Of a stretch of 64,000 bases of DNA, positions 1 to 64,000 are shown piece by piece. The DNA is taken from contig CAIXGS010000077.1 of assembly GCA_903919125.1 (NCBI GenBank), positions 1 to 64,000 on the forward strand. The letters are read 5' to 3'. Numbering within the stretch: the first letter of the stretch is position 1; each line of letters begins with the position of its first letter. The position numbers were made by a program, and so were the translations under genes. The DNA is from an uncultured Spartobacteria bacterium. Its GTDB lineage: Bacteria; Verrucomicrobiota; Verrucomicrobiia; Chthoniobacterales; Chthoniobacteraceae. The notes beneath the pieces were generated by a model. It was given only the letters and a program-made list of their open reading frames with translations, was not told the DNA's origin and ran no database searches.

Positions 1-3000
1 GGCAACCACTTCGGCGCTCGTGAGTGCAAACACTTGGCCCGTTGTCAACGCGGCCACCCGATCCGTCGCCAGAGACACCACTTGAGCGGTGCTCAGCGCA
101 ACCACCTGATCGGTGGTCAACGCCACCACTTGGGAAGTCGTAAGCGCCGTTACCTGACCCGTGGACAGTGCGTACACATCTCCAGTTTCGATGGCCACGA
201 CCTGCGAGGTGCTCAACACCACCACCTGATCGGTGGTTAGCGAGTTCACCTGCGAACTGGTCAAGGCCACGATGTCATTAGTGGTCAAGGCTATTGCCTG
301 ACTCGTCGTGAGAGCAACGACCTGATCCGTGGACAGCACCTGAACATTATCGGTGACTAGTGCCACAAGCTGCTTCGTGGTCAAGGCAACCACCTGGGCA
401 GTCGTCAGCGCAACCACCTCGGCGCTCGTCAGAGCAAACACCTGCTTCGTGGTCAACGCAGCCACGCGATCCGTCGCCAGAGACGCCACTTGGGCCGTGC
501 TCAGAGCAACCACCTGATCGGTCGTCAAGGCCACCACTTGGGAAGTCGTCAGCGCGATCACCTGGCCCGTGGACAGAGCGTACACATCTCCGGTTTCGAT
601 TGCCACAACCTGCGCAGTACTCAACCCGACCACCTGATCGGTGGTCAGCGCGTTCACCTGCGAGCTGGTCAAGGCCACGATGCCGTTAGTGGTCAAGGCT
701 CTCGCTTGGCTCGTGGTCAGTGCAACGACCTGATCCGTAGACAGTACCTGGACATTGTCAGTGACCAGAGCCACAACCTGCTTCGTGGTCAAGGCAACCA
801 CCTGGGCAGTCGTCAAGGCAACCACTTCAGCGGTGGTCAGAGCGAACACCTGACCCGTTGTCAACGCAGCCACGCGATCCGTCGCCAGAGCCACCACTTG
901 GGCCGTGCTCAGAGCAACCACCTGATCGGTCGTCAACGCCACCACTTGGGAAGTCGTCAGCGCGGTCACTTGGCCGGTAGACAGGGCGTACACATCTCCA
1001 GTTTCGATGGCCACGACCTGCGAGGTGCTCAACACCACCACCTGATCGGTGGTCAGCGCGTTCACCTGCGAACTGGTCAAGGCGACGATGTCATTAGTGG
1101 TCAAGGCTATTGCCTGACTGGTCGTCAGAGCAGCAACCTGAACCGTGGACAGCACTTGGACGTTGTCGGTTACGAGTGCCACAACCTGCTTAGTAGTCAA
1201 CGCAACCACCTGGGCTGTCGTCAAGGCAACCACTTCGGCGCTCGTGAGAGCAAACACCTGACTGGTGGTCAACGCGGCCACGCGATTCGTCTCCAGAGAC
1301 ACCACTTGAGCAGTGCTAAGAACAACCACCTGATCGGTCGTTAACGCCGCCACTTGCGAAGTCGTCAGCGCCGTGACTTGGCTTGTGGACAAGGCGTACA
1401 CATCTCCAGTTTCGATGGCCACAACCTGCGAGGTGCTCAACGCCACCAGTTGGTCGGTGGTCAGCGCGTTCACCTGCGAGCTGGTCAAGGCCACGATGTC
1501 ATCGGTGGTCAAGGCTCTCGCCTGACTCGTCGTAAGAGCAGTGACCTGATCCGTGGACAGCACTTGGACGTTGTCTGTGACTAGTGCCACAACCTGCTTG
1601 GTGGTCAAGGCAACCAACTGCGCAGTGGTCAAGGCAACCACTTCGGCGCTCGTGAGCGCGAACACCTGCTTCGTGGACAAGGCAGCCACGCGATCCGTCG
1701 CCAGAGACACCACTTGGGCCGTGCTCAGAACAACCACCTGATCGGTCGTCAACGCCACCACTTGGGAAGTCGTCAGCGCGGTCACCTGGCCGGTAGACAG
1801 GGCGTACACATCTCCAGTTTCGATGGCCACAACCTGCGAGGTGCTCAACGCCACCACCTGATCGGTGGTCAGCGCGTTCACCTGCGAGCTGGTCAGGGCT
1901 ACAATTTCATCAGTGGTCAAGGCTCTCGCCTGACTCGTCGTCAGAGCAGCAACCTGATCCGTGGACAGGACTTGAACGTTGTCGGTTACCAGTGCCACGA
2001 CCTGCTTGGTGGTCAAGGCAACCACCTGTGCAGTGGTTAGCGCAACGACCTCAGCGCTCGTGAGCGCGAACACCTGCTTCGTGGACAAGGCAGCCACGCG
2101 ATCCGTCGCCAGAGACACCACTTGGGCCGTGCTCAGAGCAACCACCTGATCGGTCGTCAACGCCACTACTTGGGAAGTCGTCAGCGCCGTCACCTGGCCT
2201 GTGGACAGGGCGTACACATCTCCAGTTTCGATGGCCACAACCTGCGAGGTGCTCAATGCCACCACCTGATCGGTGGTCAGCGCGTACACCTGCGCACTGG
2301 TCAAAGCTACGACGTCGTTAGTGGTCAAGGCTCTCGCCTGACTCGTGGTTAGAGCCGCGACTTGATCCGTGGACAGCACTTGGACGTTGTCGGTGACTAG
2401 TGCCACAACCTGCTTCGTGGTCAAGGCAACCACCTGCGCAGTGGTCAAGGCAACCACCTCGGCGCTCGTTAGCGCGAACACCTGACTCGTGGTCAACGCG
2501 GCCACTCGATCCGTCGCCAGAGACACTACCTGAGCGGTGCTCAGCACAACCACCTGATCGGTGGTCAGTGCCGCCACTTGGGAAGCCGTCGCCGCCGTCG
2601 TCTGACTGGTGGACATGGCGTACAAATCTCCAGTTTCAATAGCCACAACCTGAGCAGTGCTCAACGCCACCACCTGATCGGTGGTCAGTGCGTAAACCTG
2701 CGAGCTGGTCAAGGCTACAATGTCATTAGTCGTCAAGGCTCTCGCCTGACTCGTGGTCAGAGCTGCGACCTGAGCTGTGGACAGCGCCTGAACGTTATCG
2801 GTGATCAGCGCCACCAACTGCTTAGTAGTCAACGCAACCACTTGGGCCGTCGTCAAGGCAACCACCTCAGCGCTCGTCAAGGCTACCACTTGCGCAGTCG
2901 TCAAGACCACCACACGATCCGTGGCGAGGGAAGCCACTTGGGCAGTGGTCAACGCTACCAACTGGCCGGTGGTCAGAGAAACTACTTGAGCGGTGGTCAA

Positions 3001-4658
3001 GGCTGCAGCTTGGCTCGTGGACAGAGCGACAACGTCTCCGGTTTCAATAGCCACCACCTGCGCGGTGCTCAACGCTACCACCTGATCGGTCGTTAAGGCG
3101 GAGGCCTGCACGCTGGTCAAGGCCACGATATCACCTGTGGTCAACGCTCTGACCTGGCTGGTCGTAAAGGCGGCGACTTGGTCAGTCGTCAGGACCTGAA
3201 CATTGTCAGTGGTAAGCACCACCAACTGCTTGGTGGTCAATGCGACCACCTGAGCTGTTGTCAAGGCAACTGCCCCAGCGCTCGTCAAGGCTACCACTTG
3301 AGCGGTTGTCAAGGCCACCACCCGGTCGGTAGCGAGAGACACCACTTGGGCAGTGTTCAAGGCGACCAACTGAGTCGTGGTTAAGGCGGCTACTTGCGCC
3401 GTCGTGAGTGCCGTAGACTGGCTTGTCGAGAGGGCGTACAAATCACCCGTCTCAATTGCGGTTAACTGAGCAGTGCTCAATGCCACCACTTGGTCGGTTG
3501 TCAATGAAACAGCCTGAGACGTGGTCAATGCCACCAGTTCATTCGTGGTCAACGCTCTGACCTGGCCGGTTGTGAAGGCTGCGACTTGATCAGTCGTCAG
3601 GACCTGTACATTTTCGGTGAGCAATACCACCAACTGCTTGGTGGTCAACGCAACCACCTGTGCAGTCGAGAGGGCCGCTACTTCGGCACTAGCCAAGGCC
3701 ACCACCTGTGCAGTTGTCAAGGCCACCACCCGATCGGTGGCGAGAGACACTACTTGGGCAGTGCTCAAGGCGACCAACTGAGTCGTAGTTAAAGCGGCTA
3801 CTTGCGCCGTAGTCAGCGCCGTGGCCTGACTCGTCAACAGTGCGTACACATCACCAGTCTCAATCGCAGTTAGCTGCGCGGTGCTCAACGCCACCACTTG
3901 ATCTGTGGTGAATGCAGACACCTGAGCGCTGGTCAGCGCCACAACTTCACCAGTGTTCAATGACCTTACTTGGTTTGTCGTAAACGCAACCAGTTGAGAA
4001 GTGGTCAGTGCCTGAATATTGCTAGTGGTAAAGGCGACAACCTGCTTGGTAGTGAAGGCGACAACCTGGATGGTTTCCAATGCCGCTACCTCAGCGGTGG
4101 TCAAGGAGGCCACCTGCGACGTAGTAAAGGCCACGACCTGCGCCGTTGTCAGAGCCACCACCTGACTAGTGCTCAAAATAGCCACTTGACCCGTGCTCAG
4201 AGACACCACTTGGGCTGTCGTCAGAGCCGTCGCCTGACTCGTAGAGAGTGCATAAACGTCCTCAGTCTCTAGCGCCACCACCTGTGCTGTGCTCAAGACA
4301 ACCAACTGATCAGTGGTCAGTGCATTCACCTGAGCACTGCTCAAGGCAACCACTTCACCTGTGGTCAAAGACTTCACCTGACCCGTAGTCAGTGAAACCA
4401 CCTGCGCCGTAGACAAGGCCTGAACATTGCCCGTAACCAGCGCCACCAATTGCTTGGATGTTAAGGCGACTACTTGGGCGGTCGTCAATGCAACCACCTG
4501 ATCGCTCGTCAAGACAGTGATCTGGCCCGTGGTCAACGCAACCACTTGGTTCGTAGTGAAGGCCGCCGCCTGACTCGTCAACAACGCCACCACTTGCGAA
4601 GTACCCAAGGATACCACTTGCGAAGTGGTCAGGGCAGAAGACTGACTCGTCGACAAGG
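1..4658 (-). repeat. 408-bp super-repeat block A (most homogeneous)
   Basis: A marker element reading CGTACACATCTCC on the plus strand (octad I-E-T-G-D-V-Y-A in the protein) begins at 171, 579, 987, 1395, 1803, 2211, 2619, 3027, 3435, 3843 and 4251, always 408 bp apart, although its sequence drifts after about 2600. Units are 17 octads long. The units up to about 2700 are nearly identical at the DNA level, and the block continues past the left edge. The first 67 bp of the units at 171 and 987 are identical, while the unit between them (579) differs at about 8 of the first 60 positions. Confidence 0.92.
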
Positions 4659-7600
4659 CCACCACTTCATCCGTAGTCAAGGCAACCACCTGTGCAGTCG
4701 TCAACGCCACCACCTGTGCAGTGGAGAGAGATGCCAGGTCAACAGTATCAAGGGCGACCACCTGTACGGTTCTCAGCGAGGCAACCTGCGCTGTTGTCAA
4801 TGCAAACGCTTGCGAGGAGGTCAACGCCACCACCTGATCAGTGGTCAACGCAACTATCTGGGCCGTCGTGAGTGCAACCGTCTGATCGGTGGTCAACGCT
4901 GCAACCTGGTCTGTGGTCAGTGCAGCGGCTTGACTCGTCCTCAGAGAGGCGATCTGTGCAGTGCTCAAGGCGACAACTTCACCCGTAGTCAGCACAGCGA
5001 CCTGCGATGTCGTCAACGACGCCACCTGTGCAGTGCCGAAGGCGAAAGCCTGACTCGTGGTCAAGGCCACGACTTCATCCGTGGTCAGTGCGACTACTTG
5101 AGCCGTCGTCAGCGCAAAGATTTGGCTCGTGGACAACGACACCAAGTCACCAGTCTCAAGAGCAGCGATCTGCGTAGTTCTGAGCGCCACAATCTGGCCA
5201 GTCTTCAACGCAAGTGCCTGCGCGGAGGTCAACGCAACCACCTGATCCGTGGTCAAAGCGAACACCTGATCGGTGGTGAGCGCGAACGCCTGAGCGGTGG
5301 TAAGCGCAGCAACCTGATCCGTGGTCAACGCCGTAGCTTGATTCGTTTTCAGGGCAGCAATCTGGGAAGTGCTCAGGGCCACAACCTCACCGGTGGTCAG
5401 CGCCACAATCTGCGAGGTCGTTAATGCGGCGACTTGGGCAGTGCCTAAGGCCACCGCTTGGCTCGTGGAAAGGGCCACAACCTCATCGGTAGTCAGTGCG
5501 ACTACTTGAGCTGTCGTCAATGCCACCACTTGCTTGGTGGATAGCGAAACCAAGTCACCCGTTTCGAGGGCCACAACCTGTGAGGTCTTGAGCGCGGCGA
5601 TCTGAGTCGTCTTCAAGGCGTTCGCCTGAGAAGAAGTCAAGGCCACTATCTGATCCGTCGTGAAGGCAACCACCTGCGCGGTCGTTAGCGCAACCGTCTG
5701 GCTGGTCGTCAACACAGCAATCTGATCGGAAGTAAGCGCAACGGCCTGAATCGTCGTGAGCGCGGCTACCTGAGCCGTGGTGAGGGCCACCACTTCGGCG
5801 GTGGTCAGCACTGCGACCTGAGATGTCTTCAGAACAGCAATCTGTTGAGTGCTCAAGGCAACGGCCTGACTCGTAGACAGGGCCACCACTTCATCAGTAG
5901 TCAAGGCAACTACTTGAGCGGTCGTAAGCGACAGAACCTGAGCGGTAGTCAACGCAACCAAATCACCGGTCTCAAGGGCCACAACCTGCGATGTCTTCAG
6001 TGCAGCGATCTGCGCCGTGGTCAAGGCAGTCGCCTGAGACGAAGTCAACGCCACCACTTGATCTGTGGTTAACGCAAACGCTTGGGCCGTAGTCAGAACA
6101 ACGGCTTGGCTGGTCGTCAACGCAGCGATTTGATCCACCGTCAGCGCAACAACTTGATTTGAAGTCAGAGCAACCACCTGAGCGGTGCTGAGGGCCACCA
6201 CTTCAGCGGTGGTCAGCACAGCGACTTGGGACGTCGTAAGGGCAGCAATTTGAGCGGTGCCCAAAGCAACAGCCTGACTCGTGGACAGTGCCACCACTTC
6301 GTCCGTGGTCAGGGCGACTACTTGAGCCGTCGTTAACGACACAACCTGCGCGGTTGACAACGAAACCAAGTCACCAGTTTCAAGGGCCACAATCTGCGCT
6401 GTCTTTAGTGCAGCGATCTGGCTTGTGGAGAGAGCATACGCCTGGGAAGAGGTCAACGCCACCACCTGATCCGTGGTCAGCGCGGATACCTGCGCGGTAG
6501 TCAGAGCAACAGCTTGACCGGTCGTCAACGCAGCGATCTGGTCCACAGTCAGCACAACAGCTTGGTTCGTCTTCAGCGCAACGACTTGAGCCGTGCTCAG
6601 TGCCACGAGTTCACCCGTGGTGAGCGCAACGACTTGAGACGTGGTCAATGCTGCAATCTGCGAAGTACCCAAAGCAAAAGCTTGGCTCGTCGTCAGCGCC
6701 ACCACCTCGTCTGTGGTCAATGCGGACACCTGTGAAGTCGTCAAAGCCGCCGCCTGGGCTGTGGATAGCGAAACCAAGTCAGCAGTCTCAAGCACCACCA
6801 ACTGCGCAGTGGTCAGTGCGGTGATCTGAGCCGTCGTCAAGGCAAACGCCTGAGACGAGGTCAACGCCACGACCTGATCCGTCGTCAATGTGGACACCTG
6901 TGCAGTCGTTAGAGCGACTGCCTGCGCAGTGGTCAACGCAACGATTTGCGCGGTGGTAAGAACCGTAGACTGACTCGTTCTTAGTGCCGCGATCTGCGAA
7001 GTGCTGAGAGCGACGACTTCGCCTGTGGTGAGCGCCGAGACTTGAGCGGTCGTCAGTGCTGCTACCTGAGCTGTGCCCAAGGCAAAAGCTTGGCTCGTAG
7101 AGAGGGCCACGACTTCATCGGTGCTCAAGGCAACTATCTGCGAAGTAGTGAATGCCGACACCTGAGAGGTTGACAACGAAACCAAATCACCCGTCTCAAG
7201 AGCCACAACCTGTGCGGTCCTCAACGCGACGACCTGAGCCGTGGTCAAGGCATACGCTTGAGATGAAGTCAACGCAACCACCTGATCCGTGGTGAGCGCC
7301 ACCAACTGAGCCGTAGTCAACGCAACCGCTTGGTTGGTCGTCAATGCTGCGATTTGACCGGTGGTCAACGCCGTAGCTTGACTGGTCTTCAGTGCGGCTG
7401 CCTGTGAGGTACTCAAAGCCACCACTTGACTCGTAGTAAGGGCATCAATCTGAGAGGTCGTCAGTGCAGCGACTTGAGCAGTACCCAAAGCAAACGCCTG
7501 ACTCGTGGTCAATGCCACCACTTCATCAGTGGTTAGGACAACGACCTGGAGCGTCGTCAGCGCTGCGATCTGACTAGTGGACAAGGAAACCAAGTCACCA

Positions 7601-10600
7601 GTTTCAAGCGCCGCGATCTGGGCGGTTCTGAAGGCAACGACCTGCGAAGTCGTCAGCGCATACGCCTGAGAAGAAGTCAGCGCAACTACCTGATCGGTGG
7701 TCAGCGAGGATATCTGAGCGGTCGTTAGAGCAACCGCTTGGCTTGTCGTTAGGGCGCCGATCTGAGCGGTGCCCAGCGTGACCACTTGGGCGGTCTTGAG
7801 GGCGGCTGCCTGTGCGGTGCTCAGCGCGACTAGTTCACCAGTCGTCAGCGCCGCAACCTGAGAGGTCGTGAAGGAGGAAACCTGAGCAGTGCCAAGGGCC
7901 AAGACGCTACTCGTAGAAAGCGCCACGATCTCACCCGTTGTCAGAGCCACTAACTGCGCGGTAGTCAGCGCCACGGCCTGAGCAGTAGACAGCACGGCAA
8001 TGTCACTGGTCTCGAGGGCGACCACCTGAGACGTGGTGAGCGCAACAACCTGCGCGGTCGTGAGGGCATACACTTGAGCTGTGGTCAGCGCCTCCACTTG
8101 CGCAGTCGTCAAAGTAGAGAGCGCCGCGGTTGAGAGAGCTGCCGCCTGAGCGGTAGTCAGAGAAACCACCTGATCGGTAGTCAGCGTAACCGCTTGCGAC
8201 GCTTTGAGCGCCACAATCTGGCTGGTCGAGAGGGCCACCACTTCGCTAGTGGTCAACGCCACGACTTGCGCGGTCGTCAAGGCTGCGACCTGCGCCGTGC
8301 CTAAGGCAACCGCCTGACTCGTCGTCAAGGCAACCACGTCGTCGGTTGACAACACAACCAACTGAGCGGTCGTGAAGGCCGCGACTTGGCTCGTCGAAAG
8401 GGCCGCGATAATGTCTGTCTCAAGTGCCACCACCTGCTTGGTGCTGAGTGCAGCCACCTGAGAAGTCGTCAACGCGTAAGCCTGAGCGCTTGAGAGTGTA
8501 TCCACCTGATCGGTCGTGAGGGCGAAGACGCCTGCAGTGGTCAAACCGACCACCTGACTCGTCGTCAGCGCCGTTACCTGATCTGTCGAAAGAACAGCCA
8601 CTTGACTCGTCTTGAGGGAAGCCACTTGGCTCGTGCTCAGGGCCACCACTTCATCCGTTGTCAGAGCGGTTACCTGAAGCGTCGTCAACGCTGCAACCTG
8701 CGCGGTGGCCAAGGCCACGACCTGACCGGTTGTTAACGCGTACACTTCACCGGTGGTGAGGGCCACGATCTGAGCGGTCGTCAGTGCTGCGACTCTGGAG
8801 GTTTCCAGAGCGATGAGATCGCCCGTCTCGAGCGCCGCCACCTGCGCTGTCGACAAGGCAACAACTTGAGCGGTCGTCAGTACTGCGAAGTCTGCGGACT
8901 CCAGAGCCACAATCTGGCCTGTGGTCAACGCCAAAGTCGCCTGCGTCGACAAGGCCACGACCTGACTGGTCGCCAGCGCGATGATGTCGTTCGTGTTTAG
9001 CGATACGACCTGACCTGTGGTCAACGCGAAGACCTGAGAAGTGCCCAGTGCAAATACCTGATCTGTCGTCAGGGCGGCTACCTGGGAAGTGCTCAAGCTC
9101 GAAACCTGGCTCGTGCCCAGTGCAGCAACGACCGCCGTGGTCAACACAGTGATCTGCGAAGTCGGAATTGCGACAAGGCCAGCGGACTTAATCGCGCTTG
9201 CTTGGGCAGTAGTCAGCGCAAAGAGCTGATCCGTAGTGAGTACGGATGTTTGAATGGTGGAGAACGTGTTCACCTGACTTGTGGTCAGAGCGACGAAATC
9301 ATCCGTGGCCAACGCAGCCACCTGCTTGCTTGAAAGTGCCGAAACCTGCGTCGTCGTCAAGGCTGCTGCCTGACTTGTCGTAAGGGCGACTACTTCACCG
9401 GTGGTCAAAGCCACTACCTGTGCAGTGGTCAAGGCAACCATTTGACTGGTACCCAACGCCACCAAATCACCTGTTTCCAGAGCAGCGACTTGAGCCGTCG
9501 TGAGGGAAGCGATCTGCTTGGTAGTCAGCGCGTAAGCCTGCGAACTCGTCAACGCAACTACTTGGCTCGTCGTCAAAACGGATACCTGACCCGTCGTCAA
9601 AGCGACCGCCTGATCGGTAGTAAACGCCGCCACCTGTGCAGTGGTCAATGCCGCCACATTTGCTGGAGTCAACGAGGACACCTGCGAAGTCGACAAGGCC
9701 ACAACTTCGTCCGTGCTTAACGCCGCCGCCTGCTTGGTAAGCAGCGCTGCAATCTGAGCCGTCGTGAGAGCAACTGTCTGGCTGGTCGTCAACGCGACCA
9801 CTTCGCCCGTGGTCAAGGCCACCACCTGCGCAGTGGTCAGGGCCACAACCTGTCCGGTTGTCAACGCGACGAGATCACCCGTTTCCAGCGCGGCTACTTG
9901 AGCCGTCGTGAGAGAAACGATTTGTTTGGTCGTCAACGCGTAGGCTTGCGAGCTCGTCAACGCAACCACTTGGCTCGTCGTCAATACAGACACTTGACCC
10001 GTTGATAGCGCGACCGTCTGATCGGTCGTAAACGCCGCTACTTGGGCCGTCGCCAGTGCCGCCACATTCGCTGGGGTCAGAGCGGAAACCTGTGAAGTAG
10101 ACAAAGCAACCAGATCGTCTGTGCTCAATGCAGCCGCCTGCTTGGTGAGCAGCACCGAAATCTGCGCTGTCTTCAACGATGCAGCCTGACTCGTCGTCAG
10201 CGCCGCCACCTCACCGGTAGTCAAAGCTACCACCTGTGCAGTGGTCAGGATCGCCACTTGGCTAGTAGTCAAAGCCACCAAATCTCCCGTTTCAAGTGCC
10301 GCCACTTGCGCGGTTGTGAGGGAGACGATCTGTTTGGTCGTCAGTGCGTAAGCCTGTGAACTTGTCAACGCAACCACTTGGGCTGTCGTCAGAACAGACA
10401 CCTGACTCGTAGTGAGTGAAACAGACTGATCGGTTGTCAAAGCCGCCACTTGGGCCGTTGTTAGAACCGCTATATTCGCCGTCGTCAGCGCGGAAACCTG
10501 TGAAGTGGACAGCGCGACCACTTCGTCTGTGCTCAACGCAGCCACCTGCTTGCTCAACAACGCCGAGATCTGTGCTGTAGTCAAAGCTGCCGCCTGACTT

Positions 10601-13600
10601 GTCGTCAACGCCAGCACTTCACCCGTGGTCATTGCCACGATCTGCGCAGTGGTGAAGGCAACCACCTGATTGGTGCCTAAAGCAGCAAGATCACCCGTTT
10701 CCAACGCCGCCACTTGGGCCGTTGTCAGAGAGGCGATCTGCTTGGTCGTCAGCGCGTAAGCTTGCGAACTTGTCAATGCAACTACCTGACCAGTGGTCAA
10801 GACAGTCAATTGGCCCGTGGTGAGCGCAACCGCCTGATTTGTGGTAAACGCCGCCACTTGGGCTGTCGTCAATACCGCTGCGTTCGTCGTCGTCAGAGCG
10901 GCAACCTGCGAGGTCGACAAGGCTACCACCTCATCCGTAGTCAAAACAGCGGCCTGCTTGCTCAAGAGCGCCGCAATCTGCGCCGTGGTCAGAGCTGCCG
11001 CTTGGCTAGTAGCCAACGCTACCACCTCGGCCGTAGTCAGTGCCACCAACTGCGCCGTGGTAAGGGCTGCCACCTGTTTGGTACCCAAAATCGCAAGATC
11101 ACCCGTTTCAAGGGCAACCACTTGCGAGGTTGTCAGCGAGACAATCTGCTTGGTTGTCAGCGCGAAAGCCTGAGAACTTGTCAACGCAACCACCTGACTC
11201 GTCGTCAAAGCCGACACCTGATCGGTAGTCAGCGCCACGGCCTGACTTGTCGTCAACGCCGCAACTTGGTCTGTGGTCAAGGCTGCCGTGTTAGCAGTTG
11301 TTAGAGAAGCAATCTGCGAAGTGGACAGGGCTACCACACTATCCGTGGTCATTGCTACCACCTGCTTTTTCAGCAAGGCCGCGACTTGAGTCGTGGAGAG
11401 GGACGCCGCCTGACTCGTCGTCAAAGCAGCGACTTCAGAGGTACTTAACGCCACTAATTGTGCCGTGGTCAAGGCGACCGCCTGGCTCGTGCCCAACGCC
11501 ACTAAATCACCCGTTTCAAGCGCCGCCACCTGTGCGGTGGTGAGCGAAGCGACCTGCTTCGTCGTCAGCGCGAAGGCCTGGGAACTCGTCAACGCAACGA
11601 CCTGACCCGTCGACAAGACAACCAACTGGCCAGTGCTCAGTGCAACCGCTTGGCTTGTCGTCAACGCCGCCACCTGAGCCGTTGTCAAGACCGCTACGTT
11701 TGCCGTCGTCAAAGAAGAAACCTGCAACGTAGACAAGGCCACCAATTCATCCGTCGTCAAAACAGCCACCTGCTTGCTCAAGAGCGCGGAAATCTGAGCC
11801 GTCGTAAGAGACGCCGCCTGACTCGTCGTCAGTGCCACAACCTCCCCAGTGGTCAGCGCCACGACCTGCGCCGTAGTCAACGCCGCTACTTGGCTAGTTC
11901 CCAACGCCACGAGATCTCCCGTCTCCAGCGCCGCCACCTGTGCGGTAGTGAGCGAAGCGACCTGCTTCGTCGTCAAAGCGAAGGCCTGTGAACTTGTCAA
12001 CGCAACGACCTGAGCTGTAGACAGCACAACCAGTTGGCCTGTGGTCAATGCAACCGCCTGACTCGTTGTAAAGACCTCCACCTGAGATGTTGTCAGTGCC
12101 GCTGCGCTGCCCGTCGTCAAAGAAGAAATCTGCGAAGTAGACAAGGCCACCAAATCATCCGTGGTCAAAACTGCGGCCTGCTTAGTCAACAGTGAGGCAA
12201 TCTGCGTCGTCGTAAGAGCCGCCGCCTGACTCGTCGTCAAAGCCACAACCTCTCCGGTCGTCAGCGCCACTACCTGCGCAGTGGTCAGCGCCGCCACCTG
12301 GCTCGTTCCCAAAGCAACTAAATCGCTCGTTTGAAGCGCCACTACCTGTGAGGTAGTAAGCGAAGCAACCTGCTTCGTAGACAGAGCAAATGCCTGTGAG
12401 GTGGTCAAAACTGCCACCTGCGCCGTACCCAAAGTAGAGACTTGAGCCGTAGTCAACGCAACTGCTTGGCCGGTCGTCAGCACCACAACCTGACCTGTCG
12501 TCAGCGCTGCTGTATTCGCTGTCGTTAGAGAGGACACTTGCGCCGTCGTCAGCGCCACCACTCCAGCAGTGGTCAGAGAAAGCACCTGTTTGCTTAACAG
12601 AGCGGCAATCTGGGTCGTAGACAGCGCAACCGCCTGACCAGTCGTCAACGCGGACACCCCGCCCGTAGTCAACGCCACCACCTGTGCCGTGGTCAACGCA
12701 GCCACCTGACTCGTTCCCAGTGCCACAAGGTCACCGGTTTCAAGCGCAGCCACTTGGGACGTCGTGAGAGCCACGATTTGCTTCGTCGTCAGAGCATTTG
12801 CTTGTGAGGTCGTCAGCGCCACCACTTCGGCCGTACTCAGAGTAGAAGCTTGAGCGGTTGTCAATGCCACCGCTTGACCGGTAGTCAACACCGCGATCTG
12901 ACCGGTTGTCAGCGCCGCTGTGTTGGCTGTCGTTAATGAGGCTACTTGAGCCGTTGTAAGAGCCACCACTCCGTCGGTAGTCAGCGCAACCACTTGCTTG
13001 CTTAGCAAAGCAGCGACCTGCGCAGTCGTCAACGATGCCGCTTGGCTCGTGGTCAACGCAGATACCTCGGCTGTACTCAACGAAACGATCTGCGCTGTAG
13101 TGAAGGCCGCCACTTGGCTGCTGCCCAATGCCACAAGATCGTCGGTTTCAAACGCAGCCACCTGAGCGGTCGTGAGTGCGACTATCTGTTTCGTCGTCAA
13201 TGCGGAGGCTTGCGCAGTCGTCAACGCCACCACTTGTGCGGTCGACAATGCCACCACCTGCGCCGTTCCCAAAGCCACCGCCTGAGCGGTCGTCAAAGAA
13301 GTAACCTGACCGGTCGTGAACGCTGCAACGTTTGCAGTCGTCAATGAGGCAACTCGTGAAGTTGAAAGCGCCACGACTCCGTCCGTGGTCAAAGATACAA
13401 GCTGCTTACTTGGAATCACCGACACCTGCGCTGTAGTGAAGGCCGCCATCTGGCTCGTAGTCAACGCTGACACTTCAGCGGTGCTAAACGCCACGATCTG
13501 CGCCGTGGTGAAGGCCGCCACTTGACTCGTACCTAATGCCACGAGATCACCCGTTTCAAACGCTGCTACCTGTGCGGTCGTGAGGGCGACGATCTGCTTG

Positions 13601-16600
13601 GTGCTCAACGCATTTGCCTGTGACGTCGTCAAAGCAACCAACTGGGCCGTGGTCAAAGTCGAAACTTGAGCCGTAGTCAACGCAACAGCCTGGCTTGTTG
13701 TCAAAACGGATATCTGATCCGTGGTCAACGCCGCTGAATTTGCAGTGGTTAGCGAGACGATCTGCGAAGTGGAAAGGGCAACCACTTGGTCAGATGTCAA
13801 CACGAGCAGCTGTTTCTTCAGCAATGCCGCGACCTGTGCGGTCGTCAAGGCAGCCGCCTGACTTGTGCCCAATACAGACACCTCGCCCGTGCTCAGAGCC
13901 ACGACCTGTGCCGTGTTGAATGCCGCCACTTGGTTGGTTCCAAGCGCCACAAGGTCGTCTGATTCGAGCGCGACTACTTGGGCCGTTGTAAGAGACACGA
14001 TCTGCTTAGTCGACAAGGCCACTGCCTGTGAAGTCGTTAAGGCAACAATCTGACTGGTCGAAAGAGCAGAAACCTGAACCGTTGTCAGCGCCACAGCCTG
14101 AGCCGTCGTCAACGAGCTTACCTGGTCAGTCGTTAGAGCCAGCCCTTGGGCCGTAGTTAATGATACAATTTGCGAGGTGGTCAACGCCACCAAGTCGGCC
14201 GTCGCTAACGCCGCCACTTGCTTGCTCAGTAACGCGGAAACCTGCACCGTAGTCAGAGCTGCGGCTTGGCTTGTCGTCAGAACAGCCACATTATCAGTGG
14301 TCAACGCCACAACTTGGGCTGTGTTGAATGCTGCTACCTGAGACGTTCCTAGCGCCACCAAATTTCCAGTCACAATCGAGGCTACCTGACGACTCGAAAG
14401 GGAGACCACCTGCTTGGTCGTCAATGCATACGCCTGAGAACTGGTGAGAACGACGATCTGCCCAACACTCAAAGAAACCACCTGTGAAGTCGTCAGCGAA
14501 GCCACCTGCGAAGTCGTCAAGACAGAAACCTGATCCGTGGACAGCGCCACGGCCTGCGCAGTGGTCAGAGACGCAACCAGCGAGGTTGTTAAAGCAACCA
14601 GATCATCCGTGCGAAGGGCAACGACCTGTTTGGTTGAGAGGGATGAGATCTGGGCGGTCGTAAAGGCGGCCGCTTGGCTCGTTGTTAGAGCGGACACCCC
14701 GTCCGTAGTCAGTGAAACGACCTGCGCCGTAGTCAAGGCCGCAACCTGACTTGTTCCGAAAGCGACCACGCTGTCCGTTCCCAACCCAGCCAACTGAGCT
14801 GTCGTGAGAGCAATCACCTGCTTCGTCGTCAACCCAACGATTCCAGCGGTAGTGAGCGCGAAAGTCTGACCTGTTGTCAAGGTACCGACCTGAGCGCTAG
14901 TGAAGGCCGCAGCCTGAGCGGTCGTTAGGGCGGAAACCTGAGCAGATCCAAGCGCAGCGATCTGGACTGTGGTCAGGGACACCAACTGTGCGGTGCTCAA
15001 AGCAACCAATTCATCCGTGGTAAGAGCCGCAATCTGCTTCGTCAACAGCGCTGAAAGCTGAATAGTAGAGAGCGCAGCCACTTGACTGGTCGCTAGGGCT
15101 ACCACCTCGCCCGTGCTCAACGCCACTACCTGGGAAGTGGTCAGAGCCTTAATCTGGCTTGTGCCCAACACGGCGAGGTCGCCCGTCTCAACCGCCACCA
15201 ACTGAGCGGAAGTCAGACTAACTACCTGCTTCGTCGTCAAAGCACTTAGCTGAGCTGCAGAAAGAGCGACCACTTGATTGGTGGTCAAAGAAGCAACCTG
15301 CGCGGTGGTCAGAGAAGCAACCTGCGCGGTGGTCAAAACGGAAATCTGGTCCGTGCTCAGCACTGCCGCTTGAGCCACAGTCAATGAAGATACCTGCAAA
15401 GTCGTCAAGGCATACACCTCGTCCGTGGTCAGGGATCCTAACTGCGCAGTGCGGAGGGCACTCACCTGCAAGCTGGTTAAAGAAGCAACCTGAGCGGTGC
15501 TCAAGGCAACCAACTGCGTGGTGCTCAAACCAACCACCTGATCCGTAGTGAGCGCAGCAAGCGTGCTGCCACCCACTGCCACGAGATCGCCAGTTTCTAG
15601 CGCCACTAACTGCGAAGCGGAAAGTGCGACAATCTGCTTGCTAGTCAGCGCATTCGCCACGGAGCTCGTAAGGGCCACGACCTGAGCTGTGCTTAAAGCA
15701 GCAACCTGCGCCGTCTTGAGAGCTGTCGCCTGGTTCGTCGTTAAGGCAGAAACTTGATCGGAAGTCAGCGCCGCCGATTGAGCTGTGCCAAAGGAAACCA
15801 CCTGCGCGGTTGTCAATGCAGCCACCGCGGAGGTGGTCAAAGCGGCAACCTGCTTCAAGGCGAGCGTCGATGTTTGCAGCGAAGTTAACGCGACCACCTG
15901 TCCAGTGGTCAAGGAAGCCACCTGATCCGAGGTGAGGGAAACAACCTGAGCCGTCGACAGGGAAATAATCTGATTGGATTGCAATGCAACCACCTCAGCT
16001 GTAGTGAGAGAAACCACCTGCGCATTGCTCAAAGACGAAACCTGAGCCGTCCCAAATGCCGCAACCTGACTGGTCGCCAACGCCACCAATTGACTCGTCG
16101 AGAGTGCACGCAATTGAAGCGAGGAGAAGGTCGCCACCTGAGCCGTCGAGAAAGCAACCAGAGCACTGGTGGAGAGACCCGAGACCTGAGAAGTCGTGAG
16201 CGCCGCGACCTGACTGGTGGAAATTGACGCAGATTGGCTCGTGGAAAGAACCGCTAACTGCCCCGTACCGAAGGCCGCACGCTGCTGCGTACTCAACGCC
16301 GCAAGCTGGCTGGTGCTCAGCACTTCAATATCATCCGTTCCCAGTGCAGCAATCTGCAGTGTGGTAAGGGCCGCGATCTGCTTTGTGGAGAGAGCCGCAA
16401 CCTCATCGCTGGTCAAAGCAAGAACCTGCCGAGAGGTCAGGGCAACTACCTGAGCAGTGGTCAAGGCAACAGCCTGCGCCGTAGTGAGAGCCTGAACCTC
16501 ATCAGTGGTCAAAGAGGCCACCTGCGCGGTTGTTAGGGCTGCGATACCAGAGGTCTTAAACGCCTGCAGATCACCTAGTTCAATAGCCACCACCTGCCCA

Positions 16601-19600
16601 GTGGTCAAGGATGCCACCTGATCCGATGTTAGGGCCGCTGCCTGCGAACTTGTCAGAGAAACCACTTGTCCAGTGGTTAACGCCACAACCTGGGCCGTTG
16701 TCAAAGCCGCCACACGCGAGGTTGCCAACGCGGACAAACCATCGGTGGTCAATGCAACCACCTGAGCACTAAGCAAGGAAGAAATCTGACGCGTCGTCAG
16801 TGCGAATACTTCGCCAGTCGTCAATGCGGCCACCTGCGAGGTCGAAAGCGCAGTAACTTGAGACGTCGTCAAGGAAGCCACCTGCGCGGTCGCCAGTGCG
16901 CTAATTCCGCCAGTCGTCAATACCTTGACCTGCGCAGACGTCAGCGACACCACTTGGGATGTCGTAAGCAGATCCAGAGCATCCACCTCCACGGCGACTA
17001 TCTGAGCTGTGGTTAAGGCAACAACCTGCTTCGTGGACAGAGCGACCAATTGATCGTCGGTAAGAGCAACGATGTTGGCGGTGGTCAATGCAGCCACCTG
17101 CACGCTGGTCAATGACACCGTTTGGCTCGTTGTCAGCGCGGACACCTGATCCGAAGTGAGAGCCGCGACCTGCGATGTGGTAAGCGAAGAAATTTGTTTT
17201 GTGCTCAAAGCGACAGCTTCAGCCGTCGAGAGGGAGCGCAACTGTTTGCTGGTGAGTGCCGTAATTTGATCTGTAGTCAGAGCGATGGCCTGTGATGTCG
17301 TAAGGGCCAACAATTCGTCTGTTGTCAGGGCAATCACCTGAGCTGAGGTCAAGGACACGACCTGAGCGGTGGAGAGTGCTTGGACGTTATCCGTGGAAAG
17401 CGCGGAAACCTGAGAGGTCGAAAGAACGACCACCTGTTTTGTCGTAAGCGCAAATGCCTGACTGGTAGTCAGTGAAGCCACCGCACCCGTTGTTAGGGCA
17501 ACGATCTGGGCGGTAGTGAGAGACACTCCTTGAGCGGTGGTCAGAGCCACCAACTGATCCGTAGTTAAAGCGACGACCTGCGCAGACCCGAGCGCTGAAA
17601 CTTGCGAGGTCTTCAAAGAAACAACTCCTGCGGTTGTCAACACCTTTACCTGCCTGGTCGACAAGGAACTGACCTGAGTCGTCGTGAGCGAGGAGATCTG
17701 ATCCGTGGTCAGCGACTGGACATCATCTGTAGTGAGCGCCAAAATTTGAGCTGTCGTGAAAGAAGCCACCTGAGAGGTGCTCAGCGCCACCAGGTCACCA
17801 GTTTCAATCACCACCACTTGGGCCGTGGTGAAGGCGGCCACCTGCTTGGTGCCAAATGCAGCAAACTGACTGCTGGAGAGTGCCACTACATTACTCGTGG
17901 TCAATACAGTTACCTGCGCCGTAGTCAAAGAAACAGCTTGCGAAGTAGTCAATGCAACCACCTGATCCGAGGTCAAAGCGGCGACTTGCGCGGTCCCCAA
18001 CATCGCCACCTGCGAAGTTTTAAGTGCGGCGATCTCCACCGACGTTAAAGCCCTCACCTGCTTACTGCTCAAAGAGTTTAACTGTACCGTCGTAAGCGCC
18101 TCCACCTGAAGTGTTGTCAACGACTGTATTTCGTCGGTTGTAAGCGCCAGAATCTGCGCGGTTGTGAACGCGATCAATTGGGCCGTTGTGAACGCAACAA
18201 GATCTTGGGTTTCAATCGCCACCACCTGAGATGTGGTCAGCGCCGCCACCTGCTTAGTGGTCAATGCAGAAGCTTGATCGCTAGAAAGCGCGACCAAATC
18301 ACCGGTCGTCAATGCCACGGCCTGCAATGTAGTCAATGCAGCGACTTGGGAAGTACTCAGCGCGGATATCTGGTCCGTCGTCAAGGCAGCCACTTGGGCG
18401 GTCCCCAAACCAACAACTTGCGAAGTCTTGAGTGAAGAAACTTCCTCCGTCGTCAAAACCCTCACCTGCTTGGTGCTCAACGAACTCAGCTGAGTCGTCG
18501 TCAAAGAGGAAGCCTGAAGCGTCGTCAACGACTGCACTCCGTCAGTGGTCAGCGCCAAGATCTGAGAGGTTGTTAGGGCCACCACCTGCGCCGTAGTCAA
18601 AGCCGCGATGTCGCCAGTTTCAATCGCCACGATCTGCGCAGTGGTCAGGGCCGCAATCTGCCTGGTGTTTAAAGCTGCAAACTGATCACTGGAGAGCGCC
18701 ACCAAATTCGCTGTCGTCAACGCCACCACCTGCAACGTCGTGAATGCAACCGCCTGCGAAGTACTCAACACACCCACCTGATCGCTCGTCAAAGCGGCCA
18801 CTTGCGCCGTCCCAAGAGCGGCGACCTGCGCCGTCTTAAACGCAGCCACCTCCGTGCTCGTCAAAGCCTTGACCTGCTTGGTGCTCAACGAACTCAGTTG
18901 AGTCGTCGTCAAAGAGGACGCTTGAAGCGTGGTTAGCGACTGCACTCCGTCAGTGGTCAGCGCTACAATCTGAGATGTCGTTAGAGCCACCACCTGCGCC
19001 GTGGTCAACGCCGCAATGTCGCCCGTTTCAATCACCACGATCTGCGCGGTGGTCAGGGCCGCGATCTGCTTTGTGTTTAAAGCTGCAAATTGCTCGCTGG
19101 TAAGCGCCACCACATTCCCAGTAGTCAAGGAAACCACCTGTAGCGTTGTGAACGCGGCTGCCTGCGACGTACCCAGCACAGAGACTTGATCACTCGTCAA
19201 AGCCGCCACCTGCGCCGAGCCCAACGCAACCAACTGAGATGTCTTGAGCGAAACCAATTCCGCCCCGTTCAGAGCCCGCAACTGTGCAGTCGTCAACGTA
19301 CCAACTTGCGCAGTCGTCAAGGAAACAATCTGGGCAGTCGTTAGAGACTGCACTCCGTCCGTTGTGAGAGCCGTAATCTGCGCGGTCGTGAATGCCGATA
19401 CTTGATTCGTGCCAAGAACAGAAACTTCCTGCGTGGTCAAGGATGCCAACTGCTTGGACGTCAAAGAAATGATTTGCTTGGTGCCAAAAGCAGTTAACTG
19501 ATCCGAACTCAAAGCCACCAACTGCGCCGTCGACAAAGACGAAATCTGGCTCGTACCCAAAGACACAGCCTGAAGCGTTGTGAGAGCAGCAACCTGATCG

Positions 19601-20421
19601 GTTGTAAGAGAGACCAACTGGGCAGTGGACAACGCTGCAACCTGAGCGGTAGCCAGAGAAGCCACCTGAATCGTGGGAAGGGAAACCAACTGCTTGGTCG
19701 TCAAAGGAGCAATCTGCGAAGTCCCAAGCGAAACCAATTGATCGGTACTCAGGGCGGAGAGGAAGTCAGAAGACAGAGCTGAGACCTGGCTGGTCGTCAA
19801 CGCACGGACTTGACGAGTAGAAAATGCCTGTAACTGGTCGCTCGAAAGGACGTTTAACACCTTACTACTGAGAACAGTCACCTGGAAAGAGGTCAGCGCA
19901 TACGCCTGATCCGTAGTCAACACAGAGGCTTGGTCCACGGTCAAACCGGCGACCTGAACACTGCTCAAACCGACAAGTTGCGCCGTTGTTAAAGCCTGAA
20001 AATCATCAGTGGCAACAGCAGCAAATTGCGCAACACCAAACGCACCCAACTGCTTCGTAGTCAGCGCCACAACCTGATCACTGGTCAATGACTGCACCTG
20101 ACTAGAAGTCAATGAACTAACTTGAGCCGTGCTCAAAGCCACCGCCTGACCGGTAGTTAAGTATGAAACTTGGCTCGTTGTTAACGCCGCTATCTGTGAG
20201 GTGAGGAGGGACTGAAGATTTCCTGTCCCGATCGCCGAAATTTGATCCTCACTTAGTGACGCCAACCCCTTTGCCCCCAAGGCAATCAGCTGACCGCTTT
20301 TCAGTGCACCTATGTTCTCCACGGTCAGCGTCTGAAGCTCGCTAGTGGTGTAAGCCGCGAATTGAGCAGTCGTCAGGCCGGAAACCTGTGTGGTGGTTAA
20401 GGAAGAGAAGTCAGTGGGCAT
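1..20421 (-). CDS. Giant octapeptide-repeat protein (C-terminus beyond left edge)
   Basis: The ATG at 20421-20419 opens a frame that runs to the left edge (6807 codons). I translated many separate stretches and both ends and found no in-frame stop, though I did not check every codon. The start MPTDFSSLTTTQV leads directly into octads of the form L-T-T-x-Q-V-x-A with no signal peptide or membrane segment. The only upstream in-frame codons before a TGA near 20464 contain no other start. The repeated Gln codon falls at positions congruent to 10 modulo 24 at both ends and at each mid-point tested, so the octad register is kept throughout. Every 17th octad carries E-T-G-D instead of T-T-x-Q. No Cys or Trp appeared in the parts I translated. 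No good ribosome-binding site is visible. Function is unknown. A very large surface or secreted fibrous protein is the most natural guess, and secretion would need a signal at the unseen C-terminus. It is followed upstream by a 397-bp gap, so it is probably its own transcription unit. Confidence 0.9.
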   Translation of the reverse strand, partial: MPTDFSSLTTTQVSGLTTAQFAAYTTSELQTLTVENIGALKSGQLIALGAKGLASLSEDQISAIGTGNLQSLLTSQIAALTTSQVSYLTTGQAVALSTAQVSSLTSSQVQSLTSDQVVALTTKQLGAFGVAQFAAVATDDFQALTTAQLVGLSSVQVAGLTVDQASVLTTDQAYALTSFQVTVLSSKVLNVLSSDQLQAFSTRQVRALTTSQVSALSSDFLSALSTDQLVSLGTSQIAPLTTKQLVSLPTIQVASLATAQVAALSTAQLVSLTTDQVAALTTLQAVSLGTSQISSLSTAQLVALSSDQLTAFGTKQIISLTSKQLASLTTQEVSVLGTNQVSAFTTAQITALTTDGVQSLTTAQIVSLTTAQVGTLTTAQLRALNGAELVSLKTSQLVALGSAQVAALTSDQVSVLGTSQAAAFTTLQVVSLTTGNVVALTSEQFAALNTKQIAALTTAQIVVIETGDIAALTTAQVVALTTSQIVALTTDGVQSLTTLQASSLTTTQLSSLSTKQVKALTSTEVAAFKTAQVAALGTAQVAALTSDQVGVLSTSQAVAFTTLQVVALTTANLVALSSDQFAALNTRQIAALTTAQIVAIETGDIAALTTAQVVALTTSQILALTTDGVQSLTTLQASSLTTTQLSSLSTKQVRVLTTEEVSSLKTSQVVGLGTAQVAALTTDQISALSTSQVAALTTLQAVALTTGDLVALSSDQASALTTKQVAALTTSQVVAIETQDLVAFTTAQLIAFTTAQILALTTDEIQSLTTLQVEALTTVQLNSLSSKQVRALTSVEIAALKTSQVAMLGTAQVAALTSDQVVALTTSQAVSLTTAQVTVLTTSNVVALSSSQFAAFGTKQVAAFTTAQVVVIETGDLVALSTSQVASFTTAQILALTTDDVQSLTTDQISSLTTTQVSSLSTRQVKVLTTAGVVSLKTSQVSALGSAQVVALTTDQLVALTTAQGVSLTTAQIVALTTGAVASLTTSQAFALTTKQVVVLSTSQVSALSTDNVQALSTAQVVSLTSAQVIALTTDELLALTTSQAIALTTDQITALTSKQLRSLSTAEAVALSTKQISSLTTSQVAALTSDQVSALTTSQTVSLTSVQVAALTTANIVALTDDQLVALSTKQVVALTTAQIVAVEVDALDLLTTSQVVSLTSAQVKVLTTGGISALATAQVASLTTSQVTALSTSQVAALTTGEVFALTTRQISSLLSAQVVALTTDGLSALATSRVAALTTAQVVALTTGQVVSLTSSQAAALTSDQVASLTTGQVVAIELGDLQAFKTSGIAALTTAQVASLTTDEVQALTTAQAVALTTAQVVALTSRQVLALTSDEVAALSTKQIAALTTLQIAALGTDDIEVLSTSQLAALSTQQRAAFGTGQLAVLSTSQSASISTSQVAALTTSQVSGLSTSALVAFSTAQVATFSSLQLRALSTSQLVALATSQVAAFGTAQVSSLSNAQVVSLTTAEVVALQSNQIISLSTAQVVSLTSDQVASLTTGQVVALTSLQTSTLALKQVAALTTSAVAALTTAQVVSFGTAQSAALTSDQVSALTTNQATALKTAQVAALSTAQVVALTSSVANALTSKQIVALSASQLVALETGDLVAVGGSTLAALTTDQVVGLSTTQLVALSTAQVASLTSLQVSALRTAQLGSLTTDEVYALTTLQVSSLTVAQAAVLSTDQISVLTTAQVASLTTAQVASLTTNQVVALSAAQLSALTTKQVVSLTSAQLVAVETGDLAVLGTSQIKALTTSQVVALSTGEVVALATSQVAALSTIQLSALLTKQIAALTTDELVALSTAQLVSLTTVQIAALGSAQVSALTTAQAAAFTSAQVGTLTTGQTFALTTAGIVGLTTKQVIALTTAQLAGLGTDSVVAFGTSQVAALTTAQVVSLTTDGVSALTTSQAAAFTTAQISSLSTKQVVALRTDDLVALTTSLVASLTTAQAVALSTDQVSVLTTSQVASLTTSQVVSLSVGQIVVLTSSQAYALTTKQVVSLSSRQVASIVTGNLVALGTSQVAAFNTAQVVALTTDNVAVLTTSQAAALTTVQVSALLSKQVAALATADLVALTTSQIVSLTTAQGLALTTDQVSSLTTAQAVALTTVQVSALSTSQIVALTTSQAVALSTKQIVSLTTAQVVALESDDLVALGTNQVAAFNTAQVVALSTGEVSVLGTSQAAALTTAQVAALLKKQLLVLTSDQVVALSTSQIVSLTTANSAALTTDQISVLTTSQAVALTTAQVSTLTTAQLVALTTSQANALSTKQIVALTTAQVAAFETGDLVALGTSQVAAFTTAQIVAFSTAEVSALTTSQMAAFTTAQVSVIPSKQLVSLTTDGVVALSTSRVASLTTANVAAFTTGQVTSLTTAQAVALGTAQVVALSTAQVVALTTAQASALTTKQIVALTTAQVAAFETDDLVALGSSQVAAFTTAQIVSLSTAEVSALTTSQAASLTTAQVAALLSKQVVALTTDGVVALTTAQVASLTTANTAALTTGQIAVLTTGQAVALTTAQASTLSTAEVVALTTSQANALTTKQIVALTTSQVAALETGDLVALGTSQVAALTTAQVVALTTGGVSALTTGQAVALSTTQIAALLSKQVLSLTTAGVVALTTAQVSSLTTANTAALTTGQVVVLTTGQAVALTTAQVSTLGTAQVAVLTTSQAFALSTKQVASLTTSQVVALQTSDLVALGTSQVAALTTAQVVALTTGEVVALTTSQAAALTTTQIASLLTKQAAVLTTDDLVALSTSQISSLTTGSAAALTTSQVEVFTTSQAVALTTGQLVVLSTAQVVALTSSQAFALTTKQVASLTTAQVAALETGDLVALGTSQVAALTTAQVVALTTGEVVALTTSQAASLTTAQISALLSKQVAVLTTDELVALSTLQVSSLTTANVAVLTTAQVAALTTSQAVALSTGQLVVLSTGQVVALTSSQAFALTTKQVASLTTAQVAALETGDLVALGTSQAVALTTAQLVALSTSEVAALTTSQAASLSTTQVAALLKKQVVAMTTDSVVALSTSQIASLTTANTAALTTDQVAALTTSQAVALTTDQVSALTTSQVVALTSSQAFALTTKQIVSLTTSQVVALETGDLAILGTKQVAALTTAQLVALTTAEVVALATSQAAALTTAQIAALLSKQAAVLTTDEVVALSTSQVAALTTTNAAVLTTAQVAAFTTNQAVALTTGQLTVLTTGQVVALTSSQAYALTTKQIASLTTAQVAALETGDLAALGTNQVVAFTTAQIVAMTTGEVLALTTSQAAALTTAQISALLSKQVAALSTDEVVALSTSQVSALTTANIAVLTTAQVAALTTDQSVSLTTSQVSVLTTAQVVALTSSQAYALTTKQIVSLTTAQVAALETGDLVALTTSQVAILTTAQVVALTTGEVAALTTSQAASLKTAQISVLLTKQAAALSTDDLVALSTSQVSALTPANVAALATAQVAAFTTDQTVALSTGQVSVLTTSQVVALTSSQAYALTTKQIVSLTTAQVAALETGDLVALTTGQVVALTTAQVVALTTGEVVALTTSQTVALTTAQIAALLTKQAAALSTDEVVALSTSQVSSLTPANVAALTTAQVAAFTTDQAVALTTGQVSVLTTSQVVALTSSQAYALTTKQIASLTTAQVAALETGDLVALGTSQMVALTTAQVVALTTGEVVALTTSQAAALTTTQVSALSSKQVAALATDDFVALTTSQVNTFSTIQTSVLTTDQLFALTTAQASAIKSAGLVAIPTSQITVLTTAVVAALGTSQVSSLSTSQVAALTTDQVFALGTSQVFALTTGQVVSLNTNDIIALATSQVVALSTQATLALTTGQIVALESADFAVLTTAQVVALSTAQVAALETGDLIALETSRVAALTTAQIVALTTGEVYALTTGQVVALATAQVAALTTLQVTALTTDEVVALSTSQVASLKTSQVAVLSTDQVTALTTSQVVGLTTAGVFALTTDQVDTLSSAQAYALTTSQVAALSTKQVVALETDIIAALSTSQVAAFTTAQLVVLSTDDVVALTTSQAVALGTAQVAALTTAQVVALTTSEVVALSTSQIVALKASQAVTLTTDQVVSLTTAQAAALSTAALSTLTTAQVEALTTAQVYALTTAQVVALTTSQVVALETSDIAVLSTAQAVALTTAQLVALTTGEIVALSTSSVLALGTAQVSSFTTSQVAALTTGELVALSTAQAAALKTAQVVTLGTAQIGALTTSQAVALTTAQISSLTTDQVVALTSSQAYALTTSQVVAFRTAQIAALETGDLVSLSTSQIAALTTLQVVVLTTDEVVALTTSQAFALGTAQVAALTTSQIDALTTSQVVALSTSQAAALKTSQATALTTGQIAALTTNQAVALTTAQLVALTTDQVVALTSSQAYALTTAQVVALRTAQVVALETGDLVSLSTSQVSAFTTSQIVALSTDEVVALSTSQAFALGTAQVAALTTAQVSALTTGEVVALSTSQIAALRTSQSTVLTTAQIVALTTAQAVALTTAQVSTLTTDQVVALTSSQAFALTTAQITALTTAQLVVLETADLVSLSTAQAAALTTSQVSALTTDEVVALTTSQAFALGTSQIAALTTSQVVALTTGELVALSTAQVVALKTNQAVVLTVDQIAALTTGQAVALTTAQVSALTTDQVVALTSSQAYALSTSQIAALKTAQIVALETGDLVSLSTAQVVSLTTAQVVALTTDEVVALSTSQAVALGTAQIAALTTSQVAVLTTAEVVALSTAQVVALTSNQVVALTVDQIAALTTSQAVVLTTAQAFALTTDQVVALTSSQATALTTAQIAALKTSQVVALETGDLVALTTAQVLSLTTAQVVALTTDEVVALSTSQAVALSTQQIAVLKTSQVAVLTTAEVVALTTAQVAALTTIQAVALTSDQIAVLTTSQTVALTTAQVVAFTTDQIVALTSSQANALKTTQIAALKTSQVVALETGDLVSLSTKQVVALTTAQVVALTTDEVVALSTSQAVALGTAQVAALTTSQIVALTTGEVVALSTSQIAALKTNQATALTTDQVAALTTAQAFALTTDQVFALTTDQVVALTSAQALALKTGQIVALRTTQIAALETGDLVSLSTSQIFALTTAQVVALTTDEVVALTTSQAFAFGTAQVASLTTSQVAVLTTGEVVALSTAQIASLRTSQAAALTTDQVAALTTDQTVALTTAQIVALTTDQVVALTSSQAFALTTAQVASLRTVQVVALDTVDLASLSTAQVVALTTAQVVALTTDEVVALSTSQSSALTTSQVVSLGTSQVVALLTSQAAAFTTNQVVALTTGQITVLTSDQVVALTTAQVVALTSKQLVALVTGNVQALSTAQVVSLTTGQVKSLTTGEVVALSSAQVNALTTDQLVVLSTAQVVALETEDVYALSTSQATALTTAQVVSLSTGQVAILSTSQVVALTTAQVVAFTTSQVASLTTAEVAALETIQVVAFTTKQVVAFTTSNIQALTTSQLVAFTTNQVRSLNTGEVVALTSAQVSAFTTDQVVALSTAQLTAIETGDVYALLTSQATALTTAQVAALTTTQLVALSTAQVVSLATDRVVALTTAQVVALASAEVAALSTAQVVALTTKQLVVLLTENVQVLTTDQVAAFTTGQVRALTTNELVALTTSQAVSLTTDQVVALSTAQLTAIETGDLYALSTSQSTALTTAQVAALTTTQLVALNTAQVVSLATDRVVALTTAQVVALTSAGAVALTTAQVVALTTKQLVVLTTDNVQVLTTDQVAAFTTSQVRALTTGDIVALTSVQASALTTDQVVALSTAQVVAIETGDVVALSTSQAAALTTAQVVSLTTGQLVALTTAQVASLATDRVVVLTTAQVVALTSAEVVALTTAQVVALTTKQLVALITDNVQALSTAQVAALTTSQARALTTNDIVALTSSQVYALTTDQVVALSTAQVVAIETGDLYAMSTSQTTAATASQVAALTTDQVVVLSTAQVVSLATDRVAALTTSQVFALTSAEVVALTTAQVVALTTKQVVALVTDNVQVLSTDQVAALTTSQARALTTNDVVALTSAQVYALTTDQVVALSTSQVVAIETGDVYALSTGQVTALTTSQVVALTTDQVVALSTAQVVSLATDRVAALSTKQVFALTSAEVVALTTAQVVALTTKQVVALVTDNVQVLSTDQVAALTTSQARALTTDEIVALTSSQVNALTTDQVVALSTSQVVAIETGDVYALSTGQVTALTTSQVVALTTDQVVVLSTAQVVSLATDRVAALSTKQVFALTSAEVVALTTAQLVALTTKQVVALVTDNVQVLSTDQVTALTTSQARALTTDDIVALTSSQVNALTTDQLVALSTSQVVAIETGDVYALSTSQVTALTTSQVAALTTDQVVVLSTAQVVSLETNRVAALTTSQVFALTSAEVVALTTAQVVALTTKQVVALVTDNVQVLSTVQVAALTTSQAIALTTNDIVALTSSQVNALTTDQVVVLSTSQVVAIETGDVYALSTGQVTALTTSQVVALTTDQVVALSTAQVVALATDRVAALTTGQVFALTTAEVVALTTAQVVALTTKQVVALVTDNVQVLSTDQVVALTTSQARALTTNGIVALTSSQVNALTTDQVVGLSTAQVVAIETGDVYALSTGQVIALTTSQVVALTTDQVVALSTAQVASLATDRVAALTTKQVFALTSAEVVALTTAQVVALTTKQLVALVTDNVQVLSTDQVVALTTSQAIALTTNDIVALTSSQVNSLTTDQVVVLSTSQVVAIETGDVYALSTGQVTALTTSQVVALTTDQVVALSTAQVVSLATDRVAALTTGQVFALTSAEVVA
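4731..9218 (-). repeat. 408-bp super-repeat block B
   Basis: The marker octad, here mostly L-E-T-G-D-L-V-S, recurs at 4731, 5139, 5547, 5955, 6363, 6771, 7179, 7587, 7995, 8403 and 8811. Every step is 408 bp. The block is separated from block A by a 480-bp step (20 octads), so the phase shifts by three octads while the 24-bp register is kept. Units are clearly related but more diverged in DNA than in block A. Confidence 0.9.
9459..15986 (-). repeat. 408-bp super-repeat block C
   Basis: Marker positions are 9459, 9867, 10275, 10683, 11091, 11499, 11907, 12315, 12723, 13131, 13539, 13947, 14355, 14763, 15171 and 15579, sixteen markers all 408 bp apart. The marker here mostly reads L-E-T-G-D-L-V-A-L-G-T, with decayed versions near 13947, 14355 and 14763. 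A second recurrent landmark is an octad with L-L-S-K-Q. The step from block B is 648 bp (27 octads). Confidence 0.9.
16563..19418 (-). repeat. 408-bp super-repeat block D (N-terminal side, most diverged)
   Basis: Markers with I-E-T-G-D or a decayed form occur at 16563, 16971 (weak), 17379 (replaced), 17787, 18195, 18603 and 19011, again 408 bp apart. The step from block C is 984 bp (41 octads), and the intervening octads show no clear marker apart from a possible relic at 16323. Between 19419 and 20400 octads persist but I cannot see the 17-octad order. Confidence 0.8.
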
Positions 20422-20499
20422 AGAAAGGAAAGTTGGAAAGACGGCTGCGCAAAAAGATAAAAATCAGGAAGAAACTACGGCGAACTCAGCTTAATCGGC

Positions 20500-20517
20500 A
20501 AGAAGCCGAAGCTTCTT
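20500..20517 (-). promoter_or_regulatory. Leader hairpin of the giant gene (7-bp stem, UUCG loop)
   Basis: On the plus strand this reads AAGAAGC CGAA GCTTCTT. As minus-strand RNA it is a perfect 7-bp stem closed by a UUCG tetraloop, about 80 nt upstream of the giant gene start. There is no following U-run, so it is more likely a leader structure or transcript-stabilising hairpin than a terminator. The role is inference. Confidence 0.4.
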
Positions 20518-20751
20518 TAGAATGTTTTGATGATGGATTTGTGCAAATTTGAAAACAATAGCACCTGAAAAAGAAAATTTGATGAGCCCAGAATAGCAAA
20601 CGCTGGGCCAAGTTTTTCCATTTTTATCTGACTTTTTATTCAAAGTTTGCGTCCTTCCCCTTCGCAACTTTGGGGTTTCAGGCGCAGCCCCCATTCGAAT
20701 CAACCATAAAGAATCACCAGCAATAACCCTCAAACGAACGCTACAACCACA

Positions 20752-20771
20752 AGAGAAACTCCATTTTCTCT
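20752..20771 (-). terminator. Possible weak terminator after kpsF
   Basis: AGAGAAA and TTTCTCT form a 7-bp stem around a 6-nt loop, about 50 nt past the kpsF stop on the minus strand. The downstream sequence is only moderately U-rich, so this is a weak call. Confidence 0.3.
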
Positions 20772-20818
20772 AAACCCACTTTAAAACCACCCCTACCCTA
20801 ACCCAAAATCCCCAACGC

Positions 20819-21796
20819 CTACACCAACCGCCACCGCGCCAGATCCTGCGAATCCACCAACCCGACCGGCATTCCAGCCCCATCCACCACCACCACTTCG
20901 TCCACACGATGCTGCTCCAGCACGCGCAGAACATCCGCCGCCAACCGTCCCGCCTCCACCGTCACCGGTCCCTTCGTTAAAAACTCCCCCACCGCTCGAT
21001 CGGCAATTCCTGCCACCTTTTGAAAATGACGGGCAAAATCACCGTGGGTAAAAATACCCAACATAAAACGCGTTTCATCCACCACAACTGCGGCCCCCGT
21101 CCGCTTCTGTGTCATCGCACTCAAAACGTCCCGTACCGTTGTCACCGGAAGCACCAACGCCATCTGCTCCACTCCTCTCATAATGTCGCTGACCTTTAAC
21201 AATAAAGTGCGCCCAAGCTGCCCAGCAGGGTGATATTTCGCAAAGTCCTCTCGGGTAAATCCGCGCACATCCAAGAGAACCATAGCCAGCGCATCCCCAA
21301 GCGCCAGCATCACCGTCGTGCTCGCAGTCGGCGCAAGTTCTAGAGGACACGCCTCCCGCTCCACCGACACATCCAGCACCACCGCACTGTTCTGAGCCAA
21401 CGTCGAGTGCCCCTGCCCCGTCATCGATATCAGCGGAATTCCCATCCGCGCGAGCGCCGGCAGAATCGCGAGCAACTCTTCCGTCTCGCCGCTGTACGAA
21501 AGCGCCAAAAACAAATCCCCCTCCCCCACCACTCCGAGGTCCCCGTGCAACGCATTCACCGGATCCAAAACCACGGCCGGGCAACCTATACTAGTTAAAG
21601 TCGCGGCGATTTTCGATCCAATACAACCCGACTTACCGACTCCACACACCACTAGTTTACATTTGCGCGATAGACATTCCAGAATCTCCGCCACCGCTTT
21701 CTCAAAGCTCCCGTCCAAGCCCAACCGAGCATCCAACCTTTGTAACTCCGCAATCTCCAATTGAAGCACCCGACTTGCTTTTTCCAGAATGGTCAT
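20819..21796 (-). CDS. kdsD: Sugar-phosphate isomerase, KpsF/KdsD family (arabinose-5-phosphate isomerase)
   Basis: A 325-residue protein with an N-terminal SIS domain (GVGKSG near residue 50, SYSGET near 105) and two C-terminal CBS repeats from about residue 200. This is the usual layout and length of D-arabinose-5-phosphate isomerase, which makes the precursor of Kdo for lipopolysaccharide. The start at 21796 (MTILEKASRVL) is preferred over an earlier in-frame start because it has a GGGGGAG ribosome-binding site and its ATG overlaps the stop of the upstream methyltransferase as ATGA. The longer frame would add 32 residues of methyltransferase shadow. The family also includes GutQ-type paralogues, so the exact physiological role is inferred from family membership. 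Confidence 0.9.
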   Translation of the reverse strand: MTILEKASRVLQLEIAELQRLDARLGLDGSFEKAVAEILECLSRKCKLVVCGVGKSGCIGSKIAATLTSIGCPAVVLDPVNALHGDLGVVGEGDLFLALSYSGETEELLAILPALARMGIPLISMTGQGHSTLAQNSAVVLDVSVEREACPLELAPTASTTVMLALGDALAMVLLDVRGFTREDFAKYHPAGQLGRTLLLKVSDIMRGVEQMALVLPVTTVRDVLSAMTQKRTGAAVVVDETRFMLGIFTHGDFARHFQKVAGIADRAVGEFLTKGPVTVEAGRLAADVLRVLEQHRVDEVVVVDGAGMPVGLVDSQDLARWRLV

Positions 21797-22521
21797 AAAA
21801 CTCCCCCACTCGGTGTATTTTTCCCTCCGTTTGCCTCCAACCACACGGCCTGACGCGCAAACAAAAACCGCTGGTATCCAAACCCCGCCCAACCTGCAGC
21901 GGTAGCCATCGAAACAAACTCTGCTTTGGAAAATGCTCTCTTTGCTGAAACTCGGGCATCGTGCCGCGTCATTGCCTCCCTATAGGCCGTGGCCGTGAGG
22001 GCCCAAATTCCCATACTCGCAAAAAGAGAGCGCTCGAGGTCAGACACCAGCGACCAACGGTGTGACAGCATCCGGCAGCGCACCAGAACGCGAATGGCAT
22101 CCTCCTCGCTAAAATGATGCAGTGCAAGGCTACACAACACAAGATCGTAGGTTATACCGGGCTCAAAGCTACGAATGTCCGCCTCAAAAAAACGAATTTC
22201 AGGAAAGGCAAAACTGCTTTCCTTGGCGATGTGGAGAGTCGCTCCTTGCGCATCCACCGCATCAACGCTCAAAGAAACCTGATTCCGCCGCGCCCAACGC
22301 ACTAGCTCTCTGGGCAGATCGGCAGCCCCTGTGGCCAGATCCAACACCCGATATTGCCCGCCACGCTTGAGCCATTTCTTCGCAAACTGGAGCAGCAAAC
22401 GATGGCTTCCAAAATGCCGATTCAAAGAAACCAGGTTCGCCAGATCCGTGCGCAGCTCGTAGGAATCCCCTTGGGGAATGTCCATTAGCTCAGGTTGGCT
22501 TGGGTCAAACTCACGCGGCAT
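21793..22521 (-). CDS. Class I SAM-dependent methyltransferase
   Basis: A 242-residue methyltransferase with motif I LDLATGAADLP, followed by a conserved acidic segment and the post-motif LCSLALHHF typical of UbiE-like small-molecule methyltransferases. The start at 22521 (MPREFDPSQPELMD) resembles the N-terminus of this family. An ATG at 22587, 15 nt past the preceding stop, is an alternative adding 22 residues. Its stop codon shares the A of the kdsD start (ATGA), suggesting translational coupling with that gene. The substrate is not evident from sequence. Confidence 0.8.
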   Translation of the reverse strand: MPREFDPSQPELMDIPQGDSYELRTDLANLVSLNRHFGSHRLLLQFAKKWLKRGGQYRVLDLATGAADLPRELVRWARRNQVSLSVDAVDAQGATLHIAKESSFAFPEIRFFEADIRSFEPGITYDLVLCSLALHHFSEEDAIRVLVRCRMLSHRWSLVSDLERSLFASMGIWALTATAYREAMTRHDARVSAKRAFSKAEFVSMATAAGWAGFGYQRFLFARQAVWLEANGGKNTPSGGVL

Positions 22522-22601
22522 ATCAATCCAACACTGCCCAGCTTCATATTCCAACGCAAGCGCGCTCCAACCCAAGCGCGCCTCCATGCAGCCATTTTGC
22601 G

Positions 22602-24560
22602 CTACACCATCTTGCGGGCGCCCAAGTGAGGCACAGGGCAACCCATGGCATCCGCAAACATCCGAAGCACTGCCATCTCCCTGTCCATCAAAAAGCCCTG
22701 CGAGGCAGCAGCAAAACCACACGCCGTCAGAATGCGCTTCCGTAACGCACCAGAGGCCTGCTCGCAAACTTCCAAAGCATGCACCACCTGCCCCACGGTC
22801 ACCGCATCGCGATCGGCTGGAGGCACCTCGTAACCCAATGAACTCCAAGCCGCTATCCGTGCAGCACTACGCCCCAGCGCACTCTTCGAGCCGCGCAAAA
22901 GCATAGAAGAAACCAACACCTGACACTCCCCCCAAACCGAGGACAATTCCTCAAAGACGACCGGCGCAACTTCCCTTACCCCCAACGTGATTCCTATCCT
23001 TCGGCGCGAAGTATAAAGCAGCAGATAACGCACTAGGTCAATCTCGTCAGGTCGAACCACTTCCCTCCGACATTGGCGCATCAGTTTGACATACTCCACG
23101 CGACTCATACGCCGCAACATCGGCATGGAAAGGTCCAGCAACAAAAACAATTGCGTGGCCGACGCGACACCCAAATCCAGCGAAGATGCGCTGGACCGCA
23201 TCATCTCAAGCAACAACTGCTTTGCTCCATCCCGCGTCTGAGTGTACTGGACCCACTCTTCCTTCAAGGAGCGCTTCAACGAGATGCCAAGACCCAGCTG
23301 TGAGGGCAGCATACATTGCCCCAGATACTCCAAGTTTGTGATCGGATAAGACTGAGGCGTTCCCGCCAAGGAAAGTTCCCTCGAACGCATCTTCTCTCTC
23401 TTCTTTGCCCCAATCGCCGCCGCCGCCCGCGCCGCTGCCGAAAGTGGCTCCGCCGGCAAATCCTGCGCGGGCACATCGCTCACCACAACAGACGTGGCTC
23501 CTTCGTTGATCTGGCTCGATAAAAACTCGCCACTCCAGTCCGGCTGCAGCCTCCGAATCCGCTCCCCGAGCGTCGGATGCGTGGGGAAGAACAAAGAGGA
23601 AAGTCCCTCAGCCGCAGGCGCAAAAAACAAATGTCCCGACTCAGGCGCCGTTGGATTCGAAAGCAAAGAACCCTCCCGCAAACCGCCGATTTTCCGCAAC
23701 GCAGCCACCACCGGCATTCCTGAGGGCAAACAACCCGCTGCCGCTGCGTCAGCCGCAAACTCCAAATCTCGGGAGACAGCTCCTTGTAAAAATCGACCAA
23801 AAACCCCGGTCACCGACCCCAACATTAGCAGTAAAACCCCCAAAAGTGACCGACTCTGACTTTCACCATCGGCGGTTCCCGGCAGTTTGCCCGCCATCGC
23901 CCTGCGTCCCGCCGAGGCATTCAGCCCCCAGAACCCCTTGCCCACGGGAGAGTCCGAAGCAACCAACAGGCGCCCCGCAAGCGAAAGGAACAAAATTCCC
24001 TGAACCCACACCAACATCCTGAACTTCAACCTCATGTCCCCACTTAAAATATGACTAAATTCATGGAGCAACACCCCTCGGAGTTCCTCGGAATTCAGGC
24101 GGTCCAGCGCACCTTTAGTAATCCCAATCACTGCGCTCGCCGGGTCGCTACCCGCTGCAAATGCATTGATTCCCAGCTCTGTTGGAAGCACCCAAACCTC
24201 AGGCACTGGAATGCCAAAACCCAAGGCAAGAGTTTCCACCATCACTAGCAGCTCCTGCTCCGCAGCATTCCCCGAGCGTGAACCCAACCGCTTCCCCCCC
24301 AACTCCTCAGCCACGCCTGAACCACCCATTCTCAAAGCGTACACCCGCACAATTACTCCAAGAAAAAGCAAAAGCAACGAGAGCGGCAACGTCCAAACCA
24401 TCACCACACGGTGCACATCAGAATCCGCTAGGGAACCACCAACAAGCAGCACGACAAGCAGATGTATCGACACGATCACACCCGCCATCAGAAAAAGCGC
24501 GAGAGTAAACATGCTGCCAGCGCGCCGCCGCGCTATATCCTGTGCCGAAAACAAATCCAT
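22602..24560 (-). CDS. M48-family zinc metallopeptidase with TerB-like C-terminal region
   Basis: A 652-residue integral membrane protease. Two hydrophobic segments near residues 17-40 and 52-75 precede the zinc motif HEFSH at 166-170. A downstream segment containing D-L-E-F-A-A-D provides the usual third zinc ligand. It is roughly twice the length of HtpX. The extra C-terminal half ends in a helical stretch (ACGFAAASQGFLMDREMAVLRMF) that resembles TerB-like domains found in other long M48 proteins. It probably degrades damaged membrane proteins, by analogy with HtpX. It is first in a run with the methyltransferase and kdsD. A perfect inverted repeat abuts the start codon. Confidence 0.88.
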   Translation of the reverse strand: MDLFSAQDIARRRAGSMFTLALFLMAGVIVSIHLLVVLLVGGSLADSDVHRVVMVWTLPLSLLLLFLGVIVRVYALRMGGSGVAEELGGKRLGSRSGNAAEQELLVMVETLALGFGIPVPEVWVLPTELGINAFAAGSDPASAVIGITKGALDRLNSEELRGVLLHEFSHILSGDMRLKFRMLVWVQGILFLSLAGRLLVASDSPVGKGFWGLNASAGRRAMAGKLPGTADGESQSRSLLGVLLLMLGSVTGVFGRFLQGAVSRDLEFAADAAAAGCLPSGMPVVAALRKIGGLREGSLLSNPTAPESGHLFFAPAAEGLSSLFFPTHPTLGERIRRLQPDWSGEFLSSQINEGATSVVVSDVPAQDLPAEPLSAAARAAAAIGAKKREKMRSRELSLAGTPQSYPITNLEYLGQCMLPSQLGLGISLKRSLKEEWVQYTQTRDGAKQLLLEMMRSSASSLDLGVASATQLFLLLDLSMPMLRRMSRVEYVKLMRQCRREVVRPDEIDLVRYLLLYTSRRRIGITLGVREVAPVVFEELSSVWGECQVLVSSMLLRGSKSALGRSAARIAAWSSLGYEVPPADRDAVTVGQVVHALEVCEQASGALRKRILTACGFAAASQGFLMDREMAVLRMFADAMGCPVPHLGARKMV

Positions 24561-24576
24561 CCCCTAGTTATAGGGG
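24561..24576 (-). promoter_or_regulatory. Perfect inverted repeat abutting the M48 start codon
   Basis: CCCCTA GTTA TAGGGG is directly adjacent to the ATG at 24558-24560. On the minus strand the second arm supplies the only G-rich stretch that could act as a ribosome-binding site, so the hairpin could occlude translation or serve as a repressor operator. Confidence 0.45.
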
Positions 24577-24899
24577 TGAAGTCCGTGTTTCTTTAACTTA
24601 AAAGTGCGATAGTTTGCATCGCATCTAGTCAGTCACGTGAAAAGTTTAATAGGTCAGTGAATCAGGAGGGATTTTTGCGTCAGTTTAATCCACGAATTTA
24701 GCATGGTGGTTCAACCTTCACTCCTCTCCTTTTTACTCACCTTAGAATAATCTTCACTGTAAAATTTACTTTTGCACTTGCCAAGCAGACCGATTGGCTT
24801 TAGCAATCGCGCCCTCATTTTTCTGATCCGATTCCGTTCGATTTTTTCAACGGAACATATCTTAGTGAACTGGGGTCAGCATATTTTGCCGCAGACGAT
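24561..24899. other. Intergenic region between M48 gene and tRNA-Lys
   Basis: 339 bp, divergent between a minus-strand gene and a plus-strand tRNA, so both promoters should be here. It is AT-rich near 24720-24780. Apart from the inverted repeat next to the M48 start I see no defined element. Confidence 0.5.
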
Positions 24900-24974
24900 G
24901 GGTTGGTAGCTCAATGGTAGAGCAGCGCCCTTTTAAGGCGTTGGTTGAGGGTTCGAGTCCCTCCCAACCCACCA
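24900..24974 (+). tRNA. tRNA-Lys (anticodon TTT)
   Basis: A complete cloverleaf. The acceptor GGGTTGG (24900-24906) pairs with CCAACCC (24964-24970). The D arm is GCTC/GAGC. The anticodon stem GCGCC/GGCGT holds loop CTTTTAA, with anticodon TTT at 24932-24934. The T arm is GAGGG-TTCGAGT-CCCTC. The CCA end is encoded (24972-24974). Confidence 0.97.
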
Positions 24975-25137
24975 TCACAAACAGACTGTAAACCAACGAC
25001 TTACTAACGGTTTACTGTTGGTTTTGCAAATGAAGCAAGAACACGCTTCGAGGGCAATTTTGACGAACCCCGCCCCTCTCACCGCGCCCACCACGAATGC
25101 CGCTTTGCAAATGCCCTCGCTTAATCGCCGTGCGTGA

Positions 25138-26511
25138 CTACTTACGCTCGGAAACTGGGGCCACCTCATAGCGGTGAGGAACCGGAGCGCGGGCTGCAAG
25201 CGCGTTGTTTTCGTGCTGAGTCACCTGCTGGATAAGCTCCTCGTAGCGAGGCCAGTTCTTTATGTAGTTCAGCGCCATGCCAGCGTTATACTCCTTCTTG
25301 TCTTCGAAGCGGTCGTAGTGCGCCTGCACCGCAGCAGGGTCATCCACGTTGACCTTGTAACGGCTTTGCATCCAGCGCCGCGTATTCATGAGGCTGCACG
25401 CCTGCGCCTCGGCATTCCGCCTTTGTTCATTATGGCTGCGCACCGTCTGCGCCTGCTTGTATTGCGGAGTCGCTTCGTTGAAAGCCAGATTAATCCCGTG
25501 CGCCAAGTCAGCCGCCGTGTGCCGTCCGACAGCGTTGCCGTCGATGCGTACTTCGTAGCTTCCAGCCGCAAGGCCCGTGACAGTCAACGTTTCCTGCGCA
25601 AGGTCGCTCTCCACCGGCGCAATCTCCAGCAACGACTTCGCCGCGGCGTCGATCGGAAACGGCAGCGCATTCTCCCGCGCCGTGAACACAACGCCGCCCT
25701 CTTTCGTCTCCACGCGACTCACCTCCGCATTGACGCTTTCCGCTGCACGAGCGCTCGCCGCATCAATCTTGATCGCGGACACAACCGCAGGAGCTCCTTG
25801 GGCTTTCAGGAACAACCAAGCCATCATCAAGTGCCCCGGCGCGCTCGGATGCACGCGATCCCCTCCGATGATGGTCCACGTCGGATCCTTTTTCTGTCGC
25901 TCGAGATTGAGAGCCGTCATGGGGGCGTGGAAGTCGACTAATGTGGAATGGTTCGTTGCAGCCATCTGACGGACGATCTCAGCGCAGAGGCCGAGTCCGT
26001 CGTTGCAGCCGGGTTGATTATTCTCCTTCTCGAGCACCACGGTCTGGTCGAACGGCGATGGGGTGATAAAATACAACTTTGGGTCACCCGCCTCGGCGCG
26101 AATGCGAGCGACAACTTTCTCCATGTTCGCCTTGTATCCCTCGAGAGCCTGTCGCTGCTGGCCCTTCTTGGCATCGTCGGGATTCGCAACATAAGCACCT
26201 CGATTGACGTCGTTCATTCCGAACATAATCGACACCGACGTCGGCTTCTTTCCGATCACGTCCTCCGCCAACCTTCCTAGCGATCCACCGGATGTGTCTC
26301 CGGAGCGACCGGCGTTGACGAAGCGGACCGTGCGGTCCGGAAAGCGAGTCAAATAGTAGTCGCAAATGATGGTCTGGGTGGCGCCCCGGGCCGTGATGCT
26401 GTCTCCCAGCAGGCACACCGTCTCCCCGTCTTTGAAAACCTCGGCGCATACGACGTGGCTCAACGAGAGGAAGCCCAACAGCGCGATCGTGGACGGAACA
26501 ATTTTCTTCAT
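25138..26511 (-). CDS. Secreted SGNH/GDSL hydrolase
   Basis: A 457-residue protein with an N-terminal signal peptide ending near VVCA-EV (about residue 23). It has the SGNH blocks GDSIT (36-40, nucleophile Ser38), a Gly in NAGRSGDTSGG, Asn100 in FGMNDVN, and the catalytic Asp/His in DRVHPSAPGH near 220. About 190 further residues follow the catalytic domain, with charged helices but no recognised domain. Secreted SGNH esterases of this type commonly deacetylate or de-esterify polysaccharides. The substrate here is unknown. It is single, divergent from the ABC cluster at 26823. Confidence 0.85.
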   Translation of the reverse strand: MKKIVPSTIALLGFLSLSHVVCAEVFKDGETVCLLGDSITARGATQTIICDYYLTRFPDRTVRFVNAGRSGDTSGGSLGRLAEDVIGKKPTSVSIMFGMNDVNRGAYVANPDDAKKGQQRQALEGYKANMEKVVARIRAEAGDPKLYFITPSPFDQTVVLEKENNQPGCNDGLGLCAEIVRQMAATNHSTLVDFHAPMTALNLERQKKDPTWTIIGGDRVHPSAPGHLMMAWLFLKAQGAPAVVSAIKIDAASARAAESVNAEVSRVETKEGGVVFTARENALPFPIDAAAKSLLEIAPVESDLAQETLTVTGLAAGSYEVRIDGNAVGRHTAADLAHGINLAFNEATPQYKQAQTVRSHNEQRRNAEAQACSLMNTRRWMQSRYKVNVDDPAAVQAHYDRFEDKKEYNAGMALNYIKNWPRYEELIQQVTQHENNALAARAPVPHRYEVAPVSERK

Positions 26512-26822
26512 GGGGGTTGCTTTAAAAGGAGGGGCTTCTTCTTTGGGGAATTTCTACGCTTACCATACCGGTCCGCTGGGAGCCAAGAGAACCGCGTGCC
26601 GAGGCTGGAGAAGCTACAAGGAGTTTGCACGAGTGCCCAAAAGTAACGCGTCAGCAACGGAGAAAAAGCTGAGCGGAATATACCTTGGTGGTAATACTGC
26701 CTAGAATTCCGACGCTGCGCCGGGGTGAATGGTACTTTCCGTGCAAAAATTTGAACGTTCTTGCCGCCAATGGTGTCTCAGCGCAAAGAAACCCTGTAAG
26801 GGCGTTTTCCGTCCAAAATTCC
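26512..26822. other. Divergent intergenic region, SGNH hydrolase / ABC cluster
   Basis: 311 bp between two divergent genes, expected to carry both promoters. Open frames crossing it look like chance. I see no clear operator, riboswitch or terminator. Confidence 0.5.
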
Positions 26823-27800
26823 ATGATCCAAGTTAGAAATCTAAAAAAAACGTTCGGCCCCAAGGTCGCCGTCGGTGGCGTTACCTTCAAAGTCGAAAAA
26901 GGAGAGGTACTTGGCTTCCTCGGGCCAAACGGCGCGGGTAAAAGTACCACAATGCGAATGATTACCGGCTTCATCCCGCCCACCGGAGGCGAAGCCATTA
27001 TCGGCGGGTTTAACATTGTGGAGCACCCCATCGAGGCCAAGCGACTGATGGGTTACCTTCCCGAAAATGCCCCCTCCTACGCGGACATGACCGTGGCTGG
27101 GTTCCTGGGTTTCGCCGCAGAATTGCGAGGCCTCAGTGGCAGCGCAAAAAAGAAGGCAGTGGATCGCGCGGTGGAAATGTGTTTCCTCGAAAACGTCCTG
27201 CACCAAAGCGTCGAGACCTTGTCCAAAGGATACCGACACCGCACCTGTTTCGCTCAGTCCATCATTCACGATCCCGAAGTGCTCATTCTGGACGAACCCA
27301 CCGATGGTTTGGATCCCAATCAAAAGCACGAAGTCCGCACCCTGATCCGGAAGATGGGACAGAGTAAGGCGATCATTTTTTCCACCCACATTCTTGAGGA
27401 GGTAGAGGCCGTTTGTTCAAGGGCCATTATCATCGACCGCGGGGTCATCGTGGCCAACGGAACGCCAGCCGAACTCAAGGCGCGCTCGCCCCAAGCGGGT
27501 GCCATCACGTTGCGACTAAGCGGAGGCGAGCCCACTGGTGGAGTAAAAGCCGTCCGCTCCAAAATCGAAAGCCTCAGCGCAGTGGAACAAGTTAACGTGA
27601 TCAGCGATTCGCCGCTTACGCTCCGAGTGTTCGCCCGCAAAAACAACGCATCCGCCGAGCTCGCGGCCGCCCTCTCAGATCTCGCGTCCAAAGAACGCTG
27701 GCAGATCACCGAACTGCACGCAGAAGAAGGTCGCCTCGACGAAGTGTTCCGCAACATCACCCTTCCCGACACCAAATCCGGTGGAAAGGAGAACCAATGA
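26823..27800 (+). CDS. ABC transporter ATP-binding protein, GldA-like
   Basis: A 325-residue ATPase. Walker A is GPNGAGKST, the signature is LSKGYRHR (the GldA-type variant of LSGGQ), and Walker B is VLILDEPTDGLDP, with a switch His in STHILEEV. A C-terminal extension of about 100 residues follows. The start at 26823 (MIQVRNLKKTFG) matches family N-termini. An upstream frame would add 46 non-conserved residues. It overlaps the next gene by ATGA and forms the energy subunit for the permease, GldG-like and DUF4340 proteins downstream. Related clusters are tied to gliding in Bacteroidota but are also widespread in non-gliding bacteria. Confidence 0.92.
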   Translation: MIQVRNLKKTFGPKVAVGGVTFKVEKGEVLGFLGPNGAGKSTTMRMITGFIPPTGGEAIIGGFNIVEHPIEAKRLMGYLPENAPSYADMTVAGFLGFAAELRGLSGSAKKKAVDRAVEMCFLENVLHQSVETLSKGYRHRTCFAQSIIHDPEVLILDEPTDGLDPNQKHEVRTLIRKMGQSKAIIFSTHILEEVEAVCSRAIIIDRGVIVANGTPAELKARSPQAGAITLRLSGGEPTGGVKAVRSKIESLSAVEQVNVISDSPLTLRVFARKNNASAELAAALSDLASKERWQITELHAEEGRLDEVFRNITLPDTKSGGKENQ

Positions 27801-28531
27801 AACCCATCCTCACAATCACCAAACGCGAGCTCACCGGTTATTTCGCCTCGCCGGTAGCCTTTGTCTTCATCGTTATCTTCCTGATGCTCTCCGGCTTTTT
27901 CACCTTCATGGTGGGCGGCTTCTTTGAGCGCGGACAGGCAAGTCTGGAATCCTTTTTTGCGTGGCATCCTTGGCTGTACCTGTTTTTGGTTCCGGCCGTG
28001 GGCATGCGGATGTGGAGCGAGGAGCGTCGTCTTGGCACCCTCGAACTCCTACTCACCATGCCTGTAACGCCATGGCAGGCCATTCTCGGTAAGTTCTTCG
28101 CAGCTTGGCTCGTCGTAGCATTGGCTCTGGGACTCACTTTCCCAATCTGGTTGACGGTCAATTACCTCGGGAACCCTGATAACGGAATCATCCTCGCTGG
28201 ATACTTGGGTTCCTTCCTCATGGGAGGCGCCTACCTTTCCATCACGGCGATGACCTCCGCCATGACCCGCAACCAAGTCGTGGCGTTCATCGTCTCGGTG
28301 GTGCTCTCGCTTTTCCTGATCCTCGCGGGCTACCCGCCGGTGACCAACCTGCTCACGGCTTGGGCAAGTCCCCTGCTCGTAGACGCCATCGCGGCCTTCA
28401 GCGTGATGACACATTTTGAGAGCATCCAAAAAGGGGTCATCGACTCACGCGACATCCTCTACTTCCTCTCGGTCATCGTGTTCTCACTCTTCACTACGGG
28501 CGTTATTGTGCGTACGCACCGCGCCGGCTAA
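27797..28531 (+). CDS. ABC-2 type permease (GldF-like)
   Basis: A 244-residue membrane protein with about six hydrophobic segments. It begins MKPILTITKRELTGYFASP, the usual opening of ABC-2 permeases of this class, and contains the conserved WSEERRLGTLELLLTMPV block. The start overlaps the ATPase stop (ATGA), showing translational coupling. It is the membrane channel partner of the ATPase encoded just before it. Confidence 0.92.
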   Translation: MKPILTITKRELTGYFASPVAFVFIVIFLMLSGFFTFMVGGFFERGQASLESFFAWHPWLYLFLVPAVGMRMWSEERRLGTLELLLTMPVTPWQAILGKFFAAWLVVALALGLTFPIWLTVNYLGNPDNGIILAGYLGSFLMGGAYLSITAMTSAMTRNQVVAFIVSVVLSLFLILAGYPPVTNLLTAWASPLLVDAIAAFSVMTHFESIQKGVIDSRDILYFLSVIVFSLFTTGVIVRTHRAG

Positions 28532-28550
28532 CCCTCCTTAATTTCTGATT

Positions 28551-30446
28551 ATGAAGAACAAAGGTCTAGAAACCTGGCTCTACTCCTCGCTCGGCGTTGC
28601 GGCGATGTTTGGAATCGTCGTCCTCATTTACGCACTCGCCTCTAGCGTCAACAAGCGCATCGACCTCACGGCAGAACGCGCCTACACCCTCTCGGCCGGC
28701 ACTCGCGCCATCCTCTCAAAACTGGATACGCCCGTGCAGATCCGTTTTTACTGCACACGCGGCGACAACAGAATGCCAGTGATGCTGAAGACCTACGCAC
28801 AGCGCGTGGAAGATCTTTTGGGCGAATTCCGTCAGGCCTCGAAGGGTCAGATTGAAATTCAAAAACTAGATCCAGCTCCGGACTCCGACGCAGAAGATTC
28901 CGCCCGACTCGACGGCATCGAGGGCCAAGCACGTATGGAAGGCGAGCCCTTCTACCTTGGCGTGAGCGTGAGTATGCTCGATCAAAAGCAAGCACTTCCC
29001 TTCCTTGCTCCGGATCGCGAACGCCTGCTGGAGTACGACCTTGCCCGCGCCCTTTCCCGGGTCATCTCCACCACTAAGCCAGTCATCGGAGTGATGAGTC
29101 CACTGCCCTACGGCGGACAACCAATGAACCCAATGATGATGCGCATGGGCCAGCAGGGACAGCAACCTTGGGTGCTAATTAGCGAACTCAAACGCGACTT
29201 CACCGTGAAGGATGTCCCCCTCGCGGCGGAGGAAATCCCAGCAGACATCAAAGTACTGGTGCTCATTCATCCGAAAGGAATCACGGACGCCGCCCAATAC
29301 GCGATCGACCAGTTTGTGCTCCGCGGCGGTAAACTCGTCGCCTTCCTCGATCCATTGAGTGTGCTCGACCGCAGTGCGGCGGGCAATCCAATGGGGATGA
29401 ATATGGGCAGCCAATCTTCCCTAGATAAGCTGCTCTCGGCTTGGGGTATCGCTTTCGATGGCTCAAAAGTCGTTGCCGATCTGGATTTTGTAGGGCGTAC
29501 CCGCGAAGGCCGTCAGCCCGCGGTTTTAGCGCTCAACGAAAAAGCGACCAACCGCGAGGACATCGTCAGCGCAGAATCGAACAACCTGATCTTTGCCTTT
29601 GCAGGCGCTTTCTCCGGCACTCCGGCAGAAGGCCTCAAGCAAACCATTCTTGTGCACTCTTCCAAAAACTCGCAGTTAGTAGAACCAATGAGTGCGCAGT
29701 TTGGCGGCGAGAAACTCATCAAAGATTTTGTCTCATCGAACACGGAACACGCACTAGCCCTCCGCCTCACTGGAAAGTTCAAAACAGCTTTTCCCGACGG
29801 CAAACCCAAAGCAGCGGCAGCCACACCGGACGCCGCCCCAGAAAAGAAATCAAGCGAACCTGGACTTAAAGAGTCCAAGGAAGATGGGGCCGTCGTACTC
29901 ATCGGCGACTCGGATTTCATTCAGGATCAACTCACGGTGCAGGAAATGGTGAACCCCTTTGGCGGTCAGCGGATGGTGACGCCCGTGAACTCCAATCTCG
30001 CCTTCGCCCAAAGCGCGATTGAACAAGTCGCAGGGGACAGCAATCTGGTGGCAGTCCGCAGCCGGGCTTCGCGCGAACGCCAGTTCATCGTGGTCAGACA
30101 GATGCAGGCGAAAGCTGAATCTGCCTTCCAAGCCAAAATCAAGTCGCTGGAAGGAAGCCTCGCTGAGGCTCAGAACAAACTTAACGAACTGCAACGCACC
30201 AAAGCAGACAAAGGTGGACAGCGATTTATCCTATCCCCCGAACAACAGCTTGAAATCAACAACTTCCGAAACAAGGAAAGAGACATGAAGATTCAGTTAA
30301 AAGAGGAGCGCAAAAAGCTTCGCACCGGAATCGACTCGCTCGAAACTTCAATTAAGTGGATCAACATTGCCCTAATGCCCGCGCTCGTCGCTGCCGCCGG
30401 CATCGTGCTCGCATTACTGCGACTCCAACGCCGTGCGGCCCGCTAA
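28551..30446 (+). CDS. GldG-family ABC auxiliary protein
   Basis: A 631-residue protein with an N-terminal membrane anchor (about residues 10-30), a large extracytoplasmic domain of the ABC_transp_aux/GldG type (RIDLTAERAYTLSAGTRAIL, then YDLARALSRV), a Gln/Lys-rich helical coiled-coil region at roughly 515-600, and a C-terminal membrane helix before LRLQRRAAR. It lies 19 nt after the permease and 12 nt before the DUF4340 gene. Proteins of this family associate with GldA/GldF-type transporters. The transported material is unknown. Confidence 0.9.
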   Translation: MKNKGLETWLYSSLGVAAMFGIVVLIYALASSVNKRIDLTAERAYTLSAGTRAILSKLDTPVQIRFYCTRGDNRMPVMLKTYAQRVEDLLGEFRQASKGQIEIQKLDPAPDSDAEDSARLDGIEGQARMEGEPFYLGVSVSMLDQKQALPFLAPDRERLLEYDLARALSRVISTTKPVIGVMSPLPYGGQPMNPMMMRMGQQGQQPWVLISELKRDFTVKDVPLAAEEIPADIKVLVLIHPKGITDAAQYAIDQFVLRGGKLVAFLDPLSVLDRSAAGNPMGMNMGSQSSLDKLLSAWGIAFDGSKVVADLDFVGRTREGRQPAVLALNEKATNREDIVSAESNNLIFAFAGAFSGTPAEGLKQTILVHSSKNSQLVEPMSAQFGGEKLIKDFVSSNTEHALALRLTGKFKTAFPDGKPKAAAATPDAAPEKKSSEPGLKESKEDGAVVLIGDSDFIQDQLTVQEMVNPFGGQRMVTPVNSNLAFAQSAIEQVAGDSNLVAVRSRASRERQFIVVRQMQAKAESAFQAKIKSLEGSLAEAQNKLNELQRTKADKGGQRFILSPEQQLEINNFRNKERDMKIQLKEERKKLRTGIDSLETSIKWINIALMPALVAAAGIVLALLRLQRRAAR

Positions 30447-30458
30447 CTCTCACAACTC

Positions 30459-31652
30459 ATGAAAGGAAAACATCTCGCACTTCTTTTGGCTGCGGTCATC
30501 GCTTTGGGTGCCGCTTGGTTCAAACTGTCCAACTCCAAACAAAACAATTGGTCGGCTGCCTCACGCAGCGACACGAAGGTTTTGGATTTTCCAATCAACG
30601 AGGTCTCGCGCGTGACCATCAAGAACGTTGCCAGTGAAATCAGTCTGGTAAAAAAAGACGACCGATGGACGGTTCAAGAGCGCAGCAATTACCCCGCAAA
30701 CTTTGAACAGGTCAGCTCCTTGTTACGAAAGTTATGGGAGATCAAACCCGTGCAGGAGATCAAAATTGGCGCGTCCCAACTCGCCCGACTCGAGCTTATA
30801 GAACCAGGCAAAGGCGATAACTCGGGCACCGTCGTCCAATTCCTCGCCGCCGACGGCAAGGAGCTCGCAGCGCTGCTCGTGGGCAAAAAGCACATGCGCA
30901 AAACTGAAGGTGCCATGGACTTTGGAGGTGGCTCCGACGGCTTCCCAGCTGGTCGCTATCTCAAGTCCACCCACTCCGACAAAGTGGTGCTGGTCTCCGA
31001 AACTCTGGACGAAATAGACACCGCGCCCACCCGCTGGATTTCGACAGAATTCATCAACGTTGAGGGGCCGAAAAGTGTCACCCTCGCAGGCGCCAACACG
31101 TGGTCTCTCTCTCGAGAATCCGCCACCGCCGACTGGCTATTAGCCGAGGCGAAACCTGAGGAGAAATTGGATTCCACGAAAACCTCTCGCTTAGGAACTC
31201 TTCTATCCGCATCAACCGTTTTTGACGTCCTCGCGCCAGAAGCAAAACTCGAGCCGATCCAAACCGCTACCGTGGAAACATTTGACGGCTTCCGTTACGT
31301 TCTTAAAATCGGCAAGGAAGAGGGCGACAACGTGCCCCTCGCAGTGGAAGTATCGGCGAACCTTCCCAAGGAACGGACCGCGCCTCCCGATGAAAAGCCC
31401 GAGGACAAAACCCGCCTGGACGCAGAGTTCACCGCCAAGCAAACGCAACTCAGCGAGAAGCTGACGAAAGAGAAAAACTTCGGAAGCCGCTCCTTCTTGG
31501 TCAACAAGAACAGAGTCGAGTCATTGCTTATGGCCAGAAAAGCGTGGGTGATGGAACCTCCCGTGGAGCAAGCGAAACCGGCCGAGCCCAAGCCAGTCGA
31601 CGCCCCCACGCCTGCGCCTGCTGTTCCTGCCGAACCAAAAGCGGCTCAATAA
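30459..31652 (+). CDS. DUF4340 domain protein
   Basis: A 397-residue protein with one N-terminal membrane segment (MKGKHLALLLAAVIALG) followed by DUF4340 features (DFPINEVSRVTI, then DRWTVQERSNYPAN). The C-terminal third is rich in Lys and Glu, and it ends in a Pro/Ala-rich tail. It is the fourth and last gene of the ABC cluster. DUF4340 proteins recur beside GldG-type genes and are thought to be an extracytoplasmic part of the complex. This is association, not demonstrated function. Confidence 0.87.
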   Translation: MKGKHLALLLAAVIALGAAWFKLSNSKQNNWSAASRSDTKVLDFPINEVSRVTIKNVASEISLVKKDDRWTVQERSNYPANFEQVSSLLRKLWEIKPVQEIKIGASQLARLELIEPGKGDNSGTVVQFLAADGKELAALLVGKKHMRKTEGAMDFGGGSDGFPAGRYLKSTHSDKVVLVSETLDEIDTAPTRWISTEFINVEGPKSVTLAGANTWSLSRESATADWLLAEAKPEEKLDSTKTSRLGTLLSASTVFDVLAPEAKLEPIQTATVETFDGFRYVLKIGKEEGDNVPLAVEVSANLPKERTAPPDEKPEDKTRLDAEFTAKQTQLSEKLTKEKNFGSRSFLVNKNRVESLLMARKAWVMEPPVEQAKPAEPKPVDAPTPAPAVPAEPKAAQ

Positions 31653-31803
31653 CGCTGGCGTCCTTAAGCCGGCTAAAGTCTGAGCGACTTTCGCTACTCT
31701 GTTCAGAGCCCGTTCTACAACGGTTTCAATCCGCTGTAACCGATCCCCACCCCCGCACGGACTCCTCCCTCGGCAATTTTTCGAACGCCGTTTACATGCC
31801 TGT

Positions 31804-32337
31804 TTACTTGAGAAATTTACTGATCCTCTCGGTCACTTTCTTGCGCAAATTAGAGTCCGAACTCAGACCGTACAAGGCGAGGATCTGCGAGCCTTCAACC
31901 CTGCTTCCTTTGGGTAAAATCGCAACCAAGGGTAATGGCTCGGATCCGTCGTAGGAAAACTGTCTTGAGACCGCTCGCGAAAAATCCAAAGCAAGTCCCA
32001 TATCCTTTGCGTCCCTACGGAAACCCGAGCGAAAAAGGCCTCTAAAAATAGAAGGAACCTCAGGCAGGGTTGCAACCGCTATTACCTTTATTTTTTCCTC
32101 CGGAGCAAGGGTTTGAAGCTGTTGAGGAGAGGGATGAAAATTCGAATTAAAAGTTTTCTGTAGAAAGACCCCCCAGTCTTTTGCGGCAGCGGCCGCGTCC
32201 TTTCCCGCAAATAAGAGAACCCGTGGTCTCGATTCAAACAGCTTCCATTGCACTTCGTTACCAAACTGATCTGAAAGTGGAGCGGCAACGAACTCCGCAA
32301 AAGCCGTTTCAACCATCGAGTCTTGAGGGGCGTTCAT
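31804..32337 (-). CDS. Small protein of unknown function, possible thioredoxin-like fold
   Basis: A protein of about 177 residues from MNAPQDSMVE (an in-frame start 12 codons upstream also exists). The segments PRVLLFAGKDAAAAAKDW and LPLVAILPKGSRVEG have the beta-alpha spacing of thioredoxin-like or YtfJ-like proteins, but there is no CxxC pair. There is no signal peptide or membrane helix. It converges with the ABC cluster. I do not recognise a family, so the fold suggestion is a guess. Confidence 0.6.
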   Translation of the reverse strand: MNAPQDSMVETAFAEFVAAPLSDQFGNEVQWKLFESRPRVLLFAGKDAAAAAKDWGVFLQKTFNSNFHPSPQQLQTLAPEEKIKVIAVATLPEVPSIFRGLFRSGFRRDAKDMGLALDFSRAVSRQFSYDGSEPLPLVAILPKGSRVEGSQILALYGLSSDSNLRKKVTERISKFLK

Positions 32338-32613
32338 TGAATAAAGCCTACCCAATTTTCGCGACTGTGCCAATTAGTTGAACTCCCCACAACCGTCTTC
32401 AGAACCCCACTCCGGACATTCCTGTTAAAGGGTTGAATTCTCTCGAGCATCCGACATCGAGAGGTACGTTAACTAACTTTGTTCACGCAATGAGCCACCC
32501 TCGGGACGCGAGTATACAGACGGCTCGTTACGGGTGTATCTATTCATACCTCAGCCATCTTGTGTAACGCTCCCCTGTAATCTTAACGTTCCTGCCGTAT
32601 AACTATCCTAACC

Positions 32614-33654
32614 ATGCCCGCAGACCTTACCACGCCTCCGTTAACAGACCCACTCTCCGTTTACCGCTACCGCGATGGCTTGTATGCGGTGGACCTACTC
32701 ACGGCGGCGGTCGTGCATCTCGATTTTTTCACCTGGCTAGCGATTAACCCCAGCACCAAAGAACAAATCTGCGCCCACTATGGATTCGCTGAACGTCCTG
32801 TCGATGTGATGCTTACCCTCTTTGTGGCGAATTCGTTTTTGGAGAATGCCGAGGGCGTCTTCTCCCTCTCACCGAAGGGCAAAGAGCATCTCACCACTGG
32901 CTCGCCGTGGAATCTTGCGCCGTACTACGCCTCGCTAAAAAACCGGCCAGTGACGCATGATTTTCTCCAAGTCCTCAAGACCGACAAACCGGCGAACTGG
33001 GGCGGCGACAAAGCTGCGCTCGACTGGCACAAGGCGATGGAGACTGAAGAGTTCAGCCGCAGCTTCACGGCGGCAATGGACTGTCGCGGTCAGTATCTCG
33101 GGCAGGCGCTCGCCACGAAGCTGAATCTCTCTGGAAGAAAGCGTCTTCTGGATATCGGTGGTGGTAGCGGCATTTATGCATGTTCCCTCTGCGCGCACCA
33201 TCCGCACCTGAGCGCCACGGTCTTCGAACAGGCGCCGGTGGACGTTATCGCCCGTCGCTGCATTGCGGAACGCGGCTATAGCGACCGCGTGACAGTGGCG
33301 GTGGGCGATATGTTCAAAAGTGAATTGCCCCAGGATTGCGATGTGCATCTCTTTTCAAACGTCCTTCACGACTGGGGCTTTAACGAAGTAAGAGAGCTCC
33401 TGCGCATTTCACACCGTGCGCTTCCTGCTGGCGGAATGCTCATCATTCACGATGCCTTTATTAACGCAGACAAAACAGGCCCGCTACCCGTCGCTGAGTA
33501 CTCGACCCTGCTCATGCACTCCACACAGGGAAAATGCTACTCCGTGGGCGAATACGAAGAGCTGCTGCACGAGACCGGCTTCGAACCCGGTCAATTTGTA
33601 GAAGGCGCTGTAGATCGGGGCTTTATGACGGCGGCACGCAAGCCCGTGGGATAG
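32614..33654 (+). CDS. O-methyltransferase with winged-helix dimerisation domain
   Basis: A 346-residue protein of the plant-COMT-like or hydroxyneurosporene-type methyltransferase family. The N-terminal ~110 residues form the winged-helix dimerisation domain (TAAVVHLDFFTWLA through LSPKGKEHL). The SAM-binding motif LLDIGGGSGIYACSL lies near residue 175, and the catalytic-region motif NVLHDWGFNEV near 247. No biosynthetic partner genes flank it, so the acceptor is unknown. Confidence 0.85.
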   Translation: MPADLTTPPLTDPLSVYRYRDGLYAVDLLTAAVVHLDFFTWLAINPSTKEQICAHYGFAERPVDVMLTLFVANSFLENAEGVFSLSPKGKEHLTTGSPWNLAPYYASLKNRPVTHDFLQVLKTDKPANWGGDKAALDWHKAMETEEFSRSFTAAMDCRGQYLGQALATKLNLSGRKRLLDIGGGSGIYACSLCAHHPHLSATVFEQAPVDVIARRCIAERGYSDRVTVAVGDMFKSELPQDCDVHLFSNVLHDWGFNEVRELLRISHRALPAGGMLIIHDAFINADKTGPLPVAEYSTLLMHSTQGKCYSVGEYEELLHETGFEPGQFVEGAVDRGFMTAARKPVG

Positions 33655-33855
33655 GCTAAATGAATGATTGTGAAGAATTTTATCAGACTGATTTTGCATC
33701 CGTAAGAAACGAGCTGAAACCGCTTTTACTTGTCGAGAAATTGCGGGACTACCTCACGGAGAGATAAACAAAAGATCTCCAATCGTAAAATCAGTGACAA
33801 ACAAGTTGACTGAGTGCTTTCGGTTTACTTTGTTTTGTTTATAATCGATCGCACT

Positions 33856-34512
33856 ATGAGCTTTGTTGAAAACACTTCAGACGAGAACGTTAACAAATCG
33901 GAAGACGGTGAAAACGCTTTGCCCAAGGCTTCAATGGAGTTGCTTCAATCTATCGTCGAAGCGAATCAGTCGTACGTCTCTTCGTTTGGCGAAAAAGCGA
34001 AGCTCGTGGGAGCGCCTCGTCGCAAGGTGGCGATCCTCACCTGTATGGACGCGCGGATGGATCCCGCGAAGTTTCTCGGCTTGAGCGAGGGCGACGCCCA
34101 CGTCATCCGGAATGCGGGTGGCCGAGCCAGTGAGGACGTCATCCGTTCGCTGGTAGTTTCAGCCAAGCTCATGGGAACCACAGACTGGTTTGTGATTCAC
34201 CACACGAGCTGCGGGATGCAGTCGCATACGGACGAAGAAATTCGTCACATGCTAGGGCTCGACGACCACGCGGAGCATCATCACCACGACAAAAAATGGC
34301 GGCATGTGTGGAAGAGCGCTCGCACCCCTGCGCACATGGAATGGATGACATTCGGTGACCTTGCCCAGAGCGTCGTCGATGATGTCCAAAGAATTCGTGT
34401 TCACCCCCTGGTGCCATCTTCGGTCAGGGTCTACGGGTACATTTACCATATCCACCACGGCACCTTGGAATCCATAGCTGAAGCAAACAAGATTGGGGAA
34501 CCCACTGAGTAA
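33856..34512 (+). CDS. Beta-class carbonic anhydrase
   Basis: A 218-residue protein. The zinc ligands and catalytic dyad are visible: Cys63-x-Asp65-x-Arg67 in TCMDARMD, and His116-x-x-Cys119 in HHTSCGM. It interconverts CO2 and bicarbonate. The start at 33856 (MSFVENTSDE) is chosen over an upstream in-frame start that would add a hydrophobic, non-conserved stretch. A His-rich insertion (DDHAEHHHHDKKWRH, residues about 136-150) follows the second metal motif, where many relatives have a short loop. Confidence 0.9.
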   Translation: MSFVENTSDENVNKSEDGENALPKASMELLQSIVEANQSYVSSFGEKAKLVGAPRRKVAILTCMDARMDPAKFLGLSEGDAHVIRNAGGRASEDVIRSLVVSAKLMGTTDWFVIHHTSCGMQSHTDEEIRHMLGLDDHAEHHHHDKKWRHVWKSARTPAHMEWMTFGDLAQSVVDDVQRIRVHPLVPSSVRVYGYIYHIHHGTLESIAEANKIGEPTE

Positions 34513-34534
34513 TCCAGTCGAACTCACAGATGGG

Positions 34535-34560
34535 GGCGGAGAGCAGTCGCGCACTCCGCC
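34535..34560 (+). terminator. Possible terminator after the carbonic anhydrase gene
   Basis: GGCGGAG and CTCCGCC form a 7-bp stem around a 12-nt loop, 23 nt past the stop. It is followed by only a short T/C-rich stretch, so this is a weak call. Confidence 0.35.
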
Positions 34561-34668
34561 TCTTCAATCCGACCAGAACGCGATCGCGAGCCGATCAGAA
34601 ACACGTTTAGCTTTCGGGTTTAAGTTCTCTAAACCCTCCCTAAACTATAGCTCAAAGGCTCTCTCCAC

Positions 34669-36759
34669 TTATCGAAGAGATTGAGCAGCGCGGCGATAGT
34701 TGATGAAGATCCCCAAGTTTGTCAGCGCTGCTACGCCCAAGATCGGCAACGAAAAGAACAACGCTCCGACGGTACAGGTAAAGTTAAACACCAGCGAGGT
34801 GTTAATATTTGTCCTGTCATTTCCCATATTACGAGTGCCTGCGGTTTTAAGAAGGACCGCATTTTCTAAGTCGGGCTGCAACAGAATAACGTCCGCCTGT
34901 GGCAGGGCCGCTCCGTTGGACACGACTATCGAGACATCGGCCGCCTCAACAAGCGGTGCGCCACTCTCTGCGTCACCCATATAAACCACTCTGTTTCCGA
35001 ACAACTGACGCTGCCGAATCAACTCAATCTTGTCGCTAGTTGTCTGTCTACCAAAGTGGACATCCGCACCGATCTGTTTGGCAAGAGCGCTAATTTTCTC
35101 AGAAGGACGATGAGAAACGAGGACTATTTCTTTGACACCGAGCTTGCGCAACTGTTCTCCGATGGTTTGGGGAGTACTCGTGTTTGCCTGCCAATCCGCT
35201 GAGCTATCGTCGATGATGAAACAATCCGCGTAGCCAAGATTTGGCAGGATTGCGGGCGTTGAAATCATCGCGCCGACTCCAGCGCATTTCATCATGGTGC
35301 CTGCATTGGCCATTTCTGCAGCGATAACCGGCCCTGTGTGATAATCTGCATGAGCTGCCGCTTTCCCCATGTGTACGCCGCCACGGAAGATCCCAGCGAG
35401 AAGCACGATAAAATTAGGAAACGCGGTGCTTTCAGCAAACTCCTTAGCGGCAACACTCGGATCGCGCCGCTCAAATGCCTGTTTGTACCACTCGGCAAGC
35501 TGGGCTGCGACAGTATCCGGACCGATAGCGCGCAGCGTCATTTTCAGTTCCCCACGCACCACGATCGACGAGGCGAAAACAGCATCACCAGACGTCTTGG
35601 CAACCGCGTCTTTGTGCCCAGTAATCCAGCTTTCTTCTATAAAAGCTTCACCGGAATGAATCACACCGTCTCCCGGAATAATCTCGCCTTCACGAAGAAC
35701 AATCAGTTCTCCTGGTTGCACATCCACAAGACGAACTTCTTTTTGGCCACCCTTCACTCCAATCCACACGCTTCGGGGATAACGTCGAAAACGAGACAGG
35801 AATTCACGCTGCTTCTTTCGGAGAAGTCCGGTACTCAGCTTTGGCCAATGATGCGAACACCACCCCATCAACGCGTCGCCAAAGAAGTGGAGAGTTACAA
35901 GACCAAGCGACCCCATCACCGTATGCAATGCATTGAGGCTGAATACACCGCGTTTCAATTCGTGAAATGCCTTCTTCCCATGGTGAAAGTTTAAAAACGG
36001 GAGAAAAAGAGCATTGAGAAACCTCGCCGGAGGGAAGAGATAATCAGAGATCGGCGAGACTGCAAAATGAGCGTTCACCAATGCCTCGTGGGAATCCCGA
36101 TGGGCATTCTCCTCAGGCAGGGCATAAAGACCTTTGGCAATTGCCGTCTCCAAAGTTTCCAGCAAACAGAGGGAGGTGATTTTATAATGAAGATTTTTTG
36201 TAAGGACCATCCCTTGGCGATCCGTACGAGTGAGCTCCACACCTGCTAACGTAGTGATCTCATCTAATATCAGATCCCGAAAGTGGGGCTCCTTGATTAG
36301 AGGATGAAAGCAACGAAACTGATCCTCATTAATTTCATCTATACGCCAAAAGCTCAGGTGCGAACCGACTCGATAGATCTGCCAAGACTTATTACCAACG
36401 AGACCGAGGACTTCTTCGCCCTTCGATAGTGGTGCAACGGACGCACTCTGTCTCATTGCGGCTCCGAGGTCTCTCAGCGTCTCAGGCAGCTTTGTTTTTT
36501 CGAAAAAGTAGAGCGTTACTTTCCCATTTCGAGAGACTTCCAAAGACGACAAAGTCGGCAAACTAAAGCATCGATCAATAAATTCCCGACGGTGCGCCTC
36601 TCCTGTAAATCTCTGGAGATCTTTACCTTCTAGACGGAGTGTCGGAGTCTTCCTGTTTTTAGAGGGATGCAGAAAATCCTCATTCCAGCCTTGCAGTGGA
36701 TGAATCTTAATTGCGGAGCGGTTCACTGAGACAGGCGAAGAAGAGAGGAGAGCACTCAC
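34669..36759 (-). CDS. Catalytically degenerate P-type ATPase homologue (no N domain)
   Basis: About 696 residues from a GTG at 36759 (an in-frame TTG at 36795 would add 12). Numbering here is from the TTG. The framework matches the P-type ATPase encoded upstream: HMA-like N-terminal region, membrane segments, actuator domain and C-terminal membrane pair. The key motifs are changed. Actuator TGE is TGH (392-394). The phosphorylation site DKTGT is replaced by IIDDSSAD (527-534). GDGxND is MGDAESGA (606-613). The nucleotide-binding domain is essentially absent, since the P-domain segment KLGVKEIVLVSHRP (551-564) follows the degenerate site by under 20 residues. The long intact frame argues for a maintained pseudoenzyme rather than decay. 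It overlaps or abuts the CorA-like gene and is last in the cluster. Confidence 0.82.
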   Translation of the reverse strand: MSALLSSSPVSVNRSAIKIHPLQGWNEDFLHPSKNRKTPTLRLEGKDLQRFTGEAHRREFIDRCFSLPTLSSLEVSRNGKVTLYFFEKTKLPETLRDLGAAMRQSASVAPLSKGEEVLGLVGNKSWQIYRVGSHLSFWRIDEINEDQFRCFHPLIKEPHFRDLILDEITTLAGVELTRTDRQGMVLTKNLHYKITSLCLLETLETAIAKGLYALPEENAHRDSHEALVNAHFAVSPISDYLFPPARFLNALFLPFLNFHHGKKAFHELKRGVFSLNALHTVMGSLGLVTLHFFGDALMGWCSHHWPKLSTGLLRKKQREFLSRFRRYPRSVWIGVKGGQKEVRLVDVQPGELIVLREGEIIPGDGVIHSGEAFIEESWITGHKDAVAKTSGDAVFASSIVVRGELKMTLRAIGPDTVAAQLAEWYKQAFERRDPSVAAKEFAESTAFPNFIVLLAGIFRGGVHMGKAAAHADYHTGPVIAAEMANAGTMMKCAGVGAMISTPAILPNLGYADCFIIDDSSADWQANTSTPQTIGEQLRKLGVKEIVLVSHRPSEKISALAKQIGADVHFGRQTTSDKIELIRQRQLFGNRVVYMGDAESGAPLVEAADVSIVVSNGAALPQADVILLQPDLENAVLLKTAGTRNMGNDRTNINTSLVFNFTCTVGALFFSLPILGVAALTNLGIFINYRRAAQSLR

Positions 36760-36766
36760 TTTAAAT

Positions 36767-37624
36767 TTAGATAAATGCGAGCAGAAGTGCCGCAACGCTA
36801 AGAACTTTCATGCTTTGATTCTGCTGGATGCTGATTAGGCCAACGGTGGAATCCAGGAGAAAATTCATCTCGGCAGATAGTTGGGAATCGTACTCGCGAA
36901 GAGAATGGGTATCTCGATCCAGTGTATTAAGACGTTTAACGTCATCGGCTTCCAACCAATCTGTGGTATTCGCCAAGAAAAACGGGGTGATGTTTTGAAA
37001 GCTTACGGCGCTTTCCCGCAAATTATTCACCAGCGAATTGCATTTTCCCAATTCCTGAACGACGTCTTTTAGATCGTAACCTTCACCGCGTTTTTTCAGG
37101 GCCTTAACCGCTTTTTCATCCGCAAAGATTTTAAGGGAAAGCGTGTTCAGCTTTTGTTCGACGTGACGCAACGTGCTGGCAACTTGATTCAAAATCGTGT
37201 CCAAAACCTCCACGAAAGCGTGTGCTGCGTCATGAAAAGGTGGGGCTTTCACCCGTTTTGAAGCCGTACAAAATACGGTGAACGGATGATGCTCAGAATG
37301 GCGGATGCTCACGAAATGTTTCTTGGTCATCACGAATGCCACGGATTTATTCTCCGGAATTTCGTGATCGAAAGAGATCAACCAACACGACATGTAAATG
37401 GCACCTTTAGTCTCGAAAAGCCTGCTGGACTCTTCGATTTCATGCATCTCTTCCTTCGAAAGAACCTCCAGCCCCAGTTGGGTTTCCACAAAAAGTTCCT
37501 CTTCATCCGTGGGGTTAAGGAGGTCTACCCAGATGGCGTCTTCCAAAGTTTCAGGATGCTTTAGGAGGTCCTCAAACTCGATCGGAGTGAGCGTTGATTG
37601 GCCGGCATGAAGGAGACGGATCAT
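36767..37624 (-). CDS. CorA-like protein truncated before the GMN motif
   Basis: 285 residues from ATG 37624 (MIRLLHAGQS). The cytoplasmic CorA domain is complete (WVDLLNPTDEEE near the N-terminus, long helices, then LRE..SAEMNFLLDSTVGLISIQQNQSMKVLSV). It ends at MKVLSVAALLLAFI, inside what is normally the first pore helix. The GMN selectivity motif, second membrane helix and basic tail are missing, and the same frame after the stop gives no GMN. Ion transport by itself is therefore unlikely, so a sensor or scaffold role is my inference. It starts 13 nt after the intact ATPase gene and its end lies at the start of the degenerate ATPase gene. Confidence 0.82.
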   Translation of the reverse strand: MIRLLHAGQSTLTPIEFEDLLKHPETLEDAIWVDLLNPTDEEELFVETQLGLEVLSKEEMHEIEESSRLFETKGAIYMSCWLISFDHEIPENKSVAFVMTKKHFVSIRHSEHHPFTVFCTASKRVKAPPFHDAAHAFVEVLDTILNQVASTLRHVEQKLNTLSLKIFADEKAVKALKKRGEGYDLKDVVQELGKCNSLVNNLRESAVSFQNITPFFLANTTDWLEADDVKRLNTLDRDTHSLREYDSQLSAEMNFLLDSTVGLISIQQNQSMKVLSVAALLLAFI

Positions 37625-37637
37625 GGAGAGTAAGCAG

Positions 37638-40055
37638 TTAGAGTTTATTGGCGCGGCGCAGAGGGAGTACTCCGTTTGCCAGAGCCATGAGAGCTGAAAT
37701 GTTGTTAAACGCGACGGAATGCCAAATATTAAATCCAAACAGGAAAACGCCCGCCACGCAGAATGCATTGGGACCGAGAATTAAGTTCCAACTACGCCGC
37801 ACATTCTGGTGAAGCATTCGAGAGTGATCCACGAGTGCCAACATTTTCGCGATGTTGCCTTCCATAAAAATCACTTGCGCCGTGTCTGTGGCAACACTGG
37901 AAGCCCCTCGCAATGAGATGGAAACATCCGCCTGTTTAAGCGCTATGGAGTCATTAATTCCATCCCCGACGAAACACACGGTACGCCCTTCTTTCTGCAA
38001 CATTTCCACGTACTTCGCCTTTTCCTGAGGAAGAACCTCCGCAAAATGGCGGTCTACTCCAAGTTGCTCCGCTAAGGCTCTCGTGGGGCGGTCATGATCG
38101 CCAGAAATGATCGCAATCTGTTTGATACCTCGGGCACGCAAACCCGTGATGATTTCCTGAGCCTCGGGCCTGTTAGAAGAGCGCAACTCAAGGATGCCTG
38201 AAAGTTTGTCGCCAATCGCAATACTAACAAAGGAATGGCCGTCATCGTGGATACGAGCGAGGTCTTTCTGGAGACTTGTAGGAAACGGAATGTTTTCCAT
38301 TTCCATAAAGCGACGACTTCCCACACGAACCAACTCCCCCTCAATCTCAACAGTGATGCCAAAGCCTACCGAATAACGAGACGCATCGATTTGAGGCATC
38401 GGGCGTTGCAGCTTTTCGAAGCGTTCTTGAATCGCTTTGGCAATCGGGTGGGTAAACTTCTGCTCCGCTGCCGCTGCATACGAGATTAGAAGTGACTCAT
38501 CGTAGGAGCCGCAGCACAAGATTTTCCCTACCTCGGGTTTTTCGCGCGTGAGAGTGCCAGTTTTATCAAACAGCACGGTATCAACTTCGCGCATCCGTTC
38601 CAGCGCCTGTCCATCTTTGATCAGAATAGCATCCTTAGCGCACAAAGTAAGCGCGCTTAAAAGACCTAAGGGAGCCGCCATGCGAATGCCGGTTCCGAGT
38701 TCCGAATTAACGACCGCAAGGCCTGCACTTGGACCTACGGTTAGGCCCGCGATTCCAGCGATCCCGAGGGCTGGAAGGACGGCTTTGTCAGCGAGATTTT
38801 CGCCTATCGATTGAGACTTGGGTTTGTAGGTAACCGTCTGGTTTAAAATACGAGTGATCTTGCTGGAGGTCGTTTCCTCCCCGGCTTTTTCAACCGCTAC
38901 AACGATCTTGCCAGCCAGCATGACCGTTGAGGCAAAAACGTCATCGCCCACAGCCTTTTCGGAAGGGGCGGATTCCCCTGTAAGCATGTGCTGATCGATA
39001 ATTGCGTTGCCGTCGTGGACCTTTCCGTCAACTGGCACGGCCTCCCCAGTATGCACGACAATCAGGTCGCCTACACGAATCTTCTCGAGGCTAGTTTCTA
39101 TCTCCTCGCCGTCTTTATACAGCCAGACCAAGCTAGGTTGCTTCCCAAATACATTGCGCAAGACTTTCGCAGAATCGTCTTCCGTTTTCTTCAATAGCTT
39201 TCTGCCAAAGGTCAAAAACCAAGCAGTCGTCGCTCCCGCGAAAAGCTGTCCTGTAAATAAACAGGCGGAGAAAATAATGCTGTCGAGCACATCCACACCG
39301 AGCCTTCGCTCACGCGTCACGACCTGATATCCGCGGCGGTAACTCGGAATTGCAGTGTAGAGCATCAGCACCGCACTCGCGGGCAACATTGCAGGCACAA
39401 AAAATGTGGAGGCCGCTGCCGTCACCAAAGAGAGGGTGGCAACAGGCAAACTGGCACCTTCAGATTTAACCTTCGGAGGGCGTGTAGGTGCCTCTGAAAT
39501 TGCTCGATCCAGATGCTGTACGATTTGCTCTAAATGAATCAGCGTTGAGTCGTATTCAATCGAAACACTACCCGCACTGGCATGAAATTCGTAGCGCGCG
39601 ACCCCTATGAGATTCATCAGTTCGCGCTCCACGAACTGTGCGTAATGACGTTTGTTGAGAATCAGAGGATTGCGAAGACGCGCCTGATCTTTTGTCTGCA
39701 AACGAGGCTCCCAAGTAGAGAGCGTCGAACCGTAGCGATAGATTCTTAAGGAAGGCTGGGACTTGGGAAAAAGCTTGAGTGTCGTCTTCTCCAAAACGGG
39801 ATGCCTTTTTGTCCCATTATCTTGACGATAAACACTTGCGAGCTTTCGTATTACTGCGGCTTCCCCGCCAGAACCTTCCTCCGAAACGTAGGAAATAGAA
39901 GCTTGGCCATCGATCGTGCTGATCTCAACTTGGCGGACCTCATCGATAGCAAATGTTTTCTCAATGAAGTTTTTGCAGGCTGGACTCCGCCAAGAAGAGA
40001 AGATTTTCGAATCTTCAAAAACAATACGTCCCGCCGAAGGAAACGAAAGTATCAT
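37638..40055 (-). CDS. P1B-like P-type ATPase with intact catalytic motifs but no CPC motif
   Basis: An 805-residue transporter. Catalytic motifs are complete: TGES (359-362), DKTGT (497-501), the HP locus FTHP (533-537) and GDGIND (697-702). The N-terminal ~190 residues form two HMA-like regions without CxxC metal-binding cysteines. The membrane motif that is CPC in copper and zinc pumps reads MAAPLG (459-464). The substrate cannot be assigned, and a soft-metal cargo is doubtful. It is probably co-transcribed with the CorA-like gene (13-nt gap) and the degenerate paralogue. Confidence 0.88.
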   Translation of the reverse strand: MILSFPSAGRIVFEDSKIFSSWRSPACKNFIEKTFAIDEVRQVEISTIDGQASISYVSEEGSGGEAAVIRKLASVYRQDNGTKRHPVLEKTTLKLFPKSQPSLRIYRYGSTLSTWEPRLQTKDQARLRNPLILNKRHYAQFVERELMNLIGVARYEFHASAGSVSIEYDSTLIHLEQIVQHLDRAISEAPTRPPKVKSEGASLPVATLSLVTAAASTFFVPAMLPASAVLMLYTAIPSYRRGYQVVTRERRLGVDVLDSIIFSACLFTGQLFAGATTAWFLTFGRKLLKKTEDDSAKVLRNVFGKQPSLVWLYKDGEEIETSLEKIRVGDLIVVHTGEAVPVDGKVHDGNAIIDQHMLTGESAPSEKAVGDDVFASTVMLAGKIVVAVEKAGEETTSSKITRILNQTVTYKPKSQSIGENLADKAVLPALGIAGIAGLTVGPSAGLAVVNSELGTGIRMAAPLGLLSALTLCAKDAILIKDGQALERMREVDTVLFDKTGTLTREKPEVGKILCCGSYDESLLISYAAAAEQKFTHPIAKAIQERFEKLQRPMPQIDASRYSVGFGITVEIEGELVRVGSRRFMEMENIPFPTSLQKDLARIHDDGHSFVSIAIGDKLSGILELRSSNRPEAQEIITGLRARGIKQIAIISGDHDRPTRALAEQLGVDRHFAEVLPQEKAKYVEMLQKEGRTVCFVGDGINDSIALKQADVSISLRGASSVATDTAQVIFMEGNIAKMLALVDHSRMLHQNVRRSWNLILGPNAFCVAGVFLFGFNIWHSVAFNNISALMALANGVLPLRRANKL

Positions 40056-40190
40056 ACGTCGGGACTGTTACGTGTTTTGCTTGCTTCGCTTCGATGGGGT
40101 CGACTTCGATTGACTTGAGTCGGCTTTTGTACCGCCAAAAGAGCTAAGTCTCTTAGCGGTCTGCAGCTCGGATCAGCCCCTCGAAATCAG

Positions 40191-40658
40191 CTAGGCTGAC
40201 TTCTTGGATTTTGCCCCTTTAACGGCGGCATCAAATTTGTCAGCGCGTTTTTTTGCCACCTTGCGTGCGGTGCGCGCAGGGGTTTGGGCCGTAACTTCGG
40301 CGGGCTCATCGTGCGCATCGTGTTCATGGCCCGCGTCGAAAGAAAGCTTGGGCTTGCTCTTGTTGTTGGCCTTGTGGCGAGCATCAATCGCTGCTTCAGC
40401 GCCTTCCGTCAACGCGCGGCGGACTGTGCTCTGCTCCGGGAACAGTTCCGTGATAAATACGCCGCTGTAAACGAGCCCATAAGAGATCCCGTAGAAAGCT
40501 TTGAAAACTCCCATTCCAAGAGCCCGCTTTGTCACTCGGGCAGCTCTACGAGCGGATTCTGGTGCATTGGCTGCAGCCTGTTCGAAGGTGTCCGCAGCAG
40601 ATTCTAGAGCGTCTGCCATCATGGAGAAAGGTTTAGGAGTGTGGGACGAGGTGGTCAT
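40191..40658 (-). CDS. Small Lys/Ala-rich protein with one hydrophobic segment
   Basis: 155 residues. An Ala-rich amphipathic N-terminus (ADALESAADTFEQAAANAPESA) precedes a hydrophobic stretch (GVFKAFYGISYGLVYSGVFITEL, about residues 50-72). Then come a His/Asp-rich patch (AGHEHDAHDE) and a Lys/Ala-rich tail (KKRADKFDAAVKGAKSKKSA). No known family is recognised. It lies between the ExoD-like gene (55-nt gap) and the intact ATPase gene (135-nt gap) on the same strand, suggesting a role with those membrane proteins. Confidence 0.7.
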   Translation of the reverse strand: MTTSSHTPKPFSMMADALESAADTFEQAAANAPESARRAARVTKRALGMGVFKAFYGISYGLVYSGVFITELFPEQSTVRRALTEGAEAAIDARHKANNKSKPKLSFDAGHEHDAHDEPAEVTAQTPARTARKVAKKRADKFDAAVKGAKSKKSA

Positions 40659-40713
40659 GGATTCTATAAAATACTAAAGATGAAAATGATACCAAATGTT
40701 AGTGTTGAGTTAA

Positions 40714-41691
40714 CTAAAAATTGAATAGGCCCCCAAGTAAAGAAACGGAACCGATCGCAAATGCTCCGATAAGCACCATTGATGCCAGACCAATCAGAAC
40801 ACCAACACAAATTAACAAACCATCGCGCTCCACCATTCCGAGTGATGTGACGAAAATAGCGATTGCCGGTGGCATATTCGTCGCTGGAATCGGCAACGCA
40901 ATAAACAGAGCGAGCACAAAAATAAATATCCCTAGCAACCGTTGCGTCAGCGCAGAAGACGCCCAGTTCCCGCGCGGCTTTGCCCCCTTCTCAAGGCGCT
41001 TCAGGGCTGGCAAAACTGCATGAATCGCTGCGGCAAGCGCTTTTCTGGGGACCTTGCGCCGGAGCACCCATTTCGGCAGTCGTAACTCCTTCTTCCCCGC
41101 GATCATCTGGGCGGAGACAACCGCCGTGGGCAAGGCAACGATCGCCGATATTCCTGGCACGGGAATCGGAACCACCTCCGGGATTGAGAATGCCAAAAGC
41201 GACACCCCAAATGAGGACGTGCCCAAGCCGGCGCAAATTTGCTCCACGGTAAACCACTCGTCGGAATTGTTGGCAAGAAGCGCCTTCAACACATCCGAAG
41301 TTCTCTGAGCTTCAGACTCCGCGGTGCTTGCTTCCACCTTAGGCTCAGGTGACTTTGCTGAGGCTGCCTTTGTGGCGGCTTTGGCGGCTACCTTAGAGGT
41401 AACTTTTTTAGCAGGGGCCTTCTTCAAGGGAGACTTTTCGGGTAGGGCCACTTCCTGAAAGTCTTTTGCGAGAAACTTGCCTTTTTTAGGGCTGGCCTTT
41501 GGCGTCTTCGCTGTAGGTGCCGTCTTGATGACAGACGCCGTCTTCTTCTTAGTGACAGACGCGGCCTCGGTGACAGGTGCATCCTTCGTTGAAATCTCAG
41601 ATACAGGTTTGGATGAGCCTGACTTTGACTTGGTCGAAGCCGCCTTCACCGTAATCTTCTTAGGTTTCTCCTTAGACTTCTCAGATGTCAT
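40714..41691 (-). CDS. ExoD-family membrane protein with histone-H1-like N-terminal tail
   Basis: 325 residues. About the first 130 are low-complexity, rich in Lys, Ala, Ser and Thr (runs such as KKAPAKKVTSKVAAKAATKAA), like bacterial H1-type tails. The remainder matches the ExoD exopolysaccharide-synthesis family: GTSSFGVSLLAFSIPEVVPIPVPG, then a WVLRRKVPRK segment, LPIPATNMPPA and MVERDGLL, with several membrane helices. ExoD itself is linked to rhizobial exopolysaccharide, but the biochemical role of the family is unclear. It is first in the minus-strand cluster leading to the two P-type ATPase genes. Confidence 0.8.
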   Translation of the reverse strand: MTSEKSKEKPKKITVKAASTKSKSGSSKPVSEISTKDAPVTEAASVTKKKTASVIKTAPTAKTPKASPKKGKFLAKDFQEVALPEKSPLKKAPAKKVTSKVAAKAATKAASAKSPEPKVEASTAESEAQRTSDVLKALLANNSDEWFTVEQICAGLGTSSFGVSLLAFSIPEVVPIPVPGISAIVALPTAVVSAQMIAGKKELRLPKWVLRRKVPRKALAAAIHAVLPALKRLEKGAKPRGNWASSALTQRLLGIFIFVLALFIALPIPATNMPPAIAIFVTSLGMVERDGLLICVGVLIGLASMVLIGAFAIGSVSLLGGLFNF

Positions 41692-42148
41692 GGATGTTAG
41701 TGATAACGTCTCTGACAGTCATATTCAAGCTTTCGCTAGAAAAGCGCGATGTGTTTTCGTGATAAAATCAGATAATGTTATCGGGTCGCTATCGCCTTGC
41801 CCGCTCTTATCCGCCTACTTTAAAGGGGCCGCTTTTTGCTTAAATGTTTTGCTTCAACGGTTTACTTTGCAATTCACCTTCAAATGCCACCGCAAAATGT
41901 TAGACCACAGCATATTGCAAGCGGCACGTAGCCCTCGGTTTGCCCCCACGGCAGCTACCAATGCTAAACACGAACAGCTCGGAGCATACCGGTTGGCAAA
42001 TGTAGAGTTTGCGATGGTTTCCTTGAGCCGTTAGCGAGAACTCCTTAAAATTAAGTCCCCCCAGATGACGAATCGCAATGAATTCGCTATTCAGGTCCGT
42101 TAGTCTTCGGCTGAGGGGGCTTTCCTACCCTTCACCAATTTCCATCCC
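41692..42148. other. Divergent intergenic region, ExoD-like cluster / sulfatase
   Basis: 457 bp between divergent genes. A plus-strand frame covering 41477-42034 is mostly the antisense of the Lys/Ala-rich tail and looks spurious. The region should carry promoters for both directions. I found no convincing motif, riboswitch or repeat. Confidence 0.5.
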
Positions 42149-43825
42149 ATGAACGCACGTGTTTTTGTCGCACTCCTAATTTTATCTCTCGGAGTTGATC
42201 GCGCTCAATCGGCGGAAAAGTCGGTAAAGCCCAATATCATTTTCATACTTGCTGATGATCTTGGATTCGCAGAGGTCAGCGCTAACAAAGCAGACCACTA
42301 TAAGACGCCCAACATCGACGCACTGGCCAACGAAGGCGTGCGCTTCAATCACTTCTATACGGCGCCACTTTGCGGCCCCTCCAGGGCAATGATTCTCACC
42401 GGGCGCTACGGTTTCCGTTCGGGTGCCGTGAGCCAAACCGCATGCGGAGACATGATCCGCACGGGCCCCAAAGCCGAAGTGATGGTTCCTTCGGTGCTCA
42501 AAAAGGCTGGCTACTCCACCGCGATGATTGGCAAATGGGGGCAGATTCTACCCTCGGGCAATGCAGCAGAATGGGGGTTCGACCACATGCTGAGTTTCAA
42601 GGGCAGTGGGATTTATTGGAACAAAACCGCAGCCGCGGCGTGGGTGAAAAAGTACGGCATCGCGGGCGACAAGGATGGCGAGAACGGCGTTCGCGCCAAC
42701 CCTGGTCCCTACAACATTAACGATAAAAACCTCATGCTGGCGGACAATGAATACCTGCCTGACTTGCTGCACACCAACGCCATCGACTTTATCAACGAGC
42801 ACAAGGACAAGCCTTTCTTTCTCTATTATTCAATGTCGCACGTGCACGGGCAGCATCTTCCCACCCCGGACAGCGCCCCGCCCGATATGGGCAAGGACGC
42901 GACTGCGCGTTATAACCAAATTTACACCGACAACATCACCTACATGGACAAGCTCGTTGGCAAACTCATCGCCGAGTTGGATAGACTTAAGCTGCGCGAG
43001 AATACGGTCATCGTGTTCATGGGGGACAATGGCACTGGGAAGCGTAACGCAGATCGCGCGACCATCGGGGGGCGGCGTCTGGTTGGACAAAAGGGCAGCA
43101 TGGAAGAAGGCGGCGGCCTCGTTCCCTTCATAGTGCATTGGAGGGGAGTGACCGCTTCGGGATCGGTAAACGACAACATAAGCGATGCTTCCGATCTGCT
43201 CCCGACCTTCGCGGAGATCGCCGGCGCACCTCTTCCAGAGGACCGGGTCATCGACGGCATCAGCTTAGTTCCCCAACTTAGAGGTGAAACCACATCTCGA
43301 CGCACTTGGGCATTCACACAATTGGGCGAGAATTGGCACGTGCGCGAAGCCGGTTGGAAGCTCAATCAAGCCGCTGAACTCTTTGACATGAAGAACGCTC
43401 CATTCGAGGAGATCTCGGTACCCGCCGGTTCCAAAGACGATGCCTCGGTGGCCGCGCGCAAACGTCTGAGCGCGGCGCTCGTTCAACTCGATCCGGCGGC
43501 AGGTTTCAAAGCCGCGGGCGATGGACGCGGCGACAAGAAACAAAATAAAAAGGGAAAAAACTCTGCCCCCGAGGAGAAGTCCAACTCCGCCGAGACGAGT
43601 CCCGCGGCAAAGCCGGATGAGGAATTAGCTGAGCGCGGCGAAAAATTCGACAAACTCGACAAAGACAAAGCAGGCAAGCTCGGCCGTGATTATTTCATTT
43701 CCACCCAACGCGATGGTGCATCAGCCGCTGAGCGCTTCGGGAAATACGACGTAGACGGGGACGGCTTTCTTTCGCGTGAAGAATACGTCACCCGAGGCCG
43801 CAAGTCGAAACCCACAGGCAAGTGA
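42149..43825 (+). CDS. Secreted sulfatase with C-terminal EF-hand tail
   Basis: 558 residues with a signal peptide (cleavage near AQSA-EK, residue 22). The formylglycine motif is Cys75-Gly-Pro-Ser-Arg79. Metal ligands are Asp36-Asp37 near the N-terminus and DNG in FMGDNGTGK, with the conserved IGKWG lysine motif. The final ~100 residues are a Lys/Glu-rich linker followed by a canonical EF-hand loop (DVDGDGFLSREEY, about 534-546) and a degenerate one before it. It hydrolyses sulfate esters, probably of polysaccharides. Sulfatases of this type are abundant in Planctomycetota and Verrucomicrobiota. No maturase gene is nearby. Confidence 0.92.
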   Translation: MNARVFVALLILSLGVDRAQSAEKSVKPNIIFILADDLGFAEVSANKADHYKTPNIDALANEGVRFNHFYTAPLCGPSRAMILTGRYGFRSGAVSQTACGDMIRTGPKAEVMVPSVLKKAGYSTAMIGKWGQILPSGNAAEWGFDHMLSFKGSGIYWNKTAAAAWVKKYGIAGDKDGENGVRANPGPYNINDKNLMLADNEYLPDLLHTNAIDFINEHKDKPFFLYYSMSHVHGQHLPTPDSAPPDMGKDATARYNQIYTDNITYMDKLVGKLIAELDRLKLRENTVIVFMGDNGTGKRNADRATIGGRRLVGQKGSMEEGGGLVPFIVHWRGVTASGSVNDNISDASDLLPTFAEIAGAPLPEDRVIDGISLVPQLRGETTSRRTWAFTQLGENWHVREAGWKLNQAAELFDMKNAPFEEISVPAGSKDDASVAARKRLSAALVQLDPAAGFKAAGDGRGDKKQNKKGKNSAPEEKSNSAETSPAAKPDEELAERGEKFDKLDKDKAGKLGRDYFISTQRDGASAAERFGKYDVDGDGFLSREEYVTRGRKSKPTGK

Positions 43826-43892
43826 TTTTTGAGCGGTATCGAAGCTGGGAGATTTGCGCCGCGGGCTTGAATCTTAGCTGAGCGTCTCGGGT

Positions 43893-44777
43893 TTAGTTGG
43901 CAGGCTGTTCTCTCGGCAGGAGTTTCTGCTTTGTCGAAGTGGACGAATTGCGCTGAGGAGTGGGTGAGGCTTGTGGTTGCGGCCTTACTTGGGCGGGCAC
44001 ACCACTTTGCGCAGGCGGAGCACCAGAGCCTTCGGTGCGTTGGGGAATACCGCGGTTGGGGAAACCCTGCGGCGAAGAGGCTACTGGAGCCATTTGCGGA
44101 GCCCCCTGTGGAGCGGAGGGAAAACTCCTTGCTGGGACGTTTTGATTACCTCGGTTAGGAAAAAAGCCCTGCGGCGAAGAGGCTGCTGGGGCTATTTGCG
44201 GAGCTCCCTGTGGGGCGGAGGGGAAAGTCCTAGATGGGACGTTTTGATTACCTCGGTTAGGGAAAAAGCCCTGCGGCGAGGAAGCTACTGGAGCCGTTTG
44301 CGGGGCTCCCTGTGGGGCGGAGGAAAAGTTCCTTGTTGGGAAGCCTGAGGTTTGTCGTGTTGGAAAGGGGCTCACCGAATACTGCTGGTTGGGGGGCACC
44401 GGACGCGCTGCGGGGCTAGGGCTGTTTTGGTAAACCACCGTTCTCGGTATAACGGTGCGCTGGGAGTAGTAGGGGTGGTGGTTGTTGTAATAACCTCTGC
44501 TTGGCAACTCGCGAACATAGTAGCGGCGGCCGTGTTCCACATAGAAATATTGGCCCGAGGCAAAGTAATAATTGATTCCACTAGAGACGTAGTAGGGAGT
44601 CCCCAGTAACACCGTTTCTCTCACGTACGGAAGCTCAGGCATGCGCTGCTCGTAGGGATTAACTCCGTAACTTGGCTGCTGATACGTTGGCGCGGGTTCA
44701 TAGTTATACGGTGTGACCACACAACCAGGGAGAAAAGCAAAAGCGAGCAGTGGCCAGAGGTGGCAGTTTGTTTTCAT
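43893..44777 (-). CDS. Repeat-containing lipoprotein
   Basis: 294 residues with a lipobox FLPG-Cys19, so it is probably anchored in a membrane after processing. Residues 20-110 are rich in Tyr and Pro, with an aromatic segment (INYYFASGQYFYVEHGRRYYVREL) like small YXWGXW-type or SH3-like envelope proteins. Residues 151-250 contain three tandem copies of a 34-residue Pro/Gln/Ser-rich repeat (FPSAPQGAPQ...SSPQGFFPNRGNQNVP). A Gln/Pro-rich tail follows. Function unknown. Confidence 0.75.
   Translation of the reverse strand: MKTNCHLWPLLAFAFLPGCVVTPYNYEPAPTYQQPSYGVNPYEQRMPELPYVRETVLLGTPYYVSSGINYYFASGQYFYVEHGRRYYVRELPSRGYYNNHHPYYSQRTVIPRTVVYQNSPSPAARPVPPNQQYSVSPFPTRQTSGFPTRNFSSAPQGAPQTAPVASSPQGFFPNRGNQNVPSRTFPSAPQGAPQIAPAASSPQGFFPNRGNQNVPARSFPSAPQGAPQMAPVASSPQGFPNRGIPQRTEGSGAPPAQSGVPAQVRPQPQASPTPQRNSSTSTKQKLLPREQPAN
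44028..44327 (-). repeat. 102-bp tandem repeat (three copies) in lipoprotein gene
   Basis: Three nearly identical 34-codon units begin at residues 151, 185 and 219 of the lipoprotein. The third copy is shortened after the PQGF segment. High DNA identity suggests recent duplication and likely length variation between strains. Confidence 0.85.
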
Positions 44778-45104
44778 GGGGTAAGAGGGGGTGGGGCGGT
44801 GAGGTTGGAAATGAGGGTAAGATTCAATTTCCCGCTGATGCCCAGTTTTTTCAGCCTAGATGCGGGCACATTCTTTGAAGTTTACTCTTACCAAATTTCG
44901 CCTGTGGCGTCCAGTCACAATCGGCCATTATGCATCGCGGCGTAAATTTATGGTGACAGGCCAGTCAACCTGCAACACCCCCTCCCCAAACTTTGGCGTA
45001 GACCCTGTTCTTGACCCGCCGCTCAGAAGCCTCTGCTTTCGACGATTCAAAATCCGCCACAGCCTCACTGAGACCGCCGCAGGGTCTCTTCCGTTTACCC
45101 GTGG
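44778..45104. other. Intergenic region between lipoprotein gene and tRNA-Val
   Basis: 327 bp. It contains a 6-bp hairpin at 45070-45088 (GAGACC/GGTCTC) that could be the end of the tRNA-Val transcript, although no U-run follows. The rest should hold the lipoprotein promoter. No other element recognised. Confidence 0.45.
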
Positions 45105-45179
45105 TGGTGCGCGGTGCGGGGTTTGAACCCACGACCCCTACAGTGTCAGTGTAGTGCTCTACCGCTGAGCTAACCGCGC
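45105..45179 (-). tRNA. tRNA-Val (anticodon GAC)
   Basis: Minus-strand cloverleaf. The acceptor GCGCGGT pairs with ACCGCGC. The D arm is GCTC/GAGC. The anticodon stem CTACA/TGTAG holds loop CTGACAC, with anticodon GAC at 45147-45145. The T arm is GTGGG-TTCAAAC-CCCGC, followed by ACCA with an encoded CCA end. Confidence 0.96.
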
Positions 45180-45453
45180 CTTGACTATCTATTTTCCACT
45201 CTCAAACTCTGATTTCTTAAGATCAATCGGAGGGGGAAAAGAAGGTGAGGCGATACGCATCTCCATTCAAGAAAAAACACTCGCCCCAATCTCTAAGACC
45301 TCAAAACTAGTGTTTTTTTGAAAAACGGGTTGCAGAGTAAACCGTCGCACCTCCCTCAAGGAATTCTATGGTTAGTAAAACCATTCGGCTGCAGTAACTC
45401 GTCTCGCAGGCGGGAACTTCTAGATTGGAGCAAAATCCGTAACGCCTTAGAAA

Positions 45454-46248
45454 TCAAGAGCTCGCGCTGGAATATCGCCTCAGCCCTTGCAGCCACAGCA
45501 GGCGGCTTAGTCCGAGCAGCAGCGCCGCCGAGAAGGCCAGTTGAGCGATGCCCGCCCACGGCGTCTCCGCGAATTGAGTGAGCACACGCGTGGGCACATT
45601 GGCGACCAGAATCACCGGTATGAGCCAACTGAACACCAACTTGAAGCTACCGTGAAAGACGGAGTCTGGGTAGCGGCCAATGTTAAACAGGTTGAAATAA
45701 CCGTAAACCAATCCCTGTGCGCGAATGATCCAAAAGCACAGGGTCGAGAGGCCGCACATCACGCTAAAATGGACGACCACCCCCAGTAACACGCAGAGCG
45801 CATATAAAAGCACTTGAGACAATGTGGGCCAAATACCCAATTTGGACAGAGCAAAGCCCGTGATACACAGACCGATCACGGTGTTGACAAGGTTATCCAT
45901 GCCAAACTGTTTGGTGGAAGCCGCGAACTGCGAGTCCATTGGTAGGGTCAGATAAACATCCAGTTTACCGGTACGAACCAGCTCGGGGATTTGGGTCAAA
46001 TTGACGTAGAAAAAGGCCTGAAAAATCTGAGCCACCACTTGGTGAGTTCCCACCAGCGCAACCACCTGCCACCGCGTCCAGTCACCGATGTATTCCACGT
46101 GACTGAAAAGGACATCAATGAAGAGAACCTGCCCAAGAAACCAGAGCACTTCTACCACCGTCCAGAGCAAGAAGTTGGCCTTGAAGCTCATTTCGCGAAT
46201 CAGTGAGTTGCGAAAAAGTAGGGCGTAAATTTGGAAGTAACGCAGCAT
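45454..46248 (-). CDS. ABC-2 family permease (PF06182-like)
   Basis: 264 residues with about six membrane segments. The opening MLRYFQIYALLFRNSLIREMSFKANF and the block LVRTGKLDVYLTLPMDSQF are typical of the ABC-2 permease family in which two permeases usually pair with one ATPase. Neither the ATPase nor a second permease lies beside it in this window. The gene directly upstream on the other strand is a peptide synthetase, so a partner may lie elsewhere. Substrate unknown. Confidence 0.82.
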   Translation of the reverse strand: MLRYFQIYALLFRNSLIREMSFKANFLLWTVVEVLWFLGQVLFIDVLFSHVEYIGDWTRWQVVALVGTHQVVAQIFQAFFYVNLTQIPELVRTGKLDVYLTLPMDSQFAASTKQFGMDNLVNTVIGLCITGFALSKLGIWPTLSQVLLYALCVLLGVVVHFSVMCGLSTLCFWIIRAQGLVYGYFNLFNIGRYPDSVFHGSFKLVFSWLIPVILVANVPTRVLTQFAETPWAGIAQLAFSAALLLGLSRLLWLQGLRRYSSASS

Positions 46249-46517
46249 GAAAAGGAAGAGAGCAGTTTAACGCGTCTCGAGGCGTGCCCAAGTTCAACTT
46301 GGGAGTGAGCAGAAGTTTTTCACAAAACGCTAAACGACTCTCGAAACGCATTAAATTGGACCACAGGGCTTTCCTCTTCAAAAAGATAGCCTACAAGTGA
46401 GGCTCGAAACGCTAGCGGGGAGATAAACCCGCGCTAGACCGCCTCCCTCTAATCACGCCGTTTACTGGATGCTTTTAATATAAACGAGGGGTTTGCGCGA
46501 CAAAGGGAGGGAAGCTA

Positions 46518-49500
46518 TTGTCAGCTCTTCCGAATCCCCCGCTACATGCCCACCATTTTCCCTTCATGATTCTCCGAGGCGACCCCCGGCCAGAGTTCCT
46601 GCGGGAGGAAACCTTGCGGGATATTCTCCAGAAAACAGCGGAGCTTTTTCCCGACAAAACAGCCCTTTCCTCATCAGGCGGGCAAGTGAGTTATGGCGCA
46701 CTGTGGGCTTCGGCAACGGCTATTGGTGAGGCGCTTAGCGCGTTGGGAGTGGGCCCCGGCGCCATTGTGGGGCTGCTGCTCCCGCGCGGAGCCGAGCTGC
46801 TCGTTGCTCAAGCTGGAATCACCATCAGCGGCGCCGCGTGGCTGCCGTTTGACTCTGAGGTTCCCCTCGAGCGCGCCGCAGTTTGTCTGACCTCGGCGAA
46901 CAGCAGCGGCGTCGTTACGTTGCGCGAATGGTTGCCACGGCTCGCCGCGCTTCCGGTGCCGGTGTGGTGCTTGGAAGACTTGCTAGCACTCGGCACCGCG
47001 CGCAGCCCCGTCCGCCCCAGCGGAGCAACCTACCCAGCTTACGTCATTTACACCTCGGGCTCCACAGGAACTCCTAAGGGAATTATCATCAGCCAGAGAA
47101 ACATCTGCCATTTTCTGCGTAGCGAAAACGCCATTCTCGAAATTCAGAAAGACGACATTGTGTATCAAGGATTCTCCGTGGCGTTTGATATGTCCTTTGA
47201 GGAAATCTGGATATCCTATCTCGTGGGCGCCTCCATCTGGATCGCCCCAGCAGAGGCAGTTGCCGATCCAGACGCGATTTGCGACGCACTGGAATCCCAG
47301 CATATCACCGTGCTCCACGCAGTTCCAACGCTTGTTGCTTTATTAGAACGACTTCCTGCGCACCTGCGTCTGCTCAACATCGGCGGTGAAGCTTGTCCCG
47401 ACGCGTTAGCACGGAAGCTAACCGGTAAAGGACGTCGCGTTTTCAACACGTACGGACCGACGGAAACGACTGTCACCGCCAGCGTGGCAGAGCTATTTCC
47501 CAACCAACTTGTCACCATTGGCAGTCCCCTACCCAATTATGGGATGCTCGTCCTCGACCCACAGCACCAGTCACTTGCAGCGGGCGAGTTGGGCGAAATT
47601 GCGGTGTTCGGCCCTGGAGTGAGCCCTGGTTACCTGCGATTACCAGAGTTAACGGCCAGCCGATTCATCAACAATCCATTGGCCAATAATAATTTAGAAG
47701 AGCGACTTTACCTTACAGGCGACCTCGGCCGCATCGATGAAAACGGCCAAATCCACTGTTTGGGCCGCGTGGATCATCAGGTTAAAATTCGCGGCTTCCG
47801 TATCGAATTGGACGAAGTCGCCGCCGCTTTAGCTCGTCAAAAGGGCATAGGTACGGCAGCCGCAGTGGTGCGCGAGCTTTACGGCTCTGAGGAGATCGTC
47901 GCCTTCGCCGTTGCGAGTACCTCCGAAGCAGCGCTACCTCCAGCGGCTCTAAGGCAGGAACTTTCAGAGTTTCTTCCCCATTACATGTTGCCTGCGCACA
48001 TCGAGCTTTTGGAGGAAATGCCGCGCCTGATTTCGGGTAAAGTTGATTTACACGCGCTCAGACGACTGCCGTTAATTACTGGCACTGTGGTTGAAACAGA
48101 GGCCGTTCACCAACCAACCAGCGCGGCCGCCCTCGCACTGTGGGGCGCGCTTGCCGTACTTTTTCCAGGACGCTCCCCTCGGCCTGAGCACGATTTTTTC
48201 GACGATCTCGGCGGGCATTCGCTGTTAGCGGCCCGTTTGGTGTCGCTACTTCGCAAACAGGCGGGCTTCGAAAGTGTCAGCGTCCAACACATTTACCGCA
48301 ACCGACTTCTCGGGGAGATTGCCGAGGCAATCGGCGCGTTGGACGTCGGAGCCACACCGTTGGTGGAGCCGCATCCGGCACCACCTCTCTGGCGACGAGC
48401 GCTTTGCGGAACGGCGCAATTCGTTTGCCTACCCTTTCTTATCCTACTGCAACTACTGCAATGGCTGGCTCCATTTTTGACCTACCACTCGCTGACAGGC
48501 GCGACCACGGACAGCCTTCCAAGGGCTATCGGAGTCTCGGTTGTCGTCTACCTCCTCACTTTGTTGCTGTCTTTCCCGCTCAGTGTGAGTCTGCGTGCAT
48601 TGCTCGTTGGGAAGCTCCAACCGGGGTCTTATCCGCTCTGGGGAGTGACGTATTTCCGTTGGTGGTTAGGCACCCAATTGACGAACATTTGTCCGGTTCA
48701 TCTAATTTCAGGCACACCGTGGAAAATGCTCCATTTGAAGATACTGGGAGCCAAAGTTAGCCGGGATGTGATGCTCAATTCACTCACAGTTTCCGTGCCA
48801 GAGTTGGTAGAAATTGGAGAGGGTGTTTGCGTCGGCACATTCGTGAATCTCGAAAACGCCCGTGTAGAAGCGGGCCGGTTGTTGGTGGGGCGCATCAAGA
48901 TTGGAGCCGGCGCGACATTGGAATCTTATTCAGTGATGGAAAACGATACGGAGCTGGGAGCCGGCGCGAGACTTGGCGGACAGTCCTGCTTGTCGCAGGG
49001 ACGCAAGATTCCGGCCGGCGAGACGTGGTCCGGCGCGCCCGCAAAGCCCGTAGCAGACGCCGAAGCTGACCCGCTGGCGGCATTGGGTCCAGCGCCTCAG
49101 AATGATACGCTCAACCATCTCTGGCGCTTGGTATTCTACGCCACAGGTGGTGCCCTCGTGGCTATCTTATTTTTTATGCCAACCTTCCCCGCCTTCGTGC
49201 TGCTGGACTGGATTGATGCACACACAATCGATCTCTTCGAGAGCGCACTGAAATGGTGGGAGGTCTTTCCCTTTTTCTTTGCCTTGGCTATGCCGGCAGC
49301 CTTTCTCTTCGTATTGCTTACCGCTCTGGTGGCGGGCGGATTGCTGCGCTGCTTCCCGAAACTGCAACCGGGCCACTTTCCTTTACACGGCTCCATTTAC
49401 AGGCGCAAATGGCTTCTTTCCACAGTATTAGATACAAGCCTCCAAGTTCTCCACGGCCTTTACGCCTCTATTTACGCTTCATCATGGATGCGCCTGCTGG

Positions 49501-50546
49501 GAGCAAAAATAGGACGCGAGGCTGAAATATCTACAGCCGAGGGTGTTATACCCGGCCTTCTAAAGCTGGGCGAAGGATCTTTCATTGCAGATGGAGCATT
49601 ACTCGGCGACGAGGAACAGCGCCATGGCTGGATGCAGCTCAAAGGAACCGTAATTGGCAACCGCAGTTTCGTCGGAAATAGCGCGTATGTACCCGATGGC
49701 GCAGTGTTTCCAGATGACCTACTTCTGGGTGTCCAATCCAGCGCCCCGCCTAATTCAATGCTCAAGTCGGGACAGACTTGGATGGGCTCACCCGCGATGG
49801 TGCTCCCCGCACGGGAAGCCATCGAGTCACCAGATTCCACACTCACCTTTCACCCGCCTCTGTGGCGTAAACTTGTACGAGGCACCATCGAGGCCATCCG
49901 CATCGTTCTACCGATGGCGTTCGTCATCGCCTCAGGCTACGTCATCGTCTACAAAGTAATGGAGTACGTCGAGGAAGGAGACTGGACCGCAGCGCTGCTG
50001 ATGGCCGCTTTTTGCGGGCTGGTCTACTGCGCGGGCTCTCTCCTCATTGTACTTCTATCAAAGTGGCTTATGATAGGGCGTTACAAACCACGAAGGGCTC
50101 CCATGTGGACGCTATTTGTCTGGCTGAGCGAGGCCGTCACCGTCGCCTACGAGTCTCTCGCCGTGCCCGCCTTTTTAGATCAGTTGCGCGGGACGCCTTT
50201 TCTTCCATGGGCCCTGCGGCTGTTGGGGACCAAAATTGGAAAAGGAGTGTGGCTCAACACCACGGACATTACGGAATTTGACTGCGTGGAAATCGGAGAC
50301 TACGCGGAACTCAATGCCCACAGCGGGCCGCAGACCCATCTTTTTGAAGACCGCGTGATGCGAGTGGGCAAAGTCCATATCGGGGCAGGGGCGACGTTGG
50401 GATGCCGCGCAATCGTCCTCTACGACGCCTCCGTGGGTGATTATTGCCGACTGGGCGCGTTGACATTGGTTGCCAAAGGCGAAGCGCTTCCGGCCCAAAC
50501 GCGCTGGGAAGGCTGCCCAGCTCAGCATCACGGTCTACGGTTTTGA
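46518..50546 (+). CDS. Pls-type nonribosomal peptide synthetase (A-T-membrane/left-handed-beta-helix)
   Basis: 1342 residues. The adenylation domain runs over about 30-520 (A3 YTSGSTGTPKG 178-188, A5 TYGPTETT, A7 YLTGD, A10 ISGKVD). A carrier domain has phosphopantetheine Ser568 in DDLGGHS. The C-terminal ~740 residues show about six membrane segments and three related soluble segments with left-handed beta-helix acyltransferase-like turns. This is the layout of epsilon-poly-lysine synthetase and related single-module enzymes, which polymerise one amino acid without a condensation domain. Reading the specificity pocket by alignment to GrsA gives D-M-E-H-N-G-T-V-T-K, which I cannot match to a known substrate. 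The acidic third position hints at a basic amino acid. The start is TTG 46518, preceded by GGGAGGG. ATG 46566 is an alternative. Confidence 0.87.
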   Translation: MSALPNPPLHAHHFPFMILRGDPRPEFLREETLRDILQKTAELFPDKTALSSSGGQVSYGALWASATAIGEALSALGVGPGAIVGLLLPRGAELLVAQAGITISGAAWLPFDSEVPLERAAVCLTSANSSGVVTLREWLPRLAALPVPVWCLEDLLALGTARSPVRPSGATYPAYVIYTSGSTGTPKGIIISQRNICHFLRSENAILEIQKDDIVYQGFSVAFDMSFEEIWISYLVGASIWIAPAEAVADPDAICDALESQHITVLHAVPTLVALLERLPAHLRLLNIGGEACPDALARKLTGKGRRVFNTYGPTETTVTASVAELFPNQLVTIGSPLPNYGMLVLDPQHQSLAAGELGEIAVFGPGVSPGYLRLPELTASRFINNPLANNNLEERLYLTGDLGRIDENGQIHCLGRVDHQVKIRGFRIELDEVAAALARQKGIGTAAAVVRELYGSEEIVAFAVASTSEAALPPAALRQELSEFLPHYMLPAHIELLEEMPRLISGKVDLHALRRLPLITGTVVETEAVHQPTSAAALALWGALAVLFPGRSPRPEHDFFDDLGGHSLLAARLVSLLRKQAGFESVSVQHIYRNRLLGEIAEAIGALDVGATPLVEPHPAPPLWRRALCGTAQFVCLPFLILLQLLQWLAPFLTYHSLTGATTDSLPRAIGVSVVVYLLTLLLSFPLSVSLRALLVGKLQPGSYPLWGVTYFRWWLGTQLTNICPVHLISGTPWKMLHLKILGAKVSRDVMLNSLTVSVPELVEIGEGVCVGTFVNLENARVEAGRLLVGRIKIGAGATLESYSVMENDTELGAGARLGGQSCLSQGRKIPAGETWSGAPAKPVADAEADPLAALGPAPQNDTLNHLWRLVFYATGGALVAILFFMPTFPAFVLLDWIDAHTIDLFESALKWWEVFPFFFALAMPAAFLFVLLTALVAGGLLRCFPKLQPGHFPLHGSIYRRKWLLSTVLDTSLQVLHGLYASIYASSWMRLLGAKIGREAEISTAEGVIPGLLKLGEGSFIADGALLGDEEQRHGWMQLKGTVIGNRSFVGNSAYVPDGAVFPDDLLLGVQSSAPPNSMLKSGQTWMGSPAMVLPAREAIESPDSTLTFHPPLWRKLVRGTIEAIRIVLPMAFVIASGYVIVYKVMEYVEEGDWTAALLMAAFCGLVYCAGSLLIVLLSKWLMIGRYKPRRAPMWTLFVWLSEAVTVAYESLAVPAFLDQLRGTPFLPWALRLLGTKIGKGVWLNTTDITEFDCVEIGDYAELNAHSGPQTHLFEDRVMRVGKVHIGAGATLGCRAIVLYDASVGDYCRLGALTLVAKGEALPAQTRWEGCPAQHHGLRF

Positions 50547-50580
50547 CGCTTTCCCGGTTGTCTCGTAGAACAGTAACTCT

Positions 50581-51378
50581 ATGAGACCCTCACACTCCGC
50601 CATTCTCCTGACCTTAGCCGTCACATCCACAGTGCTCGCACAAGACGCGAAACCACTTGGATACCAAGATACTCCAATTATCCCCGGCACCAATTGGCAC
50701 GTCCATGACGGCCTCCGCCCCCAGCCCAAGATTATTACCCCTGGAAAAAATCCCGGCGATGCGCCTAGCGATGCCATTATGCTTTTTGATGGAAAAGACC
50801 TTTCCAAGTTTAAGAAAAATCCCAGCCCAAAACCCAACTGGACTGTTGAAGAGGGCTGCGCAGTCTCCGTTAAGGGAGCTGGCTATCTCGAAAGCACCGA
50901 TCAATTCGGCCCGGACATTCAGCTCCATGTCGAATGGGCGGCACCCACTCCTCCAGAGGGCACGGGCCAAGGGCGAGGCAACAGCGGCGTCTTCCTATTT
51001 GGTGTCTACGAAATCCAAGTGCTGGATTGCTACGAAAACAAAACCTATCCAGATGGCCAAGCCGCCGCGCTTTACGGCCAGACTCCGCCGTTGGTCAACG
51101 CCTGTCGCAAACCGGGTGAATTCCAAACCTACGACATCATTTTTAACGGCCCGCGTTTCGAAGGGTCCGAGTTAAAACAACCCGCCTACGCCACGGTTCT
51201 CCATAACGGAGTGGTAGTGCAAAACCACGTCCAGCTTCTGGGAGCTACCGGACACAAGAACGCAGCCAAGTACACCCCTCACGGCGATAAGGGCCCCATC
51301 AAACTTCAGGATCACGGCAACCCAGTGCGCTACCGCAACCTGTGGATTCGCGAACTACAGCCTGTTGATTCGCAGTAA
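50581..51378 (+). CDS. Secreted DUF1080 (3-keto-disaccharide hydrolase-like) protein
   Basis: 265 residues with a signal peptide (cleavage near VLAQ-DA, about residue 21). It has the DUF1080 hallmark pattern MLFDGKDLSKFKK, then W.VEEGCAVSVKG, F.PDIQLHVEW, GRGNSGVFLFGVYEIQVLDCYEN and LQDHGNPVRYRNLWIREL at the end. The fold is a concanavalin-like beta-sandwich. Some members hydrolyse 3-keto-glycosides. The family is greatly expanded in Planctomycetota and Verrucomicrobiota. It lies 34 nt past the synthetase gene and is followed by a strong terminator. Confidence 0.9.
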   Translation: MRPSHSAILLTLAVTSTVLAQDAKPLGYQDTPIIPGTNWHVHDGLRPQPKIITPGKNPGDAPSDAIMLFDGKDLSKFKKNPSPKPNWTVEEGCAVSVKGAGYLESTDQFGPDIQLHVEWAAPTPPEGTGQGRGNSGVFLFGVYEIQVLDCYENKTYPDGQAAALYGQTPPLVNACRKPGEFQTYDIIFNGPRFEGSELKQPAYATVLHNGVVVQNHVQLLGATGHKNAAKYTPHGDKGPIKLQDHGNPVRYRNLWIRELQPVDSQ

Positions 51379-51440
51379 TTTATAAGCACTAGTTCGTGCC
51401 CTGTACGACACGAAAAACGTCTCACTTCATTGTAAAAGAA

Positions 51441-51486
51441 GAACGCCTCTCCTGCTTTCGCGGGAGAGGCGTTCTCGGGTTTTGTC
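51441..51486 (+). terminator. Rho-independent terminator after the DUF1080 gene
   Basis: GAACGCCTCTCC (51441-51452) pairs perfectly with GGAGAGGCGTTC (ending at 51474) around a loop of about 10 nt. It is followed by TCGGGTTTTGTC. This is the clearest hairpin terminator in the window, 60 nt past the stop codon. Confidence 0.8.
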
Positions 51487-51545
51487 TGGGGAGACACTGT
51501 TCTTGGGGGAATCAGACTCTTGGGGGAGAGCCGTCTTGGGGGTGT
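51484..51545 (+). repeat. Short G-tract array, spacing about 17 nt
   Basis: Four G-runs of 4-5 bases lie at 51488-51491, 51505-51509, 51522-51526 and 51538-51542, three of them within the shared word TCTTGGGGG. It sits between the terminator and the aldolase gene. It could be a leader element, a decayed tandem repeat or a loose G-quadruplex. Confidence 0.45.
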
Positions 51546-51674
51546 TGAAATTTCATACGAAAGCTCAGCCGAATGCAACAATTTTGTGAGATTTCCACAG
51601 ACTTTCAAGAAACCGAATCAAAATCCCCCACCCTCCTTGGCGACCCTAAAATCTTGCGCTAGCCTCGCCTCCTT

Positions 51675-52511
51675 ATGAAAGCCGCACGCCTCAACCGCCT
51701 TTTTAACGCCGCATCCGGCCGCTGTTTCGATGTCGCCGTCGACCACGGCTTTTTTAACGAAGCAAGTTTCCTCCCTGGCATCGAATCCATGCCGGAGGTC
51801 GTCCGCGTTCTTGTAAATGCAGGTCCGGATGCAATCCAACTCACGGTCGGACAAGCCCGCCACTTGCAAGTCATTCACGGCAAACAAAAGCCGGCTCTAG
51901 TGCTGCGCACCGACGTCGCCAATGTCTACGGGCGCGAGTTGCCCTCCACGCGCTTCAGCACCCTCATCGCAGACCCTGTTCTTCAAGCCGTTCGTTTGGA
52001 TGCAGCCTGCCTATGCGTCAACCTCTTCCAAATCCCAGGAGCTCCGGAGGTCTACGCGCAGTGCATCGATAATATTATGCTCCTCAAGGCCGAATCCGAT
52101 CACTACGGCATGCCGATGATGGTCGAGCCGCTAGTTTTCCGTCCCAATGCACAAAGCGGTGGATACCAGGTGGATGGCGACATCGAAAAAATCCTCCCTC
52201 TCGTACGCCAAGCCGTTGAACTGGGTGCCGATGTCCTTAAGGCAGATCCTTCTGACGACTTGAGCGTTTACCATCGCGTCGTCGAAATTGCTGGGGGAGT
52301 CCCTTTATTGGTGCGCGGGGGAGGGCGTGTTAGCGACGAAGTGTTGCTGGAGCGCACCGCGGCGCTTCTGGAGCAGGGCGCTAGTGGCATTGTTTATGGG
52401 CGGAACATCATTCAGCATCCCAACCCTTTGGCGATCACTCGGGCACTCATGGCGATGGTCCATGAAAACGTAAGCGCCACCAAAGCTTTGGAATTCCTTC
52501 ATTCAGCGTAG
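51675..52511 (+). CDS. Class I aldolase, DeoC/FbaB-LsrF superfamily
   Basis: 278 residues with TIM-barrel aldolase features: an N-terminal VAVDHGFF (matching the VAMDHG region of FbaB/LsrF proteins), MMVEPLVF, the Schiff-base lysine candidate in GADVLKADPSDD, and the phosphate-binding LLVRGGGRV. The likely reaction is reversible aldol cleavage of a phosphorylated sugar. Whether it is a fructose-bisphosphate aldolase or a more specialised enzyme cannot be told from sequence alone. No sugar-pathway neighbours are present. Confidence 0.82.
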   Translation: MKAARLNRLFNAASGRCFDVAVDHGFFNEASFLPGIESMPEVVRVLVNAGPDAIQLTVGQARHLQVIHGKQKPALVLRTDVANVYGRELPSTRFSTLIADPVLQAVRLDAACLCVNLFQIPGAPEVYAQCIDNIMLLKAESDHYGMPMMVEPLVFRPNAQSGGYQVDGDIEKILPLVRQAVELGADVLKADPSDDLSVYHRVVEIAGGVPLLVRGGGRVSDEVLLERTAALLEQGASGIVYGRNIIQHPNPLAITRALMAMVHENVSATKALEFLHSA

Positions 52512-52559
52512 GGCCAGCCAAGTCCTTCCACTAAGCTCCAACGACCTTCTCGCAAGCGT

Positions 52560-54536
<1,977 letters not shown>

Positions 54537-54719
54537 CTAGTAGCCAGAATCCTAGAGATAGGCTAACCCGTGCAGGCGTTAAAGAAGAACAATAGCGTAA
54601 TACGGAAGAACTGAATTCTAAGGTTCTTGAAAAGAGGCCCATCGGCAACGCCGAAGAACCTTAACGTTCAGAGTGCAAATTGACTCGCACCGAGCGATGG
54701 AGCATCGTCACCGATATCT

Positions 54720-55322
54720 ATGGTGGACGCTATTATATTTGATATCGGTAACGTGCTGCTGCGGTTTGATTTCACGCGTACAATCAAACGCATCGCCCCA
54801 TTTTGCAGCACCGCGCCCGCAGCAATCCTAGAACTTTTGGAGCCCTGGAAATTAGACTTGGAAAGCGGCAGGGTAAGCGGCTCGGACTTTTTGAACGAGG
54901 TCACCCGTGTGCTTGGCTACTCTGGCTCGCGGGCTGAGCTACAAAGTGCATGGCAGGAAATTTTTAGCGCCAACCTACCAATGCACGACTTGGTGGCCTC
55001 TCTTTCTTCCTTAAAGGTGCCCCTTTACTTATTATCCAACACTAACAATCTTCACGCTGACTATTTTCTGAGCGAATACCCAGTCTTTGCACATTTCACA
55101 GACGCAGTGTACTCCCACGAGGCGGGCCTCATGAAGCCTGATGTTGAGATCTATCATCATGCTTTAGAAAAATTTAAGCTTGCAGCACCAACTACTCTCT
55201 TCATCGACGACCTGCTGCCCAACATCGAGGCAGCCCGCACCGTAAATTTGACGACCCATCATTACCACCACGATCGGCACGCTTCTCTGCTCGAAGAGTT
55301 ACGCAAGCTCCATGTGCTTTAG
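54720..55322 (+). CDS. HAD-superfamily hydrolase (YihX-like)
   Basis: 200 residues. HAD motif I is IIFDIGNVLLRFD (nucleophile Asp8), motif II is YLLSNTNN, the motif III lysine is in GLMKPDVEIY, and motif IV is LFIDDLLPNI. The helical cap inserted after motif I is typical of subfamily I. It probably dephosphorylates a small metabolite, substrate unknown. It begins the plus-strand run that continues with sppA 91 nt later. Confidence 0.88.
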   Translation: MVDAIIFDIGNVLLRFDFTRTIKRIAPFCSTAPAAILELLEPWKLDLESGRVSGSDFLNEVTRVLGYSGSRAELQSAWQEIFSANLPMHDLVASLSSLKVPLYLLSNTNNLHADYFLSEYPVFAHFTDAVYSHEAGLMKPDVEIYHHALEKFKLAAPTTLFIDDLLPNIEAARTVNLTTHHYHHDRHASLLEELRKLHVL

Positions 55323-55413
55323 AGCAGCGACTTCCTCCGCCCAGCGCCGGTACTTAAAGCAATTAAGCTGACGGCTTGCGGGCACCACAATCTTTGCGCA
55401 CCCTCTAAACACT

Positions 55414-56430
55414 ATGAGCCAGAACAAATCAGGCTGCCTATCTTCCACTCTCCTTGTCGCACTTATTGTGAGTGTGATTTTGAACATCGCATTCTTCGCC
55501 GGACGTTCTGCGAAGATGCTACGGACTACAATTCAACCTTCACTTCCCAATCAACTTACAGAAGAAGTGATTACCCCGCCATCCGGAGACCATACCGGTA
55601 AAAAAATCGCGGTGATCTCCGTGCGAGGATTGATCAGCACCGCCGAACCAGGCGACGTGGGCGAAAGCGGCTTGGACGATTTAATTGTCGAGTTGAAGCA
55701 GGCGCGTGAAGATAGCGCCGTCGCGGCAGTTATTTTACGTATCGACTCACCCGGAGGCGAAGTGACTGCGTCGGATATGCTGTACGAGGAAGTCGTTAAA
55801 ACTCGGAAAGTTAAGCCGGTAGTGGTCAGTATGGACGCAGTAGCCGCTTCTGGAGGGTACTATGTGGCCTGTGCAGGTAGTTATCTTTTCGCCCACGAGA
55901 CGAGCATTACTGGATCCATTGGCGTAATCATGCAGAGTGTTAATTACCAGAAAGTTCTGGATAAAGTCGGGGTCGAGGTCCTTACGTTTAAAAGCGGTGC
56001 TTTCAAAGATCTGTTGAACGGAGCGCGCGAGCTGACCGAGGCTGAGCGGGAATATGTCCAAGGGTTAATCGACCAATCCTACAGTCGGTTTGTCGGCATT
56101 GTGGCTCGGGAACGCCACTTGGAGGAATCCGCGTTGCGCTCGGGTGTAGCGGATGGACGGATCGTATCGGGCATGGACGCCATCAAGGAACATCTCATCG
56201 ATGAGGTCGGCGGCTTTGATCAGGCTTTGGAGAAGGCGCGCGAACTAGGGAAAGCTCCGGGGGCCGGAGCAGTCCGGTACACCATGCCGCTTGCGTTCAG
56301 CAAGTTACTCCACTTTTTGAGTGAATCGCCCACCAAAGGTGCCAAAGTTGAAGTCGATTTCGGGAGCAGGTTCTCCAGTCGCCTAAAGGTTGGCAGACTG
56401 TATTTCGTAAGCCCCGTGATGGCGCCCTAA
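55414..56430 (+). CDS. sppA: Signal peptide peptidase SppA (short form)
   Basis: 338 residues with an N-terminal membrane anchor (about residues 12-30). It has a ClpP-like fold with RIDSPGGEV, nucleophile Ser146 in AASGGYY, and the catalytic Lys198 in SGAFKD, plus the conserved TGSIGV block. The single-domain length matches the 36-kDa SppA form that assembles into oligomers. It degrades leftover signal peptides in the membrane. It is 17 nt from the next gene. Confidence 0.93.
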   Translation: MSQNKSGCLSSTLLVALIVSVILNIAFFAGRSAKMLRTTIQPSLPNQLTEEVITPPSGDHTGKKIAVISVRGLISTAEPGDVGESGLDDLIVELKQAREDSAVAAVILRIDSPGGEVTASDMLYEEVVKTRKVKPVVVSMDAVAASGGYYVACAGSYLFAHETSITGSIGVIMQSVNYQKVLDKVGVEVLTFKSGAFKDLLNGARELTEAEREYVQGLIDQSYSRFVGIVARERHLEESALRSGVADGRIVSGMDAIKEHLIDEVGGFDQALEKARELGKAPGAGAVRYTMPLAFSKLLHFLSESPTKGAKVEVDFGSRFSSRLKVGRLYFVSPVMAP

Positions 56431-56447
56431 TCGTCTAGCGCCCGCTT

Positions 56448-57281
56448 ATGCTGTCTGCTCTTGTGGAATCACTACCGACGGGCCTTTTACAAGCCCTGCT
56501 GGCGATTCCTGTGATCGCTGGTTGCCTCTATTATTCCGCATTGGCCAAGAACATGCGTCTGAGCGGCGGTTGCGTGGACGTGCACCACTTCGATTTGCCT
56601 GACCTTCTCATGGGAAGCGTTCTGGCACTGCACTTCGGCTGGACGGGATGGCTGGCCTTACAACATCCAGACAGCGCTCCCGAGATGCGCGTTGAGAATC
56701 TGCGCAATAACCTTGTGTTCATGCTCTTGGTTCTTGCCTTGGTATTTGGCTTTGCGGCACTTCGCCGACTGCCTCTAGGGCAAGCTTTCCATTTGTCGCT
56801 CGGCGCCATCGCTCAATCGCCTTTACGTGCAGCGATCGCACTCGGTATGGCGCTCCCTCTGATTTGGGCGGCGGGCCTGATCTGGGAGAATTTTCTGCAA
56901 AGCCCCAGCCGCGAACAAAGTCTGGTCTCGCTGTTCCGCGCCTCCGCAGAATCGGGAGATTGGAGTGTGGTGCGCCTTGTATCGCTTTCCGCTATCGTTC
57001 AAGCACCTTTGGTGGAGGAGATTCTGTTTCGCGGATATTTTTATGTGACACTCAAACGGTACACCGGCACCACAATCGCTGCGCTCTGTGTGAGCTCTCT
57101 ATTCGCGCTGTGCCACGGAAACCTCGGTGTGTTGCCCGGGCTCTTTATCCTCTCGATTTGCCAGATTATTGCATTGGAACGTTTCGGTTCGCTTTGGGTG
57201 TGCATAGGCATGCACGCTTGCTTTAACTCATTGAGCCTTTTGCTGCTCTACATGGAATCTCAGGGATGGCTCCCCCACTAA
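56448..57281 (+). CDS. CPBP-family intramembrane glutamic endopeptidase
   Basis: 277 residues with about eight membrane segments. CPBP motifs are Glu190-Glu191 with Arg195 in EEILFRG, His223 in ALCHG, and His256 with Asn260 in GMHACFN. Family members process prenylated or other membrane proteins. Bacterial roles vary and are mostly unknown. It overlaps the start of thiL by 16 nt and follows sppA closely, so all are likely one transcript. Confidence 0.88.
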   Translation: MLSALVESLPTGLLQALLAIPVIAGCLYYSALAKNMRLSGGCVDVHHFDLPDLLMGSVLALHFGWTGWLALQHPDSAPEMRVENLRNNLVFMLLVLALVFGFAALRRLPLGQAFHLSLGAIAQSPLRAAIALGMALPLIWAAGLIWENFLQSPSREQSLVSLFRASAESGDWSVVRLVSLSAIVQAPLVEEILFRGYFYVTLKRYTGTTIAALCVSSLFALCHGNLGVLPGLFILSICQIIALERFGSLWVCIGMHACFNSLSLLLLYMESQGWLPH

Positions 57282-58189
57282 CTCTTGCTGATCTCGGGGA
57301 AACGGCCGTCATCGACCGCTTGACTCGCCTTCTGCCCGCATCGCCACCCTCTGTTCTCACAGGTCCAGGCGATGATTGCGCCGTCATTCAAAATTCACTC
57401 AATGAAACAGTTACACTGCTCAAGGCAGATTCTGTAGTCGAGGGCATTCATTTTCTGCCTGAGGAAAAAATGCGGCGAGTCGGGTGGAAAGCTGTTTGCC
57501 GGGCTGTCAGCGATATCGCAGCGATGGGCGGACGCCCCTTACATGCTCTCATCGCTGTCGCGGCGAAGGCCGAGACGCCCTGGCAGGCCTTGGAAGAATT
57601 TTATTCTGGAATTTCCAATGCAGCAAAATCTTACAATCTCGCTGTTGTGGGCGGTGAGACGGTGAGAACCACAGGCCCTCTCGTTTGCTCTATTTTTCTC
57701 ACCGGCACGGTCGCCGCGAAGCACTGCATACTACGCTCTGGGGGACGCCCGGGAGATGTGCTCCTCGTGACGGGAAAGCTGGGAGGCTCCTTCGCCAGCG
57801 GTCGGCATCTGGACTTCACGCCCCGATTGGCGGAGGGCCAGTGGCTGGCGAAGCACGAGGGTACTCATGCCATGATGGATCTCTCTGACGGACTCGCGGT
57901 TGATGTCCCGCGACTGGCTAAGGCGTCGCATTGTGGCTTGAAAATTGATGTGGAGCTAATTCCTTGCAACGAGGACTGCGGAGTTTCTCAGGCCGTGGGG
58001 GACGGAGAGGACTTCGAATTGTTAGTGGCCGTTGCAGCCCATTGCGTGCCAAATTTACTGCTGGAATGGAACGCAGAGTTTCCTGAACTCTCGCTGAGTG
58101 TCATCGGACGCCTCACCGAGATTACGGAAGGTTTTCACCCGAAGGATATTTTTACAACCCGTGGATACGATCACTTCCAACAGCCCTGA
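57266..58189 (+). CDS. thiL: Thiamine-monophosphate kinase ThiL
   Basis: 307 residues. Conserved ATP/Mg motifs are GPGDDCAVI near residue 34, DSVVEGIHF, AVSDIAAMGGRP, VGGETVRTTGP, MDLSDGLAVDV and GDGEDFELLVAV. It phosphorylates thiamine monophosphate to the active diphosphate, the last step of the pathway that thiC serves. It overlaps the CPBP gene before it and the tsaE gene after it. Confidence 0.95.
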   Translation: MAPPLTLADLGETAVIDRLTRLLPASPPSVLTGPGDDCAVIQNSLNETVTLLKADSVVEGIHFLPEEKMRRVGWKAVCRAVSDIAAMGGRPLHALIAVAAKAETPWQALEEFYSGISNAAKSYNLAVVGGETVRTTGPLVCSIFLTGTVAAKHCILRSGGRPGDVLLVTGKLGGSFASGRHLDFTPRLAEGQWLAKHEGTHAMMDLSDGLAVDVPRLAKASHCGLKIDVELIPCNEDCGVSQAVGDGEDFELLVAVAAHCVPNLLLEWNAEFPELSLSVIGRLTEITEGFHPKDIFTTRGYDHFQQP

Positions 58190-58577
58190 AGCAACGATGC
58201 GCATCGGCGCTCAGGTGGCAACAGAGCTGCGCGGCGGCGAGATTCTGGCGTTGTGCGGCGACCTTGGGGCGGGGAAGACACACTTCGTGAAGGGCATCGT
58301 GCTTGGCCTAGGCGGTGAGCCACAAGACGTTACCAGCCCCACATTTACGCTAGTACACGAGTATCAGGCCTGCCGCCTTCCTGTGTTTCACTTTGACTTC
58401 TACCGCTTGGAAGCTGAATCCGAGTTACGTAACATTGGTTGGGATGATTATCTACGCGAGGATGGTGTGCTACTGATCGAGTGGGCGGAGCGCTTTCCTG
58501 ATGCCTTTCCCAAAGGCACACGCTTTATTCAATTTGAAATCAGTTCGGAAACGGAACGACTTTTGTGCTTTTCCTAA
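58161..58577 (+). CDS. tsaE: tRNA threonylcarbamoyladenosine synthesis ATPase TsaE
   Basis: 138 residues from GTG 58161. The family needs the segment TITSNSPEATMRIGAQVA before the P-loop GDLGAGKTHF, so this start is chosen over ATG 58197. An earlier in-frame start at 58098 would add thiL shadow sequence. Other motifs are DVTSPTFTLVHEY, FDFYRL and IEWAERFP. TsaE hydrolyses ATP to drive the TsaB-TsaD complex in t6A modification. It overlaps thiL by 29 nt and precedes tsaB. Confidence 0.92.
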   Translation: MDTITSNSPEATMRIGAQVATELRGGEILALCGDLGAGKTHFVKGIVLGLGGEPQDVTSPTFTLVHEYQACRLPVFHFDFYRLEAESELRNIGWDDYLREDGVLLIEWAERFPDAFPKGTRFIQFEISSETERLLCFS

Positions 58578-58629
58578 ACCTCGGATTCAACCCATGCACT
58601 CTCCCACAGTTGAATCAGGCGACTCGAAA

Positions 58630-59259
58630 ATGAAAACCGTTCTGGCGATTGAGACCTCCTCGGATTCCGCTTCCATAGCGCTTTGGCAAGGAGACGCTCT
58701 CCTCGCTTCGGCAGCATTTGCATCCAAGCGTTCACTTTCTGCTGATCTATTTCCGGCACTCGCGCAGATGTTAAAAGACGCCCCAGAAGTGCAGGCCATC
58801 GTCGTGGGCCTTGGGCCAGGATCTTACGCGGGTGTGCGCATCGGGATAGCAGCTGCGCTCGGGCTACAGGCTGCTTGGGATTGCGAACTCGTTGGCATCC
58901 CAAGCGCGGCTGCGATGGGGACGCCCTTGGAGAGCTATTGCGTCATTGGAGACGCGCGCCGAGGGACATGGTATTATTCTGAAGTGTCTGGAGGCGTCTG
59001 CGTTAATGGGCCAGAACTACTCGACTCGGAAAGCGAGCTTCTCGAACGCGCAGCCCAATTCCCAAACTCCTTGCGCTGCGCCGAGGCGCTTCCTGAGGCG
59101 ATTCGTGCTCAACTCGCAGAGGTGGGCGCGGTTGAAAGCCGTGTACCAGAAGCAGCGATTCTCGCTCAACTCGCCTCAATGAATCTGGGAATCACTCAAA
59201 GGCACGACCTCGAACCCATCTACTTAAGAGAGCCTCACATCACCCGCCCAAAGGCCTAA
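58630..59259 (+). CDS. tsaB: t6A synthesis protein TsaB
   Basis: 209 residues from ATG 58630 (MKTVLAIETSSDSASIALW). In-frame starts at 58594 and 58501 would add non-family residues. Conserved features are the ASKHA-type N-terminus, LSADLFPALAQML, and IVVGLGPGSYAGVRIGIAAALGL. It is the non-catalytic partner of TsaD. tsaD is not in the window. It lies 52 nt after tsaE and ends the plus-strand run. Confidence 0.93.
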   Translation: MKTVLAIETSSDSASIALWQGDALLASAAFASKRSLSADLFPALAQMLKDAPEVQAIVVGLGPGSYAGVRIGIAAALGLQAAWDCELVGIPSAAAMGTPLESYCVIGDARRGTWYYSEVSGGVCVNGPELLDSESELLERAAQFPNSLRCAEALPEAIRAQLAEVGAVESRVPEAAILAQLASMNLGITQRHDLEPIYLREPHITRPKA

Positions 59260-59314
59260 GCCCCGCGTTCACTGAGCGCATTTGAACCCTACAGGCCCCC
59301 CACAGTGAGCGACG

Positions 59315-59743
59315 CTACTGCGATCCAGTACCGTTGCAACTCGCGCACTTCGAAAACATTTTTCCGTTACAAAAAGTACATTTGAAGTTCCCATTCTTAC
59401 CTGTTCCTTTGCAAAAGAAACACATGGAACTCGATGTGCCCGAACCACGGCAAGACGCGCACTCCCGTTTTGGTGGCTGCGGTGAGGATCCTGAACCAGA
59501 GGACGCAGACCGCCCAGATCCCCCGCAACTACTGCACCGCCCGAACATTTTTCCGTCGCAAAAACTACACTTAAAGCTGCCGCTCTTTCCTGTCCCTTTG
59601 CAAAAGCTACAAGTAAAACTGCCTGTTCCCGAACCACGGCAGGTGCCGCATACGCTGTCCGCTAAACAGTGCACTGGAGAAAATCCCGCTACGCAGGATA
59701 AAAAGCATAACAGAACCACCAACAAGCGCAGGGTGAGTTTCAT
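59315..59743 (-). CDS. Secreted protein made of two DnaJ-type zinc-finger modules
   Basis: 142 residues with a signal peptide (hydrophobic 4-20, cleavage near residue 28). The mature part has eight CxxC motifs in two sets of four: CGTCRGSG, CSFCKGTG, CSFCDGKM, CSSCGGSG, then CASCRGSG, CFFCKGTG, CTFCNGKM, CASCNGTG, joined by a Ser/Gly/Pro linker. Each set equals the full Cys-rich domain of DnaJ, but there is no J domain. It could bind zinc and unfolded protein outside the cytoplasm, or act as a thiol protein. Confidence 0.8.
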   Translation of the reverse strand: MKLTLRLLVVLLCFLSCVAGFSPVHCLADSVCGTCRGSGTGSFTCSFCKGTGKSGSFKCSFCDGKMFGRCSSCGGSGRSASSGSGSSPQPPKRECASCRGSGTSSSMCFFCKGTGKNGNFKCTFCNGKMFSKCASCNGTGSQ

Positions 59744-59862
59744 AGCGTTAATTTACAGCCCGACGCCCTCGACAGCGAATCTTTTTCATCAAATTGCGCT
59801 GCTTGCTTTTCCACAATAAGCCACCTACTTAAAGACAACTCCCTTTGATGGCCTTTTTTACC

Positions 59863-60240
59863 ATGCAACCGCCTTTTGATGATTCCGAAAAGAGTGCTCG
59901 AACTTGGGGCATGCTTTGTTTCCTTGCTGGATTGAGCGGCTGCTTTCTCCCTTGGTTTGCACACGTTGCAGGGCCTTTGTTCGTGTGGCTTTTCAAGAGA
60001 AACGACCATCCCTTCATAGACACGCAGGGCAAGGAGTCTTTGAACTTTCAGATTTCTATGGCGATCTACTCGCTTGTGGGGTCCGTACTTTTGGCCGTAA
60101 CAATCATAGGGATCTATCTTATCCCCTTCTACTTGGCCGCCCTTTATCTGCTCAATATCGTAGGCGTCGTCCTCGCCTCCATCCGAGCCAGCGAGGGCAA
60201 AGACTTCCGATTCTGGCTCATTCTACGCCTCGTGCGCTAA
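59863..60240 (+). CDS. DUF4870 family membrane protein
   Basis: 125 residues from ATG 59863 (MQPPFDDSEKSARTWGML). ATG 59848 would add five residues. Features of DUF4870 are RTWGMLCFLAGLSGCFLPW, FKRNDHPFIDTQGKESLNFQISM, and a C-terminal hydrophobic region, giving three membrane segments. Role unknown. It is divergent from the zinc-finger gene, and its TAA stop overlaps the stop of the converging FGGY kinase gene. Confidence 0.85.
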   Translation: MQPPFDDSEKSARTWGMLCFLAGLSGCFLPWFAHVAGPLFVWLFKRNDHPFIDTQGKESLNFQISMAIYSLVGSVLLAVTIIGIYLIPFYLAALYLLNIVGVVLASIRASEGKDFRFWLILRLVR

Positions 60241-61718
60241 TCCGACGACAGCACGCTAGGAAGGTGCTTTTTCAACATTTGCTCCAACTTCGTCTGAGCC
60301 AGTCGTGCCTCTCGGTATCGCTCCGCTATTTCAGGACGCGGGTGCAATGGAGTCGTCTGCGGCAACGGCTCCACAGGGATGCCCAATTTTTCCATGGCAA
60401 AAACGGCCGCGCCACGAATAGATGCCTCAGGCTCGGGGTTAGCATAAAGTGGGTGATTCAAAATATCTGCCAACCGCTGGAGCGCCGCCTCAGAGCGCTG
60501 TATCCCGCCGGAGACCAAAAATTTGGGCGCCTCGCCAGTGTAGGCAACCAGCACATCTGCAATCTGAGCGATACGCTGATAGGTGGCCTCGGTGATCGCT
60601 TGGAAAAGATCGAGACCCGTCGTCGCCTGCGTAATCCCCACAACACTGCCGCACAATTCCTCGTTCCAAGTCGGGGCGCGTTCCGCAGTCCAAAACGGAA
60701 GCACCGTCAGTCCGTGATCCGGCCCGGGGCGAAGGGAGAGCGCATCTTCTAATGCGAGCGGATCACCCGCATTGAGCTCTTTCAAACACCACTCACGCAG
60801 ATTGCCCGCATTGCTAACCGCCCCTCCCACAAGGTAACGCGTGGAGTCGGCGCGATAACAAAAAAGCCCAGTGGGCGCCTTCGCCTTTTTTCCCGCTTGC
60901 ATGATACGAAGGGCTGCACTAGTTCCGACGTTAATCGCCGCATAACCAGGCTGCGAGCAACCCGATCCTAAATTCGACGCCACCCCGTCACCGATCCCCG
61001 GCAAAAACTCCATCCGTGCCAACTCTGGAAACTCCGAGGCAAACGAGGCACTTAACTTAAATGGTATATCCTGAACAGGAGATAGTTGCTTAACATCCAA
61101 TTCGCAATGCTCAAGCAATGCTGCGTCCCAATCCAGTTTGGTCGGATTGAAAAGTCCCGTCCCCGAAGCCATCGCCGTGGAATTGAGTAACACTCCGCTC
61201 AACTCATTTTGTAGCCATTCTGCCGGGGAAACCCAGCGCTTCACCCGCTTGAATACATCTGGCTGCCGCCGCTTAAACCACACCAACTTCGCCGGCCAAA
61301 AAGAACTCCGCAGCATGCAACCCGTGCGCTGGTGAACCGCCTTTTCGGAAAACAATTCCCGCAACGTCGCCGCGTTACCTCGGCATCGCGCATCAGCCCA
61401 AGTAATCACGTTAGTAAGTGGCACGCCCTTGGAATCGAGACCGACAAGACTGTGCCAAAAGCACGACATCCCTCCCGCTACAACCGAGCGGCCACGCAAC
61501 TTTTTATCGGCTCGTGCCAGCGACATAGTCCGCGCCAAACACTCCAAAACAGAGCGCAATAGCACGGCAGGCTCCAGCTCCGCGCCACCGTCGGAAGTGG
61601 TGAGCAACGGGTAACCCTGCTGCGCGGTAGTCTCCACCAACCGCGCACCAGTCTTGGAGAAAAGGGCGGTGCGACAGGAGGATGTACCAACGTCAATGGC
61701 AAGAATAAGCGGTTCCAT
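60237..61718 (-). CDS. FGGY-family carbohydrate kinase (gluconokinase/xylulokinase type)
   Basis: 493 residues from ATG 61718 (MEPLILAIDVGTSSCRTALF). A longer frame would add 32 residues. The phosphate-1 motif is DVGTSS, MSCFWHSLVGLD and ITWADARC line the sugar site, INVGTSAALR is the adenosine-domain motif, and FLVSGGIQRSEA is the FGGY signature region. The pattern is closest to gluconokinase-like members, but the sugar is not certain. It is third in the gltX-aroE-kinase run, 20 nt after aroE. Confidence 0.85.
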   Translation of the reverse strand: MEPLILAIDVGTSSCRTALFSKTGARLVETTAQQGYPLLTTSDGGAELEPAVLLRSVLECLARTMSLARADKKLRGRSVVAGGMSCFWHSLVGLDSKGVPLTNVITWADARCRGNAATLRELFSEKAVHQRTGCMLRSSFWPAKLVWFKRRQPDVFKRVKRWVSPAEWLQNELSGVLLNSTAMASGTGLFNPTKLDWDAALLEHCELDVKQLSPVQDIPFKLSASFASEFPELARMEFLPGIGDGVASNLGSGCSQPGYAAINVGTSAALRIMQAGKKAKAPTGLFCYRADSTRYLVGGAVSNAGNLREWCLKELNAGDPLALEDALSLRPGPDHGLTVLPFWTAERAPTWNEELCGSVVGITQATTGLDLFQAITEATYQRIAQIADVLVAYTGEAPKFLVSGGIQRSEAALQRLADILNHPLYANPEPEASIRGAAVFAMEKLGIPVEPLPQTTPLHPRPEIAERYREARLAQTKLEQMLKKHLPSVLSSD

Positions 61719-61738
61719 AAAAAACTCAGCAAGCTCCT

Positions 61739-62662
61739 CTAAGAGCCTCGCGTAGCCGCTGCTTCGAGCAAAGCAGCGCGCATAATCTCCAAAGGAGCGG
61801 GACGACCAAACCAAATTTCAAACGCGAGTGCTCCCTGATGTAACAGCAAGGAAAGACCATTTGCCGTGCGAGCACCGACGGCGGCCGCAGCGGTAATGAG
61901 CTGTGAGCGATTGCTATAAATCGTGTCGTACACGAGATGCGAACTCTGCAAAAATTCCACGGGCAACGGCGAGGGATCGTCTGCATGCATGCCCAAAGAG
62001 CTGCACTGCAAAATCAAATCGGTCATTGCAACCTGTTCGGCCAAAGATGTATCCGTACTCCCCAACGCATACACTTCACTCTCAGATCGACCCGCTGGAT
62101 GCACCCCGCTGACTTCGCCCGCGAGAGCCTCCACTTTCTCCAGAGTCCGGTTCACGAGCGCAATCCGAGGACAGCCTTCTAGAGCGCATTGCAGGGCGAT
62201 CGCCCGTCCCGCCCCCCCCCCAGCCCCTAAAATGAGTACTCGCAACTCGCCGAGGCGGACCCCGAAATCCGCCGCAATCGCCCGAACCAAACCCGGCCCA
62301 TCGGTGTTAAACCCAAAAAGCATTTGGTCACGAATCGCGATCGTATTGACCGCGCCAAGTAGCTCAGCACTTGGATCAACCACATCTAACATCGGAAGGA
62401 CTGCCACCTTGTGCGGAATGGTCAGGTTCACGCCAACGAACCCCGCACGCCCGAGCAGGGGCACCGCCTCGGAAAGCTCCTCGGACAGGATGTGCAAACG
62501 GCCATAGCGCTGAGACAAATAGCAAGCCGAGAGCGCCGCGTTGTGCATCGGAGGTGACGCGGAATGCGCCACCGGATCGCCCAAAACGGCAAGCTTTATC
62601 GGGGCATTGCCAGACCACTGCCTAAGCTCACCAAGACCAAATAGTTGCTCGCTCGATTTCAC
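61739..62662 (-). CDS. aroE: Shikimate dehydrogenase AroE
   Basis: 307 residues from GTG 62662, four nt after the gltX stop. Shikimate-binding SASPPMHNAAL and NLTIPHK carry the catalytic lysine. VNTI and FNTDGPG follow. The NADP-binding loop is LGAGGGAGRA with NRT after it, and the C-terminal block is LLHQGALAFEIWFG. It reduces 3-dehydroshikimate in aromatic amino-acid synthesis. A run of ten C's (62212-62221) encodes the Gly-rich NADP loop, a slippage-prone site. Confidence 0.94.
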   Translation of the reverse strand: MKSSEQLFGLGELRQWSGNAPIKLAVLGDPVAHSASPPMHNAALSACYLSQRYGRLHILSEELSEAVPLLGRAGFVGVNLTIPHKVAVLPMLDVVDPSAELLGAVNTIAIRDQMLFGFNTDGPGLVRAIAADFGVRLGELRVLILGAGGGAGRAIALQCALEGCPRIALVNRTLEKVEALAGEVSGVHPAGRSESEVYALGSTDTSLAEQVAMTDLILQCSSLGMHADDPSPLPVEFLQSSHLVYDTIYSNRSQLITAAAAVGARTANGLSLLLHQGALAFEIWFGRPAPLEIMRAALLEAAATRGS

Positions 62663-62666
62663 GGAA

Positions 62667-64000
62667 TCACAGAGTTACTTGGGCGTGAATAGCGTGCGCG
62701 TGACGCAGCCGGGAAAGGGTCCGCTCCCTTCCAAGCACCTCCAACATTGGAAAGAGGTTCGGCCCAGAGCCGCGTCCTGAAACTGCAACACGCGTGGGTA
62801 GAAGCAGTTCATTCGGCTTGGAATTAAGATCGGCGGCCACCTGCTTAAGGGAACCTTCGAGTGCGGCGGCATCCCAACTTTCAACGGCGCCCCATGCTAG
62901 AGTGAGAGCGGCAAGACGATCAAAGGCGGCGGGTGTGGAAAAAGCCTTGGTGACAGCTTGGGGATCAAACGGATATTCCTCCGTGAAAAAGTAGCTCAAC
63001 CAGCTTGGAACTTCGGCAAGCGTCTTAACCTTCTCGCGCACCAAGGCGAGCACGGGATCCAACGCCGCTGGAGTTTCCACCACAATACCCGCCTTTTCGA
63101 TAAAGGGCAGACTCAGCGCACGGAGCTCCGCAAGAGACGTCTTCTGAAGGTACTGCGTGTTAAACCACAGGCACTTCTCAATGTCGAAATGCGCATTCTT
63201 GCGATTCACTTTTGCCAGATCAAACAAGCGCACGGTCTCATCGAGCTCTAGCACTTCGCGGTTGTCCTTCGGGGACCACCCCAGCAGAGAGAGGTAGTTA
63301 CGCACCGCTCCGGGGAGAAACCCGCCCTCGACGTATCCCGCAATGCTGGCTCCGGCGTCCCGCTTGCTCATTTTGGAGCCGTCCTTGTTTAAGATCAACG
63401 GGATGTGAGCATACGCTGGCGGCTGAACATCGAGCGCCTTAAACAGCTCCAGATGCTTTGGCGTGTTTGAAAGATGGTCTTCACCGCGGATCACGTGGGA
63501 GATCTTCATTTCAATATCATCCACCACGTTCACAAAATGAAAAATCCATGAGCCGTCGGGTCGGCGAATGGTCATGTCTGGATGTGTCTCAGGATTAGAC
63601 AAATCGAAGGCGATGCTCCCGCAAACGATGTCATGGACGGTGACAACTTCGCGCTTGGAACGGAAACGCCAAGCTCCGTTATCTTCATACAAACAACCGG
63701 CCGCTAGCAACTTTTGAAAATAACGTTCGTAAATTGCTTCGCGCTCAGACTGAAAATAAGGCCCGTATTCGCCACCGACCTCAGGACCTTCGTCCCAGTC
63801 TAGGCCCAACCAGCGCAACCCATCCAAAATAACTGCCACCGCCTCAGGCGTGTTTCGCGCCTTATCGGTATCCTCAATTCGCAACACAAACTTACCTCCC
63901 GCATGTCTGGCAAATAACCAGTTGAACAAGGCCGTCCTCCCCCCGCCCACGTGCAGATAACCGGTGGGAGAAGGAGCGAAGCGAACGCGGATTTCAGGAT
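62667..64000 (-). CDS. gltX: Glutamyl-tRNA synthetase GltX (5' end beyond right edge)
   Basis: 444 codons are visible. The frame continues to the right edge as EIRVRFAPSPTGYLHVGGGRT, so only a few N-terminal residues are missing. The class I HIGH motif is HVGG, and KMSKS is KMSKRDAG. ALFNWLFARH, VLRIEDTD and FHFVNVVDDIEMKISHVIRGEDHLSNT (split here by position, all contiguous) are typical of GluRS. It charges tRNA-Glu. It is first in the run with aroE and the FGGY kinase. Confidence 0.96.
   Translation of the reverse strand, partial: PEIRVRFAPSPTGYLHVGGGRTALFNWLFARHAGGKFVLRIEDTDKARNTPEAVAVILDGLRWLGLDWDEGPEVGGEYGPYFQSEREAIYERYFQKLLAAGCLYEDNGAWRFRSKREVVTVHDIVCGSIAFDLSNPETHPDMTIRRPDGSWIFHFVNVVDDIEMKISHVIRGEDHLSNTPKHLELFKALDVQPPAYAHIPLILNKDGSKMSKRDAGASIAGYVEGGFLPGAVRNYLSLLGWSPKDNREVLELDETVRLFDLAKVNRKNAHFDIEKCLWFNTQYLQKTSLAELRALSLPFIEKAGIVVETPAALDPVLALVREKVKTLAEVPSWLSYFFTEEYPFDPQAVTKAFSTPAAFDRLAALTLAWGAVESWDAAALEGSLKQVAADLNSKPNELLLPTRVAVSGRGSGPNLFPMLEVLGRERTLSRLRHAHAIHAQVTL

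Follow-up and report, generated by a model that had tools for sequence, protein, structure and literature searches.

Among the known systems closest to the protein considered here are giant exported adhesins. LapA, SiiE, and MpAFP, which are exported by type I secretion systems (T1SS), are repetitive and thousands of residues long (PMC6272769, PMC7493085). In Haemophilus, HMW1C, a GT41-family enzyme encoded beside HMW1, glycosylates this large exported adhesin in the cytoplasm before its export (PMC3983070, PMC3012730). The repeat studied here also has a catalogue entry of its own, since the Pfam model PF20080 (ALTTAQ) describes the same octapeptide. Literature searches on ALTTAQ/PF20080 found no paper. 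Thus, the view of the initial annotation that such octads had no assigned structure or function was nearly right, except that the repeat already carries a Pfam name; as far as we found, the family is catalogued while its function is unassigned in the literature.

We analyzed a 64,000-nucleotide stretch (the window) at the start of a contig from an uncultured Spartobacteria bacterium of the Chthoniobacteraceae (Verrucomicrobiota), about a third of which is occupied by one octad gene. Our preferred reading, which we hold to be reasonably likely, is that this gene encodes a giant alpha-solenoid rod that is O-glycosylated on Thr/Ser by an OGT-type GT41 enzyme and exported by a T1SS to form a surface or extracellular fibre. 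To the Pfam repeat model, the present analysis adds a predicted solenoid, a 17-octad unit, a 3.4-octad period, and links to T1SS and GT41 genes.

The giant octad gene and its repeat

The gene comprises the following features:

1 to 20,421, minus strand: 5′ part of the giant octad (ALTTAQ, PF20080) gene, 6,807 codons, with the 3′ end lost at the contig end
20,401 to 20,421, minus strand: non-octad N-terminus MPTDFSS, with no signal peptide by inspection
19,177 to 20,400, minus strand: N-terminal diverged octads, with a super-repeat identity of 0.39–0.53 at the residue level
2,857 to 19,176, minus strand: main array, in which super-repeats of 17 octads (136 aa, 408 bp) keep a nearly constant phase apart from a few 7-octad shifts
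1 to 2,856, minus strand: youngest, most homogenised super-repeats (85–92% DNA identity), where the assembly stops
10,201 to 11,016, minus strand: 34-octad segment used for AlphaFold2 (pLDDT 97.2, pTM 0.88, one 5–6 residue helix per octad)

Translation of the minus strand from 20,421 to 1 gave 6,807 codons starting with MPTDFSSLTTTQVSG and containing no stop, and the assembly showed no in-frame stop or frameshift, in agreement with the single frame, still open at the left edge, that had been described initially. From residue 8 on, the protein consists of 850 octads that all keep the same register, uninterrupted by insertions or deletions. Position 1 is Leu in 770 of the 850 octads, position 5 is Gln in 649, and position 8 is Ala in 614; Thr or Ser occupies position 2 in 78% and position 3 in 97%, and Ser and Thr together make up 29% of the octads. 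Two 1,000-aa stretches matched PF20080 with E values of 7.5e-215 and 5.1e-248 (694.8 and 800.9 bits against a Pfam gathering cut-off of 26.4), placing the protein in this family, and PF20080 matches ran along the whole frame, confirming the octad composition read from the letters alone. Matches of CAAP1, SAM_3, lant_leader, GspA_C39-like, and other Pfam/NCBIfam models on the octads were short composition matches and were set aside.

The monotony that had also been ascribed to the array was not borne out. The octads are organised in a super-repeat of 17 octads (136 residues, 408 bp) whose phase is nearly constant through the gene and whose units are diverged near the N-terminus and 85–92% identical in DNA at the contig end. 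Between adjacent 408-bp units, synonymous differences (pS 0.62) were far above non-synonymous ones (pN 0.19), with a median dN/dS of 0.13, indicating that the array is a selected protein and not a satellite. Unequal exchange, acting on complete 408-bp units, may be how the array grows.

The window begins at the first base of its contig in an 87-contig draft assembly (4.34 Mb, 95% complete). Because the contig ends within the gene, 6,807 codons is a lower bound on the gene's length. Extension of the array, which the initial annotation had proposed as a way to the C-terminus, showed the frame to be open to contig base 1, but no other contig of the same genome matched the array end and the C-terminus was not reached. 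In congeners, octad genes likewise lie mostly at contig ends, with assembly breaks recurring at the homogenised end.

PF20080 was found in 2 of 241 sampled genomes of the phylum and in 10 of the 12 genomes of the window's genus. Since the family is rare in the phylum and frequent in the genus, the octad gene was possibly gained by transfer. Octad proteins vary in size, and some genomes carry several copies; octad genes stand side by side in several genomes (L046:833-12914, L062:7104-14950, and loci L074, L075, and L069). A plasmid collection contained no octad match, and gene 51 of Mycobacterium phage Squirty (NC_026588.1:36427-36870) showed a weak, 27% octad-like match.

The other genes of the window showed no synteny with the octad loci of relatives. 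Among them, genes for an ABC ATPase, an ABC-2 membrane protein, ABC_transp_aux, and DUF4340 stand in a row at 26,685–31,652 and resemble gliding-type ABC systems. A CorA-like transporter gene lies between two P-type ATPase-like ORFs (34,669–40,055), the first of which (34,669–36,795) matched the E1-E2 ATPase family alone, without a match to a hydrolase domain. At 46,518–50,546, a 1,342-aa protein combines AMP-binding and carrier domains with a hexapeptide domain at its C-terminus; it looks like an NRPS-like adenylation protein to which an acyltransferase-like repeat has been fused.

A predicted alpha-solenoid with a period of 3.4 octads

Structure prediction, which the initial annotation had suggested for two or three super-repeats, was run with AlphaFold2 on the 34-octad segment with 100 aligned rows. 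The resulting model was confident (pLDDT 97.2, pTM 0.88) and predicted a continuous alpha-solenoid with one helix of 5–6 residues per octad, at positions 3–8. Position 2 (Thr/Ser/Gly) precedes each helix in the model, so that Thr-2 is likely the helix N-cap.

Octad-to-octad similarity along the window protein rose and fell every 3.40 octads (z = 92 versus octad shuffles). The octad protein of G019, which does not have the 136-residue duplication, showed a period of 3.41 octads. When 70 family proteins of at least 100 octads each were surveyed, the strongest peak lay at 3.2–3.6 octads in 54 of them, mostly at 3.38–3.41, and near 2.4–2.5 octads in another 10, a position compatible with the second harmonic of 3.4 after folding. 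From this period, the solenoid probably has 3.4 octads (about 27 residues) per turn, in which case the 17-octad super-repeat would equal exactly five turns. As a rough estimate, the 850 octads would then form about 250 turns, or about 0.25 micrometre at 1 nm per turn.

The best Foldseek match of the model was mesothelin (E 2.8e-3, TM 0.39), with none at E ≤ 1e-3, and VIA gave Z values of 5.8–7.5 to armadillo proteins, a range that is generic for helical repeats. Mesothelin and ARM-type alpha-solenoids share a superhelix of short helices with the modelled octad protein, but neither a sequence relation nor a structural match at E ≤ 1e-3. The motif LTPDQVVAIAS, which we take to be that of TALE repeats, resembles the octad; a TALE-like reading was rejected, as the octads are predicted to be single helices in 8-residue steps rather than hairpins of 33–35 residues.

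Type I secretion and GT41 genes beside octad genes

Directly 3′ of the octad gene, three congeners (G001, G003, and G011) and G024, from another genus of the family, carry genes for an ABC exporter of the HlyB type and a HlyD adaptor of the type I kind. In these four, TIGR01846 was the best family for HlyB, at 592–617 bits and thus below its 725-bit cut-off, and HlyD matched TIGR01843 above the cut-off. In G013, likewise from that other genus, HlyB/HlyD genes 3′ of the octad gene were detected with custom HMMs. The octads of G003, whose contig C160 is identical to the public record CANJZW010000160.1, are the closest to those of the window; among loci, the window repeats are nearest to L050 and L049, the latter of which has T1SS genes at its 3′ end. 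The window's own genome, which is incomplete, yielded no HlyB/HlyD of this type on its assembled contigs; the genes may lie in the gap after the contig end or may truly be absent. The octad genes of congeners G004 and G008, and some of those of G006, have neither T1SS nor GT41 genes nearby, and outside the phylum only 10 of 76 loci showed T1SS linkage.

The ends of the proteins were compared as well. The N-termini of congeners (MPFDFTT, MPFNFQA, and MSFNFSS) resemble the MPTDFSS of the window; relatives begin with an M(P/S)F..F-like sequence, and their octads leave only a few residues uncovered at the C-terminus. By inspection, no signal peptide or anchor was apparent at the window N-terminus or at the ends of relatives. 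Position-specific conservation marks the last ~130 residues of the Verrucomicrobiota members, most of which end with (N/S)AL(Y/F) and a short tail, and the C-terminal end of one relative was modelled as a solenoid up to the last few residues (pLDDT 94). Members from Burkholderiales, Gallionella, and Pseudomonas carry an extra domain of ~250–340 aa with LDLDGDGV-like calcium-site motifs, for which no confident Pfam family was found in these beta/gamma-proteobacterial proteins.

In G019 and G204, the gene immediately 3′ of the octad gene encodes a GT41 enzyme, at a distance of 35 bp in G204; this last genome, from another family of the class, was added only after the GT41 idea had been formed. 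In G011, an OGT-type GT41 gene follows hlyD. Among 39 complete loci of other phyla, 28 had GT41 within 6 kb of the octad gene, a number that does not represent 28 independent events because the rhizobial loci share ancestry; the linked loci came from Pseudomonas, Rhizobium, Sinorhizobium, Methylocystis, Rhodobacter, Undibacterium, Sphaerotilus, Gallionella, an acidobacterial MAG, and others. Of the 11 loci lacking it, at least three contain another octad gene as a neighbour. Octad, GT41, and T1SS genes occur together in five of the other-phyla loci; such combinations were seen in Rhodobacteraceae, Undibacterium, Rhodoferax, and another Burkholderiales MAG, as well as in G011. The nine genomes checked had only 1–3 GT41 genes each, and in four of them the sole GT41 gene is the octad neighbour; with so few genes, we estimate a probability of about 1% that a GT41 gene would stand beside an octad gene at random. 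Loci of close relatives are not independent of each other; still, an association that recurs in several phyla and in varying gene order speaks for a functional link between octad and GT41 genes.

Two GT41 neighbours that were tested matched XcOGT (E 1e-75 to 1e-86) and animal OGT (up to 1e-88), whereas they matched HMW1C-type enzymes at only about 1e-5 to 1e-6, which does not fit an HMW1C-type N-glycosyltransferase partner. Equivalents of the key OGT residues His-498 and Lys-842 were kept in 13 of 13 aligned GT41 proteins. The window's own genome encodes a 1,320-aa TPR-GT41 protein (G000:C78:24904-28863; L152:8904-12863) that shares 59% identity, across 1,043 residues, with the GT41 protein encoded next to the T1SS genes of G006. 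This protein also carries a GT4-like glycosyltransferase domain at about residues 763–943, as if one protein added two sugars.

A T1SS-exported alpha-solenoid fibre might also be left unglycosylated, the neighbouring GT41 acting on another product of the same locus. The five T1SS linkages in Verrucomicrobiota and the octad loci with no GT41 nearby agree with such a fibre, but no conserved neighbour lies nearer than GT41 across phyla, several genomes have no further GT41 gene, and the octads are rich in Ser and Thr, above all at position 3; we consider this version unlikely. The octad protein could instead stay in the cytoplasm as a scaffold or cytoskeletal rod and carry OGT modifications comparable to the intracellular O-GlcNAc of eukaryotes. 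This would accord with no signal peptide or anchor having been seen, with the own genome lacking an assembled T1SS, and with the greater frequency of GT41 than of T1SS genes next to octad genes outside the phylum. Against it, HlyB/HlyD genes lie directly 3′ of octad genes in two genera of the family and also in several proteobacteria, and the conservation of the C-terminal octads is compatible with an export signal at that end, leaving a cytoplasmic rod with a small probability.

The initial annotation had offered a very long fibre or a surface layer component. The first stood in kind, with the predicted alpha-solenoid, the HlyB/HlyD genes of relatives, and the lack of a visible signal peptide pointing to a long fibre; the second gained no specific support. 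Some S-layer proteins are exported by T1SS, and the octad protein is large, repetitive, and probably T1SS-exported; yet no S-layer anchoring or RTX domain was found, the protein varies in size with several copies within some genomes, and its distribution in the phylum is patchy, so that an S-layer lattice protein is very improbable. Finally, although the draft assembly stops within the most homogenised repeats, the array length is hardly to be explained by an assembly artefact or a decaying gene, given the absence of any stop, frameshift, or register slip across 6,807 codons, the 20–50% DNA difference of most units (too diverged for easy mis-joining), the low dN/dS, and the complete relatives of 3,000–4,000 aa known within large contigs.

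The proposed glycosylated fibre and known systems

In the glycosylated fibre that we favour, the octad protein would be synthesised without a signal peptide, each L-T-T-x-Q-V-x-A octad folding into one short predicted alpha-helix and the helices coiling into a continuous alpha-solenoid of about 3.4 octads per turn. Judging from the gene linkages, an OGT-type GT41 enzyme would O-glycosylate the Thr/Ser rows in the cytosol, and a HlyB/HlyD type I system would read the conserved C-terminal octads and export the protein. The exported rod might then act in attachment or spacing as a long fibre, either extracellular or on the cell surface. Whether an open-length all-alpha octad solenoid, OGT-glycosylated helical Thr/Ser rows, and T1SS export form a three-part system common to Verrucomicrobiota, Proteobacteria, and Acidobacteria is, in our judgement, evenly balanced.

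If the proposal is correct, the ALTTAQ family would gain a fold and a function, and an all-alpha architecture would join the giant T1SS-exported proteins. To our knowledge, the natural substrates of bacterial OGT homologues are mostly unknown; these enzymes would gain a concrete substrate that can be tested and that offers a very large number of sites on each molecule. The 3.4-octad period is a falsifiable structural prediction and would be useful for helical-rod design. Literature searches on GT41 with type I secretion, or on OGT with adhesins, found no paper, and we found no description of octad solenoid, bacterial OGT, and T1SS as one system.

The individual parts have known counterparts. 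Like LapA, SiiE, and MpAFP, the octad protein has thousands of repetitive residues, no visible N-terminal signal peptide, and, in relatives, T1SS genes near its gene. These adhesins, however, consist of tandem, Ca2+-stiffened beta-sandwich domains (PMC6272769, PMC7493085), whereas the octad protein is predicted to be all-alpha; the octad stretches scanned contained no Pfam domain for RTX repeats or beta-sandwich extenders, and no ligand-binding domain was seen in the protein. With HMW1/HMW1C of Haemophilus, it shares the pairing of a large, here putatively exported, protein with a neighbouring GT41-family gene, here a linkage observed in relatives; HMW1C, in contrast, is an N-glycosyltransferase working with two-partner export, while the proposed octad system would have an OGT-type enzyme, expected to form O-linkages, and a T1SS exporter. 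The octad-neighbour enzymes resemble the GT41 members OGT, XcOGT (PDB 2jlb), and SPINDLY in matching XcOGT and keeping the key His and Lys, and would differ from them in that the proposed substrate is an exported repeat protein; the donor sugar could be GlcNAc or fucose. Together, these comparisons present the proposed system as a variant of the giant exported, glycosylated fibres that would be new in its all-alpha octad solenoid build.
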